Shown here in pieces: positions 1 to 64,000 of a stretch of 64,000 nt of DNA. The DNA is from Corynebacterium ciconiae DSM 44920 (lineage in GTDB: Bacteria > Actinomycetota > Actinomycetes > Mycobacteriales > Mycobacteriaceae), in contig NZ_CP047189.1 of NCBI RefSeq assembly GCF_030440575.1, positions 868,001 through 932,000 on the forward strand. The letters are read 5' to 3'. Position 1 is the first letter of the stretch. The number at the start of each line of letters is the position of its first letter. A model generated the notes under the pieces. It had not been told where the DNA came from and did no database searches. It was given only the letters and a program-made list of their open reading frames with translations. The translations under genes and the position numbers were made by a program.

Positions 1-831
1 CCCGTGCCTGGAGCTGAGCCGACGAGCGCGTTGGCCTAGGCCCAGCGTGGCCAACACGTTCGTGATGACGAGAACACCAGCCACAGTCCACAGTCGGTCG
101 ATTCCGGGAATGCTTGCAGCAGCCACCACGATCTGCAGACTGCGATTGAGTAGTTGGTTAGCTGCTTCAAACTCACCTGCAGTACAGCACACGGCGACCA
201 CGACGGCGACCCACACGAGCGTCGGCGAGATCCGCCAGCGCCCACCGATACAGCACCGCCCCGATTGGATATCCTCGTGGCTTCTTGGGGTCCTATCAGC
301 TGTGGGCGCTAGCGTAGCAACAATCGCGCCCGCAGCAATAAGACACAATGCCTGCACCGCGAAAAGTAAGGTGGGAGAAACCAGATACAGCGCCACTCCC
401 ACAGGAAACAATCCACTTGTGTAGAGATAAAAGCGGCGATTCAATTCAAAAATCTCGAGTGAGAATCTCTCTTTAGCGAGCTCCAAGAGCAGGGCTGTGT
501 CCGTACCAGAGATCAGCGCGCCGGCGAGGCAGATTCCCACGAGATAGGCGACAAAGCCCGCGAAGCCACCGATAGCCGAGGCTACAAAAGCAAGCGCAAA
601 CATCCCGAGGCCCACCGCATAAGGAATTCGGGGTTCGGTCTTGTCACTCCAGAACGACAAAGGAAAATCGATCAGCAGAGACACAATGCCTTGGATAGCC
701 ATTCCTGCGAGATAGACAGACAGCCCCACGCCGGTCTGCTCGCTCCACCAAATGGGCATAATCGGCATGGTGAGCGCCGTGGATTTTAGATAAAAGGCAA
801 GGCGATATCGCCGAAGAGACTGCTGTGCCAT
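1..831 (-). CDS. MFS-type membrane transporter, C-terminus cut by window edge
   Basis: The gene reads leftwards and runs off the window, leaving its first 277 residues. These are strongly hydrophobic, with roughly six to seven membrane segments starting near residue 15. The loop at residues 55-68 (DFPLSFWSDKTEPR) has the charged character of the loop between helices 2 and 3 of major facilitator proteins. The ATG is preceded by AAAGG at about 6 nt. It lies 142 bp downstream of treZ on the same strand, with a small hairpin and an imperfect palindrome between them, so it probably has its own promoter. The substrate cannot be inferred. The family call rests on overall pattern only. Confidence 0.7.
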   Translation of the reverse strand, partial: MAQQSLRRYRLAFYLKSTALTMPIMPIWWSEQTGVGLSVYLAGMAIQGIVSLLIDFPLSFWSDKTEPRIPYAVGLGMFALAFVASAIGGFAGFVAYLVGICLAGALISGTDTALLLELAKERFSLEIFELNRRFYLYTSGLFPVGVALYLVSPTLLFAVQALCLIAAGAIVATLAPTADRTPRSHEDIQSGRCCIGGRWRISPTLVWVAVVVAVCCTAGEFEAANQLLNRSLQIVVAAASIPGIDRLWTVAGVLVITNVLATLGLGQRARRLSSRHG

Positions 832-973
832 CGGCACCTTTCTTCTACGCGCTTAGAGGTATCAAGGAGCGCAACAGGCGCTGAGTTTTCTTTCAGCGCA
901 GTGGACGCGGGGGTAGTCAGCACTACTAGTACTGCCGCGCGGGGGCAGCTCTTCGAGCGGCGCCGCGGTGGAG
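832..973 (-). promoter_or_regulatory. treZ/MFS intergenic region with hairpin and imperfect palindrome
   Basis: A 7-bp stem GCGCTGA/TCAGCGC with an 8-nt T-rich loop lies at 878-899 and may end treZ transcription. A 17-bp imperfect palindrome around ACTAGT (918-934) could be an operator for the transporter gene. No further gene is seen. Confidence 0.3.
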
Positions 974-2752
974 CTATGTGGTAGTCGGCTTGGTTGTGAT
1001 CAGGGCGAATTCCCAAGGGCCGAGGTCGGTGTGGGTATCGCTTACTGTCGGGGAGGTGAAGGAGTAGACGAGTGTGCCGCCGAAGGGCACACGGGTCTTG
1101 TGCGCGGAGTAGTTGCCCACGAAGATGTAGTCGCCGCGGTCCATGGCCACCCACTGCTCGTCGTGGCTGACTTGCATGTGCTCGAGCCACGGATCGGCAA
1201 GTCCGCAGGAACGGCGCAGGCGCAGCAGGGTGCGATAGGCCTCAAGGATGCTTTGTTGGGTGGCATCGAAATCCCAATCCAATCGTGAGCGCAGGAAGGT
1301 CTCTTCTTCCGCGGGGTTCGGTACATCCTCGGGGTCCCATCCAGCGCTGGCGAATTCTCGCAGACGGCCTTCGGCGGTCAGCCGCAGCAGTTCTTGATCC
1401 CCGTGGGATACAAAGAACTGGAAGGGGGTGGTTGCGCCGAACTCTTCCCCTTGGAAGAGCATCGGGGTGTAGGGCGAAAGATAGATAGTGGCGGCTTTCA
1501 ACACCTGTTGGACAGGGCTGAGGTTCTGGCTAGGCCGGTCACCTTGGCATCGGTTGCCCACCTGGTCGTGGGTGGTGGTGTAGGTGACAAAACGGTTTGC
1601 CGGAATCACATCGGTGTGGAGGTGACGGCCATGGCGCTTGCGGCGGAAGGTCGAGTGCCAGCGGGTGTGTACAAAGACTTCCTCAAGAGCATTCGCCAGG
1701 GTGGCTGTGTCACCAAAATCGGTGTAGTAGGTGTGCTGTTCACCGGTGACGAGGGCGTGCAGAGCGTGGTGAATATCATCAATCCACTGCGCATCAAGCC
1801 CGTAGCCGCCGGCCTCCTTCGAAGTCACCAGCCTAGGATCGTTTTGGTCCGACTCTGCGATCATGAACCTTGAAATTCCGGTTTCGGCTTCCACACGGCG
1901 GGCCACTTCGGAGATTTCCTCCAAAATGGGAACTGCGCCGGGATCGTTGAGAGCCTGCACTGCGTCGAGCCGCACCCCGTCGATGTGGTAGTCCCGCAAC
2001 CACTGCTCGATAGCGTCGAGCACATACAGCCGCACCTCGTCGGAGTCTTCGCCGTTGAGATTGACTACCTCACCCCAGCCGGTGGATCCGCCCGAGGTGT
2101 AGGGGCCAAAGGCTCCTACATAATTGCCCTCTGGGCCGAAGTGGTTGTACACGCAGTCGAGCACCACGGCGATACCTCGGCGGTGGGCGGCGTCGACAAG
2201 CCTCTTAAGTCCTTCGGGGCCGCCATAGCCGGCGTGGACCGCGTGCAGCGACACGCCGTCATAGCCCCAGTTACGGTTCCCGCCGAAAGGCTGCACGGGC
2301 ATGAGCTCGATCGCCGTCACCCCGAGATCGACAAGGTGATCGAGTTTTTCAATCACTCCATCGAAGGTGCCCTCGGGGCTAAAGGTGCCCACATGCAGCT
2401 CGTAGAGCACCTGGCCCGGCAAGCTGCGACCAGTCCACGCCTGGTCGCCCCACGGATATTCATGATCCACCACGGCGCTGAGCCCATGCACCCCATCGGG
2501 CTGGGATTGAGAGCGTGGATCGGGAAACGGCCCATGCTTGTCGACGCCACCTGCCGAATCCTCACTGCTTTTTTCAAGCAGAAAACCATAACGATCCCCC
2601 GGGCATGGGCGAACCTCCGCGGTAGTGAAGACATCCGCGCGGTCAGGATCGCGCTCCAAGTCGATGATGCGCTCGCGTGAAGAATCACCACCGGGGTGGA
2701 GAAGAAGAGACACTGCCTCTGCGTAGGGGGCCCATACACTAAAAGTTTTCAT
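974..2752 (-). CDS. treZ: malto-oligosyltrehalose trehalohydrolase (TreZ)
   Basis: This cytoplasmic GH13 enzyme releases trehalose from maltooligosyl-trehalose, the second step of the TreY/TreZ route. The 592-residue product starts MKTFSVWAPYAEAV, the usual N-terminal carbohydrate-binding fold of TreZ, so the ATG at 2752 is preferred over an in-frame upstream start. The catalytic motifs are complete: nucleophile D263 in DGVRLDAVQAL, acid/base E300 in MIAESDQND, and the TTHDQVGN motif that holds the third acid. Residues 68-72 (GGVDK) are encoded by a near-exact copy of the dispersed 16-bp repeat. treY lies about 3 kb away, and a divergent IMPACT-family gene starts 98 bp upstream. Confidence 0.95.
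   Translation of the reverse strand: MKTFSVWAPYAEAVSLLLHPGGDSSRERIIDLERDPDRADVFTTAEVRPCPGDRYGFLLEKSSEDSAGGVDKHGPFPDPRSQSQPDGVHGLSAVVDHEYPWGDQAWTGRSLPGQVLYELHVGTFSPEGTFDGVIEKLDHLVDLGVTAIELMPVQPFGGNRNWGYDGVSLHAVHAGYGGPEGLKRLVDAAHRRGIAVVLDCVYNHFGPEGNYVGAFGPYTSGGSTGWGEVVNLNGEDSDEVRLYVLDAIEQWLRDYHIDGVRLDAVQALNDPGAVPILEEISEVARRVEAETGISRFMIAESDQNDPRLVTSKEAGGYGLDAQWIDDIHHALHALVTGEQHTYYTDFGDTATLANALEEVFVHTRWHSTFRRKRHGRHLHTDVIPANRFVTYTTTHDQVGNRCQGDRPSQNLSPVQQVLKAATIYLSPYTPMLFQGEEFGATTPFQFFVSHGDQELLRLTAEGRLREFASAGWDPEDVPNPAEEETFLRSRLDWDFDATQQSILEAYRTLLRLRRSCGLADPWLEHMQVSHDEQWVAMDRGDYIFVGNYSAHKTRVPFGGTLVYSFTSPTVSDTHTDLGPWEFALITTKPTTT
2186..2201 (+). repeat. dispersed 16-bp repeat, 14/16 match
   Basis: Reads GGCGGCGTCGACAAGC on the plus strand, inside treZ. 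It is a weaker copy and could be chance. Confidence 0.35.
2536..2551 (-). repeat. dispersed 16-bp repeat, 15/16 match
   Basis: Reads GGTGGCGTCGACAAGC on the minus strand. Inside treZ it encodes GGVDK, in a loop before the catalytic domain. Confidence 0.6.
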
Positions 2753-2850
2753 GCTTGTCCACTGTAGCAATCGGATGCTGCGCTCTCGCCGGCTTTTATA
2801 GAGCGCTGCGGGATGCGCTAATGCGGTGTGCGGGCATTGAGAATGACACA

Positions 2851-3519
2851 ATGTCAGCTATGTACCAGCTACCAGCAGAGAGCATCGACGCGCCGGCGGT
2901 GGCGGAATTTGAGGAAAAACGCTCCCGATTTATCGGCCTGATCGCCCGGGCCAGTAGCGAGGACGAAGCCCGCGCGTTCATCGCGCAATGTGTCTCGGCC
3001 TATCCAGATGCCCGCCACCACTGCCACGCCTTCATCCTGCACCAGGAGGGGGCACAACCAATAGAGCGGTCCAGCGATGACGGTGAGCCATCTGGGACCG
3101 CCGGTATGCCGATGCTCGATGTTGTGCGGGGCAGCGGATTGCTCAATGTTGTTGCCGTCGTGGTGCGCTATTTCGGGGGAATCAAACTTGGCACCGGCGG
3201 GTTGGTACGCGCCTATGGGCATGCGGTACAGCTGGCGGTGGAACAGGTCAGCGTGGTCGATCGCGCCAAGCGGCTGCTGCTTCGCCTTGAGTTGGACCAC
3301 GCCAGCGCGGGCAAAATTGAGTCCGAATTGCGCCACCCGCACGGCTTTGAATTAGCAGTATTAGAGCCGGACTACACTGCCCGCGGTGTAGTGCTCACCC
3401 TCGCCGTAGACCCTGCCGATGAAGAACGCGCCACGGCACTAATTTCCCAACTCAGCGGTGGCACCGCGAGCGTTAGCAGAGGCGGGGAGATGTGGGTAGA
3501 CACCCCACGGAAGAGGTAG
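2851..3519 (+). CDS. yigZ: IMPACT/YigZ family protein
   Basis: A 222-residue member of the UPF0029 (IMPACT) family, whose eukaryotic relatives regulate Gcn2; the bacterial role is not settled. The hallmark is at residues 107-123, YFGGIKLGTGGLVRAYG, preceded by DDGEPSGTAGMP at 76-87. The C-terminal part is the DUF1949-like ferredoxin fold. The ATG at 2851 was chosen because MSAMYQLPAES is where family similarity begins; ATG 2860 is also possible. There is no strong ribosome-binding site. It is divergent from treZ with 98 bp between the start codons, and a small membrane-protein gene follows 61 bp downstream. Confidence 0.9.
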   Translation: MSAMYQLPAESIDAPAVAEFEEKRSRFIGLIARASSEDEARAFIAQCVSAYPDARHHCHAFILHQEGAQPIERSSDDGEPSGTAGMPMLDVVRGSGLLNVVAVVVRYFGGIKLGTGGLVRAYGHAVQLAVEQVSVVDRAKRLLLRLELDHASAGKIESELRHPHGFELAVLEPDYTARGVVLTLAVDPADEERATALISQLSGGTASVSRGGEMWVDTPRKR

Positions 3520-3566
3520 CCACCGAAGCACCCTGCCCGTATCCCTCAGGGGGCCAGCCAAGTGGG

Positions 3567-3572
3567 TACTAT
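3567..3572 (+). promoter_or_regulatory. -10 element of a probable leaderless gene
   Basis: TACTAT lies 8 nt before the ATG at 3581, so transcription should begin at or within a base or two of the start codon. No Shine-Dalgarno sequence is present. Confidence 0.5.
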
Positions 3573-3580
3573 AGATCTCC

Positions 3581-3814
3581 ATGAGCATGCAGCGCTACCC
3601 CTCAAATCCCATCGAACGGCGCAAACAAGCGGTTCGTAGATACTCTCGCAACGCGGCCCTGTGGGGCGTTGGTGGCCTCGGAGGCGCTGCGGTGGCGGGG
3701 ATCGCTGTGGGCAGCCCCGTACTCGTGATCCTGTGTCTGGTGTGCGCGGTTGCGGGAGTGGCATTCAACGCCTCGCGGGTACGCACCATTATCAACCACC
3801 GGGACTTGAATTAG
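3581..3814 (+). CDS. small membrane protein, unknown function
   Basis: A 77-residue protein with a basic N-terminus (about six Arg/Lys in the first 22 residues) and two hydrophobic stretches, around residues 24-41 and 44-62, separated by a short glycine/serine/proline turn. It is therefore probably a membrane hairpin. No enzymatic motif is seen and I do not recognise a family. A -10 hexamer just upstream suggests a leaderless transcript. The following S4-domain gene begins 2 bp after its stop, so the two are co-transcribed and probably translationally coupled. Confidence 0.7.
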   Translation: MSMQRYPSNPIERRKQAVRRYSRNAALWGVGGLGGAAVAGIAVGSPVLVILCLVCAVAGVAFNASRVRTIINHRDLN

Positions 3815-3816
3815 TC

Positions 3817-4206
3817 GTGACGGCACCTAGTAGCGAACCGGTGCGGATCGACGCCTGGATCTGGGCTGTGCGTATCGTCAAAACTCGCACTCTTGCCGGG
3901 GCTACCTGCAAGGCCGGGCATGTAAAGATCAACGGCAGCACCGCGAAGCCCTCCCAACTCGTCGCGCCGGGTGACCGTGTGAGCGTGTGGGTCGAGCATC
4001 GCAACCTCGAACTCGAGGTGACACATACCCTCAAAAAGCGCGTGAGTGCTGCGGTCGCACGTACCTGCTACGTGGATCACTCTCCGCCGCCTCCGCCGCG
4101 CGAAATCCTTGCCTCCCAGCCGCGGCGGGACCGCGGAGCGGGCCGGCCGACGAAGAAGGAACGCCGCCAGCTAGACCGGCTGCGCGGCCGTGGCGAGGAA
4201 CTCTAG
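3817..4206 (+). CDS. S4-domain RNA-binding protein (Hsp15-like)
   Basis: The 129-residue product carries an S4 RNA-binding domain at about residues 9-70 (RIDAWIWAVRIVKTRTLA, then GHVKING and LVAPGDRV). The tail is rich in Arg/Lys and ends with RPTKKERRQLDRLRG, typical of actinobacterial members. Family relatives of Hsp15 bind stalled 50S subunits, so a ribosome-associated role is inferred. The GTG start at 3817 follows the upstream stop by 2 bp and has GGGAC as a weak ribosome-binding site. A large hairpin follows the gene. Confidence 0.85.
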   Translation: MTAPSSEPVRIDAWIWAVRIVKTRTLAGATCKAGHVKINGSTAKPSQLVAPGDRVSVWVEHRNLELEVTHTLKKRVSAAVARTCYVDHSPPPPPREILASQPRRDRGAGRPTKKERRQLDRLRGRGEEL

Positions 4207-4224
4207 AATCCCACCACAAAGCTA

Positions 4225-4289
4225 AGCGCCGCATCGAACACTGCGTGAGGACCAAGATGTCCTGAGTCACGCGCATTCGATGCGGCGCT
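4225..4289. terminator. large three-tier hairpin between convergent genes
   Basis: Perfect 14-bp arms AGCGCCGCATCGAA and TTCGATGCGGCGCT enclose a second stem GCGTGA/TCACGC and an inner GGAC/GTCC with a 6-nt loop. It lies between the ends of the S4 gene and the minus-strand small gene, so a bidirectional terminator is most likely, although no T-tract follows. Confidence 0.6.
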
Positions 4290-4307
4290 GCTGCCGGTGG
4301 GCCGAGC

Positions 4308-4466
4308 CTAGAACTCGATGCTGCCCACGACGGCGTCGAGATCGTCCATGCCCCAGTCCGCGGGCGGGACATCAATGCCGAACTCGCGGAAGAAATCAGC
4401 TGCCCTCAATGCCCATACGTGCACTGCGTCGGCGGCCACGGGGAACTGCTCTGCAAAGCTATCCAT
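4308..4466 (-). CDS. small acidic protein (52 aa), unknown function
   Basis: The frame begins MDSFAEQFPVAADAVHVWAL and ends DDLDAVVGSIEF before TAG. It is acidic and looks mostly helical, with no membrane segment. A GAGGAG ribosome-binding site lies about 9 nt before the ATG, which is the main support for a real gene. It lies about 80 bp downstream of relS on the same strand and could be the last gene of the treY-relS unit. No family is recognised. Confidence 0.55.
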   Translation of the reverse strand: MDSFAEQFPVAADAVHVWALRAADFFREFGIDVPPADWGMDDLDAVVGSIEF

Positions 4467-4547
4467 CTCGATCGTCTCCTCGAATCATTCGGACGTGGTG
4501 TTCTACAGCAGCCACAAGTCTAACTCACCGGCGCGGCTGCGTAGAAG

Positions 4548-5576
4548 CTAGCGCTTATCGCGGCGCAGGCGCTTCAAGCGTCGGGCCAGACGTTGAGGAC
4601 GCTGGGCAGCGCGGTTGCCGGTGGAGTCTGTACGGGCGATGTGCTGTTCACCGAAGCGGTCCAGCAGCAGATCATCCACGATGCGCACTTGGCTCGGCTG
4701 GAAGCGGTAGCCGAGCCGGCGTCGCAGACGCGCAATCGCCGGCGCTGTCACCAACTCCTTGAGCTCAGCGACGGTGGTGACCCCGTTGCGCTTGAGCAGC
4801 TCCTCGAGCCAGGGGTAGTGCTCGGATTTCGAACGGGGAAACTCCGAGCCCAACAAAATAGCGAGCACACCGGGCAGAGTGATGGCGGTGAGAGACACAT
4901 CGTCGCCAGGATCCGGGGAGGGGTTTTGGATACTCGCGATTTGGTCGAATTGCTGGTCTGCCAGCTCGATCAACCCAGCAGCCAAGGTGAAGGCGCGATC
5001 GACCCGCGGATCTACACTGGCGCCAGAGGCTTTATAGCGAATATCGTGCTCGAACTCCGCCCAGGCGTGCTGGAGCACAGTGCGCAGCTGCACCTCGAAG
5101 GTCAGGCCCTCGAAGTCTCCCAACTCGTCATGATCGGCCGGCACCCGCACCACCAGGTGGTGGCTGCCGTAGCCGAAGCTACCGCTAACTCGGGTTTGGG
5201 CGGTTTTATCTACCGAGCGCAAAACATCGAAATGCCCGCCGAGCAAATCAATCACAATGGGGATCTCGGTGGAGTGGAACGTGGTTACGCGCACGCCGAG
5301 AATATCGTGAATATCATCCCACGGCTCCGGATACACCCACGCACCCTCGTCGTCTCGCTTGTAGGCCTTCGCCTCGAGCGAGGGCCATTGCTTCACGCGA
5401 GCCACCACTCGGTCGTAGGTGATTCCGCCGTCGGTGAGGAGATCTTCAATCACATCTTGGAAGCGCTCACTAGCGTCGGGGTGGTGAGCACACCACTGCA
5501 CATAGGTGTCGTTGAGGGCGGAGATGTGCGCCGGGGCATGCACATACTCGCCCTCGTGAACCGCTTCGGTACTCAC
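4548..5576 (-). CDS. relS: small alarmone synthetase (RelS-type RelA/SpoT domain)
   Basis: This 342-residue protein has a RelA/SpoT synthetase domain at about residues 50-190 without the HD hydrolase or TGS/ACT regulatory domains of a full-length Rel. Visible motifs include DIHDILGVRVTT, GYGSHHLVV and EVQLRTVLQHAWAEFEHD, the last being the conserved catalytic E..Q.RT..WA..EH segment. Family enzymes transfer pyrophosphate from ATP to GDP, GTP or GMP; C. glutamicum RelS, which I recall beside treY, is the likely orthologue. The GTG start lies 6 bp after the treY stop, so co-transcription with trehalose synthesis is likely. The C-terminal 130 residues are not recognised. Confidence 0.88.
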   Translation of the reverse strand: MSTEAVHEGEYVHAPAHISALNDTYVQWCAHHPDASERFQDVIEDLLTDGGITYDRVVARVKQWPSLEAKAYKRDDEGAWVYPEPWDDIHDILGVRVTTFHSTEIPIVIDLLGGHFDVLRSVDKTAQTRVSGSFGYGSHHLVVRVPADHDELGDFEGLTFEVQLRTVLQHAWAEFEHDIRYKASGASVDPRVDRAFTLAAGLIELADQQFDQIASIQNPSPDPGDDVSLTAITLPGVLAILLGSEFPRSKSEHYPWLEELLKRNGVTTVAELKELVTAPAIARLRRRLGYRFQPSQVRIVDDLLLDRFGEQHIARTDSTGNRAAQRPQRLARRLKRLRRDKR

Positions 5577-5582
5577 GTGGGT

Positions 5583-8006
5583 CTAGATACCTTCCAACAA
5601 CGAGATGGGCAGGGTGGCGAAAAGTTCGGCCACGGCCACGGTGCCCTGCCACTCACGGCCGGTGAAACGATCACGCCACTGTCCCTCGGGCAGGGTGATG
5701 GTGGTTTCGCCCCAGCCGCCTTCGTGCTCCAGCAGGAGCGGCGTGCGGGTGGCGAGAGCAATCACGTCTACATTGCGTTCCCCATCGCCGCGCGCCATAC
5801 CCACCAGATGGTTTTCTGCCGGGCCCTGAGCGAACACAGACTGATAGTCGGCGTCGATGAAGTATTCGGGATGCTCGCGGCGCAGCGTCAGCGACTCGTG
5901 GACCACGGCGAGTTTCACCATATCCGGGGTGGCGTCGATAAGCGCTGCATCCCCTTGGGATACAAGCCCATCGTGGGTCAGAGTGTGCAGATACTGGCCG
6001 CGCTTGGTGTAGTCCACGAAACGGCGGTTGTCTGGATCCACGAGGGAGTCGTCGAAGAACTCATTGCCCTGGTAGATATCTGGGATGCCGGGGCCAATAA
6101 GCTGCAGCAACTTTCGGCCCACGGACAGCACTCGTGCCGAAGGGGCCAGCTGCTGCACATAGCTGGTGATCAGCGGGGACGCGGGGCCGTTGACCAACGC
6201 GTTGATCCAGTTGTGGATGGAATCCTCAAAGTGCGCATCTGGGTCGGTCCACGTGGTGTGCACGCTAGCCTCGCGCATGGCCTTTTCCGCATAGGCATGG
6301 AAGCGTTCCACCAAGGACTCGGACACCTCGCCATCTTCCGGCCAGATGCCCAGTAGGTTTTGCAACAAGAACAGCCCGGTTTGGGAGTCCGGCGCGGGGG
6401 TGAGCGCCAAGACCTCGCGCACCAGCTCTGCGAACTCGGTGGGAGTTTCAGAGATCGACAGAATCCGAGCGCGCACATCCTCGCCGCGTTTAGTGTCATG
6501 GGTGGTCAACGTGGTCATAGCTTTGGGCCAGAGCACGCTGCGTTCCTGCTGCAGCAGATGGAACTCGGCAGCAGAAACACCGAAACGACCCGGGGCGCCA
6601 CCTACCTCCTGCAAAGGAACAAGACGGCAAGCGCGATAGAAGGTGGTATCTTCCACGCCCTTAGCCATCACCGCGCCGCAGACCTGGGCGAAACGAATCT
6701 TGGCCTCGCCATCGGCCAGCAGCCCCGCGGAGATGAGATCGAGGGCGTTACGACGCGAAGGGAAACGCCGCCCCATATCGGCAACAATGGTGGCGGTGAC
6801 ACGCGACAGCGACAAATAATCTGCGCGGTAAACCGGCATGGCGGCCACCAGATCCACGATTGTGTCAAACAGCTCCTCATCGGAGACCCGGCCACCGACG
6901 GTGGAGAAGTTATCGCGCCGCAACGCCCGCGCCAAACGACGCACCTCGGCGGAAAGCTCATCGGCAGCCACATCACGTTTGAGCGTGTGCTCTGTCGCCT
7001 CGATGGCGGCCTCGTTCCACGTCGAGCCGGACTGCTCTAGCGCCAACATAGACAGCGCATCTTCGGCGCGGCGATTAAGAAATACCCCGTCGAGCTCCCG
7101 CAGAGCGTCATAGCCGGTCGTGCCGTCGGCGGCCAGGCGGGCATCGAGTGGCTCGTGCACGTCGAGGATCTTCTCCACCACGAGCCAGCGATCATCGCCA
7201 ATGACATCCCGGAGGCGCTTGAGATAGCCGAAGGGATCAGACAGGCCGTCGGGGTGATCCACCCGGATACCGTCGATAAGCCCCTCGGCGCACAGCTGGC
7301 GAATCACGCGGTGGGTGTGTTCGAACACCAGTGGATCTTCCTGGCGGATGCCGGCGAGTCCATTTACGGAGAAGAATCGGCGGTAGCTGATCACCCCGTC
7401 GCGCCAGTACATCAACTTGTAGTGCTGCTGGCGGTAGGTGGTGAGGGGATCATCGCTGAGAGTGCCTTCATCGATGGGGAAGATGTTGTCGTAGTAGGCG
7501 AGCACGGTCTCGCCATCGACCTCACGGAACTCGAGCTTGTCCTCGTCGCCCTCGGCACCAAGAACCGGCAGGCCCAGCTTGCCTTCCGCGCCATTATCCT
7601 CGTGCCAATCGATATCGAAGTAGGACTCGAATTCAGAGTCCTGGCCCCGCTTGAGTACATCCCACCACCAGGCGTTATCGCGGGGATTATCAATACCCAC
7701 GTGGTTGGGCACGATATCGATCACAAGACCCATGCCGTGCTCGTGGACCACATCAGCTAGTGCACGAAAGCCCTCGATGCCACCGAGCTCAGGGTTGACG
7801 GTAGTCGGGTCGATCACATCGTAGCCGTGGTTCGATTCTGGGGCTGCGGCCAGAATCGGGGAACAGTAGACGTGGCTGACGCCAAGCTTGTGCAGATAGG
7901 GCACGATCTCAGCCGCTTCAGCAAAGCCAAAAGCGCGGCCCTGCGCATCGGCCTTAGGCCCGCGCAGCTGAATGCGATACGTGGAGGTAATAGGGGTACG
8001 GGGCAT
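5583..8006 (-). CDS. treY: maltooligosyl trehalose synthase (TreY)
   Basis: The enzyme isomerises the terminal alpha-1,4 linkage of maltodextrins to the alpha,alpha-1,1 linkage of trehalose; TreZ then releases trehalose. The 807-residue length is typical. GH13 motifs are visible: DIVPNHVG at 97-104, DGIRVDHPDGL with nucleophile D250, and VVEKIL with acid/base E279. The start MPRTPITSTYRIQLRG matches the family N-terminus. relS follows 6 bp downstream. A 272-bp upstream gap probably holds the promoter. One exact copy of the dispersed repeat encodes ALIDATP near the C-terminus. Confidence 0.96.
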   Translation of the reverse strand: MPRTPITSTYRIQLRGPKADAQGRAFGFAEAAEIVPYLHKLGVSHVYCSPILAAAPESNHGYDVIDPTTVNPELGGIEGFRALADVVHEHGMGLVIDIVPNHVGIDNPRDNAWWWDVLKRGQDSEFESYFDIDWHEDNGAEGKLGLPVLGAEGDEDKLEFREVDGETVLAYYDNIFPIDEGTLSDDPLTTYRQQHYKLMYWRDGVISYRRFFSVNGLAGIRQEDPLVFEHTHRVIRQLCAEGLIDGIRVDHPDGLSDPFGYLKRLRDVIGDDRWLVVEKILDVHEPLDARLAADGTTGYDALRELDGVFLNRRAEDALSMLALEQSGSTWNEAAIEATEHTLKRDVAADELSAEVRRLARALRRDNFSTVGGRVSDEELFDTIVDLVAAMPVYRADYLSLSRVTATIVADMGRRFPSRRNALDLISAGLLADGEAKIRFAQVCGAVMAKGVEDTTFYRACRLVPLQEVGGAPGRFGVSAAEFHLLQQERSVLWPKAMTTLTTHDTKRGEDVRARILSISETPTEFAELVREVLALTPAPDSQTGLFLLQNLLGIWPEDGEVSESLVERFHAYAEKAMREASVHTTWTDPDAHFEDSIHNWINALVNGPASPLITSYVQQLAPSARVLSVGRKLLQLIGPGIPDIYQGNEFFDDSLVDPDNRRFVDYTKRGQYLHTLTHDGLVSQGDAALIDATPDMVKLAVVHESLTLRREHPEYFIDADYQSVFAQGPAENHLVGMARGDGERNVDVIALATRTPLLLEHEGGWGETTITLPEGQWRDRFTGREWQGTVAVAELFATLPISLLEGI
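5928..5943 (+). repeat. dispersed 16-bp repeat, exact copy
   Basis: GGTGGCGTCGATAAGC on the plus strand, antisense inside treY, where the complement reads LIDAT. Confidence 0.75.
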
Positions 8007-8278
8007 GAGACATCAGTCCTCAGGTTTATCAATCGCACGGTGCAAAATGGTGTGCGCGGCCACGCCGCGAGCTGAATCTCACGCGACGGCGGGGAAAGGA
8101 TCGTCTCCCCGAGCGGATATAACCCGCCCTATGCTCTCGCGAGAGAGTGCAGCCTGTGGCGCACGCGCGCGCACACATGTGCCCTTCGAGTGTAGACCTG
8201 CTCGTGTCCTAGGGGACAGAATCAACCCTGTGGACCAACCCTGTGCGCCCTTGCCCGCTGCCGGCAGACTGCCGCGGT
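8007..8278 (-). promoter_or_regulatory. treY upstream region with several palindromes
   Basis: No gene is seen. The region contains the perfect palindrome CTCTCGCGAGAG (8134-8145), CACATGTG near 8173, and TGTCC-TAGG-GGACA (8205-8218). A TATATC hexamer on the minus strand around 8115-8122 could be the treY -10 element, giving a leader of about 100 nt. Which palindrome is an operator is unknown. Confidence 0.35.
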
Positions 8279-8941
8279 TTATCCGGCCTCGGTGCCCATC
8301 AGTGGAATCGGGTGACGCCACCGCGTCGAGGGTGGAGGAAGGGGCGGGCTGCTAGGCATCTGCTGCGGGTTGAGCTCGCGCGGGAATCCGGCTTGGTAGA
8401 GCAGCACGTGCGGGCTGAGTGGCTGCGGGGTGCGGCCAGCTACCTGCGGCAGGTGAGTGCGCGCCAAATCGGCGATCCAGTCGGTGGTGAAACGGGAGGC
8501 AACACGGAAAGGGACAGCGAAGAGATGGTCATCGGACAACGCCACAAAAACCACATCCGTGCCGAGCAGGGTGGTGAGGTGTTTATCGAGAATAGTGAAG
8601 GTGGTCGGGTGTGCCAGCCACGCAGTGGGCGAGTGCCCGAGGGTGCGGATCTGTGTCATCTCGCCCACGCGGCGGGTGAGGAAACGAAGGCCGCGCCGGG
8701 TGCGTGCAGCGTTGATGAGGTTGGTAGCTGCCAGACCCCACGCCTTGGAGACGCTGATATGCAGATTATCGATGTCTCGCTGGTTCAGTGGGGTTCCATC
8801 GTGGCAGAGCGTGGCGGCAAGGGTGGGGCAGAGGTTCACCACCGGTGCCGAGGAAGCGAACTGGGCGCTGTCGAGGCGATCCCGGCGCACCAACTCGGAG
8901 GGTCTAAGAAGCGGTGTAATCAAATGTGGTTGAAGAGTCAT
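8279..8941 (-). CDS. hypothetical protein (220 aa)
   Basis: I do not recognise a family. The protein is probably soluble: there is no signal peptide or membrane segment. It has a helical Arg-rich centre around residues 70-100 (SKAWGLAATNLINAARTRRG), a beta-type stretch at about 120-145 (LLGTDVVFVALSDDHLFAVP), and a proline-rich C-terminus. It reads toward treY, 272 bp upstream of it, and follows the exonuclease/BRCT gene by 65 bp, so it may share that gene's transcript. The coding call rests on open frame length and coherent amino-acid composition. Confidence 0.7.
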   Translation of the reverse strand: MTLQPHLITPLLRPSELVRRDRLDSAQFASSAPVVNLCPTLAATLCHDGTPLNQRDIDNLHISVSKAWGLAATNLINAARTRRGLRFLTRRVGEMTQIRTLGHSPTAWLAHPTTFTILDKHLTTLLGTDVVFVALSDDHLFAVPFRVASRFTTDWIADLARTHLPQVAGRTPQPLSPHVLLYQAGFPRELNPQQMPSSPPLPPPSTRWRHPIPLMGTEAG

Positions 8942-9006
8942 AGTGATGTGGACTCCGCCGCCACCGCTAAGGTTCCCTTTGGGCGGGAAACTACCCCCCT
9001 TTGGGG

Positions 9007-10236
9007 CTAAAAGGGTGGTTGTTCATCCAAGCCCAGCACCTGAAGTAACTGGGGCTGATCCCAGAACTCGATGTCTTGGCCCTGCTCGCGGTATTTCTCC
9101 GCCTTCTTTTGCTTCGAGGTGATGCCATTCCACGGGCCGCACACCAAGATCGTGGTCTTTTTAGTCACGTTCTTTCCTACGGTGGCGCCGCAGTCGGCGA
9201 TACGCTGCCACAGTTGCCCCTTATCGAAGGGGGAGAACTCGCCCGTGAGGGTGACATTCTGGCCAAAGAGCGCATTGTTTTTGCTGGCGTTGGGGTTCGC
9301 CTCAGGAACGGAATCGGGTGCTTGCACCTTTGCCCACACCGGAGGTGTCGCGGAGCCGGAGCCATCCGCGTGCTCTGCGGGGGTTGAGCTTGATGCTGCC
9401 GAGCCATCCCCTGCAGCCTTCGTCTTTGAGCGGGGCGTGCCGCGGTGAGAGGCCGAGATGAGACGATCACGCACCACCGGCTCTACCTTGCCTTCGGCGG
9501 TGGAATGCCCCAGCCGCAGAGAAGCGGCAGCCCATAGGGCTCGAAGATCGCTGGGATCCTCAGCATTAGCGGTGGCGGCGCCCAGCAGACTAAGCGTGTC
9601 GGAGATGGTGGCGCTCAATGTCACTCGGCGCCCGCCGTTTTCAGCGGAGGCGGCTTGGGCGGAGGCGGCTTGGGCGGAGGCTAAGGCGAGCACGCACCCG
9701 AAATCACAGTCCGGCGCCTCGACACCGTGGGCGCGGGCTGATTGGGCAAGCCCCAGCATGAGTGGCTGGGCGTTATAGGCCACCAGAATGTCTTGGCCGA
9801 GAAACTCGGTGAAACGCGGGATAATCTCCTCGCCTTTCAGCGTGGCGTCTTGTGCTATCTGGCCATCGCGCACCCGAGCCAGGCTGAGGGATACGAGCTG
9901 ACCTGGATCACCGTGGGCGAACTCGGCGGAGGCGAGCACACAATTCAGCCCTGGGATAGTCATTCCCTCGCCCGTGGCGATACCACTAATTACTCGCACC
10001 AGATCCTGAGCCACGGCAGCCTGGTTGGGCGCTAGGGTCAGTCGCACGCTATCCCCACCTGAGCGCACTGTTAGTGAGCCGCAGCTCAGCGCGGTGGGCT
10101 CGTCGAGTTCCCAGGAACAAGAGGAGTCAAGGGGCAGCTCACACGCCTGCACCCGAAGCGCGCGGGCTAGCTCGCTGGGCCGAAAGGTGAGCGTGGTGCC
10201 CACAAATTCCACATCTCCGCCATGAACCGCTACCAC
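9007..10236 (-). CDS. exonuclease-like protein with C-terminal BRCT domain
   Basis: The 409-residue product resembles the actinobacterial DnaQ/epsilon-like exonuclease plus BRCT architecture. A degenerate exonuclease fold spans about residues 95-245 (FLGQDILVAYNAQPLMLGLA, later DTLSLL), and a BRCT domain lies at about 320-400 (NVTLTGEFSPFDKGQLWQRI, then KTTILVCG). The acidic residues of the Exo I motif (normally DxET) appear changed to SAE, and the NAxFD motif to NAQPL, so nuclease activity is doubtful. A short QAASA duplication at about 190 comes from a 15-bp tandem repeat. The GTG start has a GGAG site 9 nt upstream. A seven-unit 11-bp repeat array lies immediately upstream. Confidence 0.75.
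   Translation of the reverse strand: MVAVHGGDVEFVGTTLTFRPSELARALRVQACELPLDSSCSWELDEPTALSCGSLTVRSGGDSVRLTLAPNQAAVAQDLVRVISGIATGEGMTIPGLNCVLASAEFAHGDPGQLVSLSLARVRDGQIAQDATLKGEEIIPRFTEFLGQDILVAYNAQPLMLGLAQSARAHGVEAPDCDFGCVLALASAQAASAQAASAENGGRRVTLSATISDTLSLLGAATANAEDPSDLRALWAAASLRLGHSTAEGKVEPVVRDRLISASHRGTPRSKTKAAGDGSAASSSTPAEHADGSGSATPPVWAKVQAPDSVPEANPNASKNNALFGQNVTLTGEFSPFDKGQLWQRIADCGATVGKNVTKKTTILVCGPWNGITSKQKKAEKYREQGQDIEFWDQPQLLQVLGLDEQPPF
9638..9681. repeat. 15-bp tandem repeat inside exonuclease-like gene
   Basis: The unit GGAGGCGGCTTGGGC is present two and a third times and encodes the QAASAQAASA stretch. A replication-slippage duplication is likely. Confidence 0.6.
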
Positions 10237-10256
10237 GTGTACTGCTCCTTAAATCC

Positions 10257-10333
10257 TCGCCACAACGTCGCCATATTTTCACCGTACAGTCGCCATATCC
10301 TCGCCATACGGTCGCCGTTTCTTCGCCCCGTTC
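10257..10333 (-). repeat. seven-unit array with exact 11-bp period
   Basis: Units begin at 10257, 10268, 10279, 10290, 10301, 10312 and 10323. Each opens with TCGCCAYA or a close variant on the plus strand (TATGGCGA read on the minus strand), followed by three variable bases. The array ends about 20 bp before the GTG start of the exonuclease/BRCT gene, so it covers the expected promoter region. The spacing equals about one helical turn. Confidence 0.7.
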
Positions 10334-10463
10334 CCACGACAGCCACCACGGCGGGAGGTGATACCCACCGCACATGGCAACGCCGCGGCTACGAAAGTGG
10401 TCGCTATCTGTCACGATCATACGCAGTCGCGGCGTGGGGGCCGGATGGGGTATCGGGGAGTAC

Positions 10464-13103
10464 TTAGTCGGTCTTGTTGTCCTCGACGCGTTCGGCGGTC
10501 TCGCGGCTTACCTGCGCTACCTTGTCGTGGGCGCGCCTTTCCGCCTCGGCCAGTTCTTCGGTGCGGTCGGTATGGGCGCGAGGCTCGATACCGTCACCAG
10601 AGGTGGTTTCATCCGACTGCTGGTCGGCGCTGTCTGCCTCGCCGTTGGCACGCTTCTCCGCCTCGGCCACGATGGCTTCGGCCTCAGACTTTAAGGCCTC
10701 AACCTCGGCTTCTTCCATGCCTTCAGCGGCATCGAGCTTCGCCTTGGTGCGCTCGAGCTGTGCCTTGGCTTCTTCCGGGTCGGTCTCAGCGAGCTTCGCC
10801 AGCTTCTCCTGAGACTGCTTGATGCGGCGGTCGCGATCGCGCAGGGCTCGCTCGAGGCGCTCACCGGAGTAGTTGGTGCGCTCGGAGCCGACATTCACAG
10901 CGTGCAGGCGGCGCGCGTACTCATCATCGCTAGCCTGGTTCTCCTCGGCCTCTGGGGGCTCGATTTGCTTGAGAATCGAGGTGGAGCGGGCGGGAACAAC
11001 GAAGGTCTGGCCAGCTTGCACCACTTCCTCCTCCAGCGGATAGCCGGTGGCCTCGGTGGTGTCCACGATCAGACGCCAGCTCTTGCCGAACTGCTCGTCG
11101 GGGGCGGTGAACTCGATGTCTTCGTGGTAGGCATTGAAGCACAGGATGAAGGAATCATCGTGGATCTTCTCACCGCGATCATCAGGCTCGGCAATGGCGT
11201 CGCCGTTGAGGAACACCATGAGGGACTTGCCGAAGGCAAAGTTCCAGTCCTCTTGGCTCATCACCTTGCCGTCCGGCACGAGCCAGGCAATATCGCGCTT
11301 GGCTAGCTGAGCATCTCCAAGCGGGCCGCCAGCGAGGAAGCGTCGACGGCGGAACACTGGGTGAATAGCGCGGATATTCAGCAGCCGCTTGGTAAAGGCC
11401 ACGAGATCAGCGTTGGTCTCGGCCTGCTCCCAATCCATCCACGCGATCTCGTTGTCCTGGCAGTAGACGTTGTTATTGCCGCCTTGGGTGCGGCCCATCT
11501 CATCACCGTGCGCCAGCATCGGGGTGCCTTGTGAGAGCAGCAAGGTGGTGAGGAAGTTGCGTCGCTGCTGGGCGCGTAGCTGCAGTACCTGGGCATCAGA
11601 GGAGGGGCCTTCCTCGCCGCAGTTCCACGAGCGATTATGCGATTCGCCGTCGTTGTTGCCCTCACCATTGGCGTCGTTGTGCTTGTTGTTGTAGCTCACC
11701 AAATCGTTCAGGGTGAAGCCATCGTGGGCGGTCACGAAGTTAATGGAGGCGGTGGGGCGGCGACCATTATTGGCGTAGAGATCCGAGGAGCCGGTCAGGC
11801 GGGAGGCGAACTCACCCAAGGTGGCGGGCTCACCGCGCCAGAAATCGCGGACGGTGTCGCGGTATTTACCGTTCCACTCGGTCCACAGCGGCGGGAAGTT
11901 GCCCACTTGGTAGCCGCCTTCGCCCACATCCCACGGCTCCGCGATGAGCTTGACCTGGGAGACGATCGGGTCCTGTTGCACCAGATCGAAGAAGGACGAC
12001 AGTCGGTCCACGTCATGCAACTCGCGGGCTAGGGTGGAGGCGAGGTCGAAGCGGAAGCCATCCACATGCATCTCCGTCACCCAGTAGCGCAGCGAATCCA
12101 TAATTAGCTGCAGGGAGTGCGGGTGCCGCACGTTCAACGAGTTACCGGTGCCGGTGTAATCCATGTAGTGGCGGCGATCGCCATCAACCAACCGGTAGTA
12201 GGCGGCATTGTCGATACCGCGGAAGGAGATAGTTGGGCCCATGTGGTTGCCCTCGGCGGTGTGGTTGTACACCACGTCGAGGATCACTTCGAGGCCGGCT
12301 TCGTGGAAGCTGCGCACCATGCCCTTGAACTCGGCGACGGCGCCACCCGGCTCGGAGGCGGCGGCATAGCCCTCGTGCGGGGCGAGGAATCCGAAAGTGT
12401 TATAGCCCCAGTAGTTGCGGAGACCGAGCTCGCGCAGGCGATCGTCTTGGAAAAATTGGTGCACCGGCAGCAGCTCGATGGCGGTAACACCCAAGTCCTT
12501 GAGGTAGTCGATGATGGCGGGGTGCGCCAAGCCGGCGTAGGTGCCGCGAAGGTTATCCGGAATATCCGGGTGAGTCATCGTCATGCCCTTGACATGGGCT
12601 TCGTAGATGACGGTCTCGTGATAGGGGATCTTCGGCGCCCGATCTGCGCCCCAATCGAAGAAGGGGTTAATCACCACCGAGAGCATGGTGTGGCCCAAGC
12701 TGTCCTCGGTGTTACGGGCGTTTGGATCGTCCGGGTTGAAGATGTCATAGGAAAACAGCGAGGGGTCGCCGTCGTATTCTCCCGCGAAGGCCTTCGAATA
12801 AGGATCAACCAGCAGCTTGCTCGGGTCACACCGGTGCCCATTGTTGGGATCATAAGGGCCGTGCACGCGATACCCGTAGCGCTGCCCAGGCTGAATGCCG
12901 GGAAGGTAGCAGTGCCAGATGTGGGCATCTACTTCTTCCATATTGACGCGAGTTTCGTTCATATCCGCATCAATGAGGCAGAGTTCCACTTTGTCCGCAA
13001 TGTCGGAAAAGAGGGCGAAGTTGGTGCCGGCGCCATCGTAGGTGGAGCCCAAGGGGTAGGCGTCGCCAGGCCAAACTTCAAAGGGTAGATCAGAAGTGCT
13101 CAT
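10464..13103 (-). CDS. glgX: glycogen debranching enzyme GlgX with long C-terminal extension
   Basis: GlgX hydrolyses alpha-1,6 branches of glycogen limit dextrins, supplying linear maltodextrins for TreY/TreZ and phosphorylase. A CBM48-like N-terminal domain (about 10-150) is followed by the GH13 barrel: LDVVYNHTAEG at 275-285, nucleophile D353 in DGFRFDLAST, and acid/base E389 in LIAEPWDVG. At 879 residues it is much longer than the E. coli enzyme; the last 140 or so residues are a charged, probable coiled-coil tail (KLAKLAETDPEEAKAQLERT and similar). The upstream TetR gene ends 9 bp before its ATG, so the two form one transcript. Confidence 0.95.
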   Translation of the reverse strand: MSTSDLPFEVWPGDAYPLGSTYDGAGTNFALFSDIADKVELCLIDADMNETRVNMEEVDAHIWHCYLPGIQPGQRYGYRVHGPYDPNNGHRCDPSKLLVDPYSKAFAGEYDGDPSLFSYDIFNPDDPNARNTEDSLGHTMLSVVINPFFDWGADRAPKIPYHETVIYEAHVKGMTMTHPDIPDNLRGTYAGLAHPAIIDYLKDLGVTAIELLPVHQFFQDDRLRELGLRNYWGYNTFGFLAPHEGYAAASEPGGAVAEFKGMVRSFHEAGLEVILDVVYNHTAEGNHMGPTISFRGIDNAAYYRLVDGDRRHYMDYTGTGNSLNVRHPHSLQLIMDSLRYWVTEMHVDGFRFDLASTLARELHDVDRLSSFFDLVQQDPIVSQVKLIAEPWDVGEGGYQVGNFPPLWTEWNGKYRDTVRDFWRGEPATLGEFASRLTGSSDLYANNGRRPTASINFVTAHDGFTLNDLVSYNNKHNDANGEGNNDGESHNRSWNCGEEGPSSDAQVLQLRAQQRRNFLTTLLLSQGTPMLAHGDEMGRTQGGNNNVYCQDNEIAWMDWEQAETNADLVAFTKRLLNIRAIHPVFRRRRFLAGGPLGDAQLAKRDIAWLVPDGKVMSQEDWNFAFGKSLMVFLNGDAIAEPDDRGEKIHDDSFILCFNAYHEDIEFTAPDEQFGKSWRLIVDTTEATGYPLEEEVVQAGQTFVVPARSTSILKQIEPPEAEENQASDDEYARRLHAVNVGSERTNYSGERLERALRDRDRRIKQSQEKLAKLAETDPEEAKAQLERTKAKLDAAEGMEEAEVEALKSEAEAIVAEAEKRANGEADSADQQSDETTSGDGIEPRAHTDRTEELAEAERRAHDKVAQVSRETAERVEDNKTD

Positions 13104-13112
13104 AGGGAACGA

Positions 13113-13697
13113 TCATAGACGGTTCTCCGAGTTAATACCCTTAACCAGCAGCTGGGCGCCCAGTTCGAAGCGGGCGCTGTAGTCCACCTCCTGCAGGTGA
13201 GCGCCGGATTCATCCACCGAGCTGGCCAGCTCTGTCAGCGCCCGCGTGGATTGTTCCGCGAGCACGGCGCCAATAACGTAGTGCACGAACACTGCCGCCA
13301 TGTCCGCGCGTTGCTCCGCGGCGACGTCCGCGGGCAAATGGGCGCTAAAGATCGCCCCGGCCTGGGCCGCGAGTTCGGGCTGGGCGAGGGCCGCACTGAC
13401 GATTTCTGCACCATCGCGGTGGGCGTTGAGGCAGGCGCGCAGCCGATCCGCCGCGGTGAGCAGGTGTATTGCGCCGCGCTTATCGACGCCACCCTCGGGC
13501 TCTTGCACGCAGGCCGGCTCGAGGATCTTCTGGGCAATCTCCGCAATCAGTGCCTGCTTGGAGGGGACATGCCAATACAGGGCCCCTGGGGCGACCCCGA
13601 GATGCTTGGCCACGCGCCGCATGGTCATGTCGGCTAACCCGAAGGTGTCCAAGATGGTCATGGCCGAGTCAATAATCGCCTGTTTCGATAGCTGCAC
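13113..13697 (-). CDS. TetR-family transcriptional regulator
   Basis: A 194-residue regulator. The N-terminal helix-turn-helix is clear at about residues 5-50 (SAMTILDTFGLADMTMRRVA, HLGVAPGALYWHVPSKQAL), and the C-terminal domain resembles TetR_C. It lies 9 bp upstream of glgX on the same strand and is therefore likely to control glgX and itself. Residues around 68-72 (GGVDK) are encoded by an exact copy of the dispersed 16-bp repeat, in the linker between the two domains. The start is GTG. A lipoprotein gene is divergent, 203 bp away. The ligand is unknown. Confidence 0.88.
   Translation of the reverse strand: MQLSKQAIIDSAMTILDTFGLADMTMRRVAKHLGVAPGALYWHVPSKQALIAEIAQKILEPACVQEPEGGVDKRGAIHLLTAADRLRACLNAHRDGAEIVSAALAQPELAAQAGAIFSAHLPADVAAEQRADMAAVFVHYVIGAVLAEQSTRALTELASSVDESGAHLQEVDYSARFELGAQLLVKGINSENRL
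13478..13493 (-). repeat. dispersed 16-bp repeat, exact copy
   Basis: Minus-strand orientation inside the TetR gene, encoding GGVDK. It forms an inverted pair with the copy at 13729. Confidence 0.75.
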
Positions 13698-13728
13698 AGC
13701 GTGTAACTCTAGTGAACCTTGGCGAGAG

Positions 13729-13744
13729 GGTGGCGTCGATAAGC
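13729..13744 (+). repeat. dispersed 16-bp repeat, exact intergenic copy
   Basis: Plus orientation, 32 bp upstream of the TetR start codon. The palindrome CCTTAAGG and a T6 run follow it. Confidence 0.75.
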
Positions 13745-13817
13745 CTTAAGGAGGGTGTTTTTTAGCGGAGTCTCGGTGTGGTCTGGGCGGATTCTCATAT
13801 CCCTGTCAGGTGCGTTT

Positions 13818-13867
13818 GCTACGGTTGACCCAGCACTGACCCGCGGGATGTGTTCACCTGCGCGGGT
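13818..13867 (+). promoter_or_regulatory. putative promoter and 5' stem-loop of lipoprotein gene
   Basis: TACGGT at about 13819-13824 is a candidate -10. A stem ACCCGCG/CGCGGGT (13839-13845 with 13861-13867) would sit in the leader about 30 nt before the start codon. Confidence 0.35.
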
Positions 13868-13900
13868 AGTAGACCTTTATTTGAGGAGAAGTTGTCTATC

Positions 13901-14578
13901 GTGTCCATCGCGTCTCTGTCCACAAAGAGTGTCGTTGCAGCGCTGCTGGTGTTGCCGCTGACCCTGAGCGCCTGTAGCCGCGACGAGGGGGACTCCGCCC
14001 AGAGCTCGTCCTCGAGCAGCACCAGCCCATCCACCACCACAACCACCTCTACCTCCACTGCAGACACGAAGGAGTCTGAGGAGAACAAGGACGACAAGGA
14101 CGCAGACAAAGCGGCCGAGAACACCCGCGAGGAAAGCGAGCGCGAGCAGGCGCCAAGGACCGAGCAGGAGCAGCTGGACGCCGCCCAGCAGGCGGCACAG
14201 CAGGCCGCGCCCGCCGCAAACCAAGAGCCCATTGAGGGTGGCCATCCCGCCAGCGCCCAAGATAAAGAGGAAATCGAGCGATTGGTGCGTGGATGGGGCG
14301 AGCAGACCACGCTGCGTTCGTTCATGGAATACGCCAATAACAACACCTGCCGACGCGTGATTGAGAGCAATGGCGGTTATGCCGCGAGCGATCCGTCGAA
14401 GGTGCCGGATGTGTCGCTGGAAAATCAGTCCAATCTCAACCTCGGGGTGGAAAGTGTGAGCGATATCCAGGTCAACGGCGATTCTGCGAGTGCCAGGGTG
14501 ACACCCACCGGACCGAACCCAGAGACCAGCACCATGCGCTTTTTGCGCGAGGATGGCCGCTGGACCATGTGTAACTAG
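13901..14578 (+). CDS. secreted lipoprotein with Ser/Thr-rich and Glu/Lys-rich linker
   Basis: The 225-residue precursor has a signal peptide ending in a lipobox (LTLSAC, Cys25), so it should be diacylglyceryl-modified by Lgt and anchored outside the membrane. A low-complexity linker follows, first Ser/Thr then Asp/Glu/Lys/Gln rich (about 30-105). The compact C-terminal domain (about 120-225) is NTF2/lumazine-binding-like in pattern and has two cysteines (NNNTC and WTMC) that could pair. The GTG at 13901 is preceded by GAGGAG at about 12 nt; a TTG nine bases earlier is possible. The next gene begins one base after its stop. Its function is unknown. Confidence 0.8.
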   Translation: MSIASLSTKSVVAALLVLPLTLSACSRDEGDSAQSSSSSSTSPSTTTTTSTSTADTKESEENKDDKDADKAAENTREESEREQAPRTEQEQLDAAQQAAQQAAPAANQEPIEGGHPASAQDKEEIERLVRGWGEQTTLRSFMEYANNNTCRRVIESNGGYAASDPSKVPDVSLENQSNLNLGVESVSDIQVNGDSASARVTPTGPNPETSTMRFLREDGRWTMCN

Positions 14579-15133
14579 GTGGACATGGCAGTATCTGAGG
14601 CCGCCGAAGCTCCCAGTCGGCGGCGTCTGCATGTAGGGGCCACGGCCCGCACCGCGATGGCTGTGTTCGCCCTCGCGGTTGGAGCGAATGTGGCGTGGGC
14701 TGTGCCGTGGGGGCTCCTGCGGCCCGCGCAGCGCGTGAGCATCGGCCCAGATGGGCAGGCATGGAGCGATGCCGCCGCACTTGCTGTGCAATTTCCGCAG
14801 TATGCACTGTGGGTGATTGTTAGCTCTATCGTGGCGTTTGTCGTGAGCATAGGTGCTTATCGACGCAGCCTCGCCGCCCGTAACCTGTGGACCATGGCAG
14901 CCGTGGTATTCAGCGCAAGCATCGGAGCCTTGATGGCCTTCGACCTCGGCAACTGGCTATCAACTGTGGCCCATCCCATGCCGGCCCCGCAGGACATCGA
15001 GCCAGGAGGCAGCGTGGAGATCGCCCTCGTGCTGAGCGGGCGGGTCGGAGTGCTCGCGGCCGCGGGCATCGCCGCATTGTCGTATTGGGTAAGCGCTTGG
15101 GTCACTGAAAGCGAGTCTGGCGAAGACTCCTAA
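14579..15133 (+). CDS. conserved membrane protein, four predicted segments
   Basis: A 184-residue integral membrane protein with hydrophobic segments near residues 24-45, 73-93, 103-122 and 153-173, and a short acidic C-terminus (TESESGEDS). The GTG start directly abuts the lipoprotein stop; an ATG two codons in (14585) is the alternative. It probably forms a two-gene unit with the lipoprotein, and the histidine operon follows after 174 bp. I recognise it only as an actinobacterial membrane protein of unknown role. Confidence 0.75.
   Translation: MDMAVSEAAEAPSRRRLHVGATARTAMAVFALAVGANVAWAVPWGLLRPAQRVSIGPDGQAWSDAAALAVQFPQYALWVIVSSIVAFVVSIGAYRRSLAARNLWTMAAVVFSASIGALMAFDLGNWLSTVAHPMPAPQDIEPGGSVEIALVLSGRVGVLAAAGIAALSYWVSAWVTESESGEDS
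14855..14870 (-). repeat. dispersed 16-bp repeat, 14/16 match
   Basis: Contains the intact 12-base core GCTTATCGACGC, encoding AYRRS in the membrane-protein frame. Confidence 0.35.
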
Positions 15134-15307
15134 TCATTCCGAGCGCGCGCACTTTCTGTGGTCTCTCGATTTAGCGCTCGGGGCTACCTGCTGTCTGGAC
15201 CTACACCTGTATGGGCCTACAATGCTGCTAGTGTGCTGCGGGCTTTCTACAATATGTCCACCCGCCCGCTTAGCAGCCGATAAATGAACGAAAGATGTGT
15301 GTAAGCG
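15134..15307 (+). promoter_or_regulatory. histidine operon promoter region with mini-ORF
   Basis: Two good -10 hexamers, both TACAAT, lie at 15218-15223 and 15248-15253. They give leaders of about 78 or 48 nt, too short for a T-box. A six-codon frame (MNERCV, 15284-15304) ends 3 nt before the hisD ATG and contains no His codons. The hisD ribosome-binding site is weak, so translational coupling to this mini-ORF is possible. Confidence 0.5.
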
Positions 15308-16624
15308 ATGCTGCAGATTACTGATCTTCGTGGAACCACCCCTACCACCCGTGAGCTGCGTCAGGCGTTGCCGCGCGGTGCCACCGATGTGGGGGCAGTG
15401 ATGGACACCGTCGCGCCCATGGTGGCTGAGGTTCAACAGCGCGGTGCCGCCGCGGCTATGGAGTACGGCGAGAAGTTTGATGGAGTGCGCCCGGAATCGG
15501 TGCGGGTGCCCGAGTCCGTGATGCGCGAGGCCACCGAGTCACTCGATCCGCAGGTGCGTGCCGCCTTGATCGAGGCCATCGAGCGTATCCGGGTGGTGCA
15601 TGCCGCGCAGGTTCCGCAGAGCAGCACTACCACCTTGGCAGATGGCGCCACGGTGACCGAGAAGTTCATTCCCGTCGAGCGGGTCGGTTTGTACGTTCCT
15701 GGCGGCAATGCGGTCTATCCTTCCTCGGTGCTGATGAACGTAATTCCCGCCCAAGAGGCAGGGGTGGGAAGCCTGGTGGTGGCCTCCCCGCCGCAACACA
15801 ACTGCGGCGGCTGGCCGCACCCGACCATTCTGGCCGCGTGTCAGCTGCTGGGGGTCGAAGAGGTGTGGGCCGTGGGAGGCGGCCAAGCCGTGGCACTGAT
15901 GGCCTACGGCGATGACAGCGCCCAGCTGGAGCCGGTGGACATGATCACCGGCCCGGGCAATATCTTTGTCACCGCCGCCAAGCGCTTGGTGCGCGGAGTG
16001 GTGGGCATCGATTCCGAGGCTGGTCCGACCGAGATTGCCATCGTGGCTGACGACAGTGCCGATGCGGTGCACGTGGCCTATGACTTGATCAGCCAGGCTG
16101 AACACGATGTGATGGCGGCATCTGTGCTTATCACCGACTCGGAGGAATTCGCGGCAGCCGTCGATCGTGAGGTCGAGCAGCGTTATGCGGTCACCCTCAA
16201 CGCCGAGCGCGTAGCCGAGGCACTGCGCGGTGCCCAGTCCGGAATTGTTCTGGTCGATTCCATGGCCGAGGCGCTGCGCGCCGCCGATGCCTACGCGGCC
16301 GAACACCTCGAAGTCCACACCCGCCAGTCGCGGGAAGACGCAGAAAAGATTCGCAATGCCGGTGCGATCTTCGTGGGCACGTATTCCCCCGTGCCACTAG
16401 GCGACTATGCGGCTGGATCCAACCACGTGCTGCCCACCTCCGGAACGGCGCGGCACAGCTCGGGGCTCTCCACCCACACCTTCCTGAAGGCCGTCAATCT
16501 CATCGACTACAACGAGCGGGCCCTCCACGAGATCGCCCCGACAGTCATCGCCCTAGCCGATGCCGAGGCCCTTCCCGCTCATGGCGAGGCGATCAAAGCC
16601 CGCACCAGCACCGAGATCAACTAA
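15308..16624 (+). CDS. hisD: histidinol dehydrogenase (HisD)
   Basis: A cytoplasmic zinc enzyme that performs the last two oxidations, histidinol to histidine, with NAD. The 438-residue length fits the family. Visible motifs are VGLYVPGG, the nucleotide-binding [22 protein letters not shown] (zinc ligands Q and H), AEHLEVHT (catalytic Glu-His pair) and [13 protein letters not shown] (zinc ligand D). It is the first gene of a long plus-strand his operon; hisC follows after 22 bp. Confidence 0.97.
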
Positions 16625-16646
16625 TCAGAAAGAGACGTGACGTTTC

Positions 16647-17747
16647 ATGGCAGCTTCTCACCCTTCGCTGAACGATCTGCCCTTGCGCGATAGCCTGCGC
16701 GGGCAGTCTCCCTATGGTGCGCCGCAGCTCGAGGTGCCGGTGGCGCTCAATACCAACGAGAATCCTTATCCGCCCTCCGATGCGATCATCACCGAGCTGC
16801 AGCAGCAGCTCGCCGCCGATGCTGCGCGATTGAACCGCTACCCAGAACGCGACAGCGTGGAGCTACGCACCGCCCTCGCCGACTACTTTTCGCGCCAGAC
16901 CGGGGTGGAAGTGAGCGTAGATAATGTGTGGGCGGCCAATGGCTCTAATGAGGTGCTGCAGCAGCTGCTGCTCGCCTTCGGCGGGCCGGGTCGATCCGCC
17001 CTGGGCTTCCAGCCGAGCTACTCGATGCACCCGATTCTTTCCGAGTCGACCATGACGGAGTTTCTCAACTGCCCGCGCGATGAGAACTTCAACATCGATA
17101 TGGACCGCGCCCTCGAGGCGATCGCCGAGCACCGCCCGAACGTGGTGTTTGTGACCACCCCGAATAACCCGACTGGTGGGTTGACCTCCTTGGAGGATAT
17201 TTCCACCATCGTCGAAGCTACCGACGGGGTGGTGATCGTGGACGAAGCCTATGCCGAGTTTTCGGATCAGCCCTCGGCCGCCACCCTGCTGAAGAGCTAT
17301 CCCAACAAGCTCGTGATCTCCCGAACGATGTCGAAAGCCTTCGACTTTGCAGGTGCACGGTTGGGCTACTTCGTGGCCGCGCCCGCCTTCGTGGAGGCCG
17401 TGATGCTCACCCGCTTGCCCTATCACCTGTCGGTACTTACCCAGAGCGCGGCGATCGTGGCGCTGAAGCACTCCGAGGACACCTTGGCCACCGTGGCCAC
17501 GCTCGCCGCTGAGCGCGACCGAGTGTCTGCGATGCTCAAGGACATCGGCTACGACGTGGTCGATAGCTCCTCTAATTTCATCTTCTTCGGCCGCTTCGCA
17601 GACGCCCATCAGGTGTGGCAGCAGTTCCTCGATAGGGGAGTACTCATCCGCGATGTCGGGGTAGAGGGATTCTTGCGTGTCTCCGTGGGGTTGCCGGAAG
17701 AAAATGACACCTTCATCGCCGCCGCGCGCGAGATTCACACCAGCTAG
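16647..17747 (+). CDS. hisC: histidinol-phosphate aminotransferase (HisC)
   Basis: A PLP enzyme converting imidazole acetol phosphate plus glutamate to histidinol phosphate. The 366 residues show the family N-terminus [11 protein letters not shown], the NPTGG motif, [10 protein letters not shown] (PLP-pyridine Asp), and the Schiff-base lysine in [17 protein letters not shown]. The ATG at 16647 lies 22 bp after hisD, with only a weak ribosome-binding site. Confidence 0.97.
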
Positions 17748-17827
17748 CCGATTCTCCCTTTTCGCGCCGGCATCTTGCGGCTCACGCGAGCTAGCCGGCG
17801 CCCCGATCTTTCCTATAAGGAGCCACC

Positions 17828-18481
17828 ATGGCAGATCTCAGCCACAGCAGGGATCAGCGCATTAGCGCAGAGACCGCCGACAAGGAGCGGCGCGCCCGCA
17901 TCGAGCGCGCTACCCAGGAATCCACCATTTCGGTGGAGTTGAACCTCGATGGCATCGGCAAGGCGGATATCTCCACCGGGCTGCCCTTCTTCGATCACAT
18001 GCTGCACGCCTTTGCCAGCCATGGTCGTTTTGACCTCCAGGTACACGCCAAGGGCGATATTGAGGTCGATGCCCACCACACGGTGGAAGACACCGCGATT
18101 GTGCTCGGCACGGCTTTCGCCGAGGCCTTGGGTGATAAGTCCGGTATCCGGCGTTTCGGCTCTTGCCAGCTGCCCATGGATGAAGCGCTGGTGGAAGGCA
18201 TCGTGGATGTATCCGGCCGACCCTACTGCGTGTTTACCGGTGAACCGGAGCAGATGATCTCGGCGGTGATTGGCGGGCACTATGCCACGGTGATTAACCA
18301 CCACTTCTTCGAAACCCTAGCCTTGAACGCGCGCATTGCGCTGCATGTGCGCTGCCACTACGGACGCGATCCCCACCACATCACCGAGGCCGAATACAAA
18401 GCCGTAGCGCGGGCGCTGCGTCAGGCCGTGGAGGAGGACCCGCGGGTGACTGGGGTGCCCTCGACCAAGGGAAGCCTGTAG
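17828..18481 (+). CDS. hisB: imidazoleglycerol-phosphate dehydratase (HisB)
   Basis: Catalyses the dehydration of imidazole glycerol phosphate to imidazole acetol phosphate. At 217 residues it is the monofunctional actinobacterial form, without the phosphatase half found in E. coli. Manganese-binding His clusters are visible: [40 protein letters not shown] and [24 protein letters not shown] lies 6 nt before the ATG. The next gene starts directly after its stop. Confidence 0.97.
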
Positions 18482-18697
18482 ATGCTCAGCGCAGTGCTCG
18501 CCGAGCCTGAAATGCCAGGCGATACTGGCCAAGCGTGGCTGGTGTATCTGCTGTTCATGGTGTCCGGATTGCTGGTTGGTGGCGCTATCTCGGCCTATAG
18601 GGCGGAGCGAAAAGCCCTCACGATAGTCTTAGGTGTGTTAGCCCTGATCGGCGTCGCCGGTGGGGTGATGTGGATGATTGGAGAATTAGGAGCCTAG
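18482..18697 (+). CDS. small membrane protein in his operon
   Basis: A 71-residue protein with two membrane segments at about residues 19-40 and 47-66, joined by a basic loop (SAYRAERKA). Its ATG directly follows the hisB stop and the next start directly follows its own stop, so translation is coupled on both sides. The equivalent position in C. glutamicum also holds a small membrane protein. No function is known; partnership with the adjacent MFS protein is a guess from position. Confidence 0.75.
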   Translation: MLSAVLAEPEMPGDTGQAWLVYLLFMVSGLLVGGAISAYRAERKALTIVLGVLALIGVAGGVMWMIGELGA

Positions 18698-20107
18698 ATG
18701 AGTACTCGGGTACTTTCACGCGCAGAACTCGAACAACTGCCCAGCATGTGGAAGTCGCCCGGGTTTATCGCCACGCTCATCGCCGTGGGGTCGGCCTTCG
18801 GGGCGTTTTCCATCCTGCTGCCCGTGGTGCCGCTGGCCGTGATTGAAGAAGGCGGCTCTGATGCCCTTGCCGGCGCCACCACAGCCGTGTTCATGGCCGC
18901 TACGGTGCTCACTCAATACTTCACCCCGCGGGCCATCCGCGCGGTCGGTTATCGACCGGTAATGGTGGCCTCAGCGTTCATGTTGGGTGTGCCCGCACTC
19001 GGTCACCTGCTGGGCATGACGGTGGTGCCCGCCCTGTTGTTCTCTGCGTTGCGCGGGGTTGGTTTCGGCGCGATCACCGTGGCCCAAGCGGCCCTCATCG
19101 CAGAGATCGTGCCGCTGCGTTTCCTGGGTAAGGCCTCCGGCATGCTTGGGGTGTGCGTGGGGCTGTCGCAGATGGTCTTTCTCCCCATCGGGCTTGCGGT
19201 AGCAGACAACATCAGCTTTACGGTGGTCTATATCACCGCCGCAATTATCGGGGTGTCTGGGGCGGCGCTGTGCGTACTCATTCCGCCGGTGCGTCCCAAT
19301 CCCAACACCGACAGCCAGGAGGAATCGGAGGGCTTCACTCAGCGCGTAGCCACGTGGAAGCTCATTACCGTACCGGCGATCGCTATTTCCACCGTGGCCA
19401 TGGGCTTTGGTGCTGTGTCCTCCTTCCTGCCGGCCGCGATCCGCGATATGGATCCGCGCTCTGGGGCGTTCATCGCCGGCATTGTGCTCTCGGTGGTGGG
19501 CGGTGCCCAAATGGTCTTCCGCTTCCTCTCCGGCATGGTGGCGGATCGACGCGGCGAAGCCGGCGCTACGATGCGTCCAGCCCAGATCGTGTCGGCACTC
19601 GGCCTCGTGGCAATCGCGGTGATCATTATTTTCGAGTGGCCTAGCTGGCTGCTGCTGCTCGCTGCCCTCGCTTTTGGTGGAGGTTTTGGCGCGATCCAGA
19701 ACGAGGCCCTCTTGGCCATGTTCAACCGGTTGCCGCGTTCGAAAGTCTCCGAGGCCTCCGCGCTGTGGAACATGTCCTATGACACCGGCACTGGCATGGG
19801 CTCGTTCGTTCTCGGTATCGTGGCTGCCCGCGCCGCCTACCAAGACGCCTTCATCGTCGGAGCCAGCTTGGTCGCGGTGGGGCTCATGATCAACTACGCC
19901 GATGCCGTCATGGGGCGGCACCGCATTGCCGAATACGGCAATACCCGCGCCCAGCTACGCCAGGTGCCCGTGGCCCGCAAGGCCGTGTACGGCATGCGAA
20001 AGATCCGACGCGTTGGCGCCAGCGCAGTGCCGGTGGAGGCACTGCTGCGCCGTGCCCCGCGGCCCGGCGGCTGGAAGCGCGGAAACAAAAACACTAAGCG
20101 CGGCTAG
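18698..20107 (+). CDS. MFS transporter in his operon
   Basis: A 469-residue major facilitator protein with about 12 membrane segments, a central cytoplasmic loop (PPVRPNPNTDSQEESEGF, about 200-220) and a basic C-terminal tail of about 60 residues. The loop after helix 8, SGMVADRRGEAG, is a recognisable motif-A-like repeat. Its place inside the his operon, directly after the small membrane gene, suggests export or import of a pathway-related compound, but nothing in the sequence fixes the substrate. hisH begins 94 bp downstream. Confidence 0.85.
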   Translation: MSTRVLSRAELEQLPSMWKSPGFIATLIAVGSAFGAFSILLPVVPLAVIEEGGSDALAGATTAVFMAATVLTQYFTPRAIRAVGYRPVMVASAFMLGVPALGHLLGMTVVPALLFSALRGVGFGAITVAQAALIAEIVPLRFLGKASGMLGVCVGLSQMVFLPIGLAVADNISFTVVYITAAIIGVSGAALCVLIPPVRPNPNTDSQEESEGFTQRVATWKLITVPAIAISTVAMGFGAVSSFLPAAIRDMDPRSGAFIAGIVLSVVGGAQMVFRFLSGMVADRRGEAGATMRPAQIVSALGLVAIAVIIIFEWPSWLLLLAALAFGGGFGAIQNEALLAMFNRLPRSKVSEASALWNMSYDTGTGMGSFVLGIVAARAAYQDAFIVGASLVAVGLMINYADAVMGRHRIAEYGNTRAQLRQVPVARKAVYGMRKIRRVGASAVPVEALLRRAPRPGGWKRGNKNTKRG

Positions 20108-20161
20108 CTGTTTAAGGCCCCAGACTACAATTTTTGAATGCGCCATTGCCTGATGCGTGAA

Positions 20162-20177
20162 GGTGGCGTCGATAAGC
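20162..20177 (+). repeat. dispersed 16-bp repeat, exact intergenic copy
   Basis: Lies in the 94-bp spacer inside the his operon, 24 bp before the hisH start codon. Confidence 0.75.
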
Positions 20178-20201
20178 ACAGAACAAGGTGGAGACAACCT
20201 C

Positions 20202-20837
20202 ATGACAACAACAGTGGCAATTTTGGATTATGGCGCCGGAAATCTACGATCGGCGCACCGCGCCATCGAACGCCACGGTGTGACCACGCTGGTAACCAAC
20301 GATCCGCGCGAGGTCCTCGCGGCCGACGGTCTGCTCGTGCCTGGGGTGGGCGCCTACGCCGCCTGTATGGACGGGCTGAAGAAGGTGCAGGGGCCGCGGC
20401 TGATCGGAGAGCGCTTAGCCGGAAGCCGTCCCGTAATGGGCATCTGTGTGGGCATGCAGGTGATGTTTGCGCGCGGCGTGGAACACGGGGTGGATGCCGC
20501 CGGGCTCGGAGAGTGGCCCGGAACCGTGGAACGCCTTGAGGCGGAGGTATTGCCGCACATGGGGTGGAACACTGTGGATGCGGACGAGGACATGCGCATG
20601 TTCGACGGGCTGGATCCGCAGGAGCGCTTTTACTTCGTGCACTCCTACGGGGTCCGGTCGTGGGAGTTGGAGGTGGAGGAGCCTTTCGTGCCGCCGAAGC
20701 TGGCGTGGAGTGAGCACGAAGGCGGTCGCATTCTCGCCGCCGTGGAGAACGGCCCGCTGTGGGCCACCCAATTCCATCCGGAAAAATCCGGCGATGCCGG
20801 CGCCGAACTGCTGCGCAACTGGATTGCTACGCTCTAA
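20202..20837 (+). CDS. hisH: imidazole glycerol phosphate synthase, glutaminase subunit (HisH)
   Basis: A class-I glutamine amidotransferase that supplies ammonia to HisF. In the 211-residue product the nucleophile is Cys82 in GICVGMQ, and QFHPEKSG near residue 190 carries the His-Glu partners. The family start [14 protein letters not shown] identifies the ATG at 20202, which has AAGGTGGAG 9 nt upstream. An in-frame upstream ATG at 20157 would translate through the dispersed repeat and is unlikely. Confidence 0.96.
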
Positions 20838-20892
20838 GCTAGTGCCGCCACAGCCCACCACCGCGTTTAATCTTTAAGGATTCTTAGCTGCC

Positions 20893-21633
20893 ATGAGCTT
20901 CACCCTCATCCCCGCTGTCGATGTTGTCGATTCCCACGCCGTGCGCCTCCACCAGGGCGAGGCCGGTACAGAAAAAAGCTACGGCAGCCCACTCGACGCC
21001 GCCCGCACTTGGCAGGAACAGGGCGCTCAGTGGCTGCACTTTGTGGACCTCGATGCCGCCTTCAAGCGCGGTTCTAACCATGAGCTCATGTCCGAGGTGA
21101 TTCGGGAGCTTGACATCAATGTGGAGCTCACCGGCGGCATTCGTGACGATGCCTCCCTCGAACGCGCTTTGGGCACCGGTGCCGCCCGCGTGAACATCGG
21201 CACCGCCGCGCTGGAAAACCCCGACTGGGCTGAAGACGTGCTCGCCCGCTACGGCGAGGCGGTGGCGATTGGGCTAGACGTCAAGCTCATCGACGGTGAG
21301 TGGCGCACCCGCGGCAATGGCTGGGTCTCCGACGGCGGTGACTTGTGGGAAGTGCTCGAGCGCTTCGACGCCGCCGGCTGCAGCCGTTTCGTGGTGACAG
21401 ATGTGTCCAAAGACGGCACCTTGGCCGGCCCGAACATCGATCTATTGCGGGATGTTGCGGCAGCCACTGACGCCCGTATTGTCGCCTCGGGCGGCATCTC
21501 CAGCATCGAGGATGTGCTAGCCGTAGCCGAATACCGCGCAGAAGGCATCGACTCCGTCATCATCGGCAAGGCCCTCTACGAGCAGCGCTTCACCCTCGCC
21601 GAGGTCCAAGCGGCTGTGGATGCCCTGGACTAA
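20893..21633 (+). CDS. hisA: phosphoribosyl isomerase (HisA/PriA family)
   Basis: A (beta-alpha)8-barrel enzyme isomerising ProFAR to PRFAR. The 246 residues show catalytic Asp10 in LIPAVDVVD, the phosphate-binding [10 protein letters not shown], the second catalytic Asp in [15 protein letters not shown], and VASGGISS near the C-terminus. Many actinobacteria use a bifunctional PriA that also serves in tryptophan synthesis, whereas corynebacteria carry a HisA-only derivative. The sequence alone does not settle which applies here. impA follows after 110 bp. Confidence 0.94.
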
Positions 21634-21743
21634 CCTCGGCGACAAGGCCTTGGCGCGATGTGGTGCTGGCGGCGCGATGTGGCGTGGTACAGCTAGCGGC
21701 GCGGGCGGTCCGGGAGTATCAGGAAGGGGCGGAAAGGAACACC

Positions 21744-22580
21744 ATGGTGGACACACCTGACACGGAGTATGACGCCCAACAGCTCGAGCAGCTGCGACGT
21801 AGCGCGGAACGCATCCTTCAGCCACTTCTGCCGACCTTCCGCGGTGGACTCGGCTCCCCGCCGGCGGTGAAGAAGGCGCCGGGCGATTTTGCCACCGCGG
21901 TGGATCTGCAACTTGAGCGCACCCTCAGCGAGGAGCTGAGTGCCCAGACCGGCATCAGTTGCGCGGGCGAAGAATTCGGCGCGGTGCGTGACTACGCATC
22001 AGCCCACACCACCCCGGCCCCGCAATGGGTGATCGATCCCATCGACGGAACCTCCAATTACTCCGCTGGTAACCCACAATGCGCCATCTTGGTGAGTCTC
22101 ATCGCCCAAGGCTCCGCCGTGATCGGCCTGACCGCACTGCCCGCCACCGGCGAGCTACTTTCCGCCACAGTGCATTCTGGGGTGTATCTCAACGGAGTGG
22201 AGGCCCTCGAACCGCCGGAGCATGTGCGCTCTATTACCCAGTTCGGTTTCGGCTCCATCGTCTCGCCGAGGGATTCTCGTTTCCCCACCGAGCTGCGCCA
22301 TCGACTACTCGGGGAACTCATCACGCGCTTCCCGCGGCTGCGCATCACAGGTTCAGTGGGCGTGGACTTGGCTTATACCGCACTGGGGCGCTTCGGCGGC
22401 GCTGTGAGTTTTAGCCCCCACCCGTGGGATAACGCCGCCGGATGTGTGCTCAATATCGCGGCCGGCAATGTGGTGACCGATTTAGCCGGCACCCCGTGGC
22501 GGCCGGGTGGTATCGGCATGGTGGCCGCCACCCCGCGTATCCACGAGGTAGTCATGGATGTTATCCGGCAGGCGCAGTAG
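21744..22580 (+). CDS. impA: inositol monophosphatase family protein (ImpA-like)
   Basis: A Mg-dependent phosphatase of the inositol monophosphatase family, 278 residues. Metal and substrate motifs are present: GEE (in CAGEEFGA), WVIDPIDGTSNY and HPWDNAAG. Its place between hisA and hisF matches C. glutamicum impA. As I recall, the confirmed histidinol-phosphate phosphatase (hisN) lies elsewhere there, so a direct step in histidine synthesis should not be assumed. The ATG at 21744 has GGAAAGGA 5-6 nt upstream. Confidence 0.88.
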   Translation: MVDTPDTEYDAQQLEQLRRSAERILQPLLPTFRGGLGSPPAVKKAPGDFATAVDLQLERTLSEELSAQTGISCAGEEFGAVRDYASAHTTPAPQWVIDPIDGTSNYSAGNPQCAILVSLIAQGSAVIGLTALPATGELLSATVHSGVYLNGVEALEPPEHVRSITQFGFGSIVSPRDSRFPTELRHRLLGELITRFPRLRITGSVGVDLAYTALGRFGGAVSFSPHPWDNAAGCVLNIAAGNVVTDLAGTPWRPGGIGMVAATPRIHEVVMDVIRQAQ

Positions 22581-22720
22581 CCGCCCATGTGGTGCTGCGG
22601 GGCGTCTACCCTCTATGCGGTGTGGGCGCTGGAGCGTGGGAGACTGGTAGCGAGACTTCAACTACAGTCAACATTCTTAATTTCAGTGTGAACAACAATC
22701 GTGTGTAAGGACGAACAATC

Positions 22721-23566
22721 GTGGGCGTAGCAGTGCGTGTGATTCCGTGTTTGGATGTGGATCAAGGACGCGTGGTAAAAGGCGTGAACTTCCAGGGACT
22801 GCGCGATGCCGGTGACCCGGTTGAGCTCGCGGCCCGGTATGACGCGGAGGGCGCCGACGAACTCACTTTCCTCGACGTCTCTGCCTCTACTGCGGGGCGT
22901 GGCACCATGCTCGATGTGGTGCGCCGCACCGCCGATCAGGTGTTTATCCCGCTGACGGTCGGCGGGGGAGTGCGCAGCGTTGAGGACGTGGACCAGCTGC
23001 TGCGCGCCGGTGCGGACAAGGTGAGTGTAAACACCGCCGCGATTGCGCGTCCCGAGTTACTCACCGAACTTGCCGAAACTTTCGGCTCCCAGTGCGTAGT
23101 GCTCAGCCTCGACGCGCGTCGAGTCCCGGAGGGAGGAACCCCGCAGCCCAGCGGTTTCGAGGTCACTACCCACGGTGGGACCCGCTCTGCGGGGATTGAT
23201 GCCATCGAGTGGGCTAAAGAGGCCGAACGTCGCGGCGTGGGCGAGATCCTGCTCAATTCCATGGACGGCGACGGCACCAAAGCTGGCTTCGACACCGAAT
23301 TAATTGCTCTGGTTCGCGCGGAAGTATCGGTCCCCGTGATCGCCTCGGGTGGTGCCGGCAGCGCCGAGCATTTCCCGCCTGCCGTACAGGCTGGGGCGGA
23401 TGCGGTGCTCGCCGCCAGCATTTTCCACTTCCGCGAAGTCAGCATTGCCTCCTGCAAGCAGGCGCTTATCGACGCCAACCTCGAGGTGCGCACCAGCCGT
23501 GACCACGCCAGCGCCCCGGCGGAGCTGCCAAGCACAGCTGAAGGGGGAAGCGATGCCGAGCACTAG
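22721..23566 (+). CDS. hisF: imidazole glycerol phosphate synthase, cyclase subunit (HisF)
   Basis: Together with HisH, converts PRFAR and ammonia to imidazole glycerol phosphate and AICAR. The barrel motifs [14 protein letters not shown] (catalytic Asp), [32 protein letters not shown] (second catalytic Asp) and VIASGGAGS are present. At 281 residues it is about 20 longer than usual because of an Ala/Ser/Glu-rich tail that overlaps the start of hisI by 14 bp. The GTG start has AAGGAC 8-9 nt upstream. A 15/16 copy of the dispersed repeat encodes LIDAN. Confidence 0.96.
23464..23479 (-). repeat. dispersed 16-bp repeat, 15/16 match
   Basis: Minus orientation, inside hisF, encoding ALIDAN. Confidence 0.6.
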
Positions 23567-23951
23567 TCCAGCAGACTACGAACTGGATCCCGCTATTGCC
23601 GCGCAGGTGCGCTTCAACGCCGATGGGTTGGTGCCCGTGGTGGTACAAGACGCCGAAGACGGGGCAGTGTTGATGATGGCGTGGATGGACGCGCACGCTA
23701 TGGCTTACACATTGGCCTCGCGCCGCGGCACCTACTATTCCCGTTCCCGACAGGAATATTGGATCAAGGGGCTAACCAGCGGGCACGTGCAGCAGGTGGT
23801 TTCACTAGCAGCGGACTGCGATGGCGATACCCTCCTCATGCGCGTGTACCAAACCGGTGCGGCCTGCCACACCGGCACCCGCACCTGCTTCGATGGCCGA
23901 GAATTCAGCTTCGGCTGCGAGCGTGAGGATAGGCAAGGAGATCAGCAGTGA
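23553..23951 (+). CDS. hisI: phosphoribosyl-AMP cyclohydrolase (HisI)
   Basis: Opens the adenine ring of phosphoribosyl-AMP, the third step of the pathway. The 132-residue monofunctional enzyme contains [17 protein letters not shown], and the metal-binding run DCDGDTLL followed by [12 protein letters not shown] with two conserved cysteines. The ATG lies inside hisF with AAGGGGG upstream, so translation is coupled. Its stop overlaps the next start by four bases (GTGA). The partner PR-ATP pyrophosphatase (hisE) and hisG are not in this window. Confidence 0.95.
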
Positions 23952-24670
23952 GTCGAGTCAGTTCAGCCACCAGCTCCACGCGATATTGGATGTCTGTCGC
24001 CGCCATTGCCCTCGGCGCGGTGGTGACATGGGTATCGACCCGCATGGTGTGGGTGAGCGTGGAGAGTTTCGACGATAAATCCGGTGCTGCCTCCTATGAG
24101 ATCGTCGGTGCAACATGGTCCACAGAACTCACCGCCATCGCGTTGCTCTTTCTGGCCTCGGTTGTTGCCGCTACCGTGTTGCGGCCGGCCGTGCGACGGG
24201 TCATTGGTGGCGTCGTAGCCGTCGCTGGGGTGGTAGGCGGCTACGCCCCGCTGACTGTACTCGGTCGAGAGGCCGATCCTGCCCGCGCTCGGGCACTGCT
24301 GCTTGCGGACTCTCACGATGCCGGAGCGTCCGCGGCAGGTACTAGCCAACAGGTACAAAAGCTCACCGAATGGGCCAGCATCCAGGCTGTAGACAGCTCC
24401 ACCCTTGGCCCCGCACTGGCGCTGCTCGGGTGTGCCTGCGCAGTATTCGGTGGTGTGGTGCTGATGCTGAAGCCGGGCCGGGCACGGGCTGCAGCGGCTA
24501 ATAAATACGAAAAGCGGGCGGCACGGCGAGAGAATCTTGAAGTGGATCTGCGGGAGTCTCCCGACTCTGGGCGCGTGATGTGGGACGCCCTCGATGAGGA
24601 CATCGACCCCACTGAGGCCTCGGACTCGGTGAACCGCAGCGATGACGTAGACAACACAACCGAACGTTAA
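23948..24670 (+). CDS. Trp-associated membrane protein (TIGR02234 family)
   Basis: A 240-residue protein with four predicted membrane segments (about 15-33, 57-75, 81-98, 158-176), a conserved WVSTRMVWV stretch after the first, and a charged cytoplasmic tail of about 60 residues. The family is named for its place next to trp genes in actinobacteria, and here it precedes the trpC-like gene by 163 bp. The GTG start overlaps the hisI stop, so it is the last gene of the his operon. The biochemical role is unknown. Confidence 0.85.
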
Positions 24671-24742
24671 ATGCCCTGAGACACCGCGACACTAGGCGGC
24701 TGTGAGCTGCGGTGATGCCCGTGATTTAGGGATAACCCCCGC

Positions 24743-24756
24743 TAGGTTATAGCCTA
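24743..24756. promoter_or_regulatory. palindrome over the trpC-like gene's promoter
   Basis: TAGGTTATAGCCTA is a 12-of-14 palindrome overlapping a plausible -10 sequence, about 80 bp before the start codon. It is a candidate repressor site. Confidence 0.35.
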
Positions 24757-24833
24757 AAAGAGTTAATCGCAGGGCGGTGGTGTGATCGTTGTGGGGTCCA
24801 CCACAGCCGCCGGACACACTCTAAGGACACGGC

Positions 24834-25643
24834 ATGGTTTCGGAGATCGAGCGCATTCTCGCTGGTGTCAGCGAGGACGTGAAGGCGCGCGAGAACCAGG
24901 TGTCCTTTAAAGAGATTAAAGAGCTGTCCTTTCATGCCCCTGAGCCGCGGGACGCTCGAGCGGCTTTGGCTCAACCGGGGTGCTCGATCATCGCTGAGCT
25001 CAAGCGCGCTGTCCCCAACAAGGGAGAGCTCGCTGCCATTGAACATCCTGCCTTGCTGGCGCAGCAGTTCGAGCGCGAAGGAGCGCGCATCATTTCGTGC
25101 CAAACAGAGCGGCGCCGTTTCAATGGTGATCTCCGCGATGTGCGCGCCGTTAAACAGGCCGTGGATGTGCCAGTGATGGCGAAAGACTTCATCATCGATC
25201 CCTACCAAATCCACGAGGCACGCTATTTCGGTGCGGACGTGGTGCCGCTCATCGCCGCGATCTTGGATCAACACCGGCTCGAGGCTTTGCTGGACCGGAT
25301 CGAATCCCTAGGTATGACCGCCCTGGTGGAGGTTAATACCCGCGAGGAGGCGAGCCGAGCCGTACAGGCGGGGGCAACAGTGATCGGCGTTAATGCCCGC
25401 TCCATGGACACTTTCGAGCTCAACCCCACGGCCTTTTCGGATATCGCCCCGGGCCTGCCTAGTGGGGTAGTGCGCATCGCTATGTCGGGTGTGGATACCC
25501 CGCAACAGTTGATGACTTACGCCGGCTGGGGCGCCGATGCGGTTATTATTTCCACCTCCTTGGTCACCCATGAGGATCCGGCAGGGCTGTGCCGTAAACT
25601 GGTGGCTGCCGGGCAGCACCCGGCTTGTCCCTCCACCCGCTAG
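24834..25643 (+). CDS. trpC: indole-3-glycerol-phosphate synthase-like protein (TrpC), divergent
   Basis: A 269-residue (beta-alpha)8 protein of the TrpC family, which closes CdRP to indole-3-glycerol phosphate. Conserved catalytic positions include E55 and K57 (IAELKR), K117 (MAKDF), E166 (ALVEV), N187 (GVNAR) and S218. Two usual positions differ: the Ser after KRA is Val60 (KRAVPNKG rather than KRASPSKG), and the Glu of the ESG motif is Met217 (AMSG). The other trp genes are absent, although mycobacteria have trpBA directly after trpC. It is probably a retained paralogue; activity is uncertain. lgt follows 27 bp later. Confidence 0.85.
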   Translation: MVSEIERILAGVSEDVKARENQVSFKEIKELSFHAPEPRDARAALAQPGCSIIAELKRAVPNKGELAAIEHPALLAQQFEREGARIISCQTERRRFNGDLRDVRAVKQAVDVPVMAKDFIIDPYQIHEARYFGADVVPLIAAILDQHRLEALLDRIESLGMTALVEVNTREEASRAVQAGATVIGVNARSMDTFELNPTAFSDIAPGLPSGVVRIAMSGVDTPQQLMTYAGWGADAVIISTSLVTHEDPAGLCRKLVAAGQHPACPSTR

Positions 25644-25670
25644 CAATCTAACGAAGCGAGATCTCCCACG

Positions 25671-26636
25671 GTGCTAGACCAGTTCGTTTCCACCGGACTC
25701 CCGCATGCCTTTGTCCTAGCTGACCTCCACGGCGTGGGCGCGATGCTGACCCGCGCTATTCCCTCACCGCCGCAAGGCGTGTGGCAGCTGGGCCCAATCC
25801 CCATCCGCGCCTATGCGCTGTGCATCATTGCCGGCATCGTGGCGGCGCTGCTTCTTAGCAAGAAGCGCTATCAGGACCGCGGCGGCGATGGGGAGGTGGT
25901 CTACGATGCCGCCCTCGTGGCCGTGCCCAGCGGCATCATCGGTGGCCGACTGTATCACGTGATCACCGATCACGATAAGTACTTTTGCGATAGCTGCAAT
26001 GCAGTCGATGCGCTGAAGATTACCAACGGCGGGCTCGGTATCTGGGGCGCTATCGCTCTGGGCACTCTCGCCGTGGCGCTATATTTCCGAATCAAGAAGA
26101 TTCCACTCGGGCCCTTTGCCGACGCCGTGGCCCCGGGCATCATCCTCGCTCAAGCCATTGGGCGTTTGGGCAACTGGTTCAACCAAGAACTCTACGGCTA
26201 TCCCACCGATGTCCCGTGGGCGCTTGAGATTTACGAGCGGGTCGATGATAGCGGGATGCTTGCTCCCGTCACGGGCCGATCCACGGGGGAAGTATTGGCC
26301 ACCGTGCACCCGACATTCCTCTACGAACTGGTGTGGAACCTGCTCATCTTCGCGCTGTTGCTCTGGGCGGATAAGCGTTTCTCTCTCCGCGGCGGGCAGG
26401 TATTCGTCCTCTACGTTGCGGGCTACACCGCTGGGCGCTTTGTCATTGAGCTCATGCGTTCGGATGCAGCCACCCACATCTTTGGCTTGCGCGTCAATAC
26501 CGTGGTCTCTGCTGTGGTGTTTGCAGCGGCGGTGCTCACGTTCATCATCATGCGCGCCCGTCAGCGCAGCCGAGACACACAGTCCCTTGGATCTGCCGCC
26601 ATCGAGCGCAGCGATTCTGCGGCCGTGGAATCCTAG
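25671..26636 (+). CDS. lgt: prolipoprotein diacylglyceryl transferase (Lgt)
   Basis: An integral membrane enzyme that moves diacylglycerol from phosphatidylglycerol to the lipobox cysteine of prolipoproteins. It has about seven membrane segments, the IPSPPQGVW and IPIRAYALC start region, GGLGIWGA, the Lgt signature [13 protein letters not shown] and HPTFLYEL. The GTG at 25671 gives 321 residues; the ATG at 25743 (297 residues) is equally plausible because similarity begins there and neither start has a clear ribosome-binding site. Potential clients in this window include the lipoprotein at 13901, the peptide-binding protein at 41223 and LpqW. Confidence 0.95.
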
Positions 26637-26986
26637 AGTCCTCAACGAGCCGGCGCCTGTCATCACCGCACTCACCACTGGTGGGTGCGGTTATGTGTAT
26701 CGGGGACTCAAGGCACCGAAGAATGGCGCCTAAGGCGGTGGTGTGATCAACTTCGCCAGAACGTGGCCGTGTGGCCTCATCTCGCATGGGGTGCGGCGGT
26801 GTGCTCTCGAATGGCAATGTTGGTTTATGCCTGTTTATCCAGCATTTGTGTGGTTTTACGGACGTTTCTGTGGATAAAACAACAGGGTGGTGTGGGGTTG
26901 TTGGGTGGCGTCACCGCGCCTTCCAGCGCTTTCTTTCTTTCGCGGCGTGTAGCCGGATTGCGTATTGAGCACTACAGTGGGAAAGC
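26637..26986 (+). promoter_or_regulatory. lgt-pyk intergenic region
   Basis: The 350-bp gap holds the lgt terminator at its left end. A 15-base sequence GGCGGTGGTGTGATC (26734-26748) also occurs upstream of the trpC-like gene (24773-24787). A perfect DnaA-box sequence TGTGGATAA lies at 26869-26877, and TACAGT (26973-26978) lies 8 nt before the pyk start. No coding frame is convincing. Confidence 0.45.
26665..26691 (+). terminator. terminator after lgt
   Basis: A 13-bp inverted repeat (ACCGCACTCACCA with TGGTGGGTGCGGT, one G-U pair) followed by TTATGTGTAT. Confidence 0.6.
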
Positions 26987-28456
26987 GTGAATAGGAGAAC
27001 GAAAATCGTATGTACCCTCGGTCCGGCCGTTGCTAGTGAGGAGGGCATTCTTGAGCTCGTCAAATCTGGCATGGACGTGGCTCGCCTGAATTTCTCGCAC
27101 GGTGATCACTCCGACCATGAGCAGAACTATCGGTGGGTGCGTGAGGCCACCGATAAGACTGGTCACGCTGTCGGCATCCTCGCCGACCTGCAAGGCCCCA
27201 AGATTCGCTTGGGTCGCTTCATCGACGGCTCCACTATGTGGGAGACCGGCGAGACCGTCCGCATCACTGTGGACGATGTGCAGGGCACCCATGACCGCGT
27301 GTCCACCACCTACAAGAACCTGGCTCAGGACGCCAAGCCCGGCGACCGTCTGCTGGTTGACGATGGCAAGGTTGGCCTCGTCTGCATCGAGGTCGACGGC
27401 AACGATGTGGTCTGTGAGGTCACCGAAGGTGGCCCGGTGTCGAATAACAAGGGTGTGTCGCTGCCTGGCATGGACATTTCCGTGCCGGCCCTGTCCGAGA
27501 AGGACATCAAGGATCTGCGCTTCGCCCTCAAGCTGGGCGTGGACTTCATCGCCCTGTCCTTCGTCCGCTCCCCGGCTGACGTGGAGCTGGTGCACAAGGT
27601 GATGGATGAGGAAGGCCGCCGCGTTCCCGTCATCGCCAAGCTGGAGAAGCCCGAGGCCGTGGAGGCACTCGAATCTGTGGTGCTGGCCTTCGACGCCATC
27701 ATGGTCGCCCGTGGTGATCTCGGCGTGGAGGTGCCCTTGGAAGAGGTGCCGCTGGTGCAGAAGCGTGCGATCCAGATCGCCCGCGAGAACGCCAAGCCGG
27801 TCATCGTGGCTACTCAGATGCTCGACTCCATGATCGAGAACTCTCGCCCGACCCGCGCCGAGGCCTCCGACGTGGCCAACGCCGTGCTGGACGGCGCCGA
27901 TGCTGTCATGCTCTCCGGTGAGACATCCGTGGGTGTGGATCCGCACAACGTGGTGCGCACCATGTCCCGCATTGTTCGCGTGGCGGAGAAGGATGGCGAT
28001 GTGCCGCAGCTGACTCACGTTCCGCGCACCAAGCGTGGCGTGATCACCTACTCTGCTCGCGATATTGCACAGCGACTCAACGCCAAGGCTCTCGTGGCCT
28101 TTACTACCTCCGGCGATACCGCTAAGCGCCTGGCCCGCCTGCGCTGCCCGCTACCGTTGTTGGTCTTCACCCCGGATCCTGCTGTGCGCTCTCAGCTTGC
28201 ACTGTCGTGGGGTGCCGAGACCTTCCTCACCGATGATGTTCATGACACCGATGAGATGATGATGACCGTGGACGAGGCCCTGCTGTCCATGAGCGAATAT
28301 GAACGCGATGATGTCATGGTGGTTGTGGCCGGTACTCCTCCCGGAATCCCCGGTAACACCAACATGATTCAGGTGCACATGCTCGGCGATAACTCCCGCG
28401 CCGCCAAGGCCGAGGAAGCGTCGACAAGCGGCACGAGCACCGCAACCGCCAAGTAG
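26987..28456 (+). CDS. pyk: pyruvate kinase
   Basis: Glycolytic enzyme forming pyruvate and ATP from phosphoenolpyruvate. The 489-residue product starts NRRTKIVCTLGPAVAS and has ARLNFSHGDH, the metal-binding EKPEAVEAL, the signature MVARGDLGVEVP, and MLSGETSVG. The GTG start is 8 nt after TACAGT, so the transcript may be leaderless or have a very short GGGAAAGC leader. It stands alone, with a strong terminator behind it. Confidence 0.97.
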   Translation: MNRRTKIVCTLGPAVASEEGILELVKSGMDVARLNFSHGDHSDHEQNYRWVREATDKTGHAVGILADLQGPKIRLGRFIDGSTMWETGETVRITVDDVQGTHDRVSTTYKNLAQDAKPGDRLLVDDGKVGLVCIEVDGNDVVCEVTEGGPVSNNKGVSLPGMDISVPALSEKDIKDLRFALKLGVDFIALSFVRSPADVELVHKVMDEEGRRVPVIAKLEKPEAVEALESVVLAFDAIMVARGDLGVEVPLEEVPLVQKRAIQIARENAKPVIVATQMLDSMIENSRPTRAEASDVANAVLDGADAVMLSGETSVGVDPHNVVRTMSRIVRVAEKDGDVPQLTHVPRTKRGVITYSARDIAQRLNAKALVAFTTSGDTAKRLARLRCPLPLLVFTPDPAVRSQLALSWGAETFLTDDVHDTDEMMMTVDEALLSMSEYERDDVMVVVAGTPPGIPGNTNMIQVHMLGDNSRAAKAEEASTSGTSTATAK

Positions 28457-28480
28457 GCGCGAACGCTACGCATCGTTCTC

Positions 28481-28517
28481 GAGGGCCCCAGCCGCAATCA
28501 CCGCGGTTGGGGCCCTC
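28481..28517 (+). terminator. pyk terminator
   Basis: A 15-bp stem (GAGGGCCCCAGCCGC with GCGGTTGGGGCCCTC) and a 7-nt loop, followed by GCTGGTTTC. Confidence 0.85.
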
Positions 28518-28543
28518 GCTGGTTTCTCAGCTGTATATAGAAC

Positions 28544-28586
28544 GACCACCGATTCCTTTCTTAGTTAGGAGAGGGGATCGGTGGTC
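28544..28586 (-). terminator. terminator of the convergent amidohydrolase gene
   Basis: A 13-bp stem (GACCACCGATTCC with GGGATCGGTGGTC, one wobble pair) around a 17-nt loop, 31 bp past the minus-strand stop codon. Confidence 0.7.
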
Positions 28587-28616
28587 TCTGCATGCGACCG
28601 ATAGCGGCCTAGGGGG

Positions 28617-30062
28617 TTACTTTCGCAGCTCGTGGGCGCGGTGGGCTGCCTCGGCATCGGGGAGGTTGGCCGATTCCACCACGGCCTCGGAGCGTACTTC
28701 GGTGGGATCCGAGGGGAGATCCTTGGGCAGGTTCGCCTCGTGTGGACGCTGGGTGGTGGCCTCGGAGTTGTCGTCGACCAAATAGGTCAATACCGCGCAC
28801 AAAGCGGCCTTGGTGGAGGCCTCCACTGAGGGCTCATAGTCCGGCAGGAAGTCGCCGGCGTGGTTGACTGGAACATCCTCGATTCGGTCCTCAGCGAGTG
28901 CCTTGTTCCACTGCTCGCGGGGGGTGATGCCCACCAGCCAGAAGAAGTAGGGGGCGCCAAAGGCGCGGGGAATGTTGGTGAAGTCCTCCGAAGCGGTCCA
29001 ACGCTTGGCGTCCACGCTTTCTTCGCCGAAAACCTCGTCGAAGGTGTAGCGCACATGGGAGTAGACCACCGGATCGTTATCGGTGAGCTCGCCGTGGTTA
29101 GAGAAGCGGAACTCGGGGGCACGCTCGCAGCCGGAGGCTTGGCATTCGCCGTGCACCACGCGCTTGATGGCCTGGTAGGTCTTGCGCTTGACCTCGTTGT
29201 CATAAAAGCGGCAGTTGAGCACCAGTGTGGCCTCGCCGGGCACAGTGTTGTTGGTGTGGCCGGAGATGAGCGAGCCCACGGTGATCACAGCAAAGTCATT
29301 GGGGTTGATCTCGCGTCCTACGATGCCTTGGAGGCGCACCACGATCATCGCCGCCAAATAGGTGGGGTCGATGGAGTTGTGGGGCATAGATCCGTGCGCG
29401 GACTTACCGTAGAGTTTGATGGTGATGGTGTCGCAGGCGGCCAACGCGGCACCTGGGCGGGAGAGAATCCGGCCGGCCGGGCCGGCGATCACGTGCTGGC
29501 CGAAGCAGACATCGGGCTTGGGGATGATATCGGCCAGTCCATCGTTGACCATCGCGGCCGCGCCGACCGAGATTTCCTCAGCTGGCTGGAAGAGTGCGAC
29601 GAAAGTTCCCGACCAGCTGTCGCGGGTGGCGTCCATGACGGCGCAGGCCCCCAGCAGGGCGGTGGTGTGCATGTCGTGCCCGCAGGCGTGCATGATCGGG
29701 GTCTCCACCCCGGATTCGCGCACGCGGGTACGGGTAGAGGCGTAAATAGCGCCGGAGGTTTCCTTCACCGGCAGGGCATCGAAGTCGGCGCGAAAAAGGG
29801 CGGTGGGGCCGTCACCATTGCGGAAGATAGCGACGATTCCGTGGCCACCGATGCCCGTGTGAACCTCACAGTCGAAGTGACGCAGCTGGGCAGCAATCTT
29901 GCGCGCGGTTTCCACCTCGAAGCCGGACAGCTCCGGATTGGCGTGCATATCCTGGTAGAAGGCCTTCTGCCAGTCGAGTTTCACCCCGTGATTCTCAATG
30001 ATCGTCTTGATAGTCCGGCTCTTATCGCGCGCGTGCGCCGAGGCGGCTGTGGTGTCATTCAC
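28617..30062 (-). CDS. M20 family amidohydrolase / peptidase
   Basis: A 481-residue cytoplasmic metal-dependent amidohydrolase of the M20D type (N-acyl-amino-acid or IAA-conjugate hydrolase relatives). Metal-binding motifs are HACGHDMHTTALLG, FQPAEE and FGQHV; the dimerisation domain begins near GKSAHGSMPHNSIDP. The last 60 residues are an unusual polar, acidic extension (NLPKDLPSDPTEVRSEAVVE). The GTG at 30062 is preferred because AAAGGAACAAGG precedes it; an ATG at 30113 would add 17 residues. The acyl specificity cannot be told. Confidence 0.88.
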   Translation of the reverse strand: MNDTTAASAHARDKSRTIKTIIENHGVKLDWQKAFYQDMHANPELSGFEVETARKIAAQLRHFDCEVHTGIGGHGIVAIFRNGDGPTALFRADFDALPVKETSGAIYASTRTRVRESGVETPIMHACGHDMHTTALLGACAVMDATRDSWSGTFVALFQPAEEISVGAAAMVNDGLADIIPKPDVCFGQHVIAGPAGRILSRPGAALAACDTITIKLYGKSAHGSMPHNSIDPTYLAAMIVVRLQGIVGREINPNDFAVITVGSLISGHTNNTVPGEATLVLNCRFYDNEVKRKTYQAIKRVVHGECQASGCERAPEFRFSNHGELTDNDPVVYSHVRYTFDEVFGEESVDAKRWTASEDFTNIPRAFGAPYFFWLVGITPREQWNKALAEDRIEDVPVNHAGDFLPDYEPSVEASTKAALCAVLTYLVDDNSEATTQRPHEANLPKDLPSDPTEVRSEAVVESANLPDAEAAHRAHELRK

Positions 30063-30225
30063 GGGGGTACTACCTTGTTCCTTTCGCAAAAATGCGTGCA
30101 GTGGATATGTCATGCCCGAACAGCGCTGTCCTACCTCACTGCAGCTAGGCCCAGAATGGGCGAGCCAGTGGGTGGGAAAAACAGCAAACGCTGGGCGTCT
30201 TCAACCCTAGAGGCGCACTTAGCGT

Positions 30226-30249
30226 GGCACAAGGGCTTGGCGTTGTGCC
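30226..30249 (-). terminator. hairpin at the end of the MFS gene
   Basis: GGCACAA/TTGTGCC with a 10-nt loop, directly after the MFS stop codon; no T-run. Confidence 0.4.
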
Positions 30250-31502
30250 TATACCCCTGATGTCGAGACGCTCGGGCTGGAGCTGGTGGCGGTGAGGTGG
30301 TGTGCTCGCAGTAACCACCGACCGGTACCGGCGGCACCTGCTGTCGCCAGTACGACCAGTGTCCACGCCGCAGCGGGAATCCCAGCGTGGCTACCCACGA
30401 GCCCTGCGGCTGGATAGGTGAGCAGATAGCAGGCGTGGGATGCGCTGAATTGGGTGGCAAACACCGCGGTTCTCGTGGTGGAGTCGCTATGGCGGCGCAG
30501 GATCCGCGAGCTCGGGGTGGCGATCAGCGCGCAGCTCGAGCCGAGTGCGAACCACAGCAGACATATCAGCCACCAAGGGCGGACATGGTTGAGCGCGAGT
30601 GCGCTGAGGCTGAGAAGGAGCACAGCCGCTATGCATCCGGTGGTGATCACTGCGAGGTCTGATGCGTAATGCAGCAGCCTGGGTAAGACGACAGCCACCA
30701 CCATGGAGCCAGCGCCGAAGAACGCGAGCAGCACGCCCAGATCTCCCTCGGGTCGGTGGTAATGCTCGCGCACCACCACGACGCTGGTGATGATCACCAT
30801 GGCCATCGCTGAGGCCACGGCGAGGTTGGACCAAGCTACGGCCCGGAGTTCGGCGCTGCAGCGAAAGATGCGGGCTCCACTGAGAGTGCGGTGGAGAAAG
30901 GATTCGTCCTGTGGGGCGTTGTGGTGGCGTCGATACGCATCGATGCGCGCGCTGAGAACGAGGACCGCGGAAGCGCAGAAACCAAAAATGGTGCCGATAA
31001 ACAGCAGGTGGTAGCTCATCACCGTCAGTAGCGCGGCAGCGAGCAACGGCGAAAGCACAGACTCCAGGTCATAGGCCAGCCGCGACAGAGAGAGGGCGTG
31101 GGTGTAGTCCTCTTCATCACTAAGAATCTCCGGAATGAGAGCCTGGAAGGTGGGGGTGAACGTGGCCGATGCCGCCTGCAGCACAAAGATCACCACGTAG
31201 ATCTGCCAGGGCTCGTGAACAAAAGGCAGCGCGCAGGCCATGAGGGCGCGAATACCGTCCGCGGCAACCAGCACCACGGTCGGATTCCGATCAGCGAGCA
31301 GCGCGGTGATCACTGGGGAGAGTGCAACATAGGCAATGATTTTGATGCTCAAAGCTGTGGCCAGGACACTAGCGGCGCGGCTGCCTGCGATATCAAAGGC
31401 GAGAAGTCCCAACGCCACCGTGAGCAGGCCCGTGCCAACGAGGGCGATCACCTGGGCAGAGAACAACCGCGCGTAGCGACGATGGCCAAGTATAGAAAGC
31501 AT
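30249..31502 (-). CDS. MFS transporter downstream of ArsR regulator
   Basis: A 417-residue MFS protein with about 12 membrane segments; the N-terminus MLSILGHRRYARLFSAQVIA matches the DHA3-like exporter group. Its start lies 11 bp after the ArsR-family gene, so the two form an operon in which the regulator probably controls the transporter. Metal or small-ion export is suggested by the regulator's family, but the transporter itself shows no His-rich metal site. A 15/16 copy of the dispersed repeat lies in the central loop (DAYRRHHN). Confidence 0.85.
   Translation of the reverse strand: MLSILGHRRYARLFSAQVIALVGTGLLTVALGLLAFDIAGSRAASVLATALSIKIIAYVALSPVITALLADRNPTVVLVAADGIRALMACALPFVHEPWQIYVVIFVLQAASATFTPTFQALIPEILSDEEDYTHALSLSRLAYDLESVLSPLLAAALLTVMSYHLLFIGTIFGFCASAVLVLSARIDAYRRHHNAPQDESFLHRTLSGARIFRCSAELRAVAWSNLAVASAMAMVIITSVVVVREHYHRPEGDLGVLLAFFGAGSMVVAVVLPRLLHYASDLAVITTGCIAAVLLLSLSALALNHVRPWWLICLLWFALGSSCALIATPSSRILRRHSDSTTRTAVFATQFSASHACYLLTYPAAGLVGSHAGIPAAAWTLVVLATAGAAGTGRWLLRAHHLTATSSSPSVSTSGV
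30923..30938 (+). repeat. dispersed 16-bp repeat, 15/16 match (GATACGC variant)
   Basis: Antisense inside the MFS gene. It has the same single substitution as the copy in metP. Confidence 0.55.
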
Positions 31503-31513
31503 GAGCCAGTCTC

Positions 31514-31915
31514 TTAGTGCTGATGGGGGCGTGCCAGCCCATTGGGGCTGACGGCGTGTTCGGCTTGGTTCATGGCTTCGCTGATGAGCTGGATGGCGTG
31601 CTCGTCCGTGAGGGCGTAGTACACGCTGGTTCCTTGGTGGCGGGTAGTCACCATGCGGGCGAGGCGCATTTTGGCGAGGTGCTGAGAGACTGTGGCGGGG
31701 CGCTTGCCAACGGTGGCGGAAATCTCATTGACGCTAATCTCCGCAGCGCGGCCCAAGGTGAGAATGATGCGGATCCGGGTGGGATCCGCGAGTAGCTTGA
31801 GCACCTCTGCGGCGGCGAGCTCGAGTGCGCCGCTTTCGGTAATGGCGGGAACGTGCACGTGATCGCTGGGGGTGCGGGAATGAATCTGATTCGCTAACCG
31901 CTTATCTTCGTGCAT
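31514..31915 (-). CDS. ArsR/SmtB family metal-responsive repressor
   Basis: A 133-residue winged-helix repressor. LLADPTRIRIILTL and the recognition helix KRPATVSQHLAKMRLARM are clear. The C-terminal alpha5 metal site of NmtR/SmtB-type sensors is partly conserved: D and H in TDEHAIQ and H in NQAEH, with Gln where the third ligand (His) usually sits. The N-terminus (HEDK, DHVHVP) and the C-terminus (RPHQH) are His-rich and may add ligands, as in NmtR. Its promoter and start codon are covered by a perfect inverted repeat, and the transcript is probably leaderless. It controls the adjoining MFS gene by inference. Confidence 0.88.
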   Translation of the reverse strand: MHEDKRLANQIHSRTPSDHVHVPAITESGALELAAAEVLKLLADPTRIRIILTLGRAAEISVNEISATVGKRPATVSQHLAKMRLARMVTTRHQGTSVYYALTDEHAIQLISEAMNQAEHAVSPNGLARPHQH

Positions 31916-31925
31916 ATGAAGATAA
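31902..31925. promoter_or_regulatory. ArsR operator over start codon and -10
   Basis: Perfect 8-bp arms TTATCTTC and GAAGATAA are separated by 8 bp. The regulator's ATG lies in the spacer, and the minus-strand -10 (TATTAT) overlaps the outer arm, 6 nt before the ATG. This fits tight autorepression of a leaderless gene. Confidence 0.7.
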
Positions 31926-31988
31926 TAGGATTAGAGTGACGCGGCGGTCAAGGGACGTAGGAGGTGAGGTGCGCCTAGAGTAGTGGCT

Positions 31989-32651
31989 ATGACCACACTC
32001 ACATCTGAGGCGCTGCACACCGCCGGCATCAGCGCCGAGCCCTACTCGGCACCGGCCCAGCGTTCCGCTTTCGTGCTTGTCGACGGCCAATATGACTTCG
32101 TGGAAGGAGGCGCCCTCGGGGTGGAGGGAGGAACCCGCGCCCTCGCCGGGGTGGCGGAGTTTCTCGCCGCACACGCCGCCAACTACGCGGTCTGTGCCGT
32201 CACCCGTGACTGGCACATTGATCCCGGGGCGCACTTTTCCGAGCAGCCAGACTTTGCAGAAAGCTGGCCGCGCCACTGCGTGGCAGGCACCACCGGCGCT
32301 GAGCTGCATCCCCAGGCCCTCCGGGCGCTTGATAACGCCGCGGCCGCTCACCCAGGCCAGATCCGCATCGATGTGACCAAGGGGGAATACAGCGCTGCGT
32401 ACTCGGGTTTCGAAGGGGCCACCGCCGGCGGCACCAGCTTGGCCGATGCGCTGCGTGGGCACGAGGTGGCGAGCATCGACGTGGCAGGAATTGCCACCGA
32501 TTATTGTGTGCGGGCCACCTGCCTCGACGGCCTCGCCGCAGGCTTCGAGGTGCGTCTACTTGTACCCCTCAGCGCTGGGGTGGCCGAGCCTAGCTCGGTG
32601 GAGGCACTCGCAGAGATCCGCCGGCGCGGCGTCCACCTGCTAGTCGTTTAA
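31989..32651 (+). CDS. pncA: nicotinamidase / pyrazinamidase (PncA)
   Basis: A cysteine hydrolase converting nicotinamide to nicotinate in NAD salvage (and activating pyrazinamide). The 220 residues carry the triad D32 (VLVDGQYDF), K131 (VTKGEYSAAY) and C173 (ATDYCVRAT), and the metal ligands D74, H76, H82 in TRDWHIDPGAHFS, with WPRHCVAGT following. TAGAGT lies 7 nt before the ATG, so the mRNA is probably leaderless; a GTG at 31983 is a less likely start. It is divergent from the ArsR gene with 73 bp between them. Confidence 0.93.
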   Translation: MTTLTSEALHTAGISAEPYSAPAQRSAFVLVDGQYDFVEGGALGVEGGTRALAGVAEFLAAHAANYAVCAVTRDWHIDPGAHFSEQPDFAESWPRHCVAGTTGAELHPQALRALDNAAAAHPGQIRIDVTKGEYSAAYSGFEGATAGGTSLADALRGHEVASIDVAGIATDYCVRATCLDGLAAGFEVRLLVPLSAGVAEPSSVEALAEIRRRGVHLLVV

Positions 32652-32686
32652 GAGCTAGCCCTAGGGCCTGCTAGGCGGGTTACCTG

Positions 32687-33217
32687 CTAGGAGTTCGGGG
32701 CGAAGGCTCGGAGGATCGCGTCATTGAAGGCGGGAAGATCCGCTGGGGTGCGGGAGGAAATGAGCGTGCCATCAACGCACACCTCCTCATCCACCCACGT
32801 GGCCCCAGCGTTTACGAGGTCAGTCTTCATCGAGTGATAGGAGGTGAGGGTGCGGCCACGCAGCACGTCGGCGTCGCACAGGATCCAGCCGCCGTGGCAG
32901 ATCACCCCCACCGGCTTGGTGGCCTCAACGATCTGCTTCACGAAAGCCACCGCCGGAGCGTCGGTGCGAATGGAGTCCGCGTTTGCGGTACCGCCAGGCA
33001 GCAGCAGGCAGTCATAGTTGGCGGCGTCGGCCTCGGCGGTGGTTCGGTCCACCTGCACGGTGGATCCCTTCTTGCCCTCGATCGTGCCGCTATCGGGGGA
33101 GAGCACATGCACCTCGGCGCCCGCCTCGGTGAGTGCGGCGATCGGGCTAGAGAGCTCGTCATCTTCGAATCCGTGTGTGGCTACCACGGCCACGGTGATA
33201 GAGCTGAGAGAAGACAC
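32687..33217 (-). CDS. DJ-1/PfpI family protein
   Basis: A 176-residue cytoplasmic protein of the PfpI subgroup (type 1 glutamine-amidotransferase fold), related to intracellular proteases, chaperones and glyoxalase/deglycase proteins. The nucleophile elbow is Cys107 in VICHGGW, with the acidic elbow residue in HGFEDDE near residue 17. The GTG at 33217 is chosen because GAAAGGA precedes it by 10 nt; an ATG at 33241 would add eight residues without a ribosome-binding site. It is convergent with pncA and alone on its strand. Confidence 0.88.
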   Translation of the reverse strand: MSSLSSITVAVVATHGFEDDELSSPIAALTEAGAEVHVLSPDSGTIEGKKGSTVQVDRTTAEADAANYDCLLLPGGTANADSIRTDAPAVAFVKQIVEATKPVGVICHGGWILCDADVLRGRTLTSYHSMKTDLVNAGATWVDEEVCVDGTLISSRTPADLPAFNDAILRAFAPNS

Positions 33218-33341
33218 TATGCACACGTCCTTTCGGTTCATCTCATCATGCGGCTAGGTTGCGGCCCCAGCCTAGAACAACGCGGGACCTGGTGGCCACC
33301 GTTGAACGCGGTACCGCCGGTGCAGTCGGGGAGAGTAAGGC

Positions 33342-33371
33342 CCCGCGGGCCACTACAACTACACCCGCGGG
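33342..33371 (-). terminator. metS terminator candidate
   Basis: Two copies of the self-complementary CCCGCGGG, 14 bp apart, can pair; on the minus strand the hairpin is followed by CTTACTCTCC. Confidence 0.5.
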
Positions 33372-33425
33372 CAACAATGAGCTGTCGCGCGCGGGTGAGC
33401 GTTATCTACTGAGAAGGTGCTGGAT

Positions 33426-33593
33426 CTACTTCTTTTCCAGCTTCAGCAGGATGTCATCGTCGGCCTTAGGATCGGTGCCGAGAAAACCGGAGGTCTCATC
33501 GGGGTGCTTCATCAGCTGCACGCTGAAATACACCAAGCCGCCCCAAATGATGAGGATGAACAGTGCCATCATGATGATTGCGGTTCCGGTCAT
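33426..33593 (-). CDS. metS: MetS, small subunit of methionine/alanine importer
   Basis: A 55-residue protein beginning MTGTAIIMMALFILIIWGGL, with one membrane helix (about 5-25) and a polar tail ending DDDILLKLEKK. Size, composition and position match MetS, the small subunit that works with the sodium-dependent transporter MetP in C. glutamicum (family MaAIMP small subunit). The ATG lies 2 bp after the metP stop, so translation is coupled. A 30-bp self-complementary structure some 55 bp downstream may terminate the operon. Confidence 0.85.
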   Translation of the reverse strand: MTGTAIIMMALFILIIWGGLVYFSVQLMKHPDETSGFLGTDPKADDDILLKLEKK

Positions 33594-33595
33594 GA

Positions 33596-35245
33596 TTAGT
33601 GCACCTCCTTGGTGTCAGCGGCCTTGTGTAGGTCCGCCTCGGGGCCGTTGTCGTCAATACCGCGGAAGCCGAGTGAGTGATCGACCGCCACGCCAAAATC
33701 TGAGCCGGGAGGGCCATCGAGGGTTTGGTTGCCGCGCCACGGCAGGATTGTCAGGGCCATGCAGCCGACGAAGATGATGCCGATCACGCCCCAACCGTAG
33801 ATACCCAGCTGAGAAGCGGAGTAGCCCTCATAGGGCTCGGCGATAAGGTTGGTGATTTCCTGGAAAAGGATGATGGCTAGCACCACAGGGGTGATGTTGG
33901 CGACGAAGATACGCCAGGTATTGCCCACACGGAAGGAGGAGACGGCGTTGAGGTGCAGCGCCAGCTCATCGGTGCGGTGCAAGATCCAGTCCACCACGAT
34001 AATCGCGGCGATAGCCACGGCGACGATGCCGATGTTATTGGTGAACTTATCCACGATGTCCAAGGTGACCAGGCCAGAGGTGGTGGGGAAGAAGACCATG
34101 GCGATTAAGGCCATGGAGCCGCCCACTACCAGCACAGCCTGCACACGCGGCAGGTCGAACTTGTCCTGGAAAGCGCCGATAACTACCTCGAGCAGGGACT
34201 GCAGGGAGGTGATGCCGGCGATCACGAGGCAGGCGAAGAACACCACGCCGAAGATTGAGCCCCACAGTCCACCCATTTCGGAAATTACGGTGGGGAAGGC
34301 CACGAAGGCCAGGCCGGGACCAGAGGAGGTGACCTCATCCACGCCCACTCCGGCCTGGGTAGCCATGAAGCCGAGGGTGGCGAACACGCCGATGCCGGCA
34401 AGCACCTCGAAGGAGGAGTTGGCGAACGCGGCCACCAGCCCAGTGCCGGTGAGGTTCGAGCGCGGCTTGAGATAAGAGGAGTAGGTGAGCATGATGCCGA
34501 AGGCCACCGAGAGCGAGAAGAAGATCTGGCCATAGGCGGCGATCCACACCGTTGGGTTGCTCAGCGCCGACCAATCCGGTGTGAAGAAAGCATTGAGGCC
34601 GGTGGCCGCGCCGGGCAGGGTGAGCGAGTAGACCACCATGCCGATGAAGAGCACAGCCAACACCGGAATGGCCCAGGTGGACAGGCGGCCAATGCCCTTA
34701 TCCACACCGAGTGCCAGCACTGCGAGGACTAGCACCCACACCACGGCGAGCACGATGGCGATCGGCCACACGAAGTCGAGGCTGTTGATCGAGGTGGCGT
34801 CGATACGCAGGAAGTCGTTGAAGAAGTACTCCTCGGCGTTATCGCCCCAGGACTTGCCGATGGAGCTAAAAGCGTAGATGGCTGCCCACGCGATGATCAC
34901 CGAGTAGTAGATGGTGATGAAGAAGGACACGCCCACTTGGAACCAGCCCACCGGCTCGGTCCAGGACTTCAGGCGGCGAAACGCCTTCGGGGCGGAGCCG
35001 CGGAAGCGGTGTCCCACGGCGAAGTCGAAGAACAGCAGCGGAATACCTGCGGTGATGAGCGCGACAATATAGGGGATCAGGAAGGCGCCGCCGCCGGATT
35101 GGTAGGCGACATAAGGGAAACGCCAGATGTTTCCCAGGCCCACAGCGGAGCCAATGGCGGCGAAGAGGAAGGCCTGCCGCGAAGAGAATGTCTCGCGACC
35201 CTGCGTGGCCTCTGCGCTACCTGCGGTGCTCGTGGAGGTAGACAT
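33596..35245 (-). CDS. metP: MetP, sodium-dependent methionine/alanine transporter (NSS family)
   Basis: A 549-residue neurotransmitter:sodium symporter family protein with about 12 membrane segments. The family sodium/substrate site is in GSAVGLGNIWRFPYVAY near residue 32. The partner MetS gene follows directly, which separates it from other bacterial NSS members. Upstream, two overlapping palindromes sit just after a likely -10 sequence. A 15/16 copy of the dispersed repeat (LRIDATS) lies in an extracellular loop. Confidence 0.92.
   Translation of the reverse strand: MSTSTSTAGSAEATQGRETFSSRQAFLFAAIGSAVGLGNIWRFPYVAYQSGGGAFLIPYIVALITAGIPLLFFDFAVGHRFRGSAPKAFRRLKSWTEPVGWFQVGVSFFITIYYSVIIAWAAIYAFSSIGKSWGDNAEEYFFNDFLRIDATSINSLDFVWPIAIVLAVVWVLVLAVLALGVDKGIGRLSTWAIPVLAVLFIGMVVYSLTLPGAATGLNAFFTPDWSALSNPTVWIAAYGQIFFSLSVAFGIMLTYSSYLKPRSNLTGTGLVAAFANSSFEVLAGIGVFATLGFMATQAGVGVDEVTSSGPGLAFVAFPTVISEMGGLWGSIFGVVFFACLVIAGITSLQSLLEVVIGAFQDKFDLPRVQAVLVVGGSMALIAMVFFPTTSGLVTLDIVDKFTNNIGIVAVAIAAIIVVDWILHRTDELALHLNAVSSFRVGNTWRIFVANITPVVLAIILFQEITNLIAEPYEGYSASQLGIYGWGVIGIIFVGCMALTILPWRGNQTLDGPPGSDFGVAVDHSLGFRGIDDNGPEADLHKAADTKEVH
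34793..34808 (+). repeat. dispersed 16-bp repeat, 15/16 match (GATACGC variant)
   Basis: Antisense inside metP, encoding RIDAT on the coding strand. Confidence 0.55.
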
Positions 35246-35613
35246 GTCTCGGTCTCTTTTCTACTGGGTCGGTGCGCGGCGCAGGAGCGGGGCACCTAAC
35301 GACAGAAAGTAGTTTCACATCGTGAGAAACTTGGTCTCACCATAACAGAAGGGGCGCCATATAAGAACACGCTGGGCTTTGCTTAAGAAAACTCCCAGCA
35401 GGGGCGGTGTGTCCAGCTCAGCGAGGGGAATGAGAGGCTATGTTCTACGCCTATCTGGGGGTAGGTGGGTGCTGGCTGGGGCCGCCATAGGCCGCAGGCA
35501 TATGCAGAATTCAACGAAATGAACTAAAGATCAATGGTGATCTATATGGTGCTTGATCGAGATTTCGACACCACAGGCACTGCGCCACGTGGGCAAAAGA
35601 TGAAAGAGGCAGA
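35246..35613. promoter_or_regulatory. divergent metP / ZIP-transporter control region
   Basis: This 368-bp gap contains no convincing gene. Besides the metP palindromes it holds a stem GCTGGG/CCCAGC around 35368-35397. Near the ZIP gene an inverted repeat GATCAA/TTGATC (about 35530-35560) encloses a TATATG candidate -10. Confidence 0.45.
35311..35340 (-). promoter_or_regulatory. overlapping palindromes downstream of the metP -10
   Basis: AGTTTCACATCGTGAGAAACT has 6-bp perfect outer arms. Overlapping it, GTGAGA-N7-TCTCAC (35322-35340) is a perfect inverted repeat. On the minus strand both lie just after TATGGT, a likely -10, so a bound protein would block transcription. Confidence 0.5.
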
Positions 35614-36408
35614 ATGAGTTCCTTTGCGCTCGCGATGCTGGTCTCCCTAGGGGCAGGGCTGGCAACCGGATTGGGTGGTGTGATCGCCGTACTCAAACGC
35701 TCCCCGGGGCCGGTGTTCATGGCCTCGTCGCTCGGCTTCTCTGCTGGGGTGATGCTCTATGTCTCCTTGGTGGAGATCCTCGGCGAGGGGCGAGACAATC
35801 TTGCCGAGGCGTGGGGCGAGCAACAAGGAACATGGGCCGCCATCGCGGCCTTCTTTGGCGGGATTGCTCTTATCGCGGTCATCGACCGGCTGGTGCCCGA
35901 GCCCATTAACCCGCACGAGTCCACGAAGAGCGATCCCTCGCTGAGCGTGCGCCGGCAGCGGATGATGAAGACTGGCGCGATGGCGGCGCTAGCCATCGCC
36001 ATCCACAATTTCCCCGAGGGCTTCGCCACCTTCATTGCCGCCTATCAGGACTTCTCACTGGCTATCCCCATTGCGATCGCGATCGCCATTCACAATATTC
36101 CGGAGGGAATCGCGGTGGCAGTGCCGCTGCGCGAGGCCACGCAGTCGCGTCGCACGGCCATGGTGTGGGCAACGCTTTCTGGGCTGGCCGAACCTGCGGG
36201 CGCGCTCATTGGATATCTCATTCTTGCCCCGTTCATTGGCCCGTCCGCCTTGGGGCTGTCCTTTGCCGCAATTGCCGGGATCATGGTGTTCATCTCTCTC
36301 GACGAGCTGTTGCCCACCGCCCAAGCCACCGGCCGGCACCATGCTGCCATCTATGGACTCGTCGCGGGGATGGCCGTGATGGCCATCAGCCTCGCGCTTA
36401 TGATCTAG
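35614..36408 (+). CDS. ZIP-family divalent metal transporter (ZupT-like)
   Basis: A 264-residue integral membrane protein with about eight segments. The metal-binding helices 4 and 5 of the GufA/ZupT group are clear: ALAIAIHNFPEGFATF and AIAIHNIPEGIAVAVP (HNxPEG in both). Such proteins bring zinc, iron or manganese into the cytoplasm; the exact metal is not evident. It is divergent from metP. The convergent DUF808 gene ends 31 bp beyond its stop. Confidence 0.9.
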   Translation: MSSFALAMLVSLGAGLATGLGGVIAVLKRSPGPVFMASSLGFSAGVMLYVSLVEILGEGRDNLAEAWGEQQGTWAAIAAFFGGIALIAVIDRLVPEPINPHESTKSDPSLSVRRQRMMKTGAMAALAIAIHNFPEGFATFIAAYQDFSLAIPIAIAIAIHNIPEGIAVAVPLREATQSRRTAMVWATLSGLAEPAGALIGYLILAPFIGPSALGLSFAAIAGIMVFISLDELLPTAQATGRHHAAIYGLVAGMAVMAISLALMI

Positions 36409-36439
36409 GGGCGCCTCGCACCGAGCCAGCCTGTAGTGC

Positions 36440-37351
36440 TTAGTGAGTGCGCTTGAGCGGAGAGAAGTGGACGGCGGTGGCCAAGATCGTGCCGATGATC
36501 GCGCCCACTACCAGCGAGCAGCCGGTGGTGATCAGCCAGCCGAGGAAGCCGTGGTGGTCGCTGGTGAGGGAATGGACGAACTCCTCGGGGGCGTGGCAGC
36601 CCAGCTCGGCGGCACCGTGAAGGATGATGTGCCCGCCGACCCAGAGCATGGCGAAGGTGCCGATCACACCAATCACGGCCAAGACTTTGGGCATGGCTGC
36701 CACGAGACCGCGGCCGAAGGCGGCGGTGCCGGAGTTGTCTGCTGCTGCGAGCTTGAGGCCGAGATCGTCCATCTTCACCAGCAGTGCCACCGCGCCATAG
36801 ACGAGGGCGGTCAGCCCTAAAGCCACCAAGACGAGCGCGGCGGTGCGTACCCCGAAGCTGAGGTGTGCCACCTCATTCAGGGAGATCACCATGATCTCGG
36901 CGCTCAAAATCAAATCGGTGGCGATGGCGCTTTTTACCAGCTGGTCCTCATCGGCTGTGTTTCCGGCTGAGGCGGCCTCGTCCTTGCTATCGGCGCCGGT
37001 GAGGCGTTCGATGACCTTTTCCATGCCCTCGAAACACAAAAAGGCGCCGCCGAGCATGAGGATGGGGTTGAGCAGCCACGGCGCCAACCAGCTCAAGAGC
37101 AGTGCCAGCGGCAAAATCACGATGAGTTTGTTAAACAGTGAACCGCGGGCGATGCGGAAAATCATCGGCAGCTCGCGCGAGGGGCTGATACCTTCCACAA
37201 ACTTTGGGGTGACGGCTGCGTCATCGACCACCACGCCGACGGCCTTGGTGGAGGTTTTGGCGGCGTGGGCGGCCACGTCGTCAATATTGGCCGCAGCGGC
37301 CCTCGCTAGCAGGGAGATGTCGTCGAGAAGCGCTGCAAGCCCACCGGCCAT
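36440..37351 (-). CDS. DUF808 family membrane protein
   Basis: A 303-residue protein of the DUF808 (YedI) family. The N-terminal MAGGLAALLDDISLLARAAA and the motif KAVGVVVDDAAVTPKFV are characteristic. About six to seven membrane segments follow (LLSWLAPWLLNPILMLGGA and others). Its function has not been established. The ATG at 37351 fits the family start. It is divergent from the riboswitch-controlled ykoE with 292 bp between them. Confidence 0.88.
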   Translation of the reverse strand: MAGGLAALLDDISLLARAAAANIDDVAAHAAKTSTKAVGVVVDDAAVTPKFVEGISPSRELPMIFRIARGSLFNKLIVILPLALLLSWLAPWLLNPILMLGGAFLCFEGMEKVIERLTGADSKDEAASAGNTADEDQLVKSAIATDLILSAEIMVISLNEVAHLSFGVRTAALVLVALGLTALVYGAVALLVKMDDLGLKLAAADNSGTAAFGRGLVAAMPKVLAVIGVIGTFAMLWVGGHIILHGAAELGCHAPEEFVHSLTSDHHGFLGWLITTGCSLVVGAIIGTILATAVHFSPLKRTH

Positions 37352-37443
37352 GAGGAGGTCCTAACTAGATGTGAGGAATGAATACAGAAATATTAGTTGC
37401 CTACGCTGAGCACACCCCGCTACTCTTGCAGAGGCCGCGCAGC

Positions 37444-37507
37444 GGCGCCAACCCCACGGGGCCTGCACAGACACCTTGAGTGGCCTGTGTGTACCGGCTG
37501 GGGCGCC
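37444..37507. other. two-tier inverted repeat upstream of TPP riboswitch
   Basis: GGCGCC arms (37444-37449 and 37502-37507) enclose an imperfect hairpin CACAGaCAC/GTGgcCTGTG (37466-37489). It lies upstream of the likely ykoE promoter and could belong to the DUF808 leader or end read-through. Confidence 0.3.
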
Positions 37508-37573
37508 GCGCCGTCGCCTAAGCATACTAAACAGAGTCGCTACCGCGGGTGCCCGCGCGCGTGCATATGTCAC

Positions 37574-37632
37574 GCTCCGGGGCTGAGAACACACCGTGTG
37601 AACCTGATCCGGGTCATTCCGGCGAGAGGGAG
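37574..37632 (+). promoter_or_regulatory. TPP riboswitch (THI element)
   Basis: The conserved aptamer segments CGGGGCTGAGA, GTGAACCTGATC and GGGTCATTCCGGCGAG are present in order, with a short variable arm. The 3' side of helix P1 (GGGAG) is the ribosome-binding site of ykoE, 7-8 nt from its ATG. Ligand binding should therefore hide the site and repress translation. A likely -10 (CATACT) lies near 37523. Confidence 0.93.
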
Positions 37633-37643
37633 AGTACATCATT

Positions 37644-38249
37644 ATGACTGCTAAGACCCAGCGCGTGACCGCGAGGTGGCGGGTCGTAGATATTGTGGTG
37701 GCCGCCGTGTTGGGCGTGGCTACTGGCCTGATCTTTTGGATCTGGAACTCGATTGGCTACGCCTGGTACACCGCCGCCGATGCGCTCACTCCAGGCCTGG
37801 GCGGAATTGCCGCGGGCGTCTGGCTGCTGGGCGGTGTGCTCGGCGGGTTGGTGATTCGCAAGCCCGGCGCAGCAGTGTTTGTGGAGTTGCTCGCGGCCGC
37901 CGTGTCGGCGAGCTTGGGCAGCCAGTGGGGGCCCGAGACTCTCTATTCCGGCTTGGCGCAGGGCTTGGGCGCGGAACTGATCTTCCTTCTCGTCGCTTAT
38001 CGACGCTTCACCCTAACCGTAGCCATGCTGGCCGGCGCCGGCGCAGCTGTGGGTGCTTTCCTGCTGGAGCTGGTACTCAGCGCCAACTACGCGAAGTCGC
38101 TGGCCTTTAATCTCACCTATGCGTCCACGCTCATCGTCTCGGGCGTGCTACTGGCCGGAGTGCTCGGCTATGTGTTGGTGCGTGCCCTCGCCGCCGCCGG
38201 TGCCCTAGATCGCTTCGCGGTGGGCCGCGAACACCGCGCCGAAGTATAG
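37644..38249 (+). CDS. ykoE: YkoE, substrate-binding membrane component of thiamine-precursor transporter
   Basis: A 201-residue protein with about five to six membrane segments, the S component of an ECF-type ABC importer for hydroxymethylpyrimidine/thiamine. The assignment rests on the family-like start (RWRVVDIVVAAVLGVATGLI), the TPP riboswitch in front and the ykoD/ykoC homologues behind. The ATPase gene starts 12 bp after its stop. A 13/16 copy of the dispersed repeat's core encodes AYRRF here. Confidence 0.92.
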   Translation: MTAKTQRVTARWRVVDIVVAAVLGVATGLIFWIWNSIGYAWYTAADALTPGLGGIAAGVWLLGGVLGGLVIRKPGAAVFVELLAAAVSASLGSQWGPETLYSGLAQGLGAELIFLLVAYRRFTLTVAMLAGAGAAVGAFLLELVLSANYAKSLAFNLTYASTLIVSGVLLAGVLGYVLVRALAAAGALDRFAVGREHRAEV

Positions 38250-38261
38250 GCGCGTTAGGCC

Positions 38262-39752
38262 ATGGACACCTCCGCCCACCAGCACGGCGATGCCGCTGTG
38301 CGGCTGCGGAATTATTCTTGGCGGCACGGCGGCCGTAAGAATCCCACGCTGCGCTCCGTCGATCTTGATATTGAGCAAGGGGAGAGGGTGCTGGTGCTTG
38401 GCCAGTCGGGCGCCGGCAAATCGACGCTGCTGCACGCCATCGCGGGGGTGCTCGGCGGCGAGGACGAAGGCGATGAGCACGGCAGCGTCAGCATCGGTGG
38501 GCGCCGCCCCGAGCAAGCCCGCGGGGTGGTGGGCATGGTGCTCCAAGACCCCGACTCCCAAGTCATCAGCTCCCGGGTCGGCGATGATGTGGCCTTTGGT
38601 TGCGAAAATCTCGGCCTTGACCGTGACGAGATCTGGCGCCGAGTCCCAGATGCCCTCGAGATGGTAGGACTGCGCCTGCCGCTTGAGCATCCCACCGCGG
38701 AGCTTTCTGGTGGGCAAAAGCAGCGTCTGGCGCTGGCCGGGGTGATCGCCATGGGGGCGCGGGTGATCGTCCTCGATGAGCCCACCGCCAATCTCGACCC
38801 GGCGGGAGTGCAGGATGTGCGCGATGCGGTGATCGCGGTGGCGGAGCGCACCGGGGCCACACTGATCGTGGTGGAACACCGCGTGGACATCTGGCAGCAC
38901 CACCTCGAACGTGCAGTGGTGGTGGGTGCGGAAGGATCCATCGTGGCCGATGGCCCCTTAGACACCATCATCGCCGAGCAAGGCACAACACTTGCCGAGC
39001 AGGGCGTGTGGGTGCCGGGGGTGGAGCTGGATCTGCCCAACGCCCGATCGATTCCGGCAGGGCAACGCCCTGCGCTAAGCGCGAGCGAGTTGGTGGTGGG
39101 CTGGCAGCGCCACCACCCGATTGCGGGGCCCATCGACCTCGATTTCCCCGCCGGCTGTTCCACCGTGATCACTGGGGACAACGGGGCAGGCAAATCCACA
39201 CTCGCGCTCACCGTCGCCGGTTTGCTGCGGCCGCTGGACGGTGAGGTGTGGGTGCATACACACCAAGGCAGCGTCAGCCCGCATCGCATGCGCTCGCGGG
39301 CTCTCGCCCGCACGCTGGGCTATGTGTTCCAGGATCCCGAACACCAATTCGTGGCACGCACCGTGCGAGAGGAATTGTTGGTGGGCCCGCGGGTAATCAG
39401 CGGTGATAAGCACATGCGGGAGCATCCGCGCGTAGACGAGCTGCTGGAACGCTTGCGGCTAAGCCACCTCGCAGAAGCTAATCCTTTCACCTTGTCCGGT
39501 GGGCAGAAGCGCCGGCTGTCGGTGGCTACCGCCTTGGTGTCCGCCCCACAGCTGGTACTGCTCGACGAGCCCACCTTCGGCCAAGATCGACGGACCTTCG
39601 TGGAATTGGTGCATCTGATTCGTGAACTCGCCGATGACGGCGTTGCAGTCAGCTCCATCACCCACGATGACCTCTTCATCCACGCCTTGGGAGACCACCG
39701 GATACACGTCGATAAGCGTGGTTCTGTGCAGCGCGGGGAGGATTGCGCATGA
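38262..39752 (+). CDS. ykoD: YkoD-type duplicated ECF ABC ATPase
   Basis: A 496-residue protein with two ATP-binding cassettes. The first has Walker A GQSGAGKST, signature LSGGQKQR and Walker B VIVLDEPTANLD; the second has GDNGAGKST, LSGGQKRR and LVLLDEPTFGQD. Such fused A components energise Yko thiamine-precursor import. The ATG overlaps no gene, but its TGA overlaps the ykoC start. Confidence 0.93.
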   Translation: MDTSAHQHGDAAVRLRNYSWRHGGRKNPTLRSVDLDIEQGERVLVLGQSGAGKSTLLHAIAGVLGGEDEGDEHGSVSIGGRRPEQARGVVGMVLQDPDSQVISSRVGDDVAFGCENLGLDRDEIWRRVPDALEMVGLRLPLEHPTAELSGGQKQRLALAGVIAMGARVIVLDEPTANLDPAGVQDVRDAVIAVAERTGATLIVVEHRVDIWQHHLERAVVVGAEGSIVADGPLDTIIAEQGTTLAEQGVWVPGVELDLPNARSIPAGQRPALSASELVVGWQRHHPIAGPIDLDFPAGCSTVITGDNGAGKSTLALTVAGLLRPLDGEVWVHTHQGSVSPHRMRSRALARTLGYVFQDPEHQFVARTVREELLVGPRVISGDKHMREHPRVDELLERLRLSHLAEANPFTLSGGQKRRLSVATALVSAPQLVLLDEPTFGQDRRTFVELVHLIRELADDGVAVSSITHDDLFIHALGDHRIHVDKRGSVQRGEDCA

Positions 39753-40516
39753 GCGGCAGGATCAATGTTTTGCGCGGCACCAACCCGGTGACCCGCCTGC
39801 TGGGTGTGCTACTTCTCACCACGCCGCTGCTGATCAGTGTGGATCGCGTATCTGCGTCGGTGGCCCTAGCGTGCACCCTTGCCGTGACACCGCTGTGCGG
39901 AATGTCCTGGCTCCAGCTGGCCCGGCGGGGCTGGCCGATTCTTGCAGTAACCCCCATCTCCGGTGTGTCCATGGCGCTCTATGGCCGGCCGGAGGGCACT
40001 GAATATGCCGGCTTTCTCTTTGCCCACATCACCGACAACTCTCTCGAGCTGGCGCTGGCGATCATGCTGCGCGTGCTCGCGATCGGCCTGCCGGTGGTGA
40101 TCGTCTCCCACAAGGTTGATCCCACTGACTTCGGCGATGGCCTGGCGCAAGTGCTCAAGCTTCCCAGCCGTTTCGTGATCGGCTCGGTGGCGGGGGTGCG
40201 CTTGATGAGCCTATTTCAGCGCGACTGGCGCGCCCTAGAACGCGCTCGGCGCTCCCGCGGCCTCGGCGATAGCGGCAGGATCCGGCGTTTCTTCAGCCAG
40301 GTCTTTGGCCTGCTCGTGCTCGCGCTCCGCCGCGGCTCAAAGCTCGCCACCGCCATGGAAGCCCGCGGCTTCGGCAGCGAGCAGGAGCGCACGTGGGCAC
40401 GTACATCCACGCTCAGCGTCCGCGACTACGCGGTGTTGGCCGGTTGTCTCGCCATCTCGCTTGTCGCCCTCGGGGTGTCCATCGCCAGCGGCGAATTCCG
40501 TTTCCTCGGGGCTTAA
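39749..40516 (+). CDS. ykoC: YkoC, ECF transporter T component
   Basis: A 255-residue CbiQ/EcfT-like transmembrane coupling subunit with about five membrane segments. The coupling-helix region has the family pattern ALERARRSRG, and AMEARGFG is a second Ala-Arg-Gly signature near residue 205. The ATG at 39749 overlaps the stop of the ATPase gene (ATGA). Confidence 0.92.
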   Translation: MSGRINVLRGTNPVTRLLGVLLLTTPLLISVDRVSASVALACTLAVTPLCGMSWLQLARRGWPILAVTPISGVSMALYGRPEGTEYAGFLFAHITDNSLELALAIMLRVLAIGLPVVIVSHKVDPTDFGDGLAQVLKLPSRFVIGSVAGVRLMSLFQRDWRALERARRSRGLGDSGRIRRFFSQVFGLLVLALRRGSKLATAMEARGFGSEQERTWARTSTLSVRDYAVLAGCLAISLVALGVSIASGEFRFLGA

Positions 40517-40517
40517 G

Positions 40518-41021
40518 ATGACTCGCACCGTGCTTATCGACGGCCGCTCCGGGGCAGGAAAAACCACCCTGGCACGGTGGCTAGCCGAGCGCACCGGCTT
40601 CCAACTGATACACCTCGATGATCTCTACCCCGACTGGACAGGCCTACGCGCCGCTGGCGAGATCGTGGCCCGCGATGTCCTCGCCCCGACCGCGGCTGGA
40701 TATTACCGCTGGGACTGGGAGCAGCATCAGCCTGGGACGTGGCGCAGTGTGGACGCAGCGGCACCCATGATCGTAGAAGGCTGCGGGGCGATCACCCCGG
40801 CCACGGTGGCAGCGGCCCGCGCCCGTGGGCTTGTAGCCACGCTCTTTCTTGATGGCGATCCTGCCCTTCGCAAAGACCGCGCCCTGCGGCGCGATCCCGA
40901 CTATGCGGCCTTCTGGGAGATGTGGGCGGCACAAGAGGATGAGCACATTCGCTCAGTTATTCCGTGGCGAGATGTGGACTTTTCCCTCACATGGCCGCCA
41001 AATACCCCCGCGCAGGGGTGA
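40518..41021 (+). CDS. P-loop kinase-like protein
   Basis: A 167-residue protein resembling uridine kinase/AAA-type small kinases. Walker A is DGRSGAGKTTLA at residues 8-19; HLDDLYPDW at about 32-40 supplies acidic catalytic residues, and a lid-like Arg segment (RKDRALRRDPDY) follows. It starts one base after the ykoC stop, so it belongs to the TPP-riboswitch operon, which makes phosphorylation of a thiamine precursor an attractive but untested idea. The substrate is unknown. Confidence 0.75.
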   Translation: MTRTVLIDGRSGAGKTTLARWLAERTGFQLIHLDDLYPDWTGLRAAGEIVARDVLAPTAAGYYRWDWEQHQPGTWRSVDAAAPMIVEGCGAITPATVAAARARGLVATLFLDGDPALRKDRALRRDPDYAAFWEMWAAQEDEHIRSVIPWRDVDFSLTWPPNTPAQG

Positions 41022-41222
41022 TTTCTGGGGATCTATAGAAAACCAATCTGGCCCCCACATGAGGTGGAAAGCAGGATAGTGGGCGGTTCTTCGCTCAAGA
41101 GGCTGAGAGTTTTTAGTTTTTGCTCCTGAGGGAAACTAAGATGTGACGTGCCCCAAAGGCAATCGTTTTTACACGATGAGATCACCATATGCCTGACCTA
41201 CCTCGATGGGAGAACAATCGCC

Positions 41223-42806
41223 ATGTCGCTGAAGAAGTCGCTGGCCATCCTCGGCGCCGCGTCGCTCACTCTGGGCCTCGCCGCGTGCTCGGATGATAAC
41301 GGCTCTGGAGGGGGAAGCGGAGCTGATTACATCCGCGCCAACGGATCCGAGCCGCAGAACCCGCTGATTCCGGCCAATACCAACGAAACCGGTGGTGGCC
41401 GCATTATTGACCTTATTAACTCCGGTCTCGTCTACTACGACACCGAGGGTGAGGTGCACAACGAGCTCGCTGACTCCATTGATCTGGAGGGGGATAAGAC
41501 CTATCGCGTGAAGCTCAAGGAGGGCAAGAAGTTCTCCGATGGCACCGAGATCAAGGCCGAGAACTTTGTGAAGGCCTGGAACTACGCCATGGAGAACGAG
41601 CAGCTCTCCGCCTACTTCTTCGAGCCCATCAAGGGCTATAAAGAGGGCGAATCCGAGATGGAGGGCCTGAAGGTAGAAGACGACTACACCTTCACCATCG
41701 AGCTCGAGCAGGCCGAGTCTGACTTCCCGCTGCGCTTGGGCTACTCCGCCTTCTTCCCGCTTCCCGACGTCGCCTTCGAGGATATGGATGCCTTCGGCGA
41801 GTCCCCGGTGGGCTCCGGACCCTACAAGCTTGAAGAGTGGAACCACCAGCAGGACGCCCTCATCGTGCCGAATGAGCACTATGACGGCGAGCGTTCCGCC
41901 CAGAACGACGGCGTGCGCTTTACCTTCTACCCGCAGCAGGACGCCGCCTACGCCGACCTGCTCTCCGGCAACCTGGATGTGCTGGACGCTGTGCCGGATT
42001 CCGCCTTCTCCACCTACGAGGACGAGCTCGGCGACCGCGCCGTGAACCAGCCTGCCGCCGTGTTCCAGTCCTTCACCATCCCGGAGAGCCTTGAGCACTT
42101 CAATGGCGAAGAGGGTGCGCTGCGTCGCCAAGCTATCTCCATGGCGGTCAACCGCGATGAGATCACCGACAAGATCTTCCTCGGCACCCGCACCCCGGCC
42201 AAGGACTTCACCTCCCCGGTGATCGACGGCTACGACCCGAACCTTGAGGGCGAAGAGGTGCTGGAGTTCAACCCGGACCGTGCCAAGGAGCTGTGGGCTG
42301 AGGCCGACGAGATCGCTCCCTTCGAGGGCACCTTCGAGATCGCCTACAACGCCGATGGTGGACACCAGGCGTGGGTGGATGCCACGGCGAACTCCCTGAA
42401 GAACGTGCTGGGCATCAATGCTCAGGGCAAGCCCTACCCGGACTTCAAGTCCCTGCGCGATGAGGTCACCAACCGCGAGATCACTACTGCCTTCCGTACC
42501 GGCTGGCAGGCGGACTACCCGGGTCTGGGTAACTTCCTCAGCCCGCTGTACGCCACCGGCGCCAGCTCCAACGATGGTGACTACTCCAACAAGGAATTCG
42601 ACGCCAAGCTGAAGGAAGCTGCCGGCGCCGGCTCCGTGGAGGATTCCACCCCGCTGTACAACGAGGCCCAAGAGATCCTGCTGAACGATCTCCCCGCGAT
42701 CCCGCTGTGGTACTCCAACGTCACCGGCGGTAGCGCCGACACCGTAGAGAACGTGGTCTTCAACTGGAAGTCCGTGCCGGTCTACGAGCAGATCACCAAG
42801 AAGTAG
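41223..42806 (+). CDS. peptide ABC transporter substrate-binding lipoprotein (SBP family 5)
   Basis: A 527-residue lipoprotein with a signal peptide and lipobox LGLAAC (Cys near 21). The mature protein is a family-5 binding protein of the Opp/Dpp type: YRVKLKEGKKFSDGTEIKAE, VGSGPYKLEEWN and the C-terminal LLNDLPAIPLWY are typical. It captures oligo- or dipeptides outside the membrane for the downstream permease and ATPase genes. GGGAGAA lies 8 nt before the ATG. A 304-bp structured gap separates it from the permease genes, which may lower their expression relative to the binding protein. Confidence 0.92.
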   Translation: MSLKKSLAILGAASLTLGLAACSDDNGSGGGSGADYIRANGSEPQNPLIPANTNETGGGRIIDLINSGLVYYDTEGEVHNELADSIDLEGDKTYRVKLKEGKKFSDGTEIKAENFVKAWNYAMENEQLSAYFFEPIKGYKEGESEMEGLKVEDDYTFTIELEQAESDFPLRLGYSAFFPLPDVAFEDMDAFGESPVGSGPYKLEEWNHQQDALIVPNEHYDGERSAQNDGVRFTFYPQQDAAYADLLSGNLDVLDAVPDSAFSTYEDELGDRAVNQPAAVFQSFTIPESLEHFNGEEGALRRQAISMAVNRDEITDKIFLGTRTPAKDFTSPVIDGYDPNLEGEEVLEFNPDRAKELWAEADEIAPFEGTFEIAYNADGGHQAWVDATANSLKNVLGINAQGKPYPDFKSLRDEVTNREITTAFRTGWQADYPGLGNFLSPLYATGASSNDGDYSNKEFDAKLKEAAGAGSVEDSTPLYNEAQEILLNDLPAIPLWYSNVTGGSADTVENVVFNWKSVPVYEQITKK

Positions 42807-43110
42807 CCTGCTTACAGTCCAGCACTCATAACCGCACAGCACCCCTGTTGCCACGACAAGGATGATCGTTTGTGAAACAACGTTGCGCTTTGCCCTTAGA
42901 CATAGTCCACATCGTTGTTTCAGATCTACCCCAAGCGACTAGGGGTGCTGTCGCGTGTCAAGCTTTGGTATTTTAAAGCGATAGTCTCGCCAGTCACACT
43001 GCAACGCGGCCTTTTTGTCTCATCACAGGGCGAAGAGGCCGCGCCCACAGTGGGGCGTGCGGGAGGAACATGCGTCTACCGCGCTAACTAAACCTAGAAA
43101 GTCCTCGCCT
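42807..43110 (+). other. structured spacer between binding-protein and permease genes
   Basis: No gene is evident. It holds the nested inverted repeats described separately. A further stem GCGGCCT/AGGCCGC (43006-43012 with 43036-43042) starts with a T5 run and could attenuate transcription into the permease genes. Confidence 0.45.
42836..42951. repeat. 116-bp element with nested perfect inverted repeats
   Basis: Outer arms ACAGCACCCCT and AGGGGTGCTGT (11 bp, perfect) bound the element. Inner arms TGAAACAACG (42873-42882) and CGTTGTTTCA (42913-42922) are also perfect. CGC flanks both outer arms. It could be a MITE-like remnant or a folded RNA controlling the operon. Confidence 0.55.
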
Positions 43111-44037
43111 ATGCTGCGCTATGTGGGGCGCCGCGTTCTGCAGATGATTCCGGTGTTTATCGGAGCGACTCTGCTGATCTATGCGCTCGTATTCCTCATG
43201 CCGGGTGATCCTGTGCAAGCCCTAGGCGGTGACCGTGGACTATCCGAATCCGCGGCTCAACGCATCAGGGAAGAGTACAACCTGGATAAACCCTTCCTCG
43301 TCCAATACCTGCTCTACATCAAGGGCATCTTTACTCTCGATTTTGGTACGACCTTCTCCGGCCAGCCTGTGTCCTCGGTGATGGCGAATGCCTTTCCGGT
43401 GACGATCAAGCTCGCGTTTATGGCTCTGGCCTTCGAAACGATCTTCGGCATCCTTTTTGGTGTGATCGCCGGCGTACGCCGCGGTGGAATCTTCGATTCC
43501 ACTGTCTTGGTTCTGTCTCTGCTCGTGATCGCAGTCCCCACCTTTGTGATCGGCTTCGTGCTGCAGTTCTTGGTGGGCGTGAAGTGGGGGCTGTTGCCCA
43601 CCACCGTCGGGCCGCGCGAAACCTTCGAGGCGCTGCTCATGCCCGCGATTGTGTTGGGCGCGGTCTCCTTCGCTTATGTGTTGCGTTTGACGAGACAGTC
43701 CGTGAGCGAAAACCTCACGGCCGACTATGTGCGCACCGCCCGCGCCAAGGGGCTTAAAGGCGGCACCGTGATGAACCGCCACGTGCTGCGCAACTCCCTG
43801 ATTCCCGTGGCCACCTTCCTCGGTGCGGACCTGGGAGCGCTGATGGGTGGCGCTATCGTCACCGAGGGCATCTTCGGCATCAACGGTGTCGGCGGCGCCA
43901 TCTACCAGGCCATCCTCAAGGGTGAGCCCGCCACCGTGGTGTCCTTCACTACCGTGCTGGTGCTCGTCTACATTGTGGCCAACCTGATCGTGGACTTGAT
44001 CTACGCCGTGCTCGATCCGAGGATTCGCTATGCCTAA
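43111..44037 (+). CDS. peptide ABC transporter permease (OppB/DppB family)
   Basis: A 308-residue inner-membrane permease with six segments. The binding-protein-dependent transport signature (EAA loop) is at about 200-225 (YVRTARAKGLKGGTVMNRHV). MLRYVGRRVLQMIPVFIGAT is the usual OppB start, so the ATG at 43111 is chosen over an upstream in-frame ATG inside the structured spacer. The next gene overlaps its end by 8 bp. Confidence 0.92.
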   Translation: MLRYVGRRVLQMIPVFIGATLLIYALVFLMPGDPVQALGGDRGLSESAAQRIREEYNLDKPFLVQYLLYIKGIFTLDFGTTFSGQPVSSVMANAFPVTIKLAFMALAFETIFGILFGVIAGVRRGGIFDSTVLVLSLLVIAVPTFVIGFVLQFLVGVKWGLLPTTVGPRETFEALLMPAIVLGAVSFAYVLRLTRQSVSENLTADYVRTARAKGLKGGTVMNRHVLRNSLIPVATFLGADLGALMGGAIVTEGIFGINGVGGAIYQAILKGEPATVVSFTTVLVLVYIVANLIVDLIYAVLDPRIRYA

Positions 44038-45028
44038 ACCATCTCCTGCTCACCTCAATCCTGAAAAGAACCTGCAGGGCCCCGCCTTCGAGAGCAAAAG
44101 GGGCCAAGAGCATTTTGTCGATGCCGTGGACGAGACCGGCCTCGGCGCCGTGGACGCGGTGGCCGACGAGTCCGCCCCCACCTCGCTGTGGGGCGAGGCG
44201 TGGCACAACCTGCGCCGCCGGCCGCTGTTCTGGGTCTCCGCTGTGTTGATGCTCGCGGCCATCGTGCTCGCGCTTGTCCCGCAGCTATTTACCAGCGTGG
44301 ATCCCCAGGCCTGCGAGTTGTCGAACTCGCTCAACGGCCCCACTGATGGCCACCCCTTCGGCTTCGACCGCCAAGGCTGCGATATTTTCTCCCGCACCAT
44401 CTACGGGGCCCGCGCCTCCGTGCTGGTGGGCGTGCTGACCACCCTTTTCGTGGTGGTTCTCGGGGTGCTCATCGGTGCAACCGCTGGCTATCTCGGCGGC
44501 ATCGTGGACTCCATCTTTTCCCGTATCACTGACGTCTTCTTCGCCCTGCCGCTCGTGTTGGCTGCCATCGTGGTTATGCAGATGTTTAAGGAGCACCGCA
44601 CGGTGATCACCGTGATTGTGGTGCTCGGGCTTTTCGGCTGGACGTCGATCGCCCGCATCACCCGTGGTGCCGTGATGAGTGTGAAGAATGAAGAGTTTGT
44701 CACCGCTGCTCGGGCGCTGGGTGCCTCGCGCACCAAGATCCTGTTCAGCCACATTCTGCCCAATGCGGCTGCGCCGATCATCGTCTACGCCACCGTCGCC
44801 CTAGGCACGTTCATCGTGGCGGAAGCCACCCTGTCCTTCCTGGGCATCGGTTTGCCGTCCACGGTGGTCTCGTGGGGTGGCGATATCTCGCGCGCCCAGG
44901 CCTCGCTGCGCACCCAGCCGATGGTGTTGTTCTACCCGGCTGTGGCATTGGCGCTCACCGTGCTCAGCTTCATCATGATGGGTGATGTCGTGCGCGACGC
45001 CCTCGATCCGAAGGCTAGGAAGCGATAA
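44030..45028 (+). CDS. peptide ABC transporter permease (OppC/DppC family)
   Basis: The 332-residue partner permease has a cytoplasmic N-terminal extension of about 65 polar residues before the first membrane segment (PLFWVSAVLMLAAIVLAL) and the characteristic periplasmic loop HPFGFDRQGCDIFSR. The EAA-type loop is FVTAARALGASRTKILFSHI. It overlaps the upstream permease gene, and the ATPase gene starts 2 bp after its stop. Confidence 0.92.
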   Translation: MPKPSPAHLNPEKNLQGPAFESKRGQEHFVDAVDETGLGAVDAVADESAPTSLWGEAWHNLRRRPLFWVSAVLMLAAIVLALVPQLFTSVDPQACELSNSLNGPTDGHPFGFDRQGCDIFSRTIYGARASVLVGVLTTLFVVVLGVLIGATAGYLGGIVDSIFSRITDVFFALPLVLAAIVVMQMFKEHRTVITVIVVLGLFGWTSIARITRGAVMSVKNEEFVTAARALGASRTKILFSHILPNAAAPIIVYATVALGTFIVAEATLSFLGIGLPSTVVSWGGDISRAQASLRTQPMVLFYPAVALALTVLSFIMMGDVVRDALDPKARKR

Positions 45029-45030
45029 CT

Positions 45031-46749
45031 ATGACGAAGACTACGCACCCTACCGGCACCGACAACTCCGCTGAGATGGATCGCTCTGTGCCGCTGTTGA
45101 CCTTCGAGGATCTGAAGATCTCCTTCGAGTCCACCACCGGCACCGTGGATGCCGTGCGGGGCATCAACCTAGCGGTCTACCCCGGACAATCCGTGGCGAT
45201 CGTGGGTGAGTCCGGATCGGGCAAGTCCACCGCCGCCATGTCCATCCTCGGGCTCTTGCCCGGCACCGGCAAGATCACCGGCGGTTCGATCACCTTCGAC
45301 GGCCAGGACATCACCCATGTCTCCGAAAAGGAACGCCAAGAGTACCGCGGCAAGATGATCGGCCTTGTTCCGCAGGATCCGATGAGTAACCTCAACCCGG
45401 TGTGGCGCATTGGCACTCAGATTAAGGAGTCGCTGCGCGCAAATAACGTGGTGGATCCGAAAGACTATGACAAGCGCGTCGTCGAATTGCTCGAGGAGGC
45501 CGGCCTACCTGATGCGGAGCGCCGCGCCAAGCAGTATCCGCACGAGTTTTCCGGCGGTATGCGCCAGCGTGCGCTGATCGCCATGGGGCTTGCCGCCCAC
45601 CCCAAGCTGCTCATCGCCGATGAGCCCACCTCGGCGCTGGACGTGACGGTGCAAAAGCGCATCCTGGACCACCTGGGCACCCTCACTGAGGAGCTCGGCA
45701 CGGCCGTGCTGTTTATCACCCACGATCTGGGACTAGCCGCCGAGCGGGCCGAGCACCTGGTGGTCATGCACCGTGGCCGAATCGTGGAATCCGGCCCTTC
45801 GCTGAAGATCCTGCGCAACCCGCAGCACCCCTACACCCGCCGGCTGGTAGACGCCGCGCCTTCGTTGGCATCGGCGCGTATCCAAGAGGCGAAGCAGCGG
45901 GGCGTGGAGGCTGCCGACAAGCTCAGCAGCGATCACTCGCAGGCGGAGGAAGAGGTGATCCGCGTGGAAAACCTCACCAAGATCTTCGATGTGCGCGGCG
46001 CCCGTGGGGCCAAGAAGGAACTGCGCGCCGTGGACGATGTCACCTTCGGCCTGCGCAAGGGCACCACCTTGGCGTTGGTGGGCGAGTCCGGCTCGGGCAA
46101 GTCCACAGTGGCGAATATGGTGCTCAACCTGCTCGATCCCACCGAGGGAAAGGTGTTCTACAAGGGCACCGACCTCTCAACTTTGGGCCGGAAGGAGCTT
46201 TTCGATATGCGGCGCAAGCTGCAGGTGGTCTTCCAAAACCCCTATGGCTCGCTGAACCCGATGTACTCGATCTACCGCTGTATCGAGGAGCCGTTGAAGG
46301 TGCACAAGGTCGGTAGCCGTTCGGAGCGGGAGAAGCGCGTTGCTGAGCTGTTGGATGTGGTGCAGCTGCCGCGTTCGACCATGCGCCGCTATCCCAACGA
46401 GCTCTCAGGCGGACAGCGTCAGCGCATCGCCATCGCCCGTGCTTTGGCTCTGCAGCCGGAGGTGATCGTGCTGGACGAGGCCGTTTCAGCCCTCGACGTG
46501 CTCGTGCAGAACCAGATCCTGCAGCTGCTGGCCCAACTGCAGGACGAGTTCAACCTCTCCTATCTGTTCATCACCCACGATCTTGCTGTGGTGCGCCAAA
46601 CCGCCGATGACATCGTGGTGATGCAAAACGGCAAGCTCGTGGAGCATGGCAGCGCCGATGACATCTTCGATCATGCGCAGCAGGACTACACCCGCAACCT
46701 CATTGAGTCCGTGCCTGGCTTGGGCATCGAACTCGGCGTAGGGGAGTAA
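45031..46749 (+). CDS. peptide ABC transporter ATPase, fused OppD-OppF type
   Basis: A 572-residue protein with two complete ABC domains that replaces separate OppD and OppF. Walker A GESGSGKST occurs twice (near residues 59 and 352); the signatures are FSGGMRQRALIA and LSGGQRQRIAIA, and Walker B is LLIADEPTSALD and VIVLDEAVSALD. The second Walker B has EAVSALD rather than the usual EPTSALD, a common OppF form. It ends the operon, with a strong hairpin 50 bp later. Confidence 0.94.
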   Translation: MTKTTHPTGTDNSAEMDRSVPLLTFEDLKISFESTTGTVDAVRGINLAVYPGQSVAIVGESGSGKSTAAMSILGLLPGTGKITGGSITFDGQDITHVSEKERQEYRGKMIGLVPQDPMSNLNPVWRIGTQIKESLRANNVVDPKDYDKRVVELLEEAGLPDAERRAKQYPHEFSGGMRQRALIAMGLAAHPKLLIADEPTSALDVTVQKRILDHLGTLTEELGTAVLFITHDLGLAAERAEHLVVMHRGRIVESGPSLKILRNPQHPYTRRLVDAAPSLASARIQEAKQRGVEAADKLSSDHSQAEEEVIRVENLTKIFDVRGARGAKKELRAVDDVTFGLRKGTTLALVGESGSGKSTVANMVLNLLDPTEGKVFYKGTDLSTLGRKELFDMRRKLQVVFQNPYGSLNPMYSIYRCIEEPLKVHKVGSRSEREKRVAELLDVVQLPRSTMRRYPNELSGGQRQRIAIARALALQPEVIVLDEAVSALDVLVQNQILQLLAQLQDEFNLSYLFITHDLAVVRQTADDIVVMQNGKLVEHGSADDIFDHAQQDYTRNLIESVPGLGIELGVGE

Positions 46750-46799
46750 GAACAGAGGGCTATAAAGAAAACCCCTCACCTGTTCCCACTTCACGCTTT

Positions 46800-46833
46800 G
46801 ACGGCCGCCGCATCAATCGGTGCGGCGGCCGTC
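46800..46833. terminator. bidirectional terminator
   Basis: A 13-bp perfect stem (GACGGCCGCCGCA with TGCGGCGGCCGTC) and an 8-nt loop lie between convergent genes; no T-tract on either side. Confidence 0.65.
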
Positions 46834-46894
46834 GGCGTTGCTCGAAGCGAAAAGGGGAGTGGCTGTATGAGCGCAGCGGGAGAAACCGCTCGTG

Positions 46895-47245
46895 TCAGGC
46901 GGGGTCGATGATCGCATCAAGGGCGTCTGTGGGGCGGGCAATCACCACGCCACGGGCACTACGCACAAAGGGGCGTTCGATGAGCCGGGGGTGGGCGAGC
47001 ATGGCCGCAATGAGCTCATCGTCGCCGGTATCGGGGCTTAATCCCAGTTCGGAGTACTCGGCCTCGCCGGTGCGAATGGCATCGTGGGGGCGGAGTCCAG
47101 CGTCGGCCAGCAAGCTGCGTAGTGTCTGCTCGTCGGGGGTGTCATCGAGATAGCGCACGATGGTCGGCTCGATGCCGTGCTCGCGCAGATACTGCAGGGC
47201 TTGGCGGGACTTGGAACACCGTGGGTTGTGATAGATCGTGGTCAT
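46895..47245 (-). CDS. ArsC/Spx-family thioredoxin-fold protein
   Basis: A 116-residue protein of the arsenate reductase (glutaredoxin-type ArsC) family. The N-terminal MTTIYHNPRCSKSRQAL has the redox-active Cys at residue 10, and the C-terminal part IERPFVRSARGVVIARP matches the family's IERP...GRP signature. No arsenic-resistance genes are nearby, so a YffB-like role is as likely as arsenate reduction. The ATG at 47245 is where similarity starts. The next upstream gene ends 23 bp before it. Confidence 0.85.
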   Translation of the reverse strand: MTTIYHNPRCSKSRQALQYLREHGIEPTIVRYLDDTPDEQTLRSLLADAGLRPHDAIRTGEAEYSELGLSPDTGDDELIAAMLAHPRLIERPFVRSARGVVIARPTDALDAIIDPA

Positions 47246-47268
47246 GCCGCCTAGGCTACCGGCTGGGC

Positions 47269-47859
47269 TCATGGGCGAGTGGCTGAGGAGCCGGCGGGAG
47301 TGAGGCTGACGGCCTCAGCCCACTCGAGAGTGATACCGCAGGAACGCAGCCAACGGTGGACATCATCGCCGTAGCGAGTGATGCCTTCCACAGCGGTGAG
47401 CGTGCGCTCAATCGCCCGCTCGGACTCGGACGCGGTGATGAGCCCCGCGGAGGTGGCGGCGGCGAGCTCGTCGATATCGAGTACATCGATCGGGGTGCCG
47501 GTGGTAGCCACCAAGTCCACATAGAGGTCCCGAGTGGTCCACGTGCTGCCCTCGTGGTGGATGTCCGCAATGTCGATGTAGAGCTCTTGGTCTACATCGA
47601 CTCCCGGGCGGAAGTGGAAGATATTGGCGCGCAGGCCCAGCTCGGGAAGGAGCCAGGATTCGAGATAGCCGAAGCGGGGATGATCCGCCCCGCGCGCCAT
47701 GTACAGGCCGAAGTCAGTTTCGGTGTAGGTGTCCACGTGACGCAGGTAGCCCTTGGGGTCGGTGTTGGTCAGCGCGCGGACATCGAAGGTCTCTTGCTTC
47801 ACGGGATGGAGATCCACCGTGGAGTCACCCTCGTTCGCGCGTGGCCCAGACGTAGACAT
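47269..47859 (-). CDS. DUF402 family protein
   Basis: A 196-residue protein with the DUF402 beta-barrel core (about 60-125) seen in FomD and nucleoside di-/triphosphate phosphatases such as NtdP: DQELYIDIADIHHEG and TTRDLYVDLV are the recognisable metal-binding segments. A helical C-terminal region follows. It is probably a phosphohydrolase; the substrate is unknown. It lies between the secreted-protein gene (21 bp) and the ArsC-like gene (23 bp) on the same strand, a likely three-gene unit. An in-frame GTG (encoding VDLHPVKQ) is another possible start. Confidence 0.75.
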   Translation of the reverse strand: MSTSGPRANEGDSTVDLHPVKQETFDVRALTNTDPKGYLRHVDTYTETDFGLYMARGADHPRFGYLESWLLPELGLRANIFHFRPGVDVDQELYIDIADIHHEGSTWTTRDLYVDLVATTGTPIDVLDIDELAAATSAGLITASESERAIERTLTAVEGITRYGDDVHRWLRSCGITLEWAEAVSLTPAGSSATRP

Positions 47860-47880
47860 GGGATACCTGCTCAGCCGCGT

Positions 47881-48579
47881 TTAGACGTTGAAGATCGCGG
47901 CGGTGGGCGCGAAGTGGCAGGCGGTCTCGGAGGTGTTTACAGTGCCCTCGAGAACCGCGATGATGGTGCCCTTGCCAGTGGCGGCTGTGCCATTGAGGGT
48001 GGCGGGGCCGTCGGGGTTGAGGCCACCATTGCCCAAGCGGGAGGTGCCAAACTGCAGGGTGTCAATGTTGAGCCAGTGCACGTTGAGTGCGTCCTGCTGC
48101 TCGGCTGCAAGACCCGGGGTGCCGAGCGCGGTGAATACGAAGCCGGCCTCGTTCTCGGCAACGCCCGGCAGCGGCAGGGCGGCAGGCCCTGGCACGGCGA
48201 TGGCGGTGCCCACGGCAGCGTGCTCGCCGCCGATGCAGGAGCCGGAAATGGTGGGCCAGTAGAACTGGGTGAAATCCGGAGTGTTTTCCGGCTTGAGCAG
48301 CGGAGCACCCGCGGGGGAGTGTCCGCCTTCGTAGAACTCCACGGCGGCGATCACAGCGTCGCGCAGCTGCTCGGGAATGAAGGGTTGGTTGGCGAAGGCG
48401 CGGGCCTGGGCCAACACCTCGGGGGTGGGGCGGCCGAGCTCGTCGATGAGCTGCGGGTTGGTGATGACCGGAACGGTCATATCGGAGCTGGACTGTGCGG
48501 TGGCCAGCGGCGCGGTGAGCGTGGCGCCAACGGTGATGGCTGCCGCGCAGGCCACGGCGATCGGGGTGCGGAGTTTCAC
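47881..48579 (-). CDS. secreted actinobacterial protein, unknown function
   Basis: A 232-residue protein with a classical signal peptide (cleavage probably after ATAQ near residue 29). The mature part begins with a helical proline-spaced region (LIDELGRPTPEVLAQARAFA) and continues into a glycine-rich beta domain containing SGSCIGGEHAAVGTAIAVPG. A second Cys occurs near the C-terminus (ETACHFAP), so one disulfide is likely. I recognise the domain as conserved in mycolata but know of no assigned function. The GTG start has AAGGAC about 12 nt upstream. Confidence 0.75.
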   Translation of the reverse strand: MKLRTPIAVACAAAITVGATLTAPLATAQSSSDMTVPVITNPQLIDELGRPTPEVLAQARAFANQPFIPEQLRDAVIAAVEFYEGGHSPAGAPLLKPENTPDFTQFYWPTISGSCIGGEHAAVGTAIAVPGPAALPLPGVAENEAGFVFTALGTPGLAAEQQDALNVHWLNIDTLQFGTSRLGNGGLNPDGPATLNGTAATGKGTIIAVLEGTVNTSETACHFAPTAAIFNV

Positions 48580-49034
48580 GGGGCTTCAGTGTCCTTTCTT
48601 GGAAGCTGTAGATGCGACGGGGCACAAAGCTCTAGTCCACAGACTTCACTTAAACCACATTAGTCACAACAGCCACAACGTTAATACATTTCTCAGCTTC
48701 AGGCTAGACCCTTAAGCCGCCGGGTACGTGCTGTCTCTGCCGAGTACGTCCGTGGTGGGGCGAGGTGGCGTCAATAAGCAAAAGCGGGGCTGGTAGAGGT
48801 CGGTGTCCTTATATTCTTAAGAGGGAGTGCATAGAAGTTGCGGCAGCGTTGGAGTAGAGAGGTTTTTGTTGCCATTTCGTTACAATCTACTCTAGAAGAT
48901 GGGGTATCGCCTGAAAAGGGGGTACACTCAGCTAGTCGTTGCCCGTGTGTTGCACGCAGGCAACGGGCGCGTCCTTCTTCACTATCGTCTGCGCCCGCGA
49001 TCATTTTCTATATTTCAGGAGTACACACAAGCCC
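48580..49034 (+). promoter_or_regulatory. typA upstream region
   Basis: A 455-bp gap with no convincing gene. It holds one copy of the dispersed repeat and candidate -10 elements TACAAT (48881-48886) and TACACT (48923-48928). An inverted repeat GAGTAGA/TCTACTC (48852-48858 with 48886-48892) overlaps the first. A leader stem CGTTGCC/GGCAACG (48937-48943 with 48959-48965) follows. The typA ribosome-binding site is GGAG, 13 nt before GTG. Confidence 0.45.
48764..48779 (+). repeat. dispersed 16-bp repeat, 15/16 match, intergenic
   Basis: Reads GGTGGCGTCAATAAGC, about 100 bp upstream of the first typA promoter candidate. Confidence 0.6.
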
Positions 49035-50963
49035 GTGAGCGAAAACACCACTACCGCGCGCACCGAATTCCGAAACGTCGCCATTGTCGCACACGTTGAC
49101 CACGGCAAGACCACCCTCGTCAACGCGATGCTGGAGCAATCCGGTGCCTTCGGTGACCACGGCGAGATCGCCGATCGTGTGATGGACTCCGGTGATCTGG
49201 AGAAGGAAAAAGGCATCACCATTCTGGCCAAGAACACCTCCATTCGTCGCGCCGGCCAGGGCAAGAACGGCGAAGACCTCATTATTAACGTGATCGACAC
49301 CCCCGGCCACGCCGACTTCGGTGGCGAGGTGGAGCGCGCGCTGTCCATGGTGGACGGCGTGGTGCTGCTTATCGACGCTTCCGAGGGCCCACTGCCGCAG
49401 ACTCGCTTCGTGCTGGGCAAGGCATTGGCTGCGAAGATGCCGGTGATCATCTGCGTGAACAAGACCGACCGCCCCGATGCCCGCATCGACGAGGTTGTCG
49501 AAGAGGCGCAAGACCTGCTGCTGGAGCTCGCCTCCACACTCGAGGATGAGGAGGCCCAAGAGGCCGCCGAGACCCTGCTGGACCTGCCCGTGCTCTATGC
49601 CTCGGGCCGTGCGGGCACCGCCTCCACCGAGAACCCGGGCGATGGCAATGCGCCTGCTGCCAAAGACCTGCAGGAGCTCTTCGATGTGCTCTACGATGTG
49701 CTGCCCGAGCCCTCGGCTGATATCAATGCCCCCTTGCAGGCGCATGTGACCAACTTGGACTCCTCCTCCTTCTTGGGCCGTATCGGTCTGGTGCGCGTGC
49801 ACGCCGGCGTGCTGAAGAAGGGCCAGCAGGTGGCTTGGATTCACTACGACGACGAGGGCAATCAGCACACCAAGACCGTCAAGATCGCCGAGCTGCTGGC
49901 CACCGAGGGGATGCAGCGCGTTCCCGCTAAGGAAGTGATCGCCGGTGATATCGCTGCGATCTCCGGTATCGATCAGGTGATGATCGGCGACACCCTCGCT
50001 GATATCGACAACCCCGAGCCGCTGCCGCGCATCACCGTGGACGAGCCGGCGATCTCGATGACCATTGGTGTCAACACCTCGCCGATGGCCGGCCGCGGCG
50101 GTGGCGATAAGCTCACCGCCCGTGTGGTTAAGGCCCGCCTCGAGCAGGAGCTGATCGGTAACGTCTCCCTGCGCGTGCTGCCCACCGAGCGGCCGGACGC
50201 GTGGGAGGTGCAGGGCCGCGGCGAGATGGCGCTGTCCGTGCTGGTGGAAACCATGCGCCGCGAGGGCTTCGAGCTCACCGTGGGTAAGCCCCAGGTGGTG
50301 CCCAAGACCATTGACGGAAAGATCCACGAGCCCTACGAGCACATGGTGATCGACGTGCCCGCCGAGTTCCAGGGAGCTGTGACGCAGCTGCTGGCTAACC
50401 GCAAGGGCATCATGATGTCCATGGACACCACCGGCACCGATTGGGTGCGGATGGAGTTCGATGTACCCGCCCGTGGCCTCATCGGTTTCCGCACCGTGTT
50501 CATGACGGACACCAAGGGCACCGGTATTGCTAACCACTACTCCGATGGCTACCGCCCGTGGGCCGGCGAGATCAAGGATCGCGCCTCCGGCTCGTTGGTG
50601 GCCGATCGCTCCGGCCAGGTCACCGCCTATGCCCTGATGCAGCTGGCCGATCGCGGCCAGTTCTTCGTGGAGCCCGGCATGGAGGCCTATGAAGGCATGG
50701 TGGTAGGCCAGAACAACCGTGATGAAGATATGGATGTCAACATCACCAAGGAGAAGAAGCTCACCAACATGCGCTCGGCCACTGCCGATGCCACCGTCAC
50801 CTTGGCCAAGGCGCATGTGTTGTCTTTGGATGAGGCGATGGAGTTCTGTGGCCAGGACGAGTGCGTGGAGGTCACCCCAGAGCGCATCCGCGTGCGCAAG
50901 GTGATCCTCTCTGCCACCGACCGTGGCCGCGCCCGCGCCCGGGAGAAGGCCCGCAACAAGTAG
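49035..50963 (+). CDS. typA: ribosome-associated GTPase TypA/BipA
   Basis: A translational GTPase that binds the 70S ribosome and aids 50S assembly and stress adaptation. The 642-residue protein has G1 AHVDHGKTTL, the switch region DSGDLEKEKGITI, G3 DTPGHADF and G4 NKTDRP, and the C-terminal TypA-specific domain. The GTG at 49035 (SENTTTARTEFRNVAIVAHV) fits the family; an in-frame upstream ATG would add residues unlike TypA. It heads the typA-lpqW-mshB order also known in mycobacteria. Confidence 0.95.
   Translation: MSENTTTARTEFRNVAIVAHVDHGKTTLVNAMLEQSGAFGDHGEIADRVMDSGDLEKEKGITILAKNTSIRRAGQGKNGEDLIINVIDTPGHADFGGEVERALSMVDGVVLLIDASEGPLPQTRFVLGKALAAKMPVIICVNKTDRPDARIDEVVEEAQDLLLELASTLEDEEAQEAAETLLDLPVLYASGRAGTASTENPGDGNAPAAKDLQELFDVLYDVLPEPSADINAPLQAHVTNLDSSSFLGRIGLVRVHAGVLKKGQQVAWIHYDDEGNQHTKTVKIAELLATEGMQRVPAKEVIAGDIAAISGIDQVMIGDTLADIDNPEPLPRITVDEPAISMTIGVNTSPMAGRGGGDKLTARVVKARLEQELIGNVSLRVLPTERPDAWEVQGRGEMALSVLVETMRREGFELTVGKPQVVPKTIDGKIHEPYEHMVIDVPAEFQGAVTQLLANRKGIMMSMDTTGTDWVRMEFDVPARGLIGFRTVFMTDTKGTGIANHYSDGYRPWAGEIKDRASGSLVADRSGQVTAYALMQLADRGQFFVEPGMEAYEGMVVGQNNRDEDMDVNITKEKKLTNMRSATADATVTLAKAHVLSLDEAMEFCGQDECVEVTPERIRVRKVILSATDRGRARAREKARNK
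49367..49382 (-). repeat. dispersed 16-bp repeat, 14/16 match
   Basis: The 12-base core GCTTATCGACGC is intact, encoding LLIDAS just before typA's SEGP motif. Confidence 0.35.
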
Positions 50964-51016
50964 TGTCCCCATCGCGGCCGCAGGGCCCTGGTTGGTAGTT
51001 AAAGAGGGTGATCAAT

Positions 51017-52642
51017 GTGGCTCGCCGTGGTGTGCTGAGTTGCGCCAGCGCGGCTATCGCGCTGTGCGTGGCTAGCTGTGTCGCCAACCCGGGGCCGCCG
51101 CCGGTGGAGGATGTGGAGCGGGCTACCACCGCTAGCGAGACCTCCACGCAGCCCGATGCGCCGGAGGAGAACGATCCGGCGGAGCGTAATCAGATCACCG
51201 TGGGCATGGACCCCTTGCTTAATGGCTTCAATCCGCACCTCATCGCTGATGCCACTCCCTTTGTGGAATCGATGGCGGCCCTTGTGCTGCCCAGTGCCTT
51301 TGTGGACGGCGAGATCAATTCCTCGCTGCTGACCAAGGCCGAGGAGATCGAGCCCGAAGGTGATGCGGTGCAAACGGTGCGCTACCAGATCAGCACTGCA
51401 GCGCAGTGGTCTGATGGCACTCCTATTACGGGGTCGGATTTCCAATACCTGTGGGAATCCATCGTGAGCACGCCGGGCACGAATGCCACCGCCGGCTACG
51501 AGCAGATATCGGGCATCCGCATCTCCAATGGCGGCAAAACCGTGGCGGTGGACTTCTCCCACCGTTTGGAGCAATGGCAAGAGCTCTTTACGCACTTGCT
51601 GCCCAGCCACATCTTCCTCACCGGAACCGATGGTTTCGATCGGGTGTTGGCCAACACCATGCCGGTCTCCGGCGGGCGCTATCAAGTCTCATCCATTGAC
51701 CGGCAGCGCGGCGAGGTGGTGCTTTCGCGCAATGACCGCTACTGGGGCACCCAGCCTGCCACGATCGAAAGACTCGTTTTCCGCGAGATTCGATCCGCCG
51801 GCAGTGCCGCTGAGATGATGCGGCGCAGTCAGATGGACTTAGCTGACCTCTCGCTTGAGGAGACGACCGAACCGGCACTCGATCTCGTGCCTGGGGTAGA
51901 CACCGCCACGCGGGTGTATCCGCGCCGCCTCGATGTGGTGTTCAACACCGCGGCTCCTGCGCTGGATACTCCGGCGAAGCGGGCTGGATTCATTGGGCTT
52001 ATCGACGCCAAGCTCGTGGCCAGCCTCGCAACCGGCCGCAGCACCCACCTCGGCTTGGCGGACCCGAGCGAATTTCCCCAGCCAGAGGTAGAGCCAGAGG
52101 CGCTGCCGGAGAACACCGAAGTGACTTTAGGGGTGGATGCCGCCGATGATGAGGCGGTAACCGCCGCCCGGTCCATCAGTGATCTGGCCGCCCAGCGAGG
52201 AATCGTGGTGAATGTGGTTCTCACAACTACCACCGAGCTTTTTAGCACCCTCATGCCGCAGGGGCGCATCGATGGCATCGTCTCTCGCTCCCGCACTGAA
52301 AACGCCCCCATCGAGGTGGCTACCCGCTACATGTGCCAGGTGGCGGTCTCACAGCTGTGCGACGAAGAGCTCGATTCCACCCTGCGCGGCTATCTTGGCG
52401 GTTCGGTGGATTCCGCCACCGCCCAGCAGGCGGTGCAGGCGGTAGAAAACCGTGAGATCATCACCTACCCGATTTCTTATACCATTCGCCTCGACGCGGC
52501 GGGCTCGCGGATCACCGGCCCGGCCGCCGAGTTCGCGGACTGGCCGATCGATCCCTATGCCGGGCGTCTCGCCAGTGCTGCCAGCTGGAGTGTGCGCGAT
52601 GGCTTGGGTCCCAGTCGTATCAGCACCATCGAAGGAGACTAA
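51017..52642 (+). CDS. lpqW: LpqW-like lipoprotein (SBP family 5 fold)
   Basis: A 541-residue lipoprotein: the signal peptide ends in VASC, then comes an acidic Pro/Ser/Thr linker and a domain of the peptide-binding-protein fold (AAQWSDGTPITGSDFQYLWE is recognisable). Placement between typA and mshB matches mycobacterial LpqW, which influences PIM/lipoglycan branching rather than peptide uptake; no transporter genes are adjacent. The GTG at 51017 has AAAGAGG 8 nt upstream; the GTG at 51008 overlaps that site and is rejected. Confidence 0.85.
   Translation: MARRGVLSCASAAIALCVASCVANPGPPPVEDVERATTASETSTQPDAPEENDPAERNQITVGMDPLLNGFNPHLIADATPFVESMAALVLPSAFVDGEINSSLLTKAEEIEPEGDAVQTVRYQISTAAQWSDGTPITGSDFQYLWESIVSTPGTNATAGYEQISGIRISNGGKTVAVDFSHRLEQWQELFTHLLPSHIFLTGTDGFDRVLANTMPVSGGRYQVSSIDRQRGEVVLSRNDRYWGTQPATIERLVFREIRSAGSAAEMMRRSQMDLADLSLEETTEPALDLVPGVDTATRVYPRRLDVVFNTAAPALDTPAKRAGFIGLIDAKLVASLATGRSTHLGLADPSEFPQPEVEPEALPENTEVTLGVDAADDEAVTAARSISDLAAQRGIVVNVVLTTTTELFSTLMPQGRIDGIVSRSRTENAPIEVATRYMCQVAVSQLCDEELDSTLRGYLGGSVDSATAQQAVQAVENREIITYPISYTIRLDAAGSRITGPAAEFADWPIDPYAGRLASAASWSVRDGLGPSRISTIEGD
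51997..52012 (-). repeat. dispersed 16-bp repeat, 14/16 match
   Basis: The core GCTTATCGACGCCA is intact and encodes LIDAK inside lpqW. Confidence 0.4.
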
Positions 52643-52651
52643 CGACCTCTC

Positions 52652-53596
52652 ATGAGCACCACAGTGCATGCGATAAGCCCCCTCGACGGGGTCACCGTCA
52701 TGGCCGTTCACGCCCATCCCGATGATGAGGCGATCTGGACCGGCGGGCTGCTTGCTCATCTCGCTCGCCGAGGAGCGAATGTCATCGTGGTCACCTGCAC
52801 CTTAGGTGAGCAAGGCGAGGTGATCGGCGAGCCTTATCAGAACCTAGTGGCCGATCACGCCGACCAGCTCGGCGGTTTCAGAATCCGCGAGCTCAGCGCG
52901 TCCCTCGCAGCCCTCGGCGTGCGGGGAGTCCACCTCGGTGCGGTGGGGCAGTGGCGCGACTCCGGCATGGCTGGGGATCCTTCGGCGGATCACCCTCGTG
53001 CTTTTGTGAACAATCTTGATCAGGCCACCGAGCAGCTGCGGGCGCTCATTGACGAGCACCGCCCCGATCTACTCGTTACCTATGGTCCAGACGGCGGCTA
53101 TGGCCACCCAGATCACATCGCCGCCCACACCATCACCCATCGCGCCGCCCCCGCCGACACCCGCATTCTGTGGGCTGTGACCCTCGAGGAAGACCTTGAG
53201 GCCGGTTTCGCCGGAATCCACAGCATCCCCGATACGTGGCGCCGCGCCGACGCCGAGATCGCCCGGGTGGCGACCGCGGATCTTCGACTGACACTCAGCC
53301 AAGAGGAGCTGGCGTGCAAGGTAGCGGCGATGAAGGCGCACGCCACTCAGCTATGGATCGCCGATGGGCACACCAGCGCCACCAATCCCATTGCCGCCTA
53401 CGCCCAGGCAGAAACGCCAGTGTTCGCCCTGTCTAATCTCATTGCTCAGCCGATCACTGCCTCCGAGGCCTACCAGATTGGTGCCGGCCCGCAGCTGCCC
53501 GCGGGCGCGAAAGATCTGCTCGATGGGCTTGGATGTGCCGAGGAGGGTGGCGTGGTGGCGTCGATAAGCGCACAGCATGAGCGGGAAAAGGAGTAA
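52652..53596 (+). CDS. mshB: GlcNAc-Ins deacetylase (MshB), mycothiol synthesis
   Basis: A zinc-dependent deacetylase that removes the acetyl group from GlcNAc-inositol, a step in making mycothiol, the actinobacterial thiol. The 314 residues show AHPDDE at 21-26 (zinc ligands His and Asp) and GPDGGYGHPDHIAAH, which carries the third ligand. The start lies 9 bp after lpqW. An exact copy of the dispersed repeat encodes VASISA nine codons before the end of the protein, beyond conserved sequence. Confidence 0.93.
   Translation: MSTTVHAISPLDGVTVMAVHAHPDDEAIWTGGLLAHLARRGANVIVVTCTLGEQGEVIGEPYQNLVADHADQLGGFRIRELSASLAALGVRGVHLGAVGQWRDSGMAGDPSADHPRAFVNNLDQATEQLRALIDEHRPDLLVTYGPDGGYGHPDHIAAHTITHRAAPADTRILWAVTLEEDLEAGFAGIHSIPDTWRRADAEIARVATADLRLTLSQEELACKVAAMKAHATQLWIADGHTSATNPIAAYAQAETPVFALSNLIAQPITASEAYQIGAGPQLPAGAKDLLDGLGCAEEGGVVASISAQHEREKE
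53554..53569 (+). repeat. dispersed 16-bp repeat, exact copy
   Basis: In the last codons of mshB, read in the frame VASIS. Confidence 0.75.
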
Positions 53597-53599
53597 GGG

Positions 53600-54043
53600 A
53601 TGAAGTGGAGCCATCCGGAGAAATACACCTACTCGCAGCACAGCGCGGGAGAAATCGCAGTTGGGGTGCTGTGGCTATCGGTGGGATCGATCGTGTCGGT
53701 GCTGCTGGAGGTGGTGTATCTGAGCACCTGGATCACCCTGCCGGGTGGCACGAAGTTTCCCTTTCCCTACACCATTGTGATCGCGTTCTTCTTTACAAGG
53801 GCGCTCACCCGGACGGCGCGGCTGTGGACAGAAAACCTCCTTGTGGCCGCGATTCCCGCCAGCGTGTGGGTACTGGGTTATTTAATCCTAACTTTTTCCG
53901 TCTCGGTGACGGGGGATATGCTTGTCGGGTCTAGTGTGCTCTCGGTGGTGCTCCTATTCGCTGGAATCGCGGGCGGCCTCATGCCGCTGTTTACACCCAG
54001 CCCTAGGCCGCCGCGCCCCGAGGCACACCCCACACATCCATAG
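53600..54043 (+). CDS. conserved membrane protein between mshB and fdxC
   Basis: A 147-residue protein with four predicted membrane segments (about 18-40, 56-68, 80-100, 106-128) and a proline-rich tail. It starts 3 bp after the mshB stop. A membrane protein sits at the same place in mycobacteria (Rv1171 position), so it is a conserved member of the locus; its role is unknown. Confidence 0.75.
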
Positions 54044-54072
54044 TTCTCACACATTTTCAGGAGTTAGCTCAC

Positions 54073-54390
54073 ATGACGTACACCATCGCCCAGCCTTGCG
54101 TCGACGTGATGGACCGGGCGTGCGTGGAAGAATGCCCGGTGGACTGCATCTACGAGGGCAAGCGTTCCCTCTACATCCACCCGGATGAGTGCGTGGACTG
54201 CGGCGCCTGCGAGCCGGTGTGTCCCGTGGAGGCTATTTTCTACGAGGACGACGTGCCGGATGAGTGGATCGAGTACAACGACGCCAACGCTGCGTTCTTT
54301 GATGATCTCGGCTCGCCCGGCGGCGCTGCTAAGCTCGGCGCTCAAGACTTCGATCCGCCGCTGGTGGCTGAGCTGCCGCCCCAGGCTTAA
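54073..54390 (+). CDS. fdxC: 7Fe ferredoxin (FdxC)
   Basis: A 105-residue soluble electron carrier. The cysteine pattern C9-x7-C17-x3-C21 and C40-x2-C43-x2-C46-x3-C50 matches [3Fe-4S]/[4Fe-4S] ferredoxins: C9, C17, C50 for the 3Fe cluster and C21, C40, C43, C46 for the 4Fe cluster; C25 is extra. An acidic C-terminal tail is typical of the actinobacterial type. CAGGAG lies before the ATG. dapC follows 22 bp later. Confidence 0.94.
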
Positions 54391-54412
54391 GCCCACGAGG
54401 GAGGCAATCGCA

Positions 54413-55552
54413 GTGACCGCGCGTTCTCGTCAGCCCCTGGCCGCCCGACTTCCCGCCTTCCCGTGGGATAGCCTCGGCCCGATCATCGAGCGCGCCCACG
54501 CTCACCCCGATGGCGCTATCGACCTCACCGTCGGCTCGCCGGTCGATCCCGTAGCCGAGCCGATCGCAGCCTCCCTCAGCGCGCACGCCAACCATCCGGG
54601 CTATCCGCCGACTCTGGGCACGCCCGCGCTTATCGACGCCATCTCGCAGTCCTTGCACCGCCGCTACGGCATTAGCGCGCTGCCTCACAACGCGATTGTG
54701 CCGGTGGTGGGGACCAAAGAACTCATCGCGCAGCTACCGTGGCTGCTCGGGCTAGGCCCCGATCACCGCATCGCCGTGCCAGCCATTGCTTATCCCACCT
54801 ATGACATCGCCGCTAGGCTATGCGGGGCTCGGGCGGTAGTGGCCGAGGAAGTGGAGGAGATCATCGCCTCGGATGCGGATCTCGTCTACATCAACTCCCC
54901 GTCTAATCCCACGGGTCGTGTGCGCAGCGCTGCCGAGCTGTGCGAGATTGTGGCATGGGCCCGCGAGACAGGGGCGATCATTGCCTCCGATGAGTGCTAT
55001 CTCGGCCTAGACTTCTCCGGGCGCGCGCGCTCGATCGCCCACCCCGAGGTATGCGGGGGATCGCTGGACAATCTCATAGCCATCCACTCGCTGTCCAAAA
55101 CCTCCAACATGGCCTCTTACCGCGCCGGCTTCATCTTCGGCGAGCAGAGCGCCATGTCTGAGGTGGCCGAGGTACGCAAACACTGCGGCCTCTCGCTGCC
55201 TTGGGCCGTGCAGCACGCTATGGTGACAGCGCTGAATAGCGACGAGCACGAGCAGGCGCAACACAAGGTGTATCGCCGCCGCCGGGAGCTACTACGCAGC
55301 AGCCTTGAGGCGGCGGGACTGCAGGTGGATTACTCCGAAGCGGGGCTGTATCTGTGGGTCACCCAAGACCGCAGCGCCGAAGAGACGATTGCAGCCTTCG
55401 CTGATCTTGGGATCATCACCGCTCCTGGCACCTTTTATGGCGACAATGAGCAGTGCCGTAGCCATGTTCGGCTCTCCATTACCGCCAGCGACAATGCGAT
55501 CGAGGAGGCCGCCCGGCGTCTCGCCGGAGGGGTGGGCTGCGCGCCCAGCTGA
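54413..55552 (+). CDS. dapC: succinyldiaminopimelate aminotransferase (DapC)
   Basis: A PLP enzyme of the succinylase branch of lysine/diaminopimelate synthesis. The 379 residues include SPSNPTGRVRSA, IIASDECYLGLDF and the Schiff-base lysine in HSLSKTSNMASYRAGF. Its place after fdxC matches dapC in corynebacteria and mycobacteria. The GTG at 54413 has GGGAGG 8 nt upstream. A 15/16 copy of the dispersed repeat encodes ALIDAI. Confidence 0.93.
   Translation: MTARSRQPLAARLPAFPWDSLGPIIERAHAHPDGAIDLTVGSPVDPVAEPIAASLSAHANHPGYPPTLGTPALIDAISQSLHRRYGISALPHNAIVPVVGTKELIAQLPWLLGLGPDHRIAVPAIAYPTYDIAARLCGARAVVAEEVEEIIASDADLVYINSPSNPTGRVRSAAELCEIVAWARETGAIIASDECYLGLDFSGRARSIAHPEVCGGSLDNLIAIHSLSKTSNMASYRAGFIFGEQSAMSEVAEVRKHCGLSLPWAVQHAMVTALNSDEHEQAQHKVYRRRRELLRSSLEAAGLQVDYSEAGLYLWVTQDRSAEETIAAFADLGIITAPGTFYGDNEQCRSHVRLSITASDNAIEEAARRLAGGVGCAPS
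54628..54643 (-). repeat. dispersed 16-bp repeat, 15/16 match
   Basis: Minus orientation inside dapC, encoding ALIDAI. Confidence 0.6.
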
Positions 55553-55621
55553 GCGCATACAACGTCGCTCCGGCGCTAGTGGTGAGACGTCGGATGATTC
55601 CAAATCCGTGCGGCGCACCGA

Positions 55622-55627
55622 GTACAC
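55622..55627 (+). promoter_or_regulatory. candidate -10 of GtrA-family gene
   Basis: TACACT preceded by GAG lies about 75 nt before the GTG start; no clear -35. Confidence 0.3.
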
Positions 55628-55701
55628 TCTGGATGAACACCAGCGGGCATCATTGCGCGCTGTGCCCGTAATCAACTAGGCCTTCGCTAGGGGAGAAAGT
55701 A

Positions 55702-56280
55702 GTGAGTAACCACCAGGTAGCCCAGCCGCTCGGCGGCTCGGGGTCCGCGCGCTATCGCCGCAATCTCCGCCAGTTTGTGAAATTCGGCATCGTCGGCGCC
55801 TCGGGTGTGGTGGTGAACTTTGTCACCGTGGTGGTGGTGAAGAAGATCCTCGATGGAGGCTTCGGTATCCATGAGGAAGACGCCGCGATGAACCTCTTGG
55901 GCACCCAGTTTCACCTCCGCTGGTTCCACATCATCTTGACTATCGCCTTCCTCGTGGCCAACATGTCGAACTTTCAGCTCAACCGGATGTGGACCTTCCG
56001 TAGCTCCCACCGTCCCTCGTGGCTCAAGCAATTTATCCCCTTCCTCATTGCCGGACTCGGCGCGCTGGTAGTCACGCAGGTGGTCAGCACCCTGCTCATC
56101 AATCCGGAATCCCCACTGGCATTGCCTTCTGATATCTTCGACGGCTCCACTGGGCTGCGCACCAAGCTCTATTGGGCGGCTCTGGCGGGCACGGCGGTGG
56201 CGATGCCCGTGAACTTCGTGGTGAACAAGCTCTGGACGTTCAGGAAAACCCGGGTGGTCATCGAACAGCCGCCGATCTAG
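55702..56280 (+). CDS. GtrA-family membrane protein
   Basis: A 192-residue protein with four membrane segments (about 26-48, 72-92, 106-126, 152-172). FVKFGIVGASGVVVNF and the twin motifs NFQLNRMWTF and NFVVNKLWTF are the GtrA signature. Family members move or present polyprenyl-linked sugars in cell-envelope glycan synthesis, including arabinogalactan in mycolata. The GTG start has GGGGAGA about 7 nt upstream. It is the last plus-strand gene before a strong terminator. Confidence 0.88.
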   Translation: MSNHQVAQPLGGSGSARYRRNLRQFVKFGIVGASGVVVNFVTVVVVKKILDGGFGIHEEDAAMNLLGTQFHLRWFHIILTIAFLVANMSNFQLNRMWTFRSSHRPSWLKQFIPFLIAGLGALVVTQVVSTLLINPESPLALPSDIFDGSTGLRTKLYWAALAGTAVAMPVNFVVNKLWTFRKTRVVIEQPPI

Positions 56281-56322
56281 CCCAGCCCTTCCGCGGGGGC
56301 ATGTATGTTGCCCGCATACGCT

Positions 56323-56364
56323 CACACCCCGAGAGACCAGTGAAAACTGGTGTCTCGGGGTGTG
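56323..56364. terminator. long bidirectional terminator
   Basis: A 19-bp stem with one mismatch (CACACCCCGAGA..CCAGT) capped by a GAAA loop, between the GtrA-like gene and the convergent permease gene. Confidence 0.8.
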
Positions 56365-56428
56365 GTGCGTGCGGCATAGGCGGCAGCGATGGTCACTGCC
56401 GCACTCTGCTGCGTAGTGCGACGTAGCG

Positions 56429-57802
56429 TCAGCGGGTGCGGGCCGAGCTGCGGGTGAGGAAGGACAGGCCGATCAGGCCCACCGTCAGCACCGTCACGGA
56501 GGTGACTTGGGGGCGGGAGGAGGCGTCGAAAAGCATGAGGATGGTCAGCCCAGCCAGCATGGCGAGGGTGAGCCAGCCGAGCCACGGATAGCCCCACATA
56601 CGTACCGAAATTTCCTTATTGCGCTCCATTTCTGGGTGCAGCTTCAGGTAGCTGGCCACGATGAAGCCCCAAATAACGATGAGGCAGCCGCCGACAGCGT
56701 TGAAGAGGAACTCCAGCAGACCGGCAGGGTTCCACCACTGCAAGGCGACAGAGCCGAAGGCGAAGACCACCGAGAGGATCACGGCGAGCATCGGCACCTG
56801 GTTGCTGCCGCTGAGAGAACGAAACGCCTTCGGGGCGTAGCCACGCTGGGCGAGGGAGTAAACAAAGCGCGAGGTGGCGTAGATCTGGGCGTTGAACGCG
56901 GACAGCAAGGCCAACACAATCACGGCCTCCATGAAGCCCACGGTGCCGGGGATGTTCGCCATGCTCAAAATGATGGTGAAGGGCGAATCTGCCGCTGAGT
57001 CGGCGCCGCCGATGCGGGAGTAGGGAAGCAGGAAGCAGATCACCAGCACTGCGCCCAAGTAGAACACGGAGATGCGCCAGATCACCGAACGCACCGCCAC
57101 CCGAATGGACTCGCGAGGCTTCTCGGACTCGGCCGCGGCGATGGTGACGATCTCAATACCGCCGAAGGCGAAGGCCACGGCGAGCAGGCCGGCAGCAATT
57201 CCCGAGATGCCATTAGGGGCGAAGCCGGAATCGCTGAAATTCGACAGCCCCACAGCCTCGTGCCCAGGCAACCAGCCGAGGATCATGAGCACACCCACGA
57301 CGAGGAAGAAAATGATCACGGCCACCTTGATGAAGGCGAACCAGAACTCGAACTCGCCGAAGCCGCGCACCGCGGCCAAGTTCACGACCGCGAAGAACAC
57401 AACGCAGACCAGCGCAGGAATCCACGGAGCCACACCGAACCAGGCGCCCATGATGGCGGCGGCGCCGGTCATCTCGGCCCCCATCACCATGGTGAGCATG
57501 AACCAATACATCCAGCCCAAGGTGAAACCGGCCCAGTGTCCGAAGGCCATCTCGGCGTATTCGGAGAAGGAGCCCGAACGCGGGCGCGCAGCGGAGAGCT
57601 CGCCGAGCATCTGCATCACAAACACCACGATGATGCCGGCGACGATATAGGCCAAAAGCACCGCTGGGCCGGCGGCCTTGATGCCCACTCCGGTGCCAAG
57701 GAAGAGTCCCGCACCAATGGCGGAGCCAAGCCCCATCATGGTCAGGTGACGGGTTTTTAAGCCTGAGCCGAGTTCATTCTCAGCTGTGTCCACGGTAGTC
57801 AT
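56429..57802 (-). CDS. amino acid permease (APC superfamily, AAT family)
   Basis: A 457-residue importer with 12 membrane segments. The AAT signature region is clear near the N-terminus (RHLTMMGLGSAIGAGLFLGT, then SFSEYAEMAFGHWAGFTLGW), as is FAFGGIEIVTIAAAESEKPR. AroP, CycA, LysP and GabP types share these motifs. The position beside dapD resembles the aroP-like permease in C. glutamicum, but the substrate cannot be read from sequence. Confidence 0.88.
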   Translation of the reverse strand: MTTVDTAENELGSGLKTRHLTMMGLGSAIGAGLFLGTGVGIKAAGPAVLLAYIVAGIIVVFVMQMLGELSAARPRSGSFSEYAEMAFGHWAGFTLGWMYWFMLTMVMGAEMTGAAAIMGAWFGVAPWIPALVCVVFFAVVNLAAVRGFGEFEFWFAFIKVAVIIFFLVVGVLMILGWLPGHEAVGLSNFSDSGFAPNGISGIAAGLLAVAFAFGGIEIVTIAAAESEKPRESIRVAVRSVIWRISVFYLGAVLVICFLLPYSRIGGADSAADSPFTIILSMANIPGTVGFMEAVIVLALLSAFNAQIYATSRFVYSLAQRGYAPKAFRSLSGSNQVPMLAVILSVVFAFGSVALQWWNPAGLLEFLFNAVGGCLIVIWGFIVASYLKLHPEMERNKEISVRMWGYPWLGWLTLAMLAGLTILMLFDASSRPQVTSVTVLTVGLIGLSFLTRSSARTR

Positions 57803-57904
57803 GGTTAGTTAGCGTATTACACTCCGTACCGCTCGGTACAGCATCCGCCTGTTGCTGCATCACATAGGGGGAGGACGCAGCCGTGGATGATGCCGGTGGT
57901 GAGG

Positions 57905-58924
57905 CTAATAGATACCTGAAAATTCGCTGTTATAGCCCGGCGGATCCTGCTGTGGGGCCTGAGAAGCCACGATCGTTCCAGCACTGGCCGCGCAGCGCAC
58001 CGTCCAGTTATTGCCGCCACCCATATCGGCGGCGGTGCCCCACCGGCCTTCGTCGATGGGCTCGCCGGGCTGGGGGAGAGCACCGTCGAAGAACAGCACC
58101 GGGGTGTGCGGCTCAAGCACCACGCCATTGCCGATGCTGCAGTGATCGCCCAAATCGAGCCCGATGACCCCGGCGCTGACCCCAAGGGTGCAGCTTTCGC
58201 CGATGCTGGTGGGCACGCGCGGATTGGTCTCGCTGCGTCCGGCCATCACGATGGCGGCCAAGCCCACTCGAGTGTTTTCCCCGATGACGGTGCCGGAGGA
58301 CATACGGCCCTCGATCTTGGAAGGGCCGAGCGAACCTGAGTTAAAAGAGACGAAGCCTTCCCGCAGTACCGAGGTGCCGGGGGCGAGATAGGCGCCGAGT
58401 CGCACCCGTTCGGCCTCGGCGATGCGCACCCCAGAAGGCACCACATAGTCCACCATGCGGGGCAGGCGATCGACGCCATACACGTGAATCAGGCCGCGAG
58501 AGCGCAAGGAGGTGCGCACAAACTCGAAATTATCGGGCAGGCAGGGGCCCTTGTTGGTCCAGACCACGGTGGAGAGAAGATCGAGCACCCCATCCATGTT
58601 GATCTCGTGCGGCCGCACGATCCGGTGCGAAAGCAGGTGCAGGCGCAAAAACACATCGTGGGCATCCAAGGCCGGCTGAGAAAGATCACGGATGGTGGTG
58701 GACACCGCGACTTGCTCCACCATGCGGTCTTCGTCAATACGCACAAGCGAGAGCATTTTCGGGGTGAGCCGGTGTGCCCCGAGACGAGTGGTACCGGAGG
58801 TGGCAGGCACAGCGGGAGAGTCGAGATCTATGACGAGCTCAGGGTGTGGATACCAGGTGTCGAGAACAGTTCCATCCATCGCGATATTTGCAATTCCCAC
58901 TGCAGTGGCACCATGTGTGAGCAT
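57905..58924 (-). CDS. dapD: tetrahydrodipicolinate N-succinyltransferase (DapD)
   Basis: Uses succinyl-CoA to acylate tetrahydrodipicolinate, the step before DapC. The actinobacterial form is recognisable: RLHLLSHRIVRPHEINMDG, VVWTNKGPC, RMVDYVVPSGVRI, RLGAYLAPGTSV, then left-handed beta-helix hexapeptide turns (SCTLGVSAGVIGLDLGDHC). At 339 residues it is longer than the 297-residue C. glutamicum DapD as I remember it, and its IANIAMDGTVLDTWYP start may be closer to a second paralogue there. The ATG at 58924 has AGGATGAG upstream. It is divergent from the LOG-family gene. Confidence 0.88.
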   Translation of the reverse strand: MLTHGATAVGIANIAMDGTVLDTWYPHPELVIDLDSPAVPATSGTTRLGAHRLTPKMLSLVRIDEDRMVEQVAVSTTIRDLSQPALDAHDVFLRLHLLSHRIVRPHEINMDGVLDLLSTVVWTNKGPCLPDNFEFVRTSLRSRGLIHVYGVDRLPRMVDYVVPSGVRIAEAERVRLGAYLAPGTSVLREGFVSFNSGSLGPSKIEGRMSSGTVIGENTRVGLAAIVMAGRSETNPRVPTSIGESCTLGVSAGVIGLDLGDHCSIGNGVVLEPHTPVLFFDGALPQPGEPIDEGRWGTAADMGGGNNWTVRCAASAGTIVASQAPQQDPPGYNSEFSGIY

Positions 58925-59151
58925 GAGTCTCATCCTACCTACCGGCCAGGGGCGAGATAGACACGGGTGGAGCTGGCAGCGGAGGTGAGCGCCCTGCTGG
59001 CGGCAGCCTGCAGGGCGCACGTGGCGGGGAGTAGCCTTGAGCCTCGCAGTAGTGGCGTGGCTTCGCTCAGGTGCCGCTTTGGGGGCGGCCGCGCAAACGC
59101 TAGTGTGAACAGCAGAAATACCCCGCGTATGGAAAGAATGGATTGAGCTAG

Positions 59152-59931
59152 ATGACCCGTGAGACCACCCCCGCTTCCAGCCGAGCCCGCGGACTCCGCG
59201 GCCCAGTGCTGATGCGCCAGAACGCTCCGCAGGATTCCACCACCGACCAGCGTTTGCTGGATCACTGCGCCGATGCCGATTGGCTGCATACCGACCCGTG
59301 GCGAGTGCTGCGCATTCAATCCGAATTTGTCGAAGGATTCGGCGCTTTGGCAGAGCTGCCGCCGGCCGTTACGGTCTTCGGCTCTGCCCGCACCGCCCCT
59401 GATCATCCCTACTACGCATTAGGGCGCGAACTCGGGGCGAAGCTCGCCGAGGCCGGCTACGCGGTGATTACCGGCGGCGGACCTGGGCTGATGGAAGCCA
59501 CCAACCGTGGTTGCAGCGACGCCGAAGGGCTAAGCGTGGGCCTCGGCATTGAGCTGCCTCACGAGCAGCACCTGAACGAATGGGTCGATCTGGGCCTCAA
59601 CTTCCGTTACTTCTTCGTGCGCAAGACGATGCTGTTCAAGTACACCCAAGCCTTCGTCTGCCTGCCCGGGGGCTTCGGCACTCTTGATGAGCTTTTCGAA
59701 GCGCTCGTGCTTACCCAAACCGGCAAAATCACCAACTATCCGATCGTGCTCATCGGCACCGAGTTCTGGGCCCCGTTGAAGCAGTGGATGCTGGACCGGG
59801 TGATCGAGGAGGGCTTCATCGACGAAGACGATGTTGACCGTTTCATCATCACCGACGACATCGACACCGCCGTACGTCACATCACCTGCGCCCACGGCGA
59901 GCCTGGTGAACCTAGTGCGCCGCAAGCCTAA
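59152..59931 (+). CDS. LOG-family protein (TIGR00730, putative nucleotide ribohydrolase)
   Basis: A 259-residue Rossmann-like protein. GGGPGLMEATNRG and the catalytic PGGFGTLDELFE are both intact. Family members cleave nucleoside 5'-monophosphates, including cytokinin ribotides in plants and Rv1205 in M. tuberculosis; other members are mis-annotated as lysine decarboxylase. The same order (LOG gene, folP2, gpgS, DUF3117) occurs in mycobacteria. An N-terminal extension of about 60 residues precedes the domain. Confidence 0.88.
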   Translation: MTRETTPASSRARGLRGPVLMRQNAPQDSTTDQRLLDHCADADWLHTDPWRVLRIQSEFVEGFGALAELPPAVTVFGSARTAPDHPYYALGRELGAKLAEAGYAVITGGGPGLMEATNRGCSDAEGLSVGLGIELPHEQHLNEWVDLGLNFRYFFVRKTMLFKYTQAFVCLPGGFGTLDELFEALVLTQTGKITNYPIVLIGTEFWAPLKQWMLDRVIEEGFIDEDDVDRFIITDDIDTAVRHITCAHGEPGEPSAPQA

Positions 59932-59976
59932 GCCTCGGCCCGCTGCCCTGTACCCACCTCCAGCAGAAAACACTGT

Positions 59977-60846
59977 GTGAGTTTTATGCCCTCTCTATCT
60001 TCCGCCTTTCGGCCCGGTCCGCTGCCGGCAATCATGGCGATCATCAATCGCACTCCAGATTCTTTCTACGACAAGGGGGCAACGTTTAGTGATGACGCCG
60101 CTCTCGCCCGCATCGACCGCGTGGTAGAGCAGGGGGCAACGATTCTCGATATCGGCGGGGTGAAAGCCGGGCCTGGCGAGTTCGTCTCGGCGGCGGAGGA
60201 AATTGACCGCGTGGTACCGATGATTGCCGCCGCTCACCGGCGCCACCCTGATGTGGCGATCTCGGTGGATACGTGGCGCACCGAGGTGGCGCGGGCGGCC
60301 GTGGAGGCTGGTGCGAGCCTGATCAATGACACCTGGGCCGGGGTGGATTCCGAGCTGGTCGAGCTCGCAGGGGAGAAGAAAGCGGGATATGTCTGCTCCC
60401 ATACGGGCGGTCAGCGCCCTCGGACACGGCCGCACCGGGTGCGTTATGACGATGTGGTTGCTGCCGTCATCGCCGAAACCAGTGCTCTTGCTGAGCGGGC
60501 CGTGGACTGTGGGGTACCGGAGGATAAGGTGCTCATCGATCCCACCCACGACTTCGGCAAAAATACCTACCATGGCTTAGAGCTCTTGCGGCGTATCGAT
60601 GAGATCGTGGCTACCGGTTGGCCGGTGCTCATGGCGCTGTCGAACAAGGATTTCGTGGGCGAGACCACCGGCCGTGAGGTGGATCAGCGCGTGGCGGGCA
60701 CCCTTGCCGCCACCGCTCATGCCGCGGCCCACGGGGTGGCGGCCTTTCGAGTACACCAAGTGAGCGACACTGTGGATGTCACCCGCATGATGGCTGCGAT
60801 CGCGGGGGAGGTGGCCCCACTGCGAGCCCAGCGAGGACTGATCTAA
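59977..60846 (+). CDS. folP2: dihydropteroate synthase homologue (FolP2-like)
   Basis: A (beta-alpha)8 protein of 289 residues in the dihydropteroate synthase family. IMAIINRTPDSFYDKG and ILDIGGVKAGPG correspond to the two family signatures, but the latter lacks the usual ESTRPG of true DHPS. DPTHDFGKN and VLMALSNKDFVGE follow. The locus order matches mycobacterial folP2, whose product does not replace FolP1, so a different pterin-like substrate is possible. The start is GTG 59977 or ATG 59986; neither has a good ribosome-binding site. Confidence 0.88.
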   Translation: MSFMPSLSSAFRPGPLPAIMAIINRTPDSFYDKGATFSDDAALARIDRVVEQGATILDIGGVKAGPGEFVSAAEEIDRVVPMIAAAHRRHPDVAISVDTWRTEVARAAVEAGASLINDTWAGVDSELVELAGEKKAGYVCSHTGGQRPRTRPHRVRYDDVVAAVIAETSALAERAVDCGVPEDKVLIDPTHDFGKNTYHGLELLRRIDEIVATGWPVLMALSNKDFVGETTGREVDQRVAGTLAATAHAAAHGVAAFRVHQVSDTVDVTRMMAAIAGEVAPLRAQRGLI

Positions 60847-60892
60847 GTGCTCGATTAAGGCCGGAAAATCGTGTGTGTCTGGCTGATCCTGA

Positions 60893-60898
60893 TATAAC
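60893..60898 (+). promoter_or_regulatory. -10 element of leaderless gpgS
   Basis: TATAAC ends 7 nt before the gpgS ATG, leaving no room for a ribosome-binding site. Confidence 0.55.
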
Positions 60899-60905
60899 GA
60901 CTTGT

Positions 60906-61709
60906 ATGACACCGCCCGCAGATCATCCCCATGGTGCCCGCCACGCCGGCGAAAAAGAGGTGTCGGTGGTGATCCCCGCGCTCAACGAGGAAGCCACCGT
61001 GGCGCACGTGGTTGAGGCTGTGCGGCAAGATGATCCCGCTGAGATCATCGTGATTGACTCCGATTCTTATGACCGCACCGCAGCCAAGGCCAAGGCTGCG
61101 GGGGCCACGGTGCTCAATTGGCGCGAGGTGCTGCCCGAGATTCCGCCGCATGCCGGCAAGGGCGAGGCGCTGTGGCGCGGGGTTGCCGCCGCCCGAGGCG
61201 AGTATGTGGTGTTCGTTGACGCCGATCTGCGTACCCCGCCACCCAATATTGTGAAGCGGCTTGTTGCGCCCCTGGCGGATCCGGCCCTCCATTTGGTGAA
61301 AGCAACGTACAGGCGACCTTTGGGCGACGACCCCCGAGGCGGCGGGCGAGTGACTGAGCTCACCGCCAAGCCGCTGTTGCGGCTACTGCGCCCAGAGTTA
61401 AGTTGGCTTTCTCAGCCGCTCGCCGGCGAGTACGCATTGCGCCGTTCGAGCGCTCGGGCGTGCCCCTTCGTTGTGGACTTTGGGGTAGAGATGGGGCTAG
61501 TCCTCGATATTGCCGAACGTTTCGGGGCTACCGCCATCACTGAGGTGGACCTAGGGGTTAAACACCATAAACACCGTCCGCTCAGCGAGCTGACACATAC
61601 CGCCGACAGCATTGCCACGGTGCTGCTGGATCGTCAGGCATGCACCTGCCGACCGCCCCTGGACTCGCTCGACAGGGGTGCTTTGTCTGCTCCGAATCGT
61701 GCGCGCTAG
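60906..61709 (+). CDS. gpgS: glucosyl-3-phosphoglycerate synthase (GpgS)
   Basis: A GT81/GT2-like glycosyltransferase that makes glucosyl-3-phosphoglycerate, the first step toward the methylglucose lipopolysaccharide and glucosylglycerate family of compounds. The 267 residues contain VVIPALNEEATV, AGKGEALWRG, the metal-binding VFVDADLRTPPP (DxD), GGGRVTELTAKPLL and PLAGEYALRRS, all typical of Rv1208. It lacks most of the C-terminal region of the 324-residue mycobacterial enzyme. The leaderless-type promoter fixes the ATG at 60906. Confidence 0.9.
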   Translation: MTPPADHPHGARHAGEKEVSVVIPALNEEATVAHVVEAVRQDDPAEIIVIDSDSYDRTAAKAKAAGATVLNWREVLPEIPPHAGKGEALWRGVAAARGEYVVFVDADLRTPPPNIVKRLVAPLADPALHLVKATYRRPLGDDPRGGGRVTELTAKPLLRLLRPELSWLSQPLAGEYALRRSSARACPFVVDFGVEMGLVLDIAERFGATAITEVDLGVKHHKHRPLSELTHTADSIATVLLDRQACTCRPPLDSLDRGALSAPNRAR

Positions 61710-61853
61710 CGCCGCATTCACCGCCCGAGAACGTGAACCCTTCAGAGCGGCGCAACCAGTGCCTTAGGGGTTAAAACCCGCGCACGCCCTGTGTGCACGG
61801 CGTAGGATGATGGGTAGTTGTAACTAATTTTTAGTCATAGTGGAAGGCTTATC

Positions 61854-62024
61854 GTGGCTGCTCAAAAACCGCGCACGGGGAATGGACCATTGGAAGCTGT
61901 CGAAGAAAACCGAAAGATCGTGGTGCGGATCCCCGCCGACGGTGGCGGCCGATTGGTGGTGGAGATGAGCAAGGATGAAGCGGCCGAGCTCGGCCATCAC
62001 CTGCTCGACGTGGCGGAGGCCTAG
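61854..62024 (+). CDS. DUF3117 small protein
   Basis: A 56-residue protein starting MAAQKPRTGNGPLEAV, followed by NRKIVVRIPADGGGRLVVEM and a helical end (KDEAAELGHHLLD). This is the actinobacterial DUF3117 family (Rv1211 position in M. tuberculosis, also near gpgS). GGAAGG lies 6 nt before the GTG. It is separate from gpgS by 144 bp and probably has its own promoter. No function is known. Confidence 0.88.
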   Translation: MAAQKPRTGNGPLEAVEENRKIVVRIPADGGGRLVVEMSKDEAAELGHHLLDVAEA

Positions 62025-62301
62025 TACTCAACGTGGCGCCTGGGCGCGATGGGCCAAGGCGCGCAGGCCGTGAAAGAAGGGGCCGACTCATTCGCCGCCG
62101 CGCCCGTGCTCAACACGACTGCGGGTGAAGTTTGGGCGCGTGTCCTCCGAGTTGTACCATGGGCCAAAAATATCCTGTGTCCAGTGCAGCAAGGAGGATT
62201 CCTTGTGCCGGACACCAGCACCGCCGAGCGAGTGCGGTGAGCCACGGTTGGTGGTGTGTGGGCGCAGGTGATTCTCCACAAAGATTAGATAGGCGGTAGC
62301 C
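62025..62301 (+). other. spacer between DUF3117 gene and RlmA-like gene
   Basis: No established gene. A strong AGGAGG (inside AAGGAGGATTCCTT) precedes an 11-codon frame (GTG at 62205, MPDTSTAERVR, stop 62238-62240). TATCCT near 62171 is a candidate -10. It may be a leader peptide or chance. Confidence 0.3.
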
Positions 62302-63174
62302 GTGCTCGAAGATGTAAGTGATCTCCTCGCAGACCCGGTGGATGGGACAGCGCTGTCCTCTCAGGACGGTTACCGTAGCTTAGTTTCTGCCCAGGGGCGC
62401 AGCTATGAGGTGTGTGCCGACGGCTTCGTTACTCTCGCCGCCTGCGAGACGCTCGCCCACGATGGTGATGATGCCCAGATGGTGGCCGATCGCGAAACCT
62501 TCCTCTCCCAAGGGCACTATGCCCCCTTTGTAGAAGCCGTCACTCAAGGAGTACACGATGCCCTCGATGACGCTGGGGTGGGCAATGACATCGCCCCAGC
62601 CCTCTGCGAGATCGGTGCTGGTACCGGCTACTACCTGTCCCACACCCTTGACGCAGTGGATGATTCCCGCGGCGTAGGCATCGATGTCTCTTATCCCGCT
62701 GTACAGAAGCTCACTACCTCGCACTCGCGCGTTGGTGCGGTGGTAGCCGATGCCCTTGAGCGCCTGCCGCTGCGTGATGAGTGCATTCACGCGCTCACCG
62801 TGATCTTCGCCCCGCACAATTCGGCAGAGTTCGCCCGGGTGCTGGCCCCAGGCGGCAGCGTGGTGGTACTCAACGCCGAGTCTGGCCACCTGCGCGAGTT
62901 GCGCGAGCCCCTCGGCATTATGGATGTTGAGCCAGGCAGCACCGAGCGCATCATTGAGGACATGGCGCAGTACTTCGTGCCTGTGCAGGCGCCTCAATTA
63001 GTGGAGTTTAAGATGCGGCTGGATCAGCCCTCGATCGCTGCCCAAATTGGTATGAGCCCTTCGGCCCGCCATATCGAACCGGAGGTGCTGCACCAGCGCG
63101 TGGCCACCCTGCCGGAACGCATGGACATCACCGCCCGCGCCAGCATCACCCGTTTCGTGCGGCCCGCCGAGTAA
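62302..63174 (+). CDS. RlmA-like SAM-dependent methyltransferase
   Basis: A 290-residue class-I methyltransferase of the RlmA (23S rRNA guanine-N1) family. MVADRETFLSQGHYAPFVEAV, the SAM-binding EIGAGTGYYLSHTL, GIDVSYPAVQKL and FAPHNSAEFARVLAPGGSVV match the family order. The N-terminal zinc finger normally present (CxxC with later C and H) is replaced by LLADPVDGTAL and SYEVCADGFV, retaining one Cys. RNA recognition may therefore differ, or it may be a non-ribosomal relative. The start is GTG. Confidence 0.8.
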   Translation: MLEDVSDLLADPVDGTALSSQDGYRSLVSAQGRSYEVCADGFVTLAACETLAHDGDDAQMVADRETFLSQGHYAPFVEAVTQGVHDALDDAGVGNDIAPALCEIGAGTGYYLSHTLDAVDDSRGVGIDVSYPAVQKLTTSHSRVGAVVADALERLPLRDECIHALTVIFAPHNSAEFARVLAPGGSVVVLNAESGHLRELREPLGIMDVEPGSTERIIEDMAQYFVPVQAPQLVEFKMRLDQPSIAAQIGMSPSARHIEPEVLHQRVATLPERMDITARASITRFVRPAE

Positions 63175-63457
63175 CAGCCCCAGCGGCTATGGGCAGCATG
63201 GCCACCAACCGAGCCACGGGCCCAACCGAGCCAATAAGGGCGCCCAGAGCGATAGGGCGCCCAGTGCAATAAGAGCAACCGAAGCCACCTGAGCCATCAT
63301 GGCGCACGGTGGCTGTTGCGCTATCTCGGCCTAGATACACTGCCGGCCCGCCCCCACGCTGAGTGTGTGTCAGTGCGGGGCGGGCCGATCACTGCGAGGC
63401 GATGGACAGCGAGCGATTGCTGCGAAGCGATTGCTGCGAAGTGATCGCCGTGCGCTG
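63175..63457. other. spacer between convergent RlmA-like and GH32 genes
   Basis: It holds a strong hairpin and a 14-bp tandem duplication GCGATTGCTGCGAA (63413-63426 and 63427-63440) just past the GH32 stop. A 37-codon hydrophobic minus-strand frame (MMAQVASVALIALGAL...) is present but has no clear ribosome-binding site. Confidence 0.4.
63344..63387. terminator. bidirectional terminator
   Basis: CGGCCCGCCCC...CGCTGA pairs with TCAGTGCGGGGCGGGCCG around a short GT-rich loop. Confidence 0.75.
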
Positions 63458-64000
63458 CTAGAGTGGCTTAATTTCCATGGTGGATTCCACCCGCGCACCA
63501 TTGCGGGCGGTGTAGGTGATGGAATGGCAGCCGCCGTCGAAGTACACCCGAGAGGCCATGGCGATCAGACCGCCGTCGGCGAAGACTTCCACGGTGGAAC
63601 CATCCACAACCAGAGAGAGTGCTTCGGTTTCCTCGCTCTCGCGCTCAGCCACCGCAGGGGCACTGTCGGCGTGGTGGGGGTTCATGCTGCGATCGAGGAT
63701 GATCTCCTCGGAGGAGTAGGACACGCGCGCCCCAACCGCTCCAGATGCATCGCGCAGTTCGATATCCACCACGGCGTCATCGCTCGGCTGGGCATCGAGG
63801 CGGGCGATGAAGGCACGGGCGTGCTCGGAGGCGCGGATGGCGTCGGGAAGCCCAGCTCGTGGAGTTTGATACAGTCTGCCGCCTTGGAGAGTGACTCGCC
63901 GCGGCAGAGTGAGGCAATTCGCCCAGTCCTCCTGTTGCAGGCTGAGGTGGGTGGTCGGGTCATCGCCACGGCCCACACCATTCATCAACCCGAAGATCGT
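63458..64000 (-). CDS. GH32 sucrose/fructan hydrolase, C-terminal part
   Basis: The gene begins beyond the right edge; only the last 180 residues are present. They show the end of the GH32 catalytic domain (EDWANCLTLPRRVTLQGGRL) and the C-terminal beta-sandwich with STVEVFADGGLIAMASRVYF, typical of sucrose-6-phosphate hydrolases and beta-fructosidases. The catalytic residues lie outside the window. It is convergent with the RlmA-like gene across a strong terminator. Confidence 0.88.
   Translation of the reverse strand, partial: TIFGLMNGVGRGDDPTTHLSLQQEDWANCLTLPRRVTLQGGRLYQTPRAGLPDAIRASEHARAFIARLDAQPSDDAVVDIELRDASGAVGARVSYSSEEIILDRSMNPHHADSAPAVAERESEETEALSLVVDGSTVEVFADGGLIAMASRVYFDGGCHSITYTARNGARVESTMEIKPL

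What the first reader, a model, noticed from the sequence alone, without database searches (positions are those of the whole stretch)
2186..54643. Dispersed 16-bp sequence GGTGGCGTCGATAAGC, 15 copies in 64 kb
Five exact copies (5928, 13478, 13729, 20162, 53554), six with one mismatch (2536, 23464, 30923, 34793, 48764, 54628) and four with two (2186, 14855, 49367, 51997) were read directly. A random 16-mer is expected about 3e-5 times exactly in both strands of this length at equal base use. Copies fall between genes and inside genes in at least three frames (GGVDK, LIDA, VASIS, AYRRS), so selection is on DNA rather than protein. Both orientations occur (8 plus, 7 minus), which argues against a strand-polar KOPS-type signal. 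A DNA-uptake-type sequence, recombination hotspot or nucleoid-protein site would fit; I know of no described element with this sequence.
Basis: seen in the sequence. Interest (0 to 1): 0.85.

Follow-up and report, generated by a model that had tools for sequence, protein, structure and literature searches.

The report
Corynebacterium genome-wide uptake-sequence-like DNA word
A short DNA word is repeated hundreds of times on the chromosomes of many Corynebacterium species but is nearly missing from the plasmids sampled, comes in species-specific dialects, and most resembles the self-recognition tags that some Gram-negative bacteria use when they take up DNA.

Summary
The genome (2.58 Mb) has 222 copies with at most one mismatch and none of the reversed control. 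The wider form GGCRTCGRNAAGC occurs 408 times here (control 5) and at least 100 times in 166 of 242 genomes of the genus; outside the genus the highest count in 229 genomes is 55. It exceeds a codon-preserving shuffle (49 against 1.3). Two species at 93% identity keep it far better than nearby DNA. Plasmid-like contigs nearly lack it (1 seen, 48.4 expected). It has no replication-strand bias and comes in discrete dialects (GGCGTCG or GGCATCG; a different word with 644 copies in one species). Best explanation: a DNA-uptake-sequence system, the counterpart of Neisseria DUS and Haemophilus USS, read by ComEA/ComEC and a Tad pilus, whose genes this genome has. Uptake is not shown, the receptor is unknown, and species without the word also have com/tad genes.

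The parts
2186..2201 (+). copy, 2 mismatches (GGCGGCGTCGACAAGC), inside a predicted gene
   Evidence: gene 974-2713 predicted
2536..2551 (-). copy, 1 mismatch, inside a predicted gene
5928..5943 (+). exact copy, inside a predicted gene
   Evidence: gene 5583-8006
13478..13493 (-). exact copy, inside a predicted gene
   Evidence: gene 13113-13697
13729..13744 (+). exact copy, intergenic; in opposite orientation to the copy at 13478, 251 bp away (start to start)
14855..14870 (-). copy, 2 mismatches, inside a predicted gene
20162..20177 (+). exact copy, intergenic
23464..23479 (-). copy, 1 mismatch, inside a predicted gene
30923..30938 (+). copy, 1 mismatch (ATACGC), inside a predicted gene
34793..34808 (+). 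copy, 1 mismatch (ATACGC), inside a predicted gene
48764..48779 (+). copy, 1 mismatch, intergenic
49367..49382 (-). copy, 2 mismatches, inside a predicted gene
51997..52012 (-). copy, 2 mismatches, inside a predicted gene
53554..53569 (+). exact copy, inside the 3' end of a predicted gene (52700-53596)
54628..54643 (-). copy, 1 mismatch, inside a predicted gene

Best explanation
The 16-mer is the local dialect of a Corynebacterium DNA uptake sequence. SHOWN: a 13-16 bp asymmetric word (5'-G-rich flank, then GGTGGCGTCGATAAGC), in hundreds of copies, in both orientations, on the chromosome but scarce on the plasmid-like contigs sampled, conserved at homologous sites, with discrete dialects within the genus. 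INFERRED: a surface DNA receptor, probably on the Tad (Flp) pilus or ComEA, binds duplex DNA carrying the word, and ComEC imports it. Relatives' DNA is therefore favoured in transformation, and each import event that replaces a chromosomal stretch tends to bring in words that match the receptor. Repeated over time, this bias enriches and maintains the words wherever coding allows, and a change in receptor specificity slowly rewrites the genome into a new dialect.
For: Over-representation: 222 copies at <=1 mismatch, control 0; 408 of GGCRTCGRNAAGC, control 5; an unbiased k-mer ranking puts GCGTCGATAAGC first at k=12 (43 against 0.18 expected in 400 kb). Not codon use: 49 against 1.29. Coding constraint shapes it: 16 of 40 GGCGTCGATAAGC copies are non-genic, but 0 of 25 copies with another base at the T. 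Not a mobile repeat: flanks of 60 exact copies are unrelated apart from G-richness on the 5' side and a weak preference in the two bases after the word (94 copies). Conserved: G015/G016 homologous sites differ at 3 of 286 and 2 of 273 positions against 7.7% at shifted positions; 0 of 2000 draws as low, sites used to pick regions excluded. Chromosome-biased: 1 copy in 373,869 bases of 20 secondary contigs, 48.4 expected; the four contigs that I looked up are named Corynebacterium plasmids. Dialects: of 166 genomes with >=100 copies, 17 have GGCATCG in 90.7% or more of copies and 149 in 18.2% or less, none between; one species has 644 copies of CGCGRCGTCAT, control 6, the 36 other genomes searched at most 26. 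In G001 (A dialect) against G105 (G dialect), 3 of 5 alignable G001 sites differ only at the dialect base. Machinery: ComEA, ComEC and a Tad locus in this genome; ComEC over cut-off in 241 of 242 genomes. Of 68 genomes, over cut-off: ComEA-type 65, TadE-like 67, TadA-type ATPase 67. Tad genes are required for transformation in the actinobacterium Micrococcus luteus (PMC4322843, abstract and passages).
Against: No uptake or transformation was measured, and the paper searches showed, by titles and abstract starts of the papers listed, no report of transformation in Corynebacterium. Com/tad genes do not predict the word: of the 34 motif-poor genomes checked, ComEA-type matches are over cut-off in 32, TadE-like in 33 and TadA-type in 34. 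No single com/tad protein stands out between an A-dialect and a G-dialect sister group: 10-23% disjoint columns in all eight. Inverted pairs, common in Neisseria and Haemophilus, are not enriched here: 4 pairs under 300 bp among 200 listed copies against 4.6 expected, though one is a perfect abutting palindrome at 1996734/1996750. In the reverse direction of the G001/G105 comparison only 3 of 7 sites keep the word. Minority A copies of 7% or more are not special to the group that I read as a recent switch: 21 of 149 G-dialect genomes have them. Chromosomal bias and conservation also fit a chromosome-maintenance site.
Confidence: 0.7

Rival explanations
1. Chromosome-architecture or segregation site: a nucleoid or segregation protein of Corynebacterium binds the word across the chromosome.
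For: Scarcity on plasmid-like contigs and strong conservation of sites would also follow from this.
Against: No strand bias and no clustering at the presumed ori or ter in the range where the lists are complete. Protein binding sites are usually palindromic or degenerate (general knowledge), while intergenic copies here hold a long asymmetric word. Discrete dialects, also between sister groups, are harder to explain.
Confidence: 0.14
2. Chi-like recombination signal for an AdnAB or RecBCD-type helicase-nuclease.
For: The 5' part GGTGG resembles the 3' part of E. coli Chi (recalled). The 5' flank is G-rich. Chi signals differ between genera (recalled).
Against: Known Chi sites are about 5-8 bases (recalled); this is 13-16. 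Chi in E. coli is biased toward one replication strand (recalled); here 87 against 94. In the hits listed (a capped list, mostly the first 17 genomes) the third base of GGTGG is the one that varies most. Presence of AdnAB or RecBCD was not searched.
Confidence: 0.09
3. By-product of codon use or of a mutational bias, or remnants of a mobile repeat.
For: 20 of 24 genic copies share one reading frame that spells common residues.
Against: Synonymous shuffles give 1.3 against 49 observed; 16 of 40 core copies are non-genic; reversed controls are 0-8 per strand in 242 genomes; secondary contigs of the same cells nearly lack it; flanks are unrelated.
Confidence: 0.02
4. DnaA-type or transcription-factor site (the reverse complement holds TTATCGAC, near the DnaA box as recalled).
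For: Resemblance only.
Against: Dialects change the TTATC part (CTTGTCGATGCC, CTTGCCGATGCC in G001). Copies are spread over the chromosome and lie both in genes and between them.
Confidence: 0.03

Closest known systems
DNA uptake sequence (DUS) of Neisseriaceae, read by minor pilin ComP (PMC3630211, passages; PMC3868556, search listing with start of abstract)
   Same: Short asymmetric word in hundreds of chromosomal copies in both orientations, in genes and between genes; discrete dialects; placement limited by coding.
   Different: Unrelated sequence; longer word; different phylum and envelope; Tad rather than the type IV pilus of Neisseria; inverted pairs not enriched here; receptor unknown; no uptake shown.
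Uptake signal sequence (USS) of Pasteurellaceae (PMC7811141 and PMC12616744, search listing with starts of abstracts)
   Same: Genome-wide word with an extended, compositionally biased flank (A/T-rich there as recalled, G-rich here).
   Different: Different sequence and phylum; uptake experimentally shown for USS, not here.
Tad/Flp-pilus-dependent transformation of Micrococcus luteus (PMC4322843, abstract and passages)
   Same: Actinobacterial ComEA/ComEC with the tadA-B-C-flp-tadE/F-tadG gene order; matching genes are present in this genome in that order.
   Different: The paper's main text does not hold the terms 'uptake sequence' or 'Corynebacteri'. M. luteus needs two tad clusters; only one TadA match over cut-off was found here.
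Chi and KOPS (recalled)
   Same: Over-represented chromosomal words.
   Different: Those are about 5-8 bases and strand-polar (recalled); this is 13-16 bases and strand-neutral.

Membership tests
DNA uptake sequence (DUS/USS type) | Short word strongly over-represented in the genome beyond composition and codon use | tested here: met
DNA uptake sequence (DUS/USS type) | Both orientations, no replication polarity | tested here: met
   87 against 94 up to 2.07 Mb (lists capped at 100 rows per call); over the 242 genomes 27,325 forward and 27,424 reverse copies
DNA uptake sequence (DUS/USS type) | Dialects discrete between species and following phylogeny | tested here: met
   for discreteness; (32 genomes, com/tad proteins only) for phylogeny, so partial. 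One genome per species, so constancy within a species was not tested
DNA uptake sequence (DUS/USS type) | Carried by core chromosome, scarce in mobile elements | tested here: met
   1 against 48.4 expected on 20 secondary contigs of 14 genomes (at most 20 kb of each); 4 of the 20 confirmed as named plasmids; chromosomal islands, prophages and phages not tested
DNA uptake sequence (DUS/USS type) | Frequent inverted pairs acting as terminators (typical of DUS and USS, but not what defines an uptake sequence) | tested here: not met
   4 pairs under 300 bp among 200 listed copies, 4.6 expected at random; one perfect abutting palindrome
DNA uptake sequence (DUS/USS type) | Host encodes a competence machinery | tested here: met
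   but motif-poor genomes encode it too
DNA uptake sequence (DUS/USS type) | DNA with the word is preferentially bound, taken up and transformed | not testable with these tools
   needs an experiment
DNA uptake sequence (DUS/USS type) | Cognate surface receptor (ComP in Neisseria) | tested here: inconclusive
   eight com/tad proteins compared between dialect sister groups (5 and 6 genomes), none stands out; ComP itself was not searched
KOPS / Chi | Strand polarity relative to replication | tested here: not met
Dispersed mobile repeat (REP, MITE, IS ends) | Conserved unit extending beyond the word, or palindromic ends | tested here: not met
   60 exact copies; 94 copies

The most novel reading that the evidence does not exclude
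Corynebacterium is a genus of naturally competent bacteria that mark their own chromosomes with uptake sequences: the first such system outside Gram-negative bacteria known to me, read by a Tad pilus across a mycolic-acid outer membrane. At least three words (GGCGTCG-type, GGCATCG-type that differs by one base, and the quite different CGCGRCGTCAT) would then set sexual barriers between species, and the G105 group, nested among A-dialect species, would have rewritten its genome from one dialect to another.
Probability: 0.6. Interest if true: 0.95.

Novelty: new variant of a known kind. Interest (0 to 1): 0.88.

Why it matters
Uptake sequences are known to me only from Neisseriaceae and Pasteurellaceae. 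An independent system in a Gram-positive phylum would show that genome-wide self-marking evolves repeatedly, perhaps where an outer membrane must be crossed (Corynebacterium has a mycomembrane; recalled, inference). It predicts that many Corynebacterium species can be transformed by adding a 16-base tag to donor DNA, which would matter for genetics of this industrially and medically important genus. With 242 species and at least three words it also offers a large comparative set for finding how receptor and genome change together.

Tried and rejected
Co-occurrence with ComEC, ComEA, the TadE-like protein and the TadA-type ATPase to explain presence or absence of the word: all are near-universal, so no discrimination. 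In G029, G206 and G128 the best ComEA-type match is below cut-off; in G128 it lies in a 789-aa frame and may be another protein. TadA (PF00437) scores looked bimodal: 33 of 34 motif-rich genomes at 168 bits or more (G094 has only a weak match), motif-poor ones mostly 134-164 bits with G131, G012, G112, G029, G207 and G165 higher. But six of the ten motif-poor genomes in the tree form one deep clade, so this is likely ancestry. G012, counted there as motif-poor, turned out to have its own word. Receptor hunt by disjoint residues between A- and G-dialect sister groups: no outlier among eight proteins (5 A genomes, G101 left out, and 6 G genomes); for more distant genomes the Flp rows of that alignment are partly wrong fragments and were not used. 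De novo word search in G065, G029 and G011 (100 kb each) gave nothing clear; G131 and G241 gave weak candidates only. Comparison of homologous sites G001/G105 remained small: 5 and 7 alignable sites. Paper search by the core 10-mers gave 42 papers; the 20 listed look by title like primers or unrelated work, one of them a C. glutamicum engineering paper that I did not open. The listings stop at 100 rows, so an apparent 138 kb gap near the end of the contig is an artefact.
Full report
OBSERVATION. The window is bases 868001-932000 of a single 2,584,365-base contig. In that genome there are 222 copies with at most one mismatch (106 forward, 116 reverse) and none of the word read backwards. 77 are exact (38 forward, 39 reverse). 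An unbiased ranking of k-mers in 400 kb sampled from 20 places puts GCGTCGATAAGC first at k=12 (43 found, 0.18 expected from a Markov model).

THE GENUS. The 16-mer with one mismatch was counted in 242 genomes of the genus: 224 have at least one match and the counts run from 0 to 249. A wider form, GGCRTCGRNAAGC, gives 408 in the window's genome (control 5) and up to 895. 166 of 242 genomes have at least 100, 27 have 21-99 and 49 have 20 or fewer (tally). In a sample of 251 genomes of the family, 229 of them in 30 other genera, no other genus shows the expansion; the largest count outside is 55. The genus is Corynebacterium: secondary contigs of G013, G030, G103 and G121 are identical over the 20 kb queried to named plasmids of C. 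atrinae, C. comes, C. marinum and C. occultum.

NOT CODON USE, NOT A MOBILE REPEAT. In 464 kb (window plus 20 stretches, 393 genes by a simple codon-based finder of mine, 81% coding) GGCGTCGANAAGC occurs 49 times inside genes. 200 shuffles of synonymous codons within each gene give 1.29 +- 1.09, largest 6. 16 of 40 copies of GGCGTCGATAAGC are non-genic, but 0 of 25 copies with A, C or G in place of the T. So where no protein is encoded the core is held to its full form, and genic copies bend to the code. 20 of 24 genic copies use one frame, reading Leu-Ile-Asp-Ala on the other strand. Flanks of the exact copies are unrelated except for a G-rich 5' side of about 20 bases and a weak purine-pyrimidine preference after the word (60 copies, 94 copies chosen largely for being exact, 51 of them intergenic). 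Samples of G001 and G015 also show G-rich upstream sides, G005 weakly, G012 not; in genes part of this is codon periodicity.

CONSERVATION. Two related species, G015 and G016, were compared over ten paired stretches (168 kb aligned, 93.5% identical). Leaving out copies that had guided the choice of regions, homologous word positions differ at 3 of 286 in one direction and 2 of 273 in the other. The same sites slid by multiples of three bases differ at 7.7%, and none of 2000 random slides was as low. In one search, 10-mers made by shuffling the word show 6.8%.

SCARCE ON PLASMIDS. Twenty secondary contigs from 14 motif-rich genomes (373,869 bases, at most 20 kb of each) hold one copy where whole-genome density predicts 48.4 (genome sizes rounded). 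Four of the twenty were looked up and are named plasmids; the other 16 were not looked up.

NO REPLICATION POLARITY. GC skew of the samples changes sign between 1.30 and 1.42 Mb. Up to 2.07 Mb, where both lists are complete (each call lists 100 places), 57 forward and 65 reverse copies lie on the first arm (to 1.29 Mb) and 29 and 30 on the second: 87 with replication and 94 against, taking the start of the contig as the origin. The largest gap in the complete range is 75 kb, as expected at random (mean largest gap 76 kb). Over all 242 genomes the wider word occurs 27,325 times forward and 27,424 times reverse.

DIALECTS. In 100 kb samples of low-count genomes, other words surfaced without being asked for: GGCATCG[AG]CAAGC in G001, CGTCG[GT]CAAGC in G005, CGCG[AG]CGTCAT in G012, weak forms in G131 and G241, nothing clear in G011, G029 and G065. 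Counting GGCATCGRNAAGC over 242 genomes shows two discrete states. Of the 166 genomes with at least 100 copies of the wider word, 17 carry A in 90.7% or more (G001 407 of 424, G096 497 of 506, G106 308 of 309) and 149 in 18.2% or less, median 2.3%; the window's genome has 4 of 408. CGCGRCGTCAT has 644 copies in G012 (control 6) and at most 26 in the 36 other genomes searched. In a tree of Tad and ComEC proteins from 32 genomes, rooted on G012, the G-dialect group around G105 is sister to the A-dialect group around G001 and lies among further A-dialect genomes, which suggests a switch back from A to G. The six members of that group in the tree keep about 7-13% A copies, but so do other G-dialect genomes that I did not place in a tree (21 of 149 have 7% or more), so the leftover alone does not prove a recent switch. 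In the shared Tad and ComEC regions, 3 of 5 alignable G001 copies have a G105 counterpart that differs only at the dialect base, while surrounding DNA differs at 23%; in the other direction it is 3 of 7. This is suggestive but small.

MACHINERY. The window's genome has comEA (SLBB plus HHH domains), comEC and what I take for holA in a row, and a Tad locus with an Ssd/CpaE-like gene, tadA, tadB, tadC, a DUF4244 pilin, and TadE- and Rv3654c-type minor pilins (holA by gene order as recalled; the TadE match, 37.4 bits, is just under its cut-off of 40). One copy of the word ends about 24 bases before the predicted comEA start. ComEC is over cut-off in 241 of 242 genomes. Of 68 genomes (34 motif-rich, 34 motif-poor), ComEA-type matches are over cut-off in 65, TadE-like in 67 and TadA-type in 67. 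In Micrococcus luteus, an actinobacterium, tad genes are required for transformation, and the authors note the tad plus ComEA/ComEC combination across Actinobacteria (PMC4322843, abstract and passages). This is a plausible machine, but motif-poor genomes have it too, so its presence is necessary at most. Comparing eight com/tad proteins between the two dialect sister groups singles out none.

INTERPRETATION. The combination of a long asymmetric word, both orientations, coding-limited perfection, conservation, plasmid scarcity and discrete dialects is, as far as I know, found together only in uptake sequences. PMC3630211 (passages) describes eight DUS dialects in Neisseriaceae that follow the core-genome tree, placement in permissive regions, frequent inverted pairs (not seen here), and a stray minority dialect in some genomes. 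I hold the uptake explanation most likely (0.7) and chromosome-maintenance or Chi-like roles as the serious rivals. Uptake, receptor and competence in Corynebacterium remain unshown. Searches of the paper library (open-licence papers only, and capped lists in 17, 28, 46 and 74) listed nothing on an uptake sequence in Corynebacterium. PMC5217627, which screened spaced motifs in prokaryotic genomes, reports for three Corynebacterium species only CRISPR repeats in the passages I saw.

Noticed in passing
L077-L081 (G005 stretches): A CRISPR-like array (unit containing GGAACATCCCCGCTCACGCGGGG, about 13 copies) dominates the k-mer list of this genome.
   Followed up: no
L156, L157, L159, L160, L161 (Tad loci of five motif-poor genomes): A gene of about 453 aa sits between the Tad minor pilin genes and the DECH helicase in 5 of 10 motif-poor Tad loci and in 0 of 10 motif-rich ones.
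   Followed up: no
L097:10371-10386 (genome 660371-660386): A one-mismatch copy of the word in minus orientation ends about 24 bases before the predicted comEA start.
   Followed up: no
genome positions 1996734-1996765: Two exact copies abut in opposite orientation and form a perfect 32-base palindrome, as uptake-sequence terminators do.
   Followed up: partly
genus g23 of the family (for example G320, G333, G356): 51-55 copies of GGCRTCGRNAAGC against a reversed control of 6-7: a modest excess that may hide a related word in another genus.
   Followed up: no
window, whole: 7-mers GTCATAG (16 against 2.75 expected) and ACCCCGA (32 against 8.85) are also over-represented and unexplained.
   Followed up: no
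L087-L091 (G131) and L167-L171 (G241): Weak candidate dialects GGCGTCGGACA (CGTCGGACA 9 against 0.91) and GGCGTCGGATA (5 against 0.06).
   Followed up: partly
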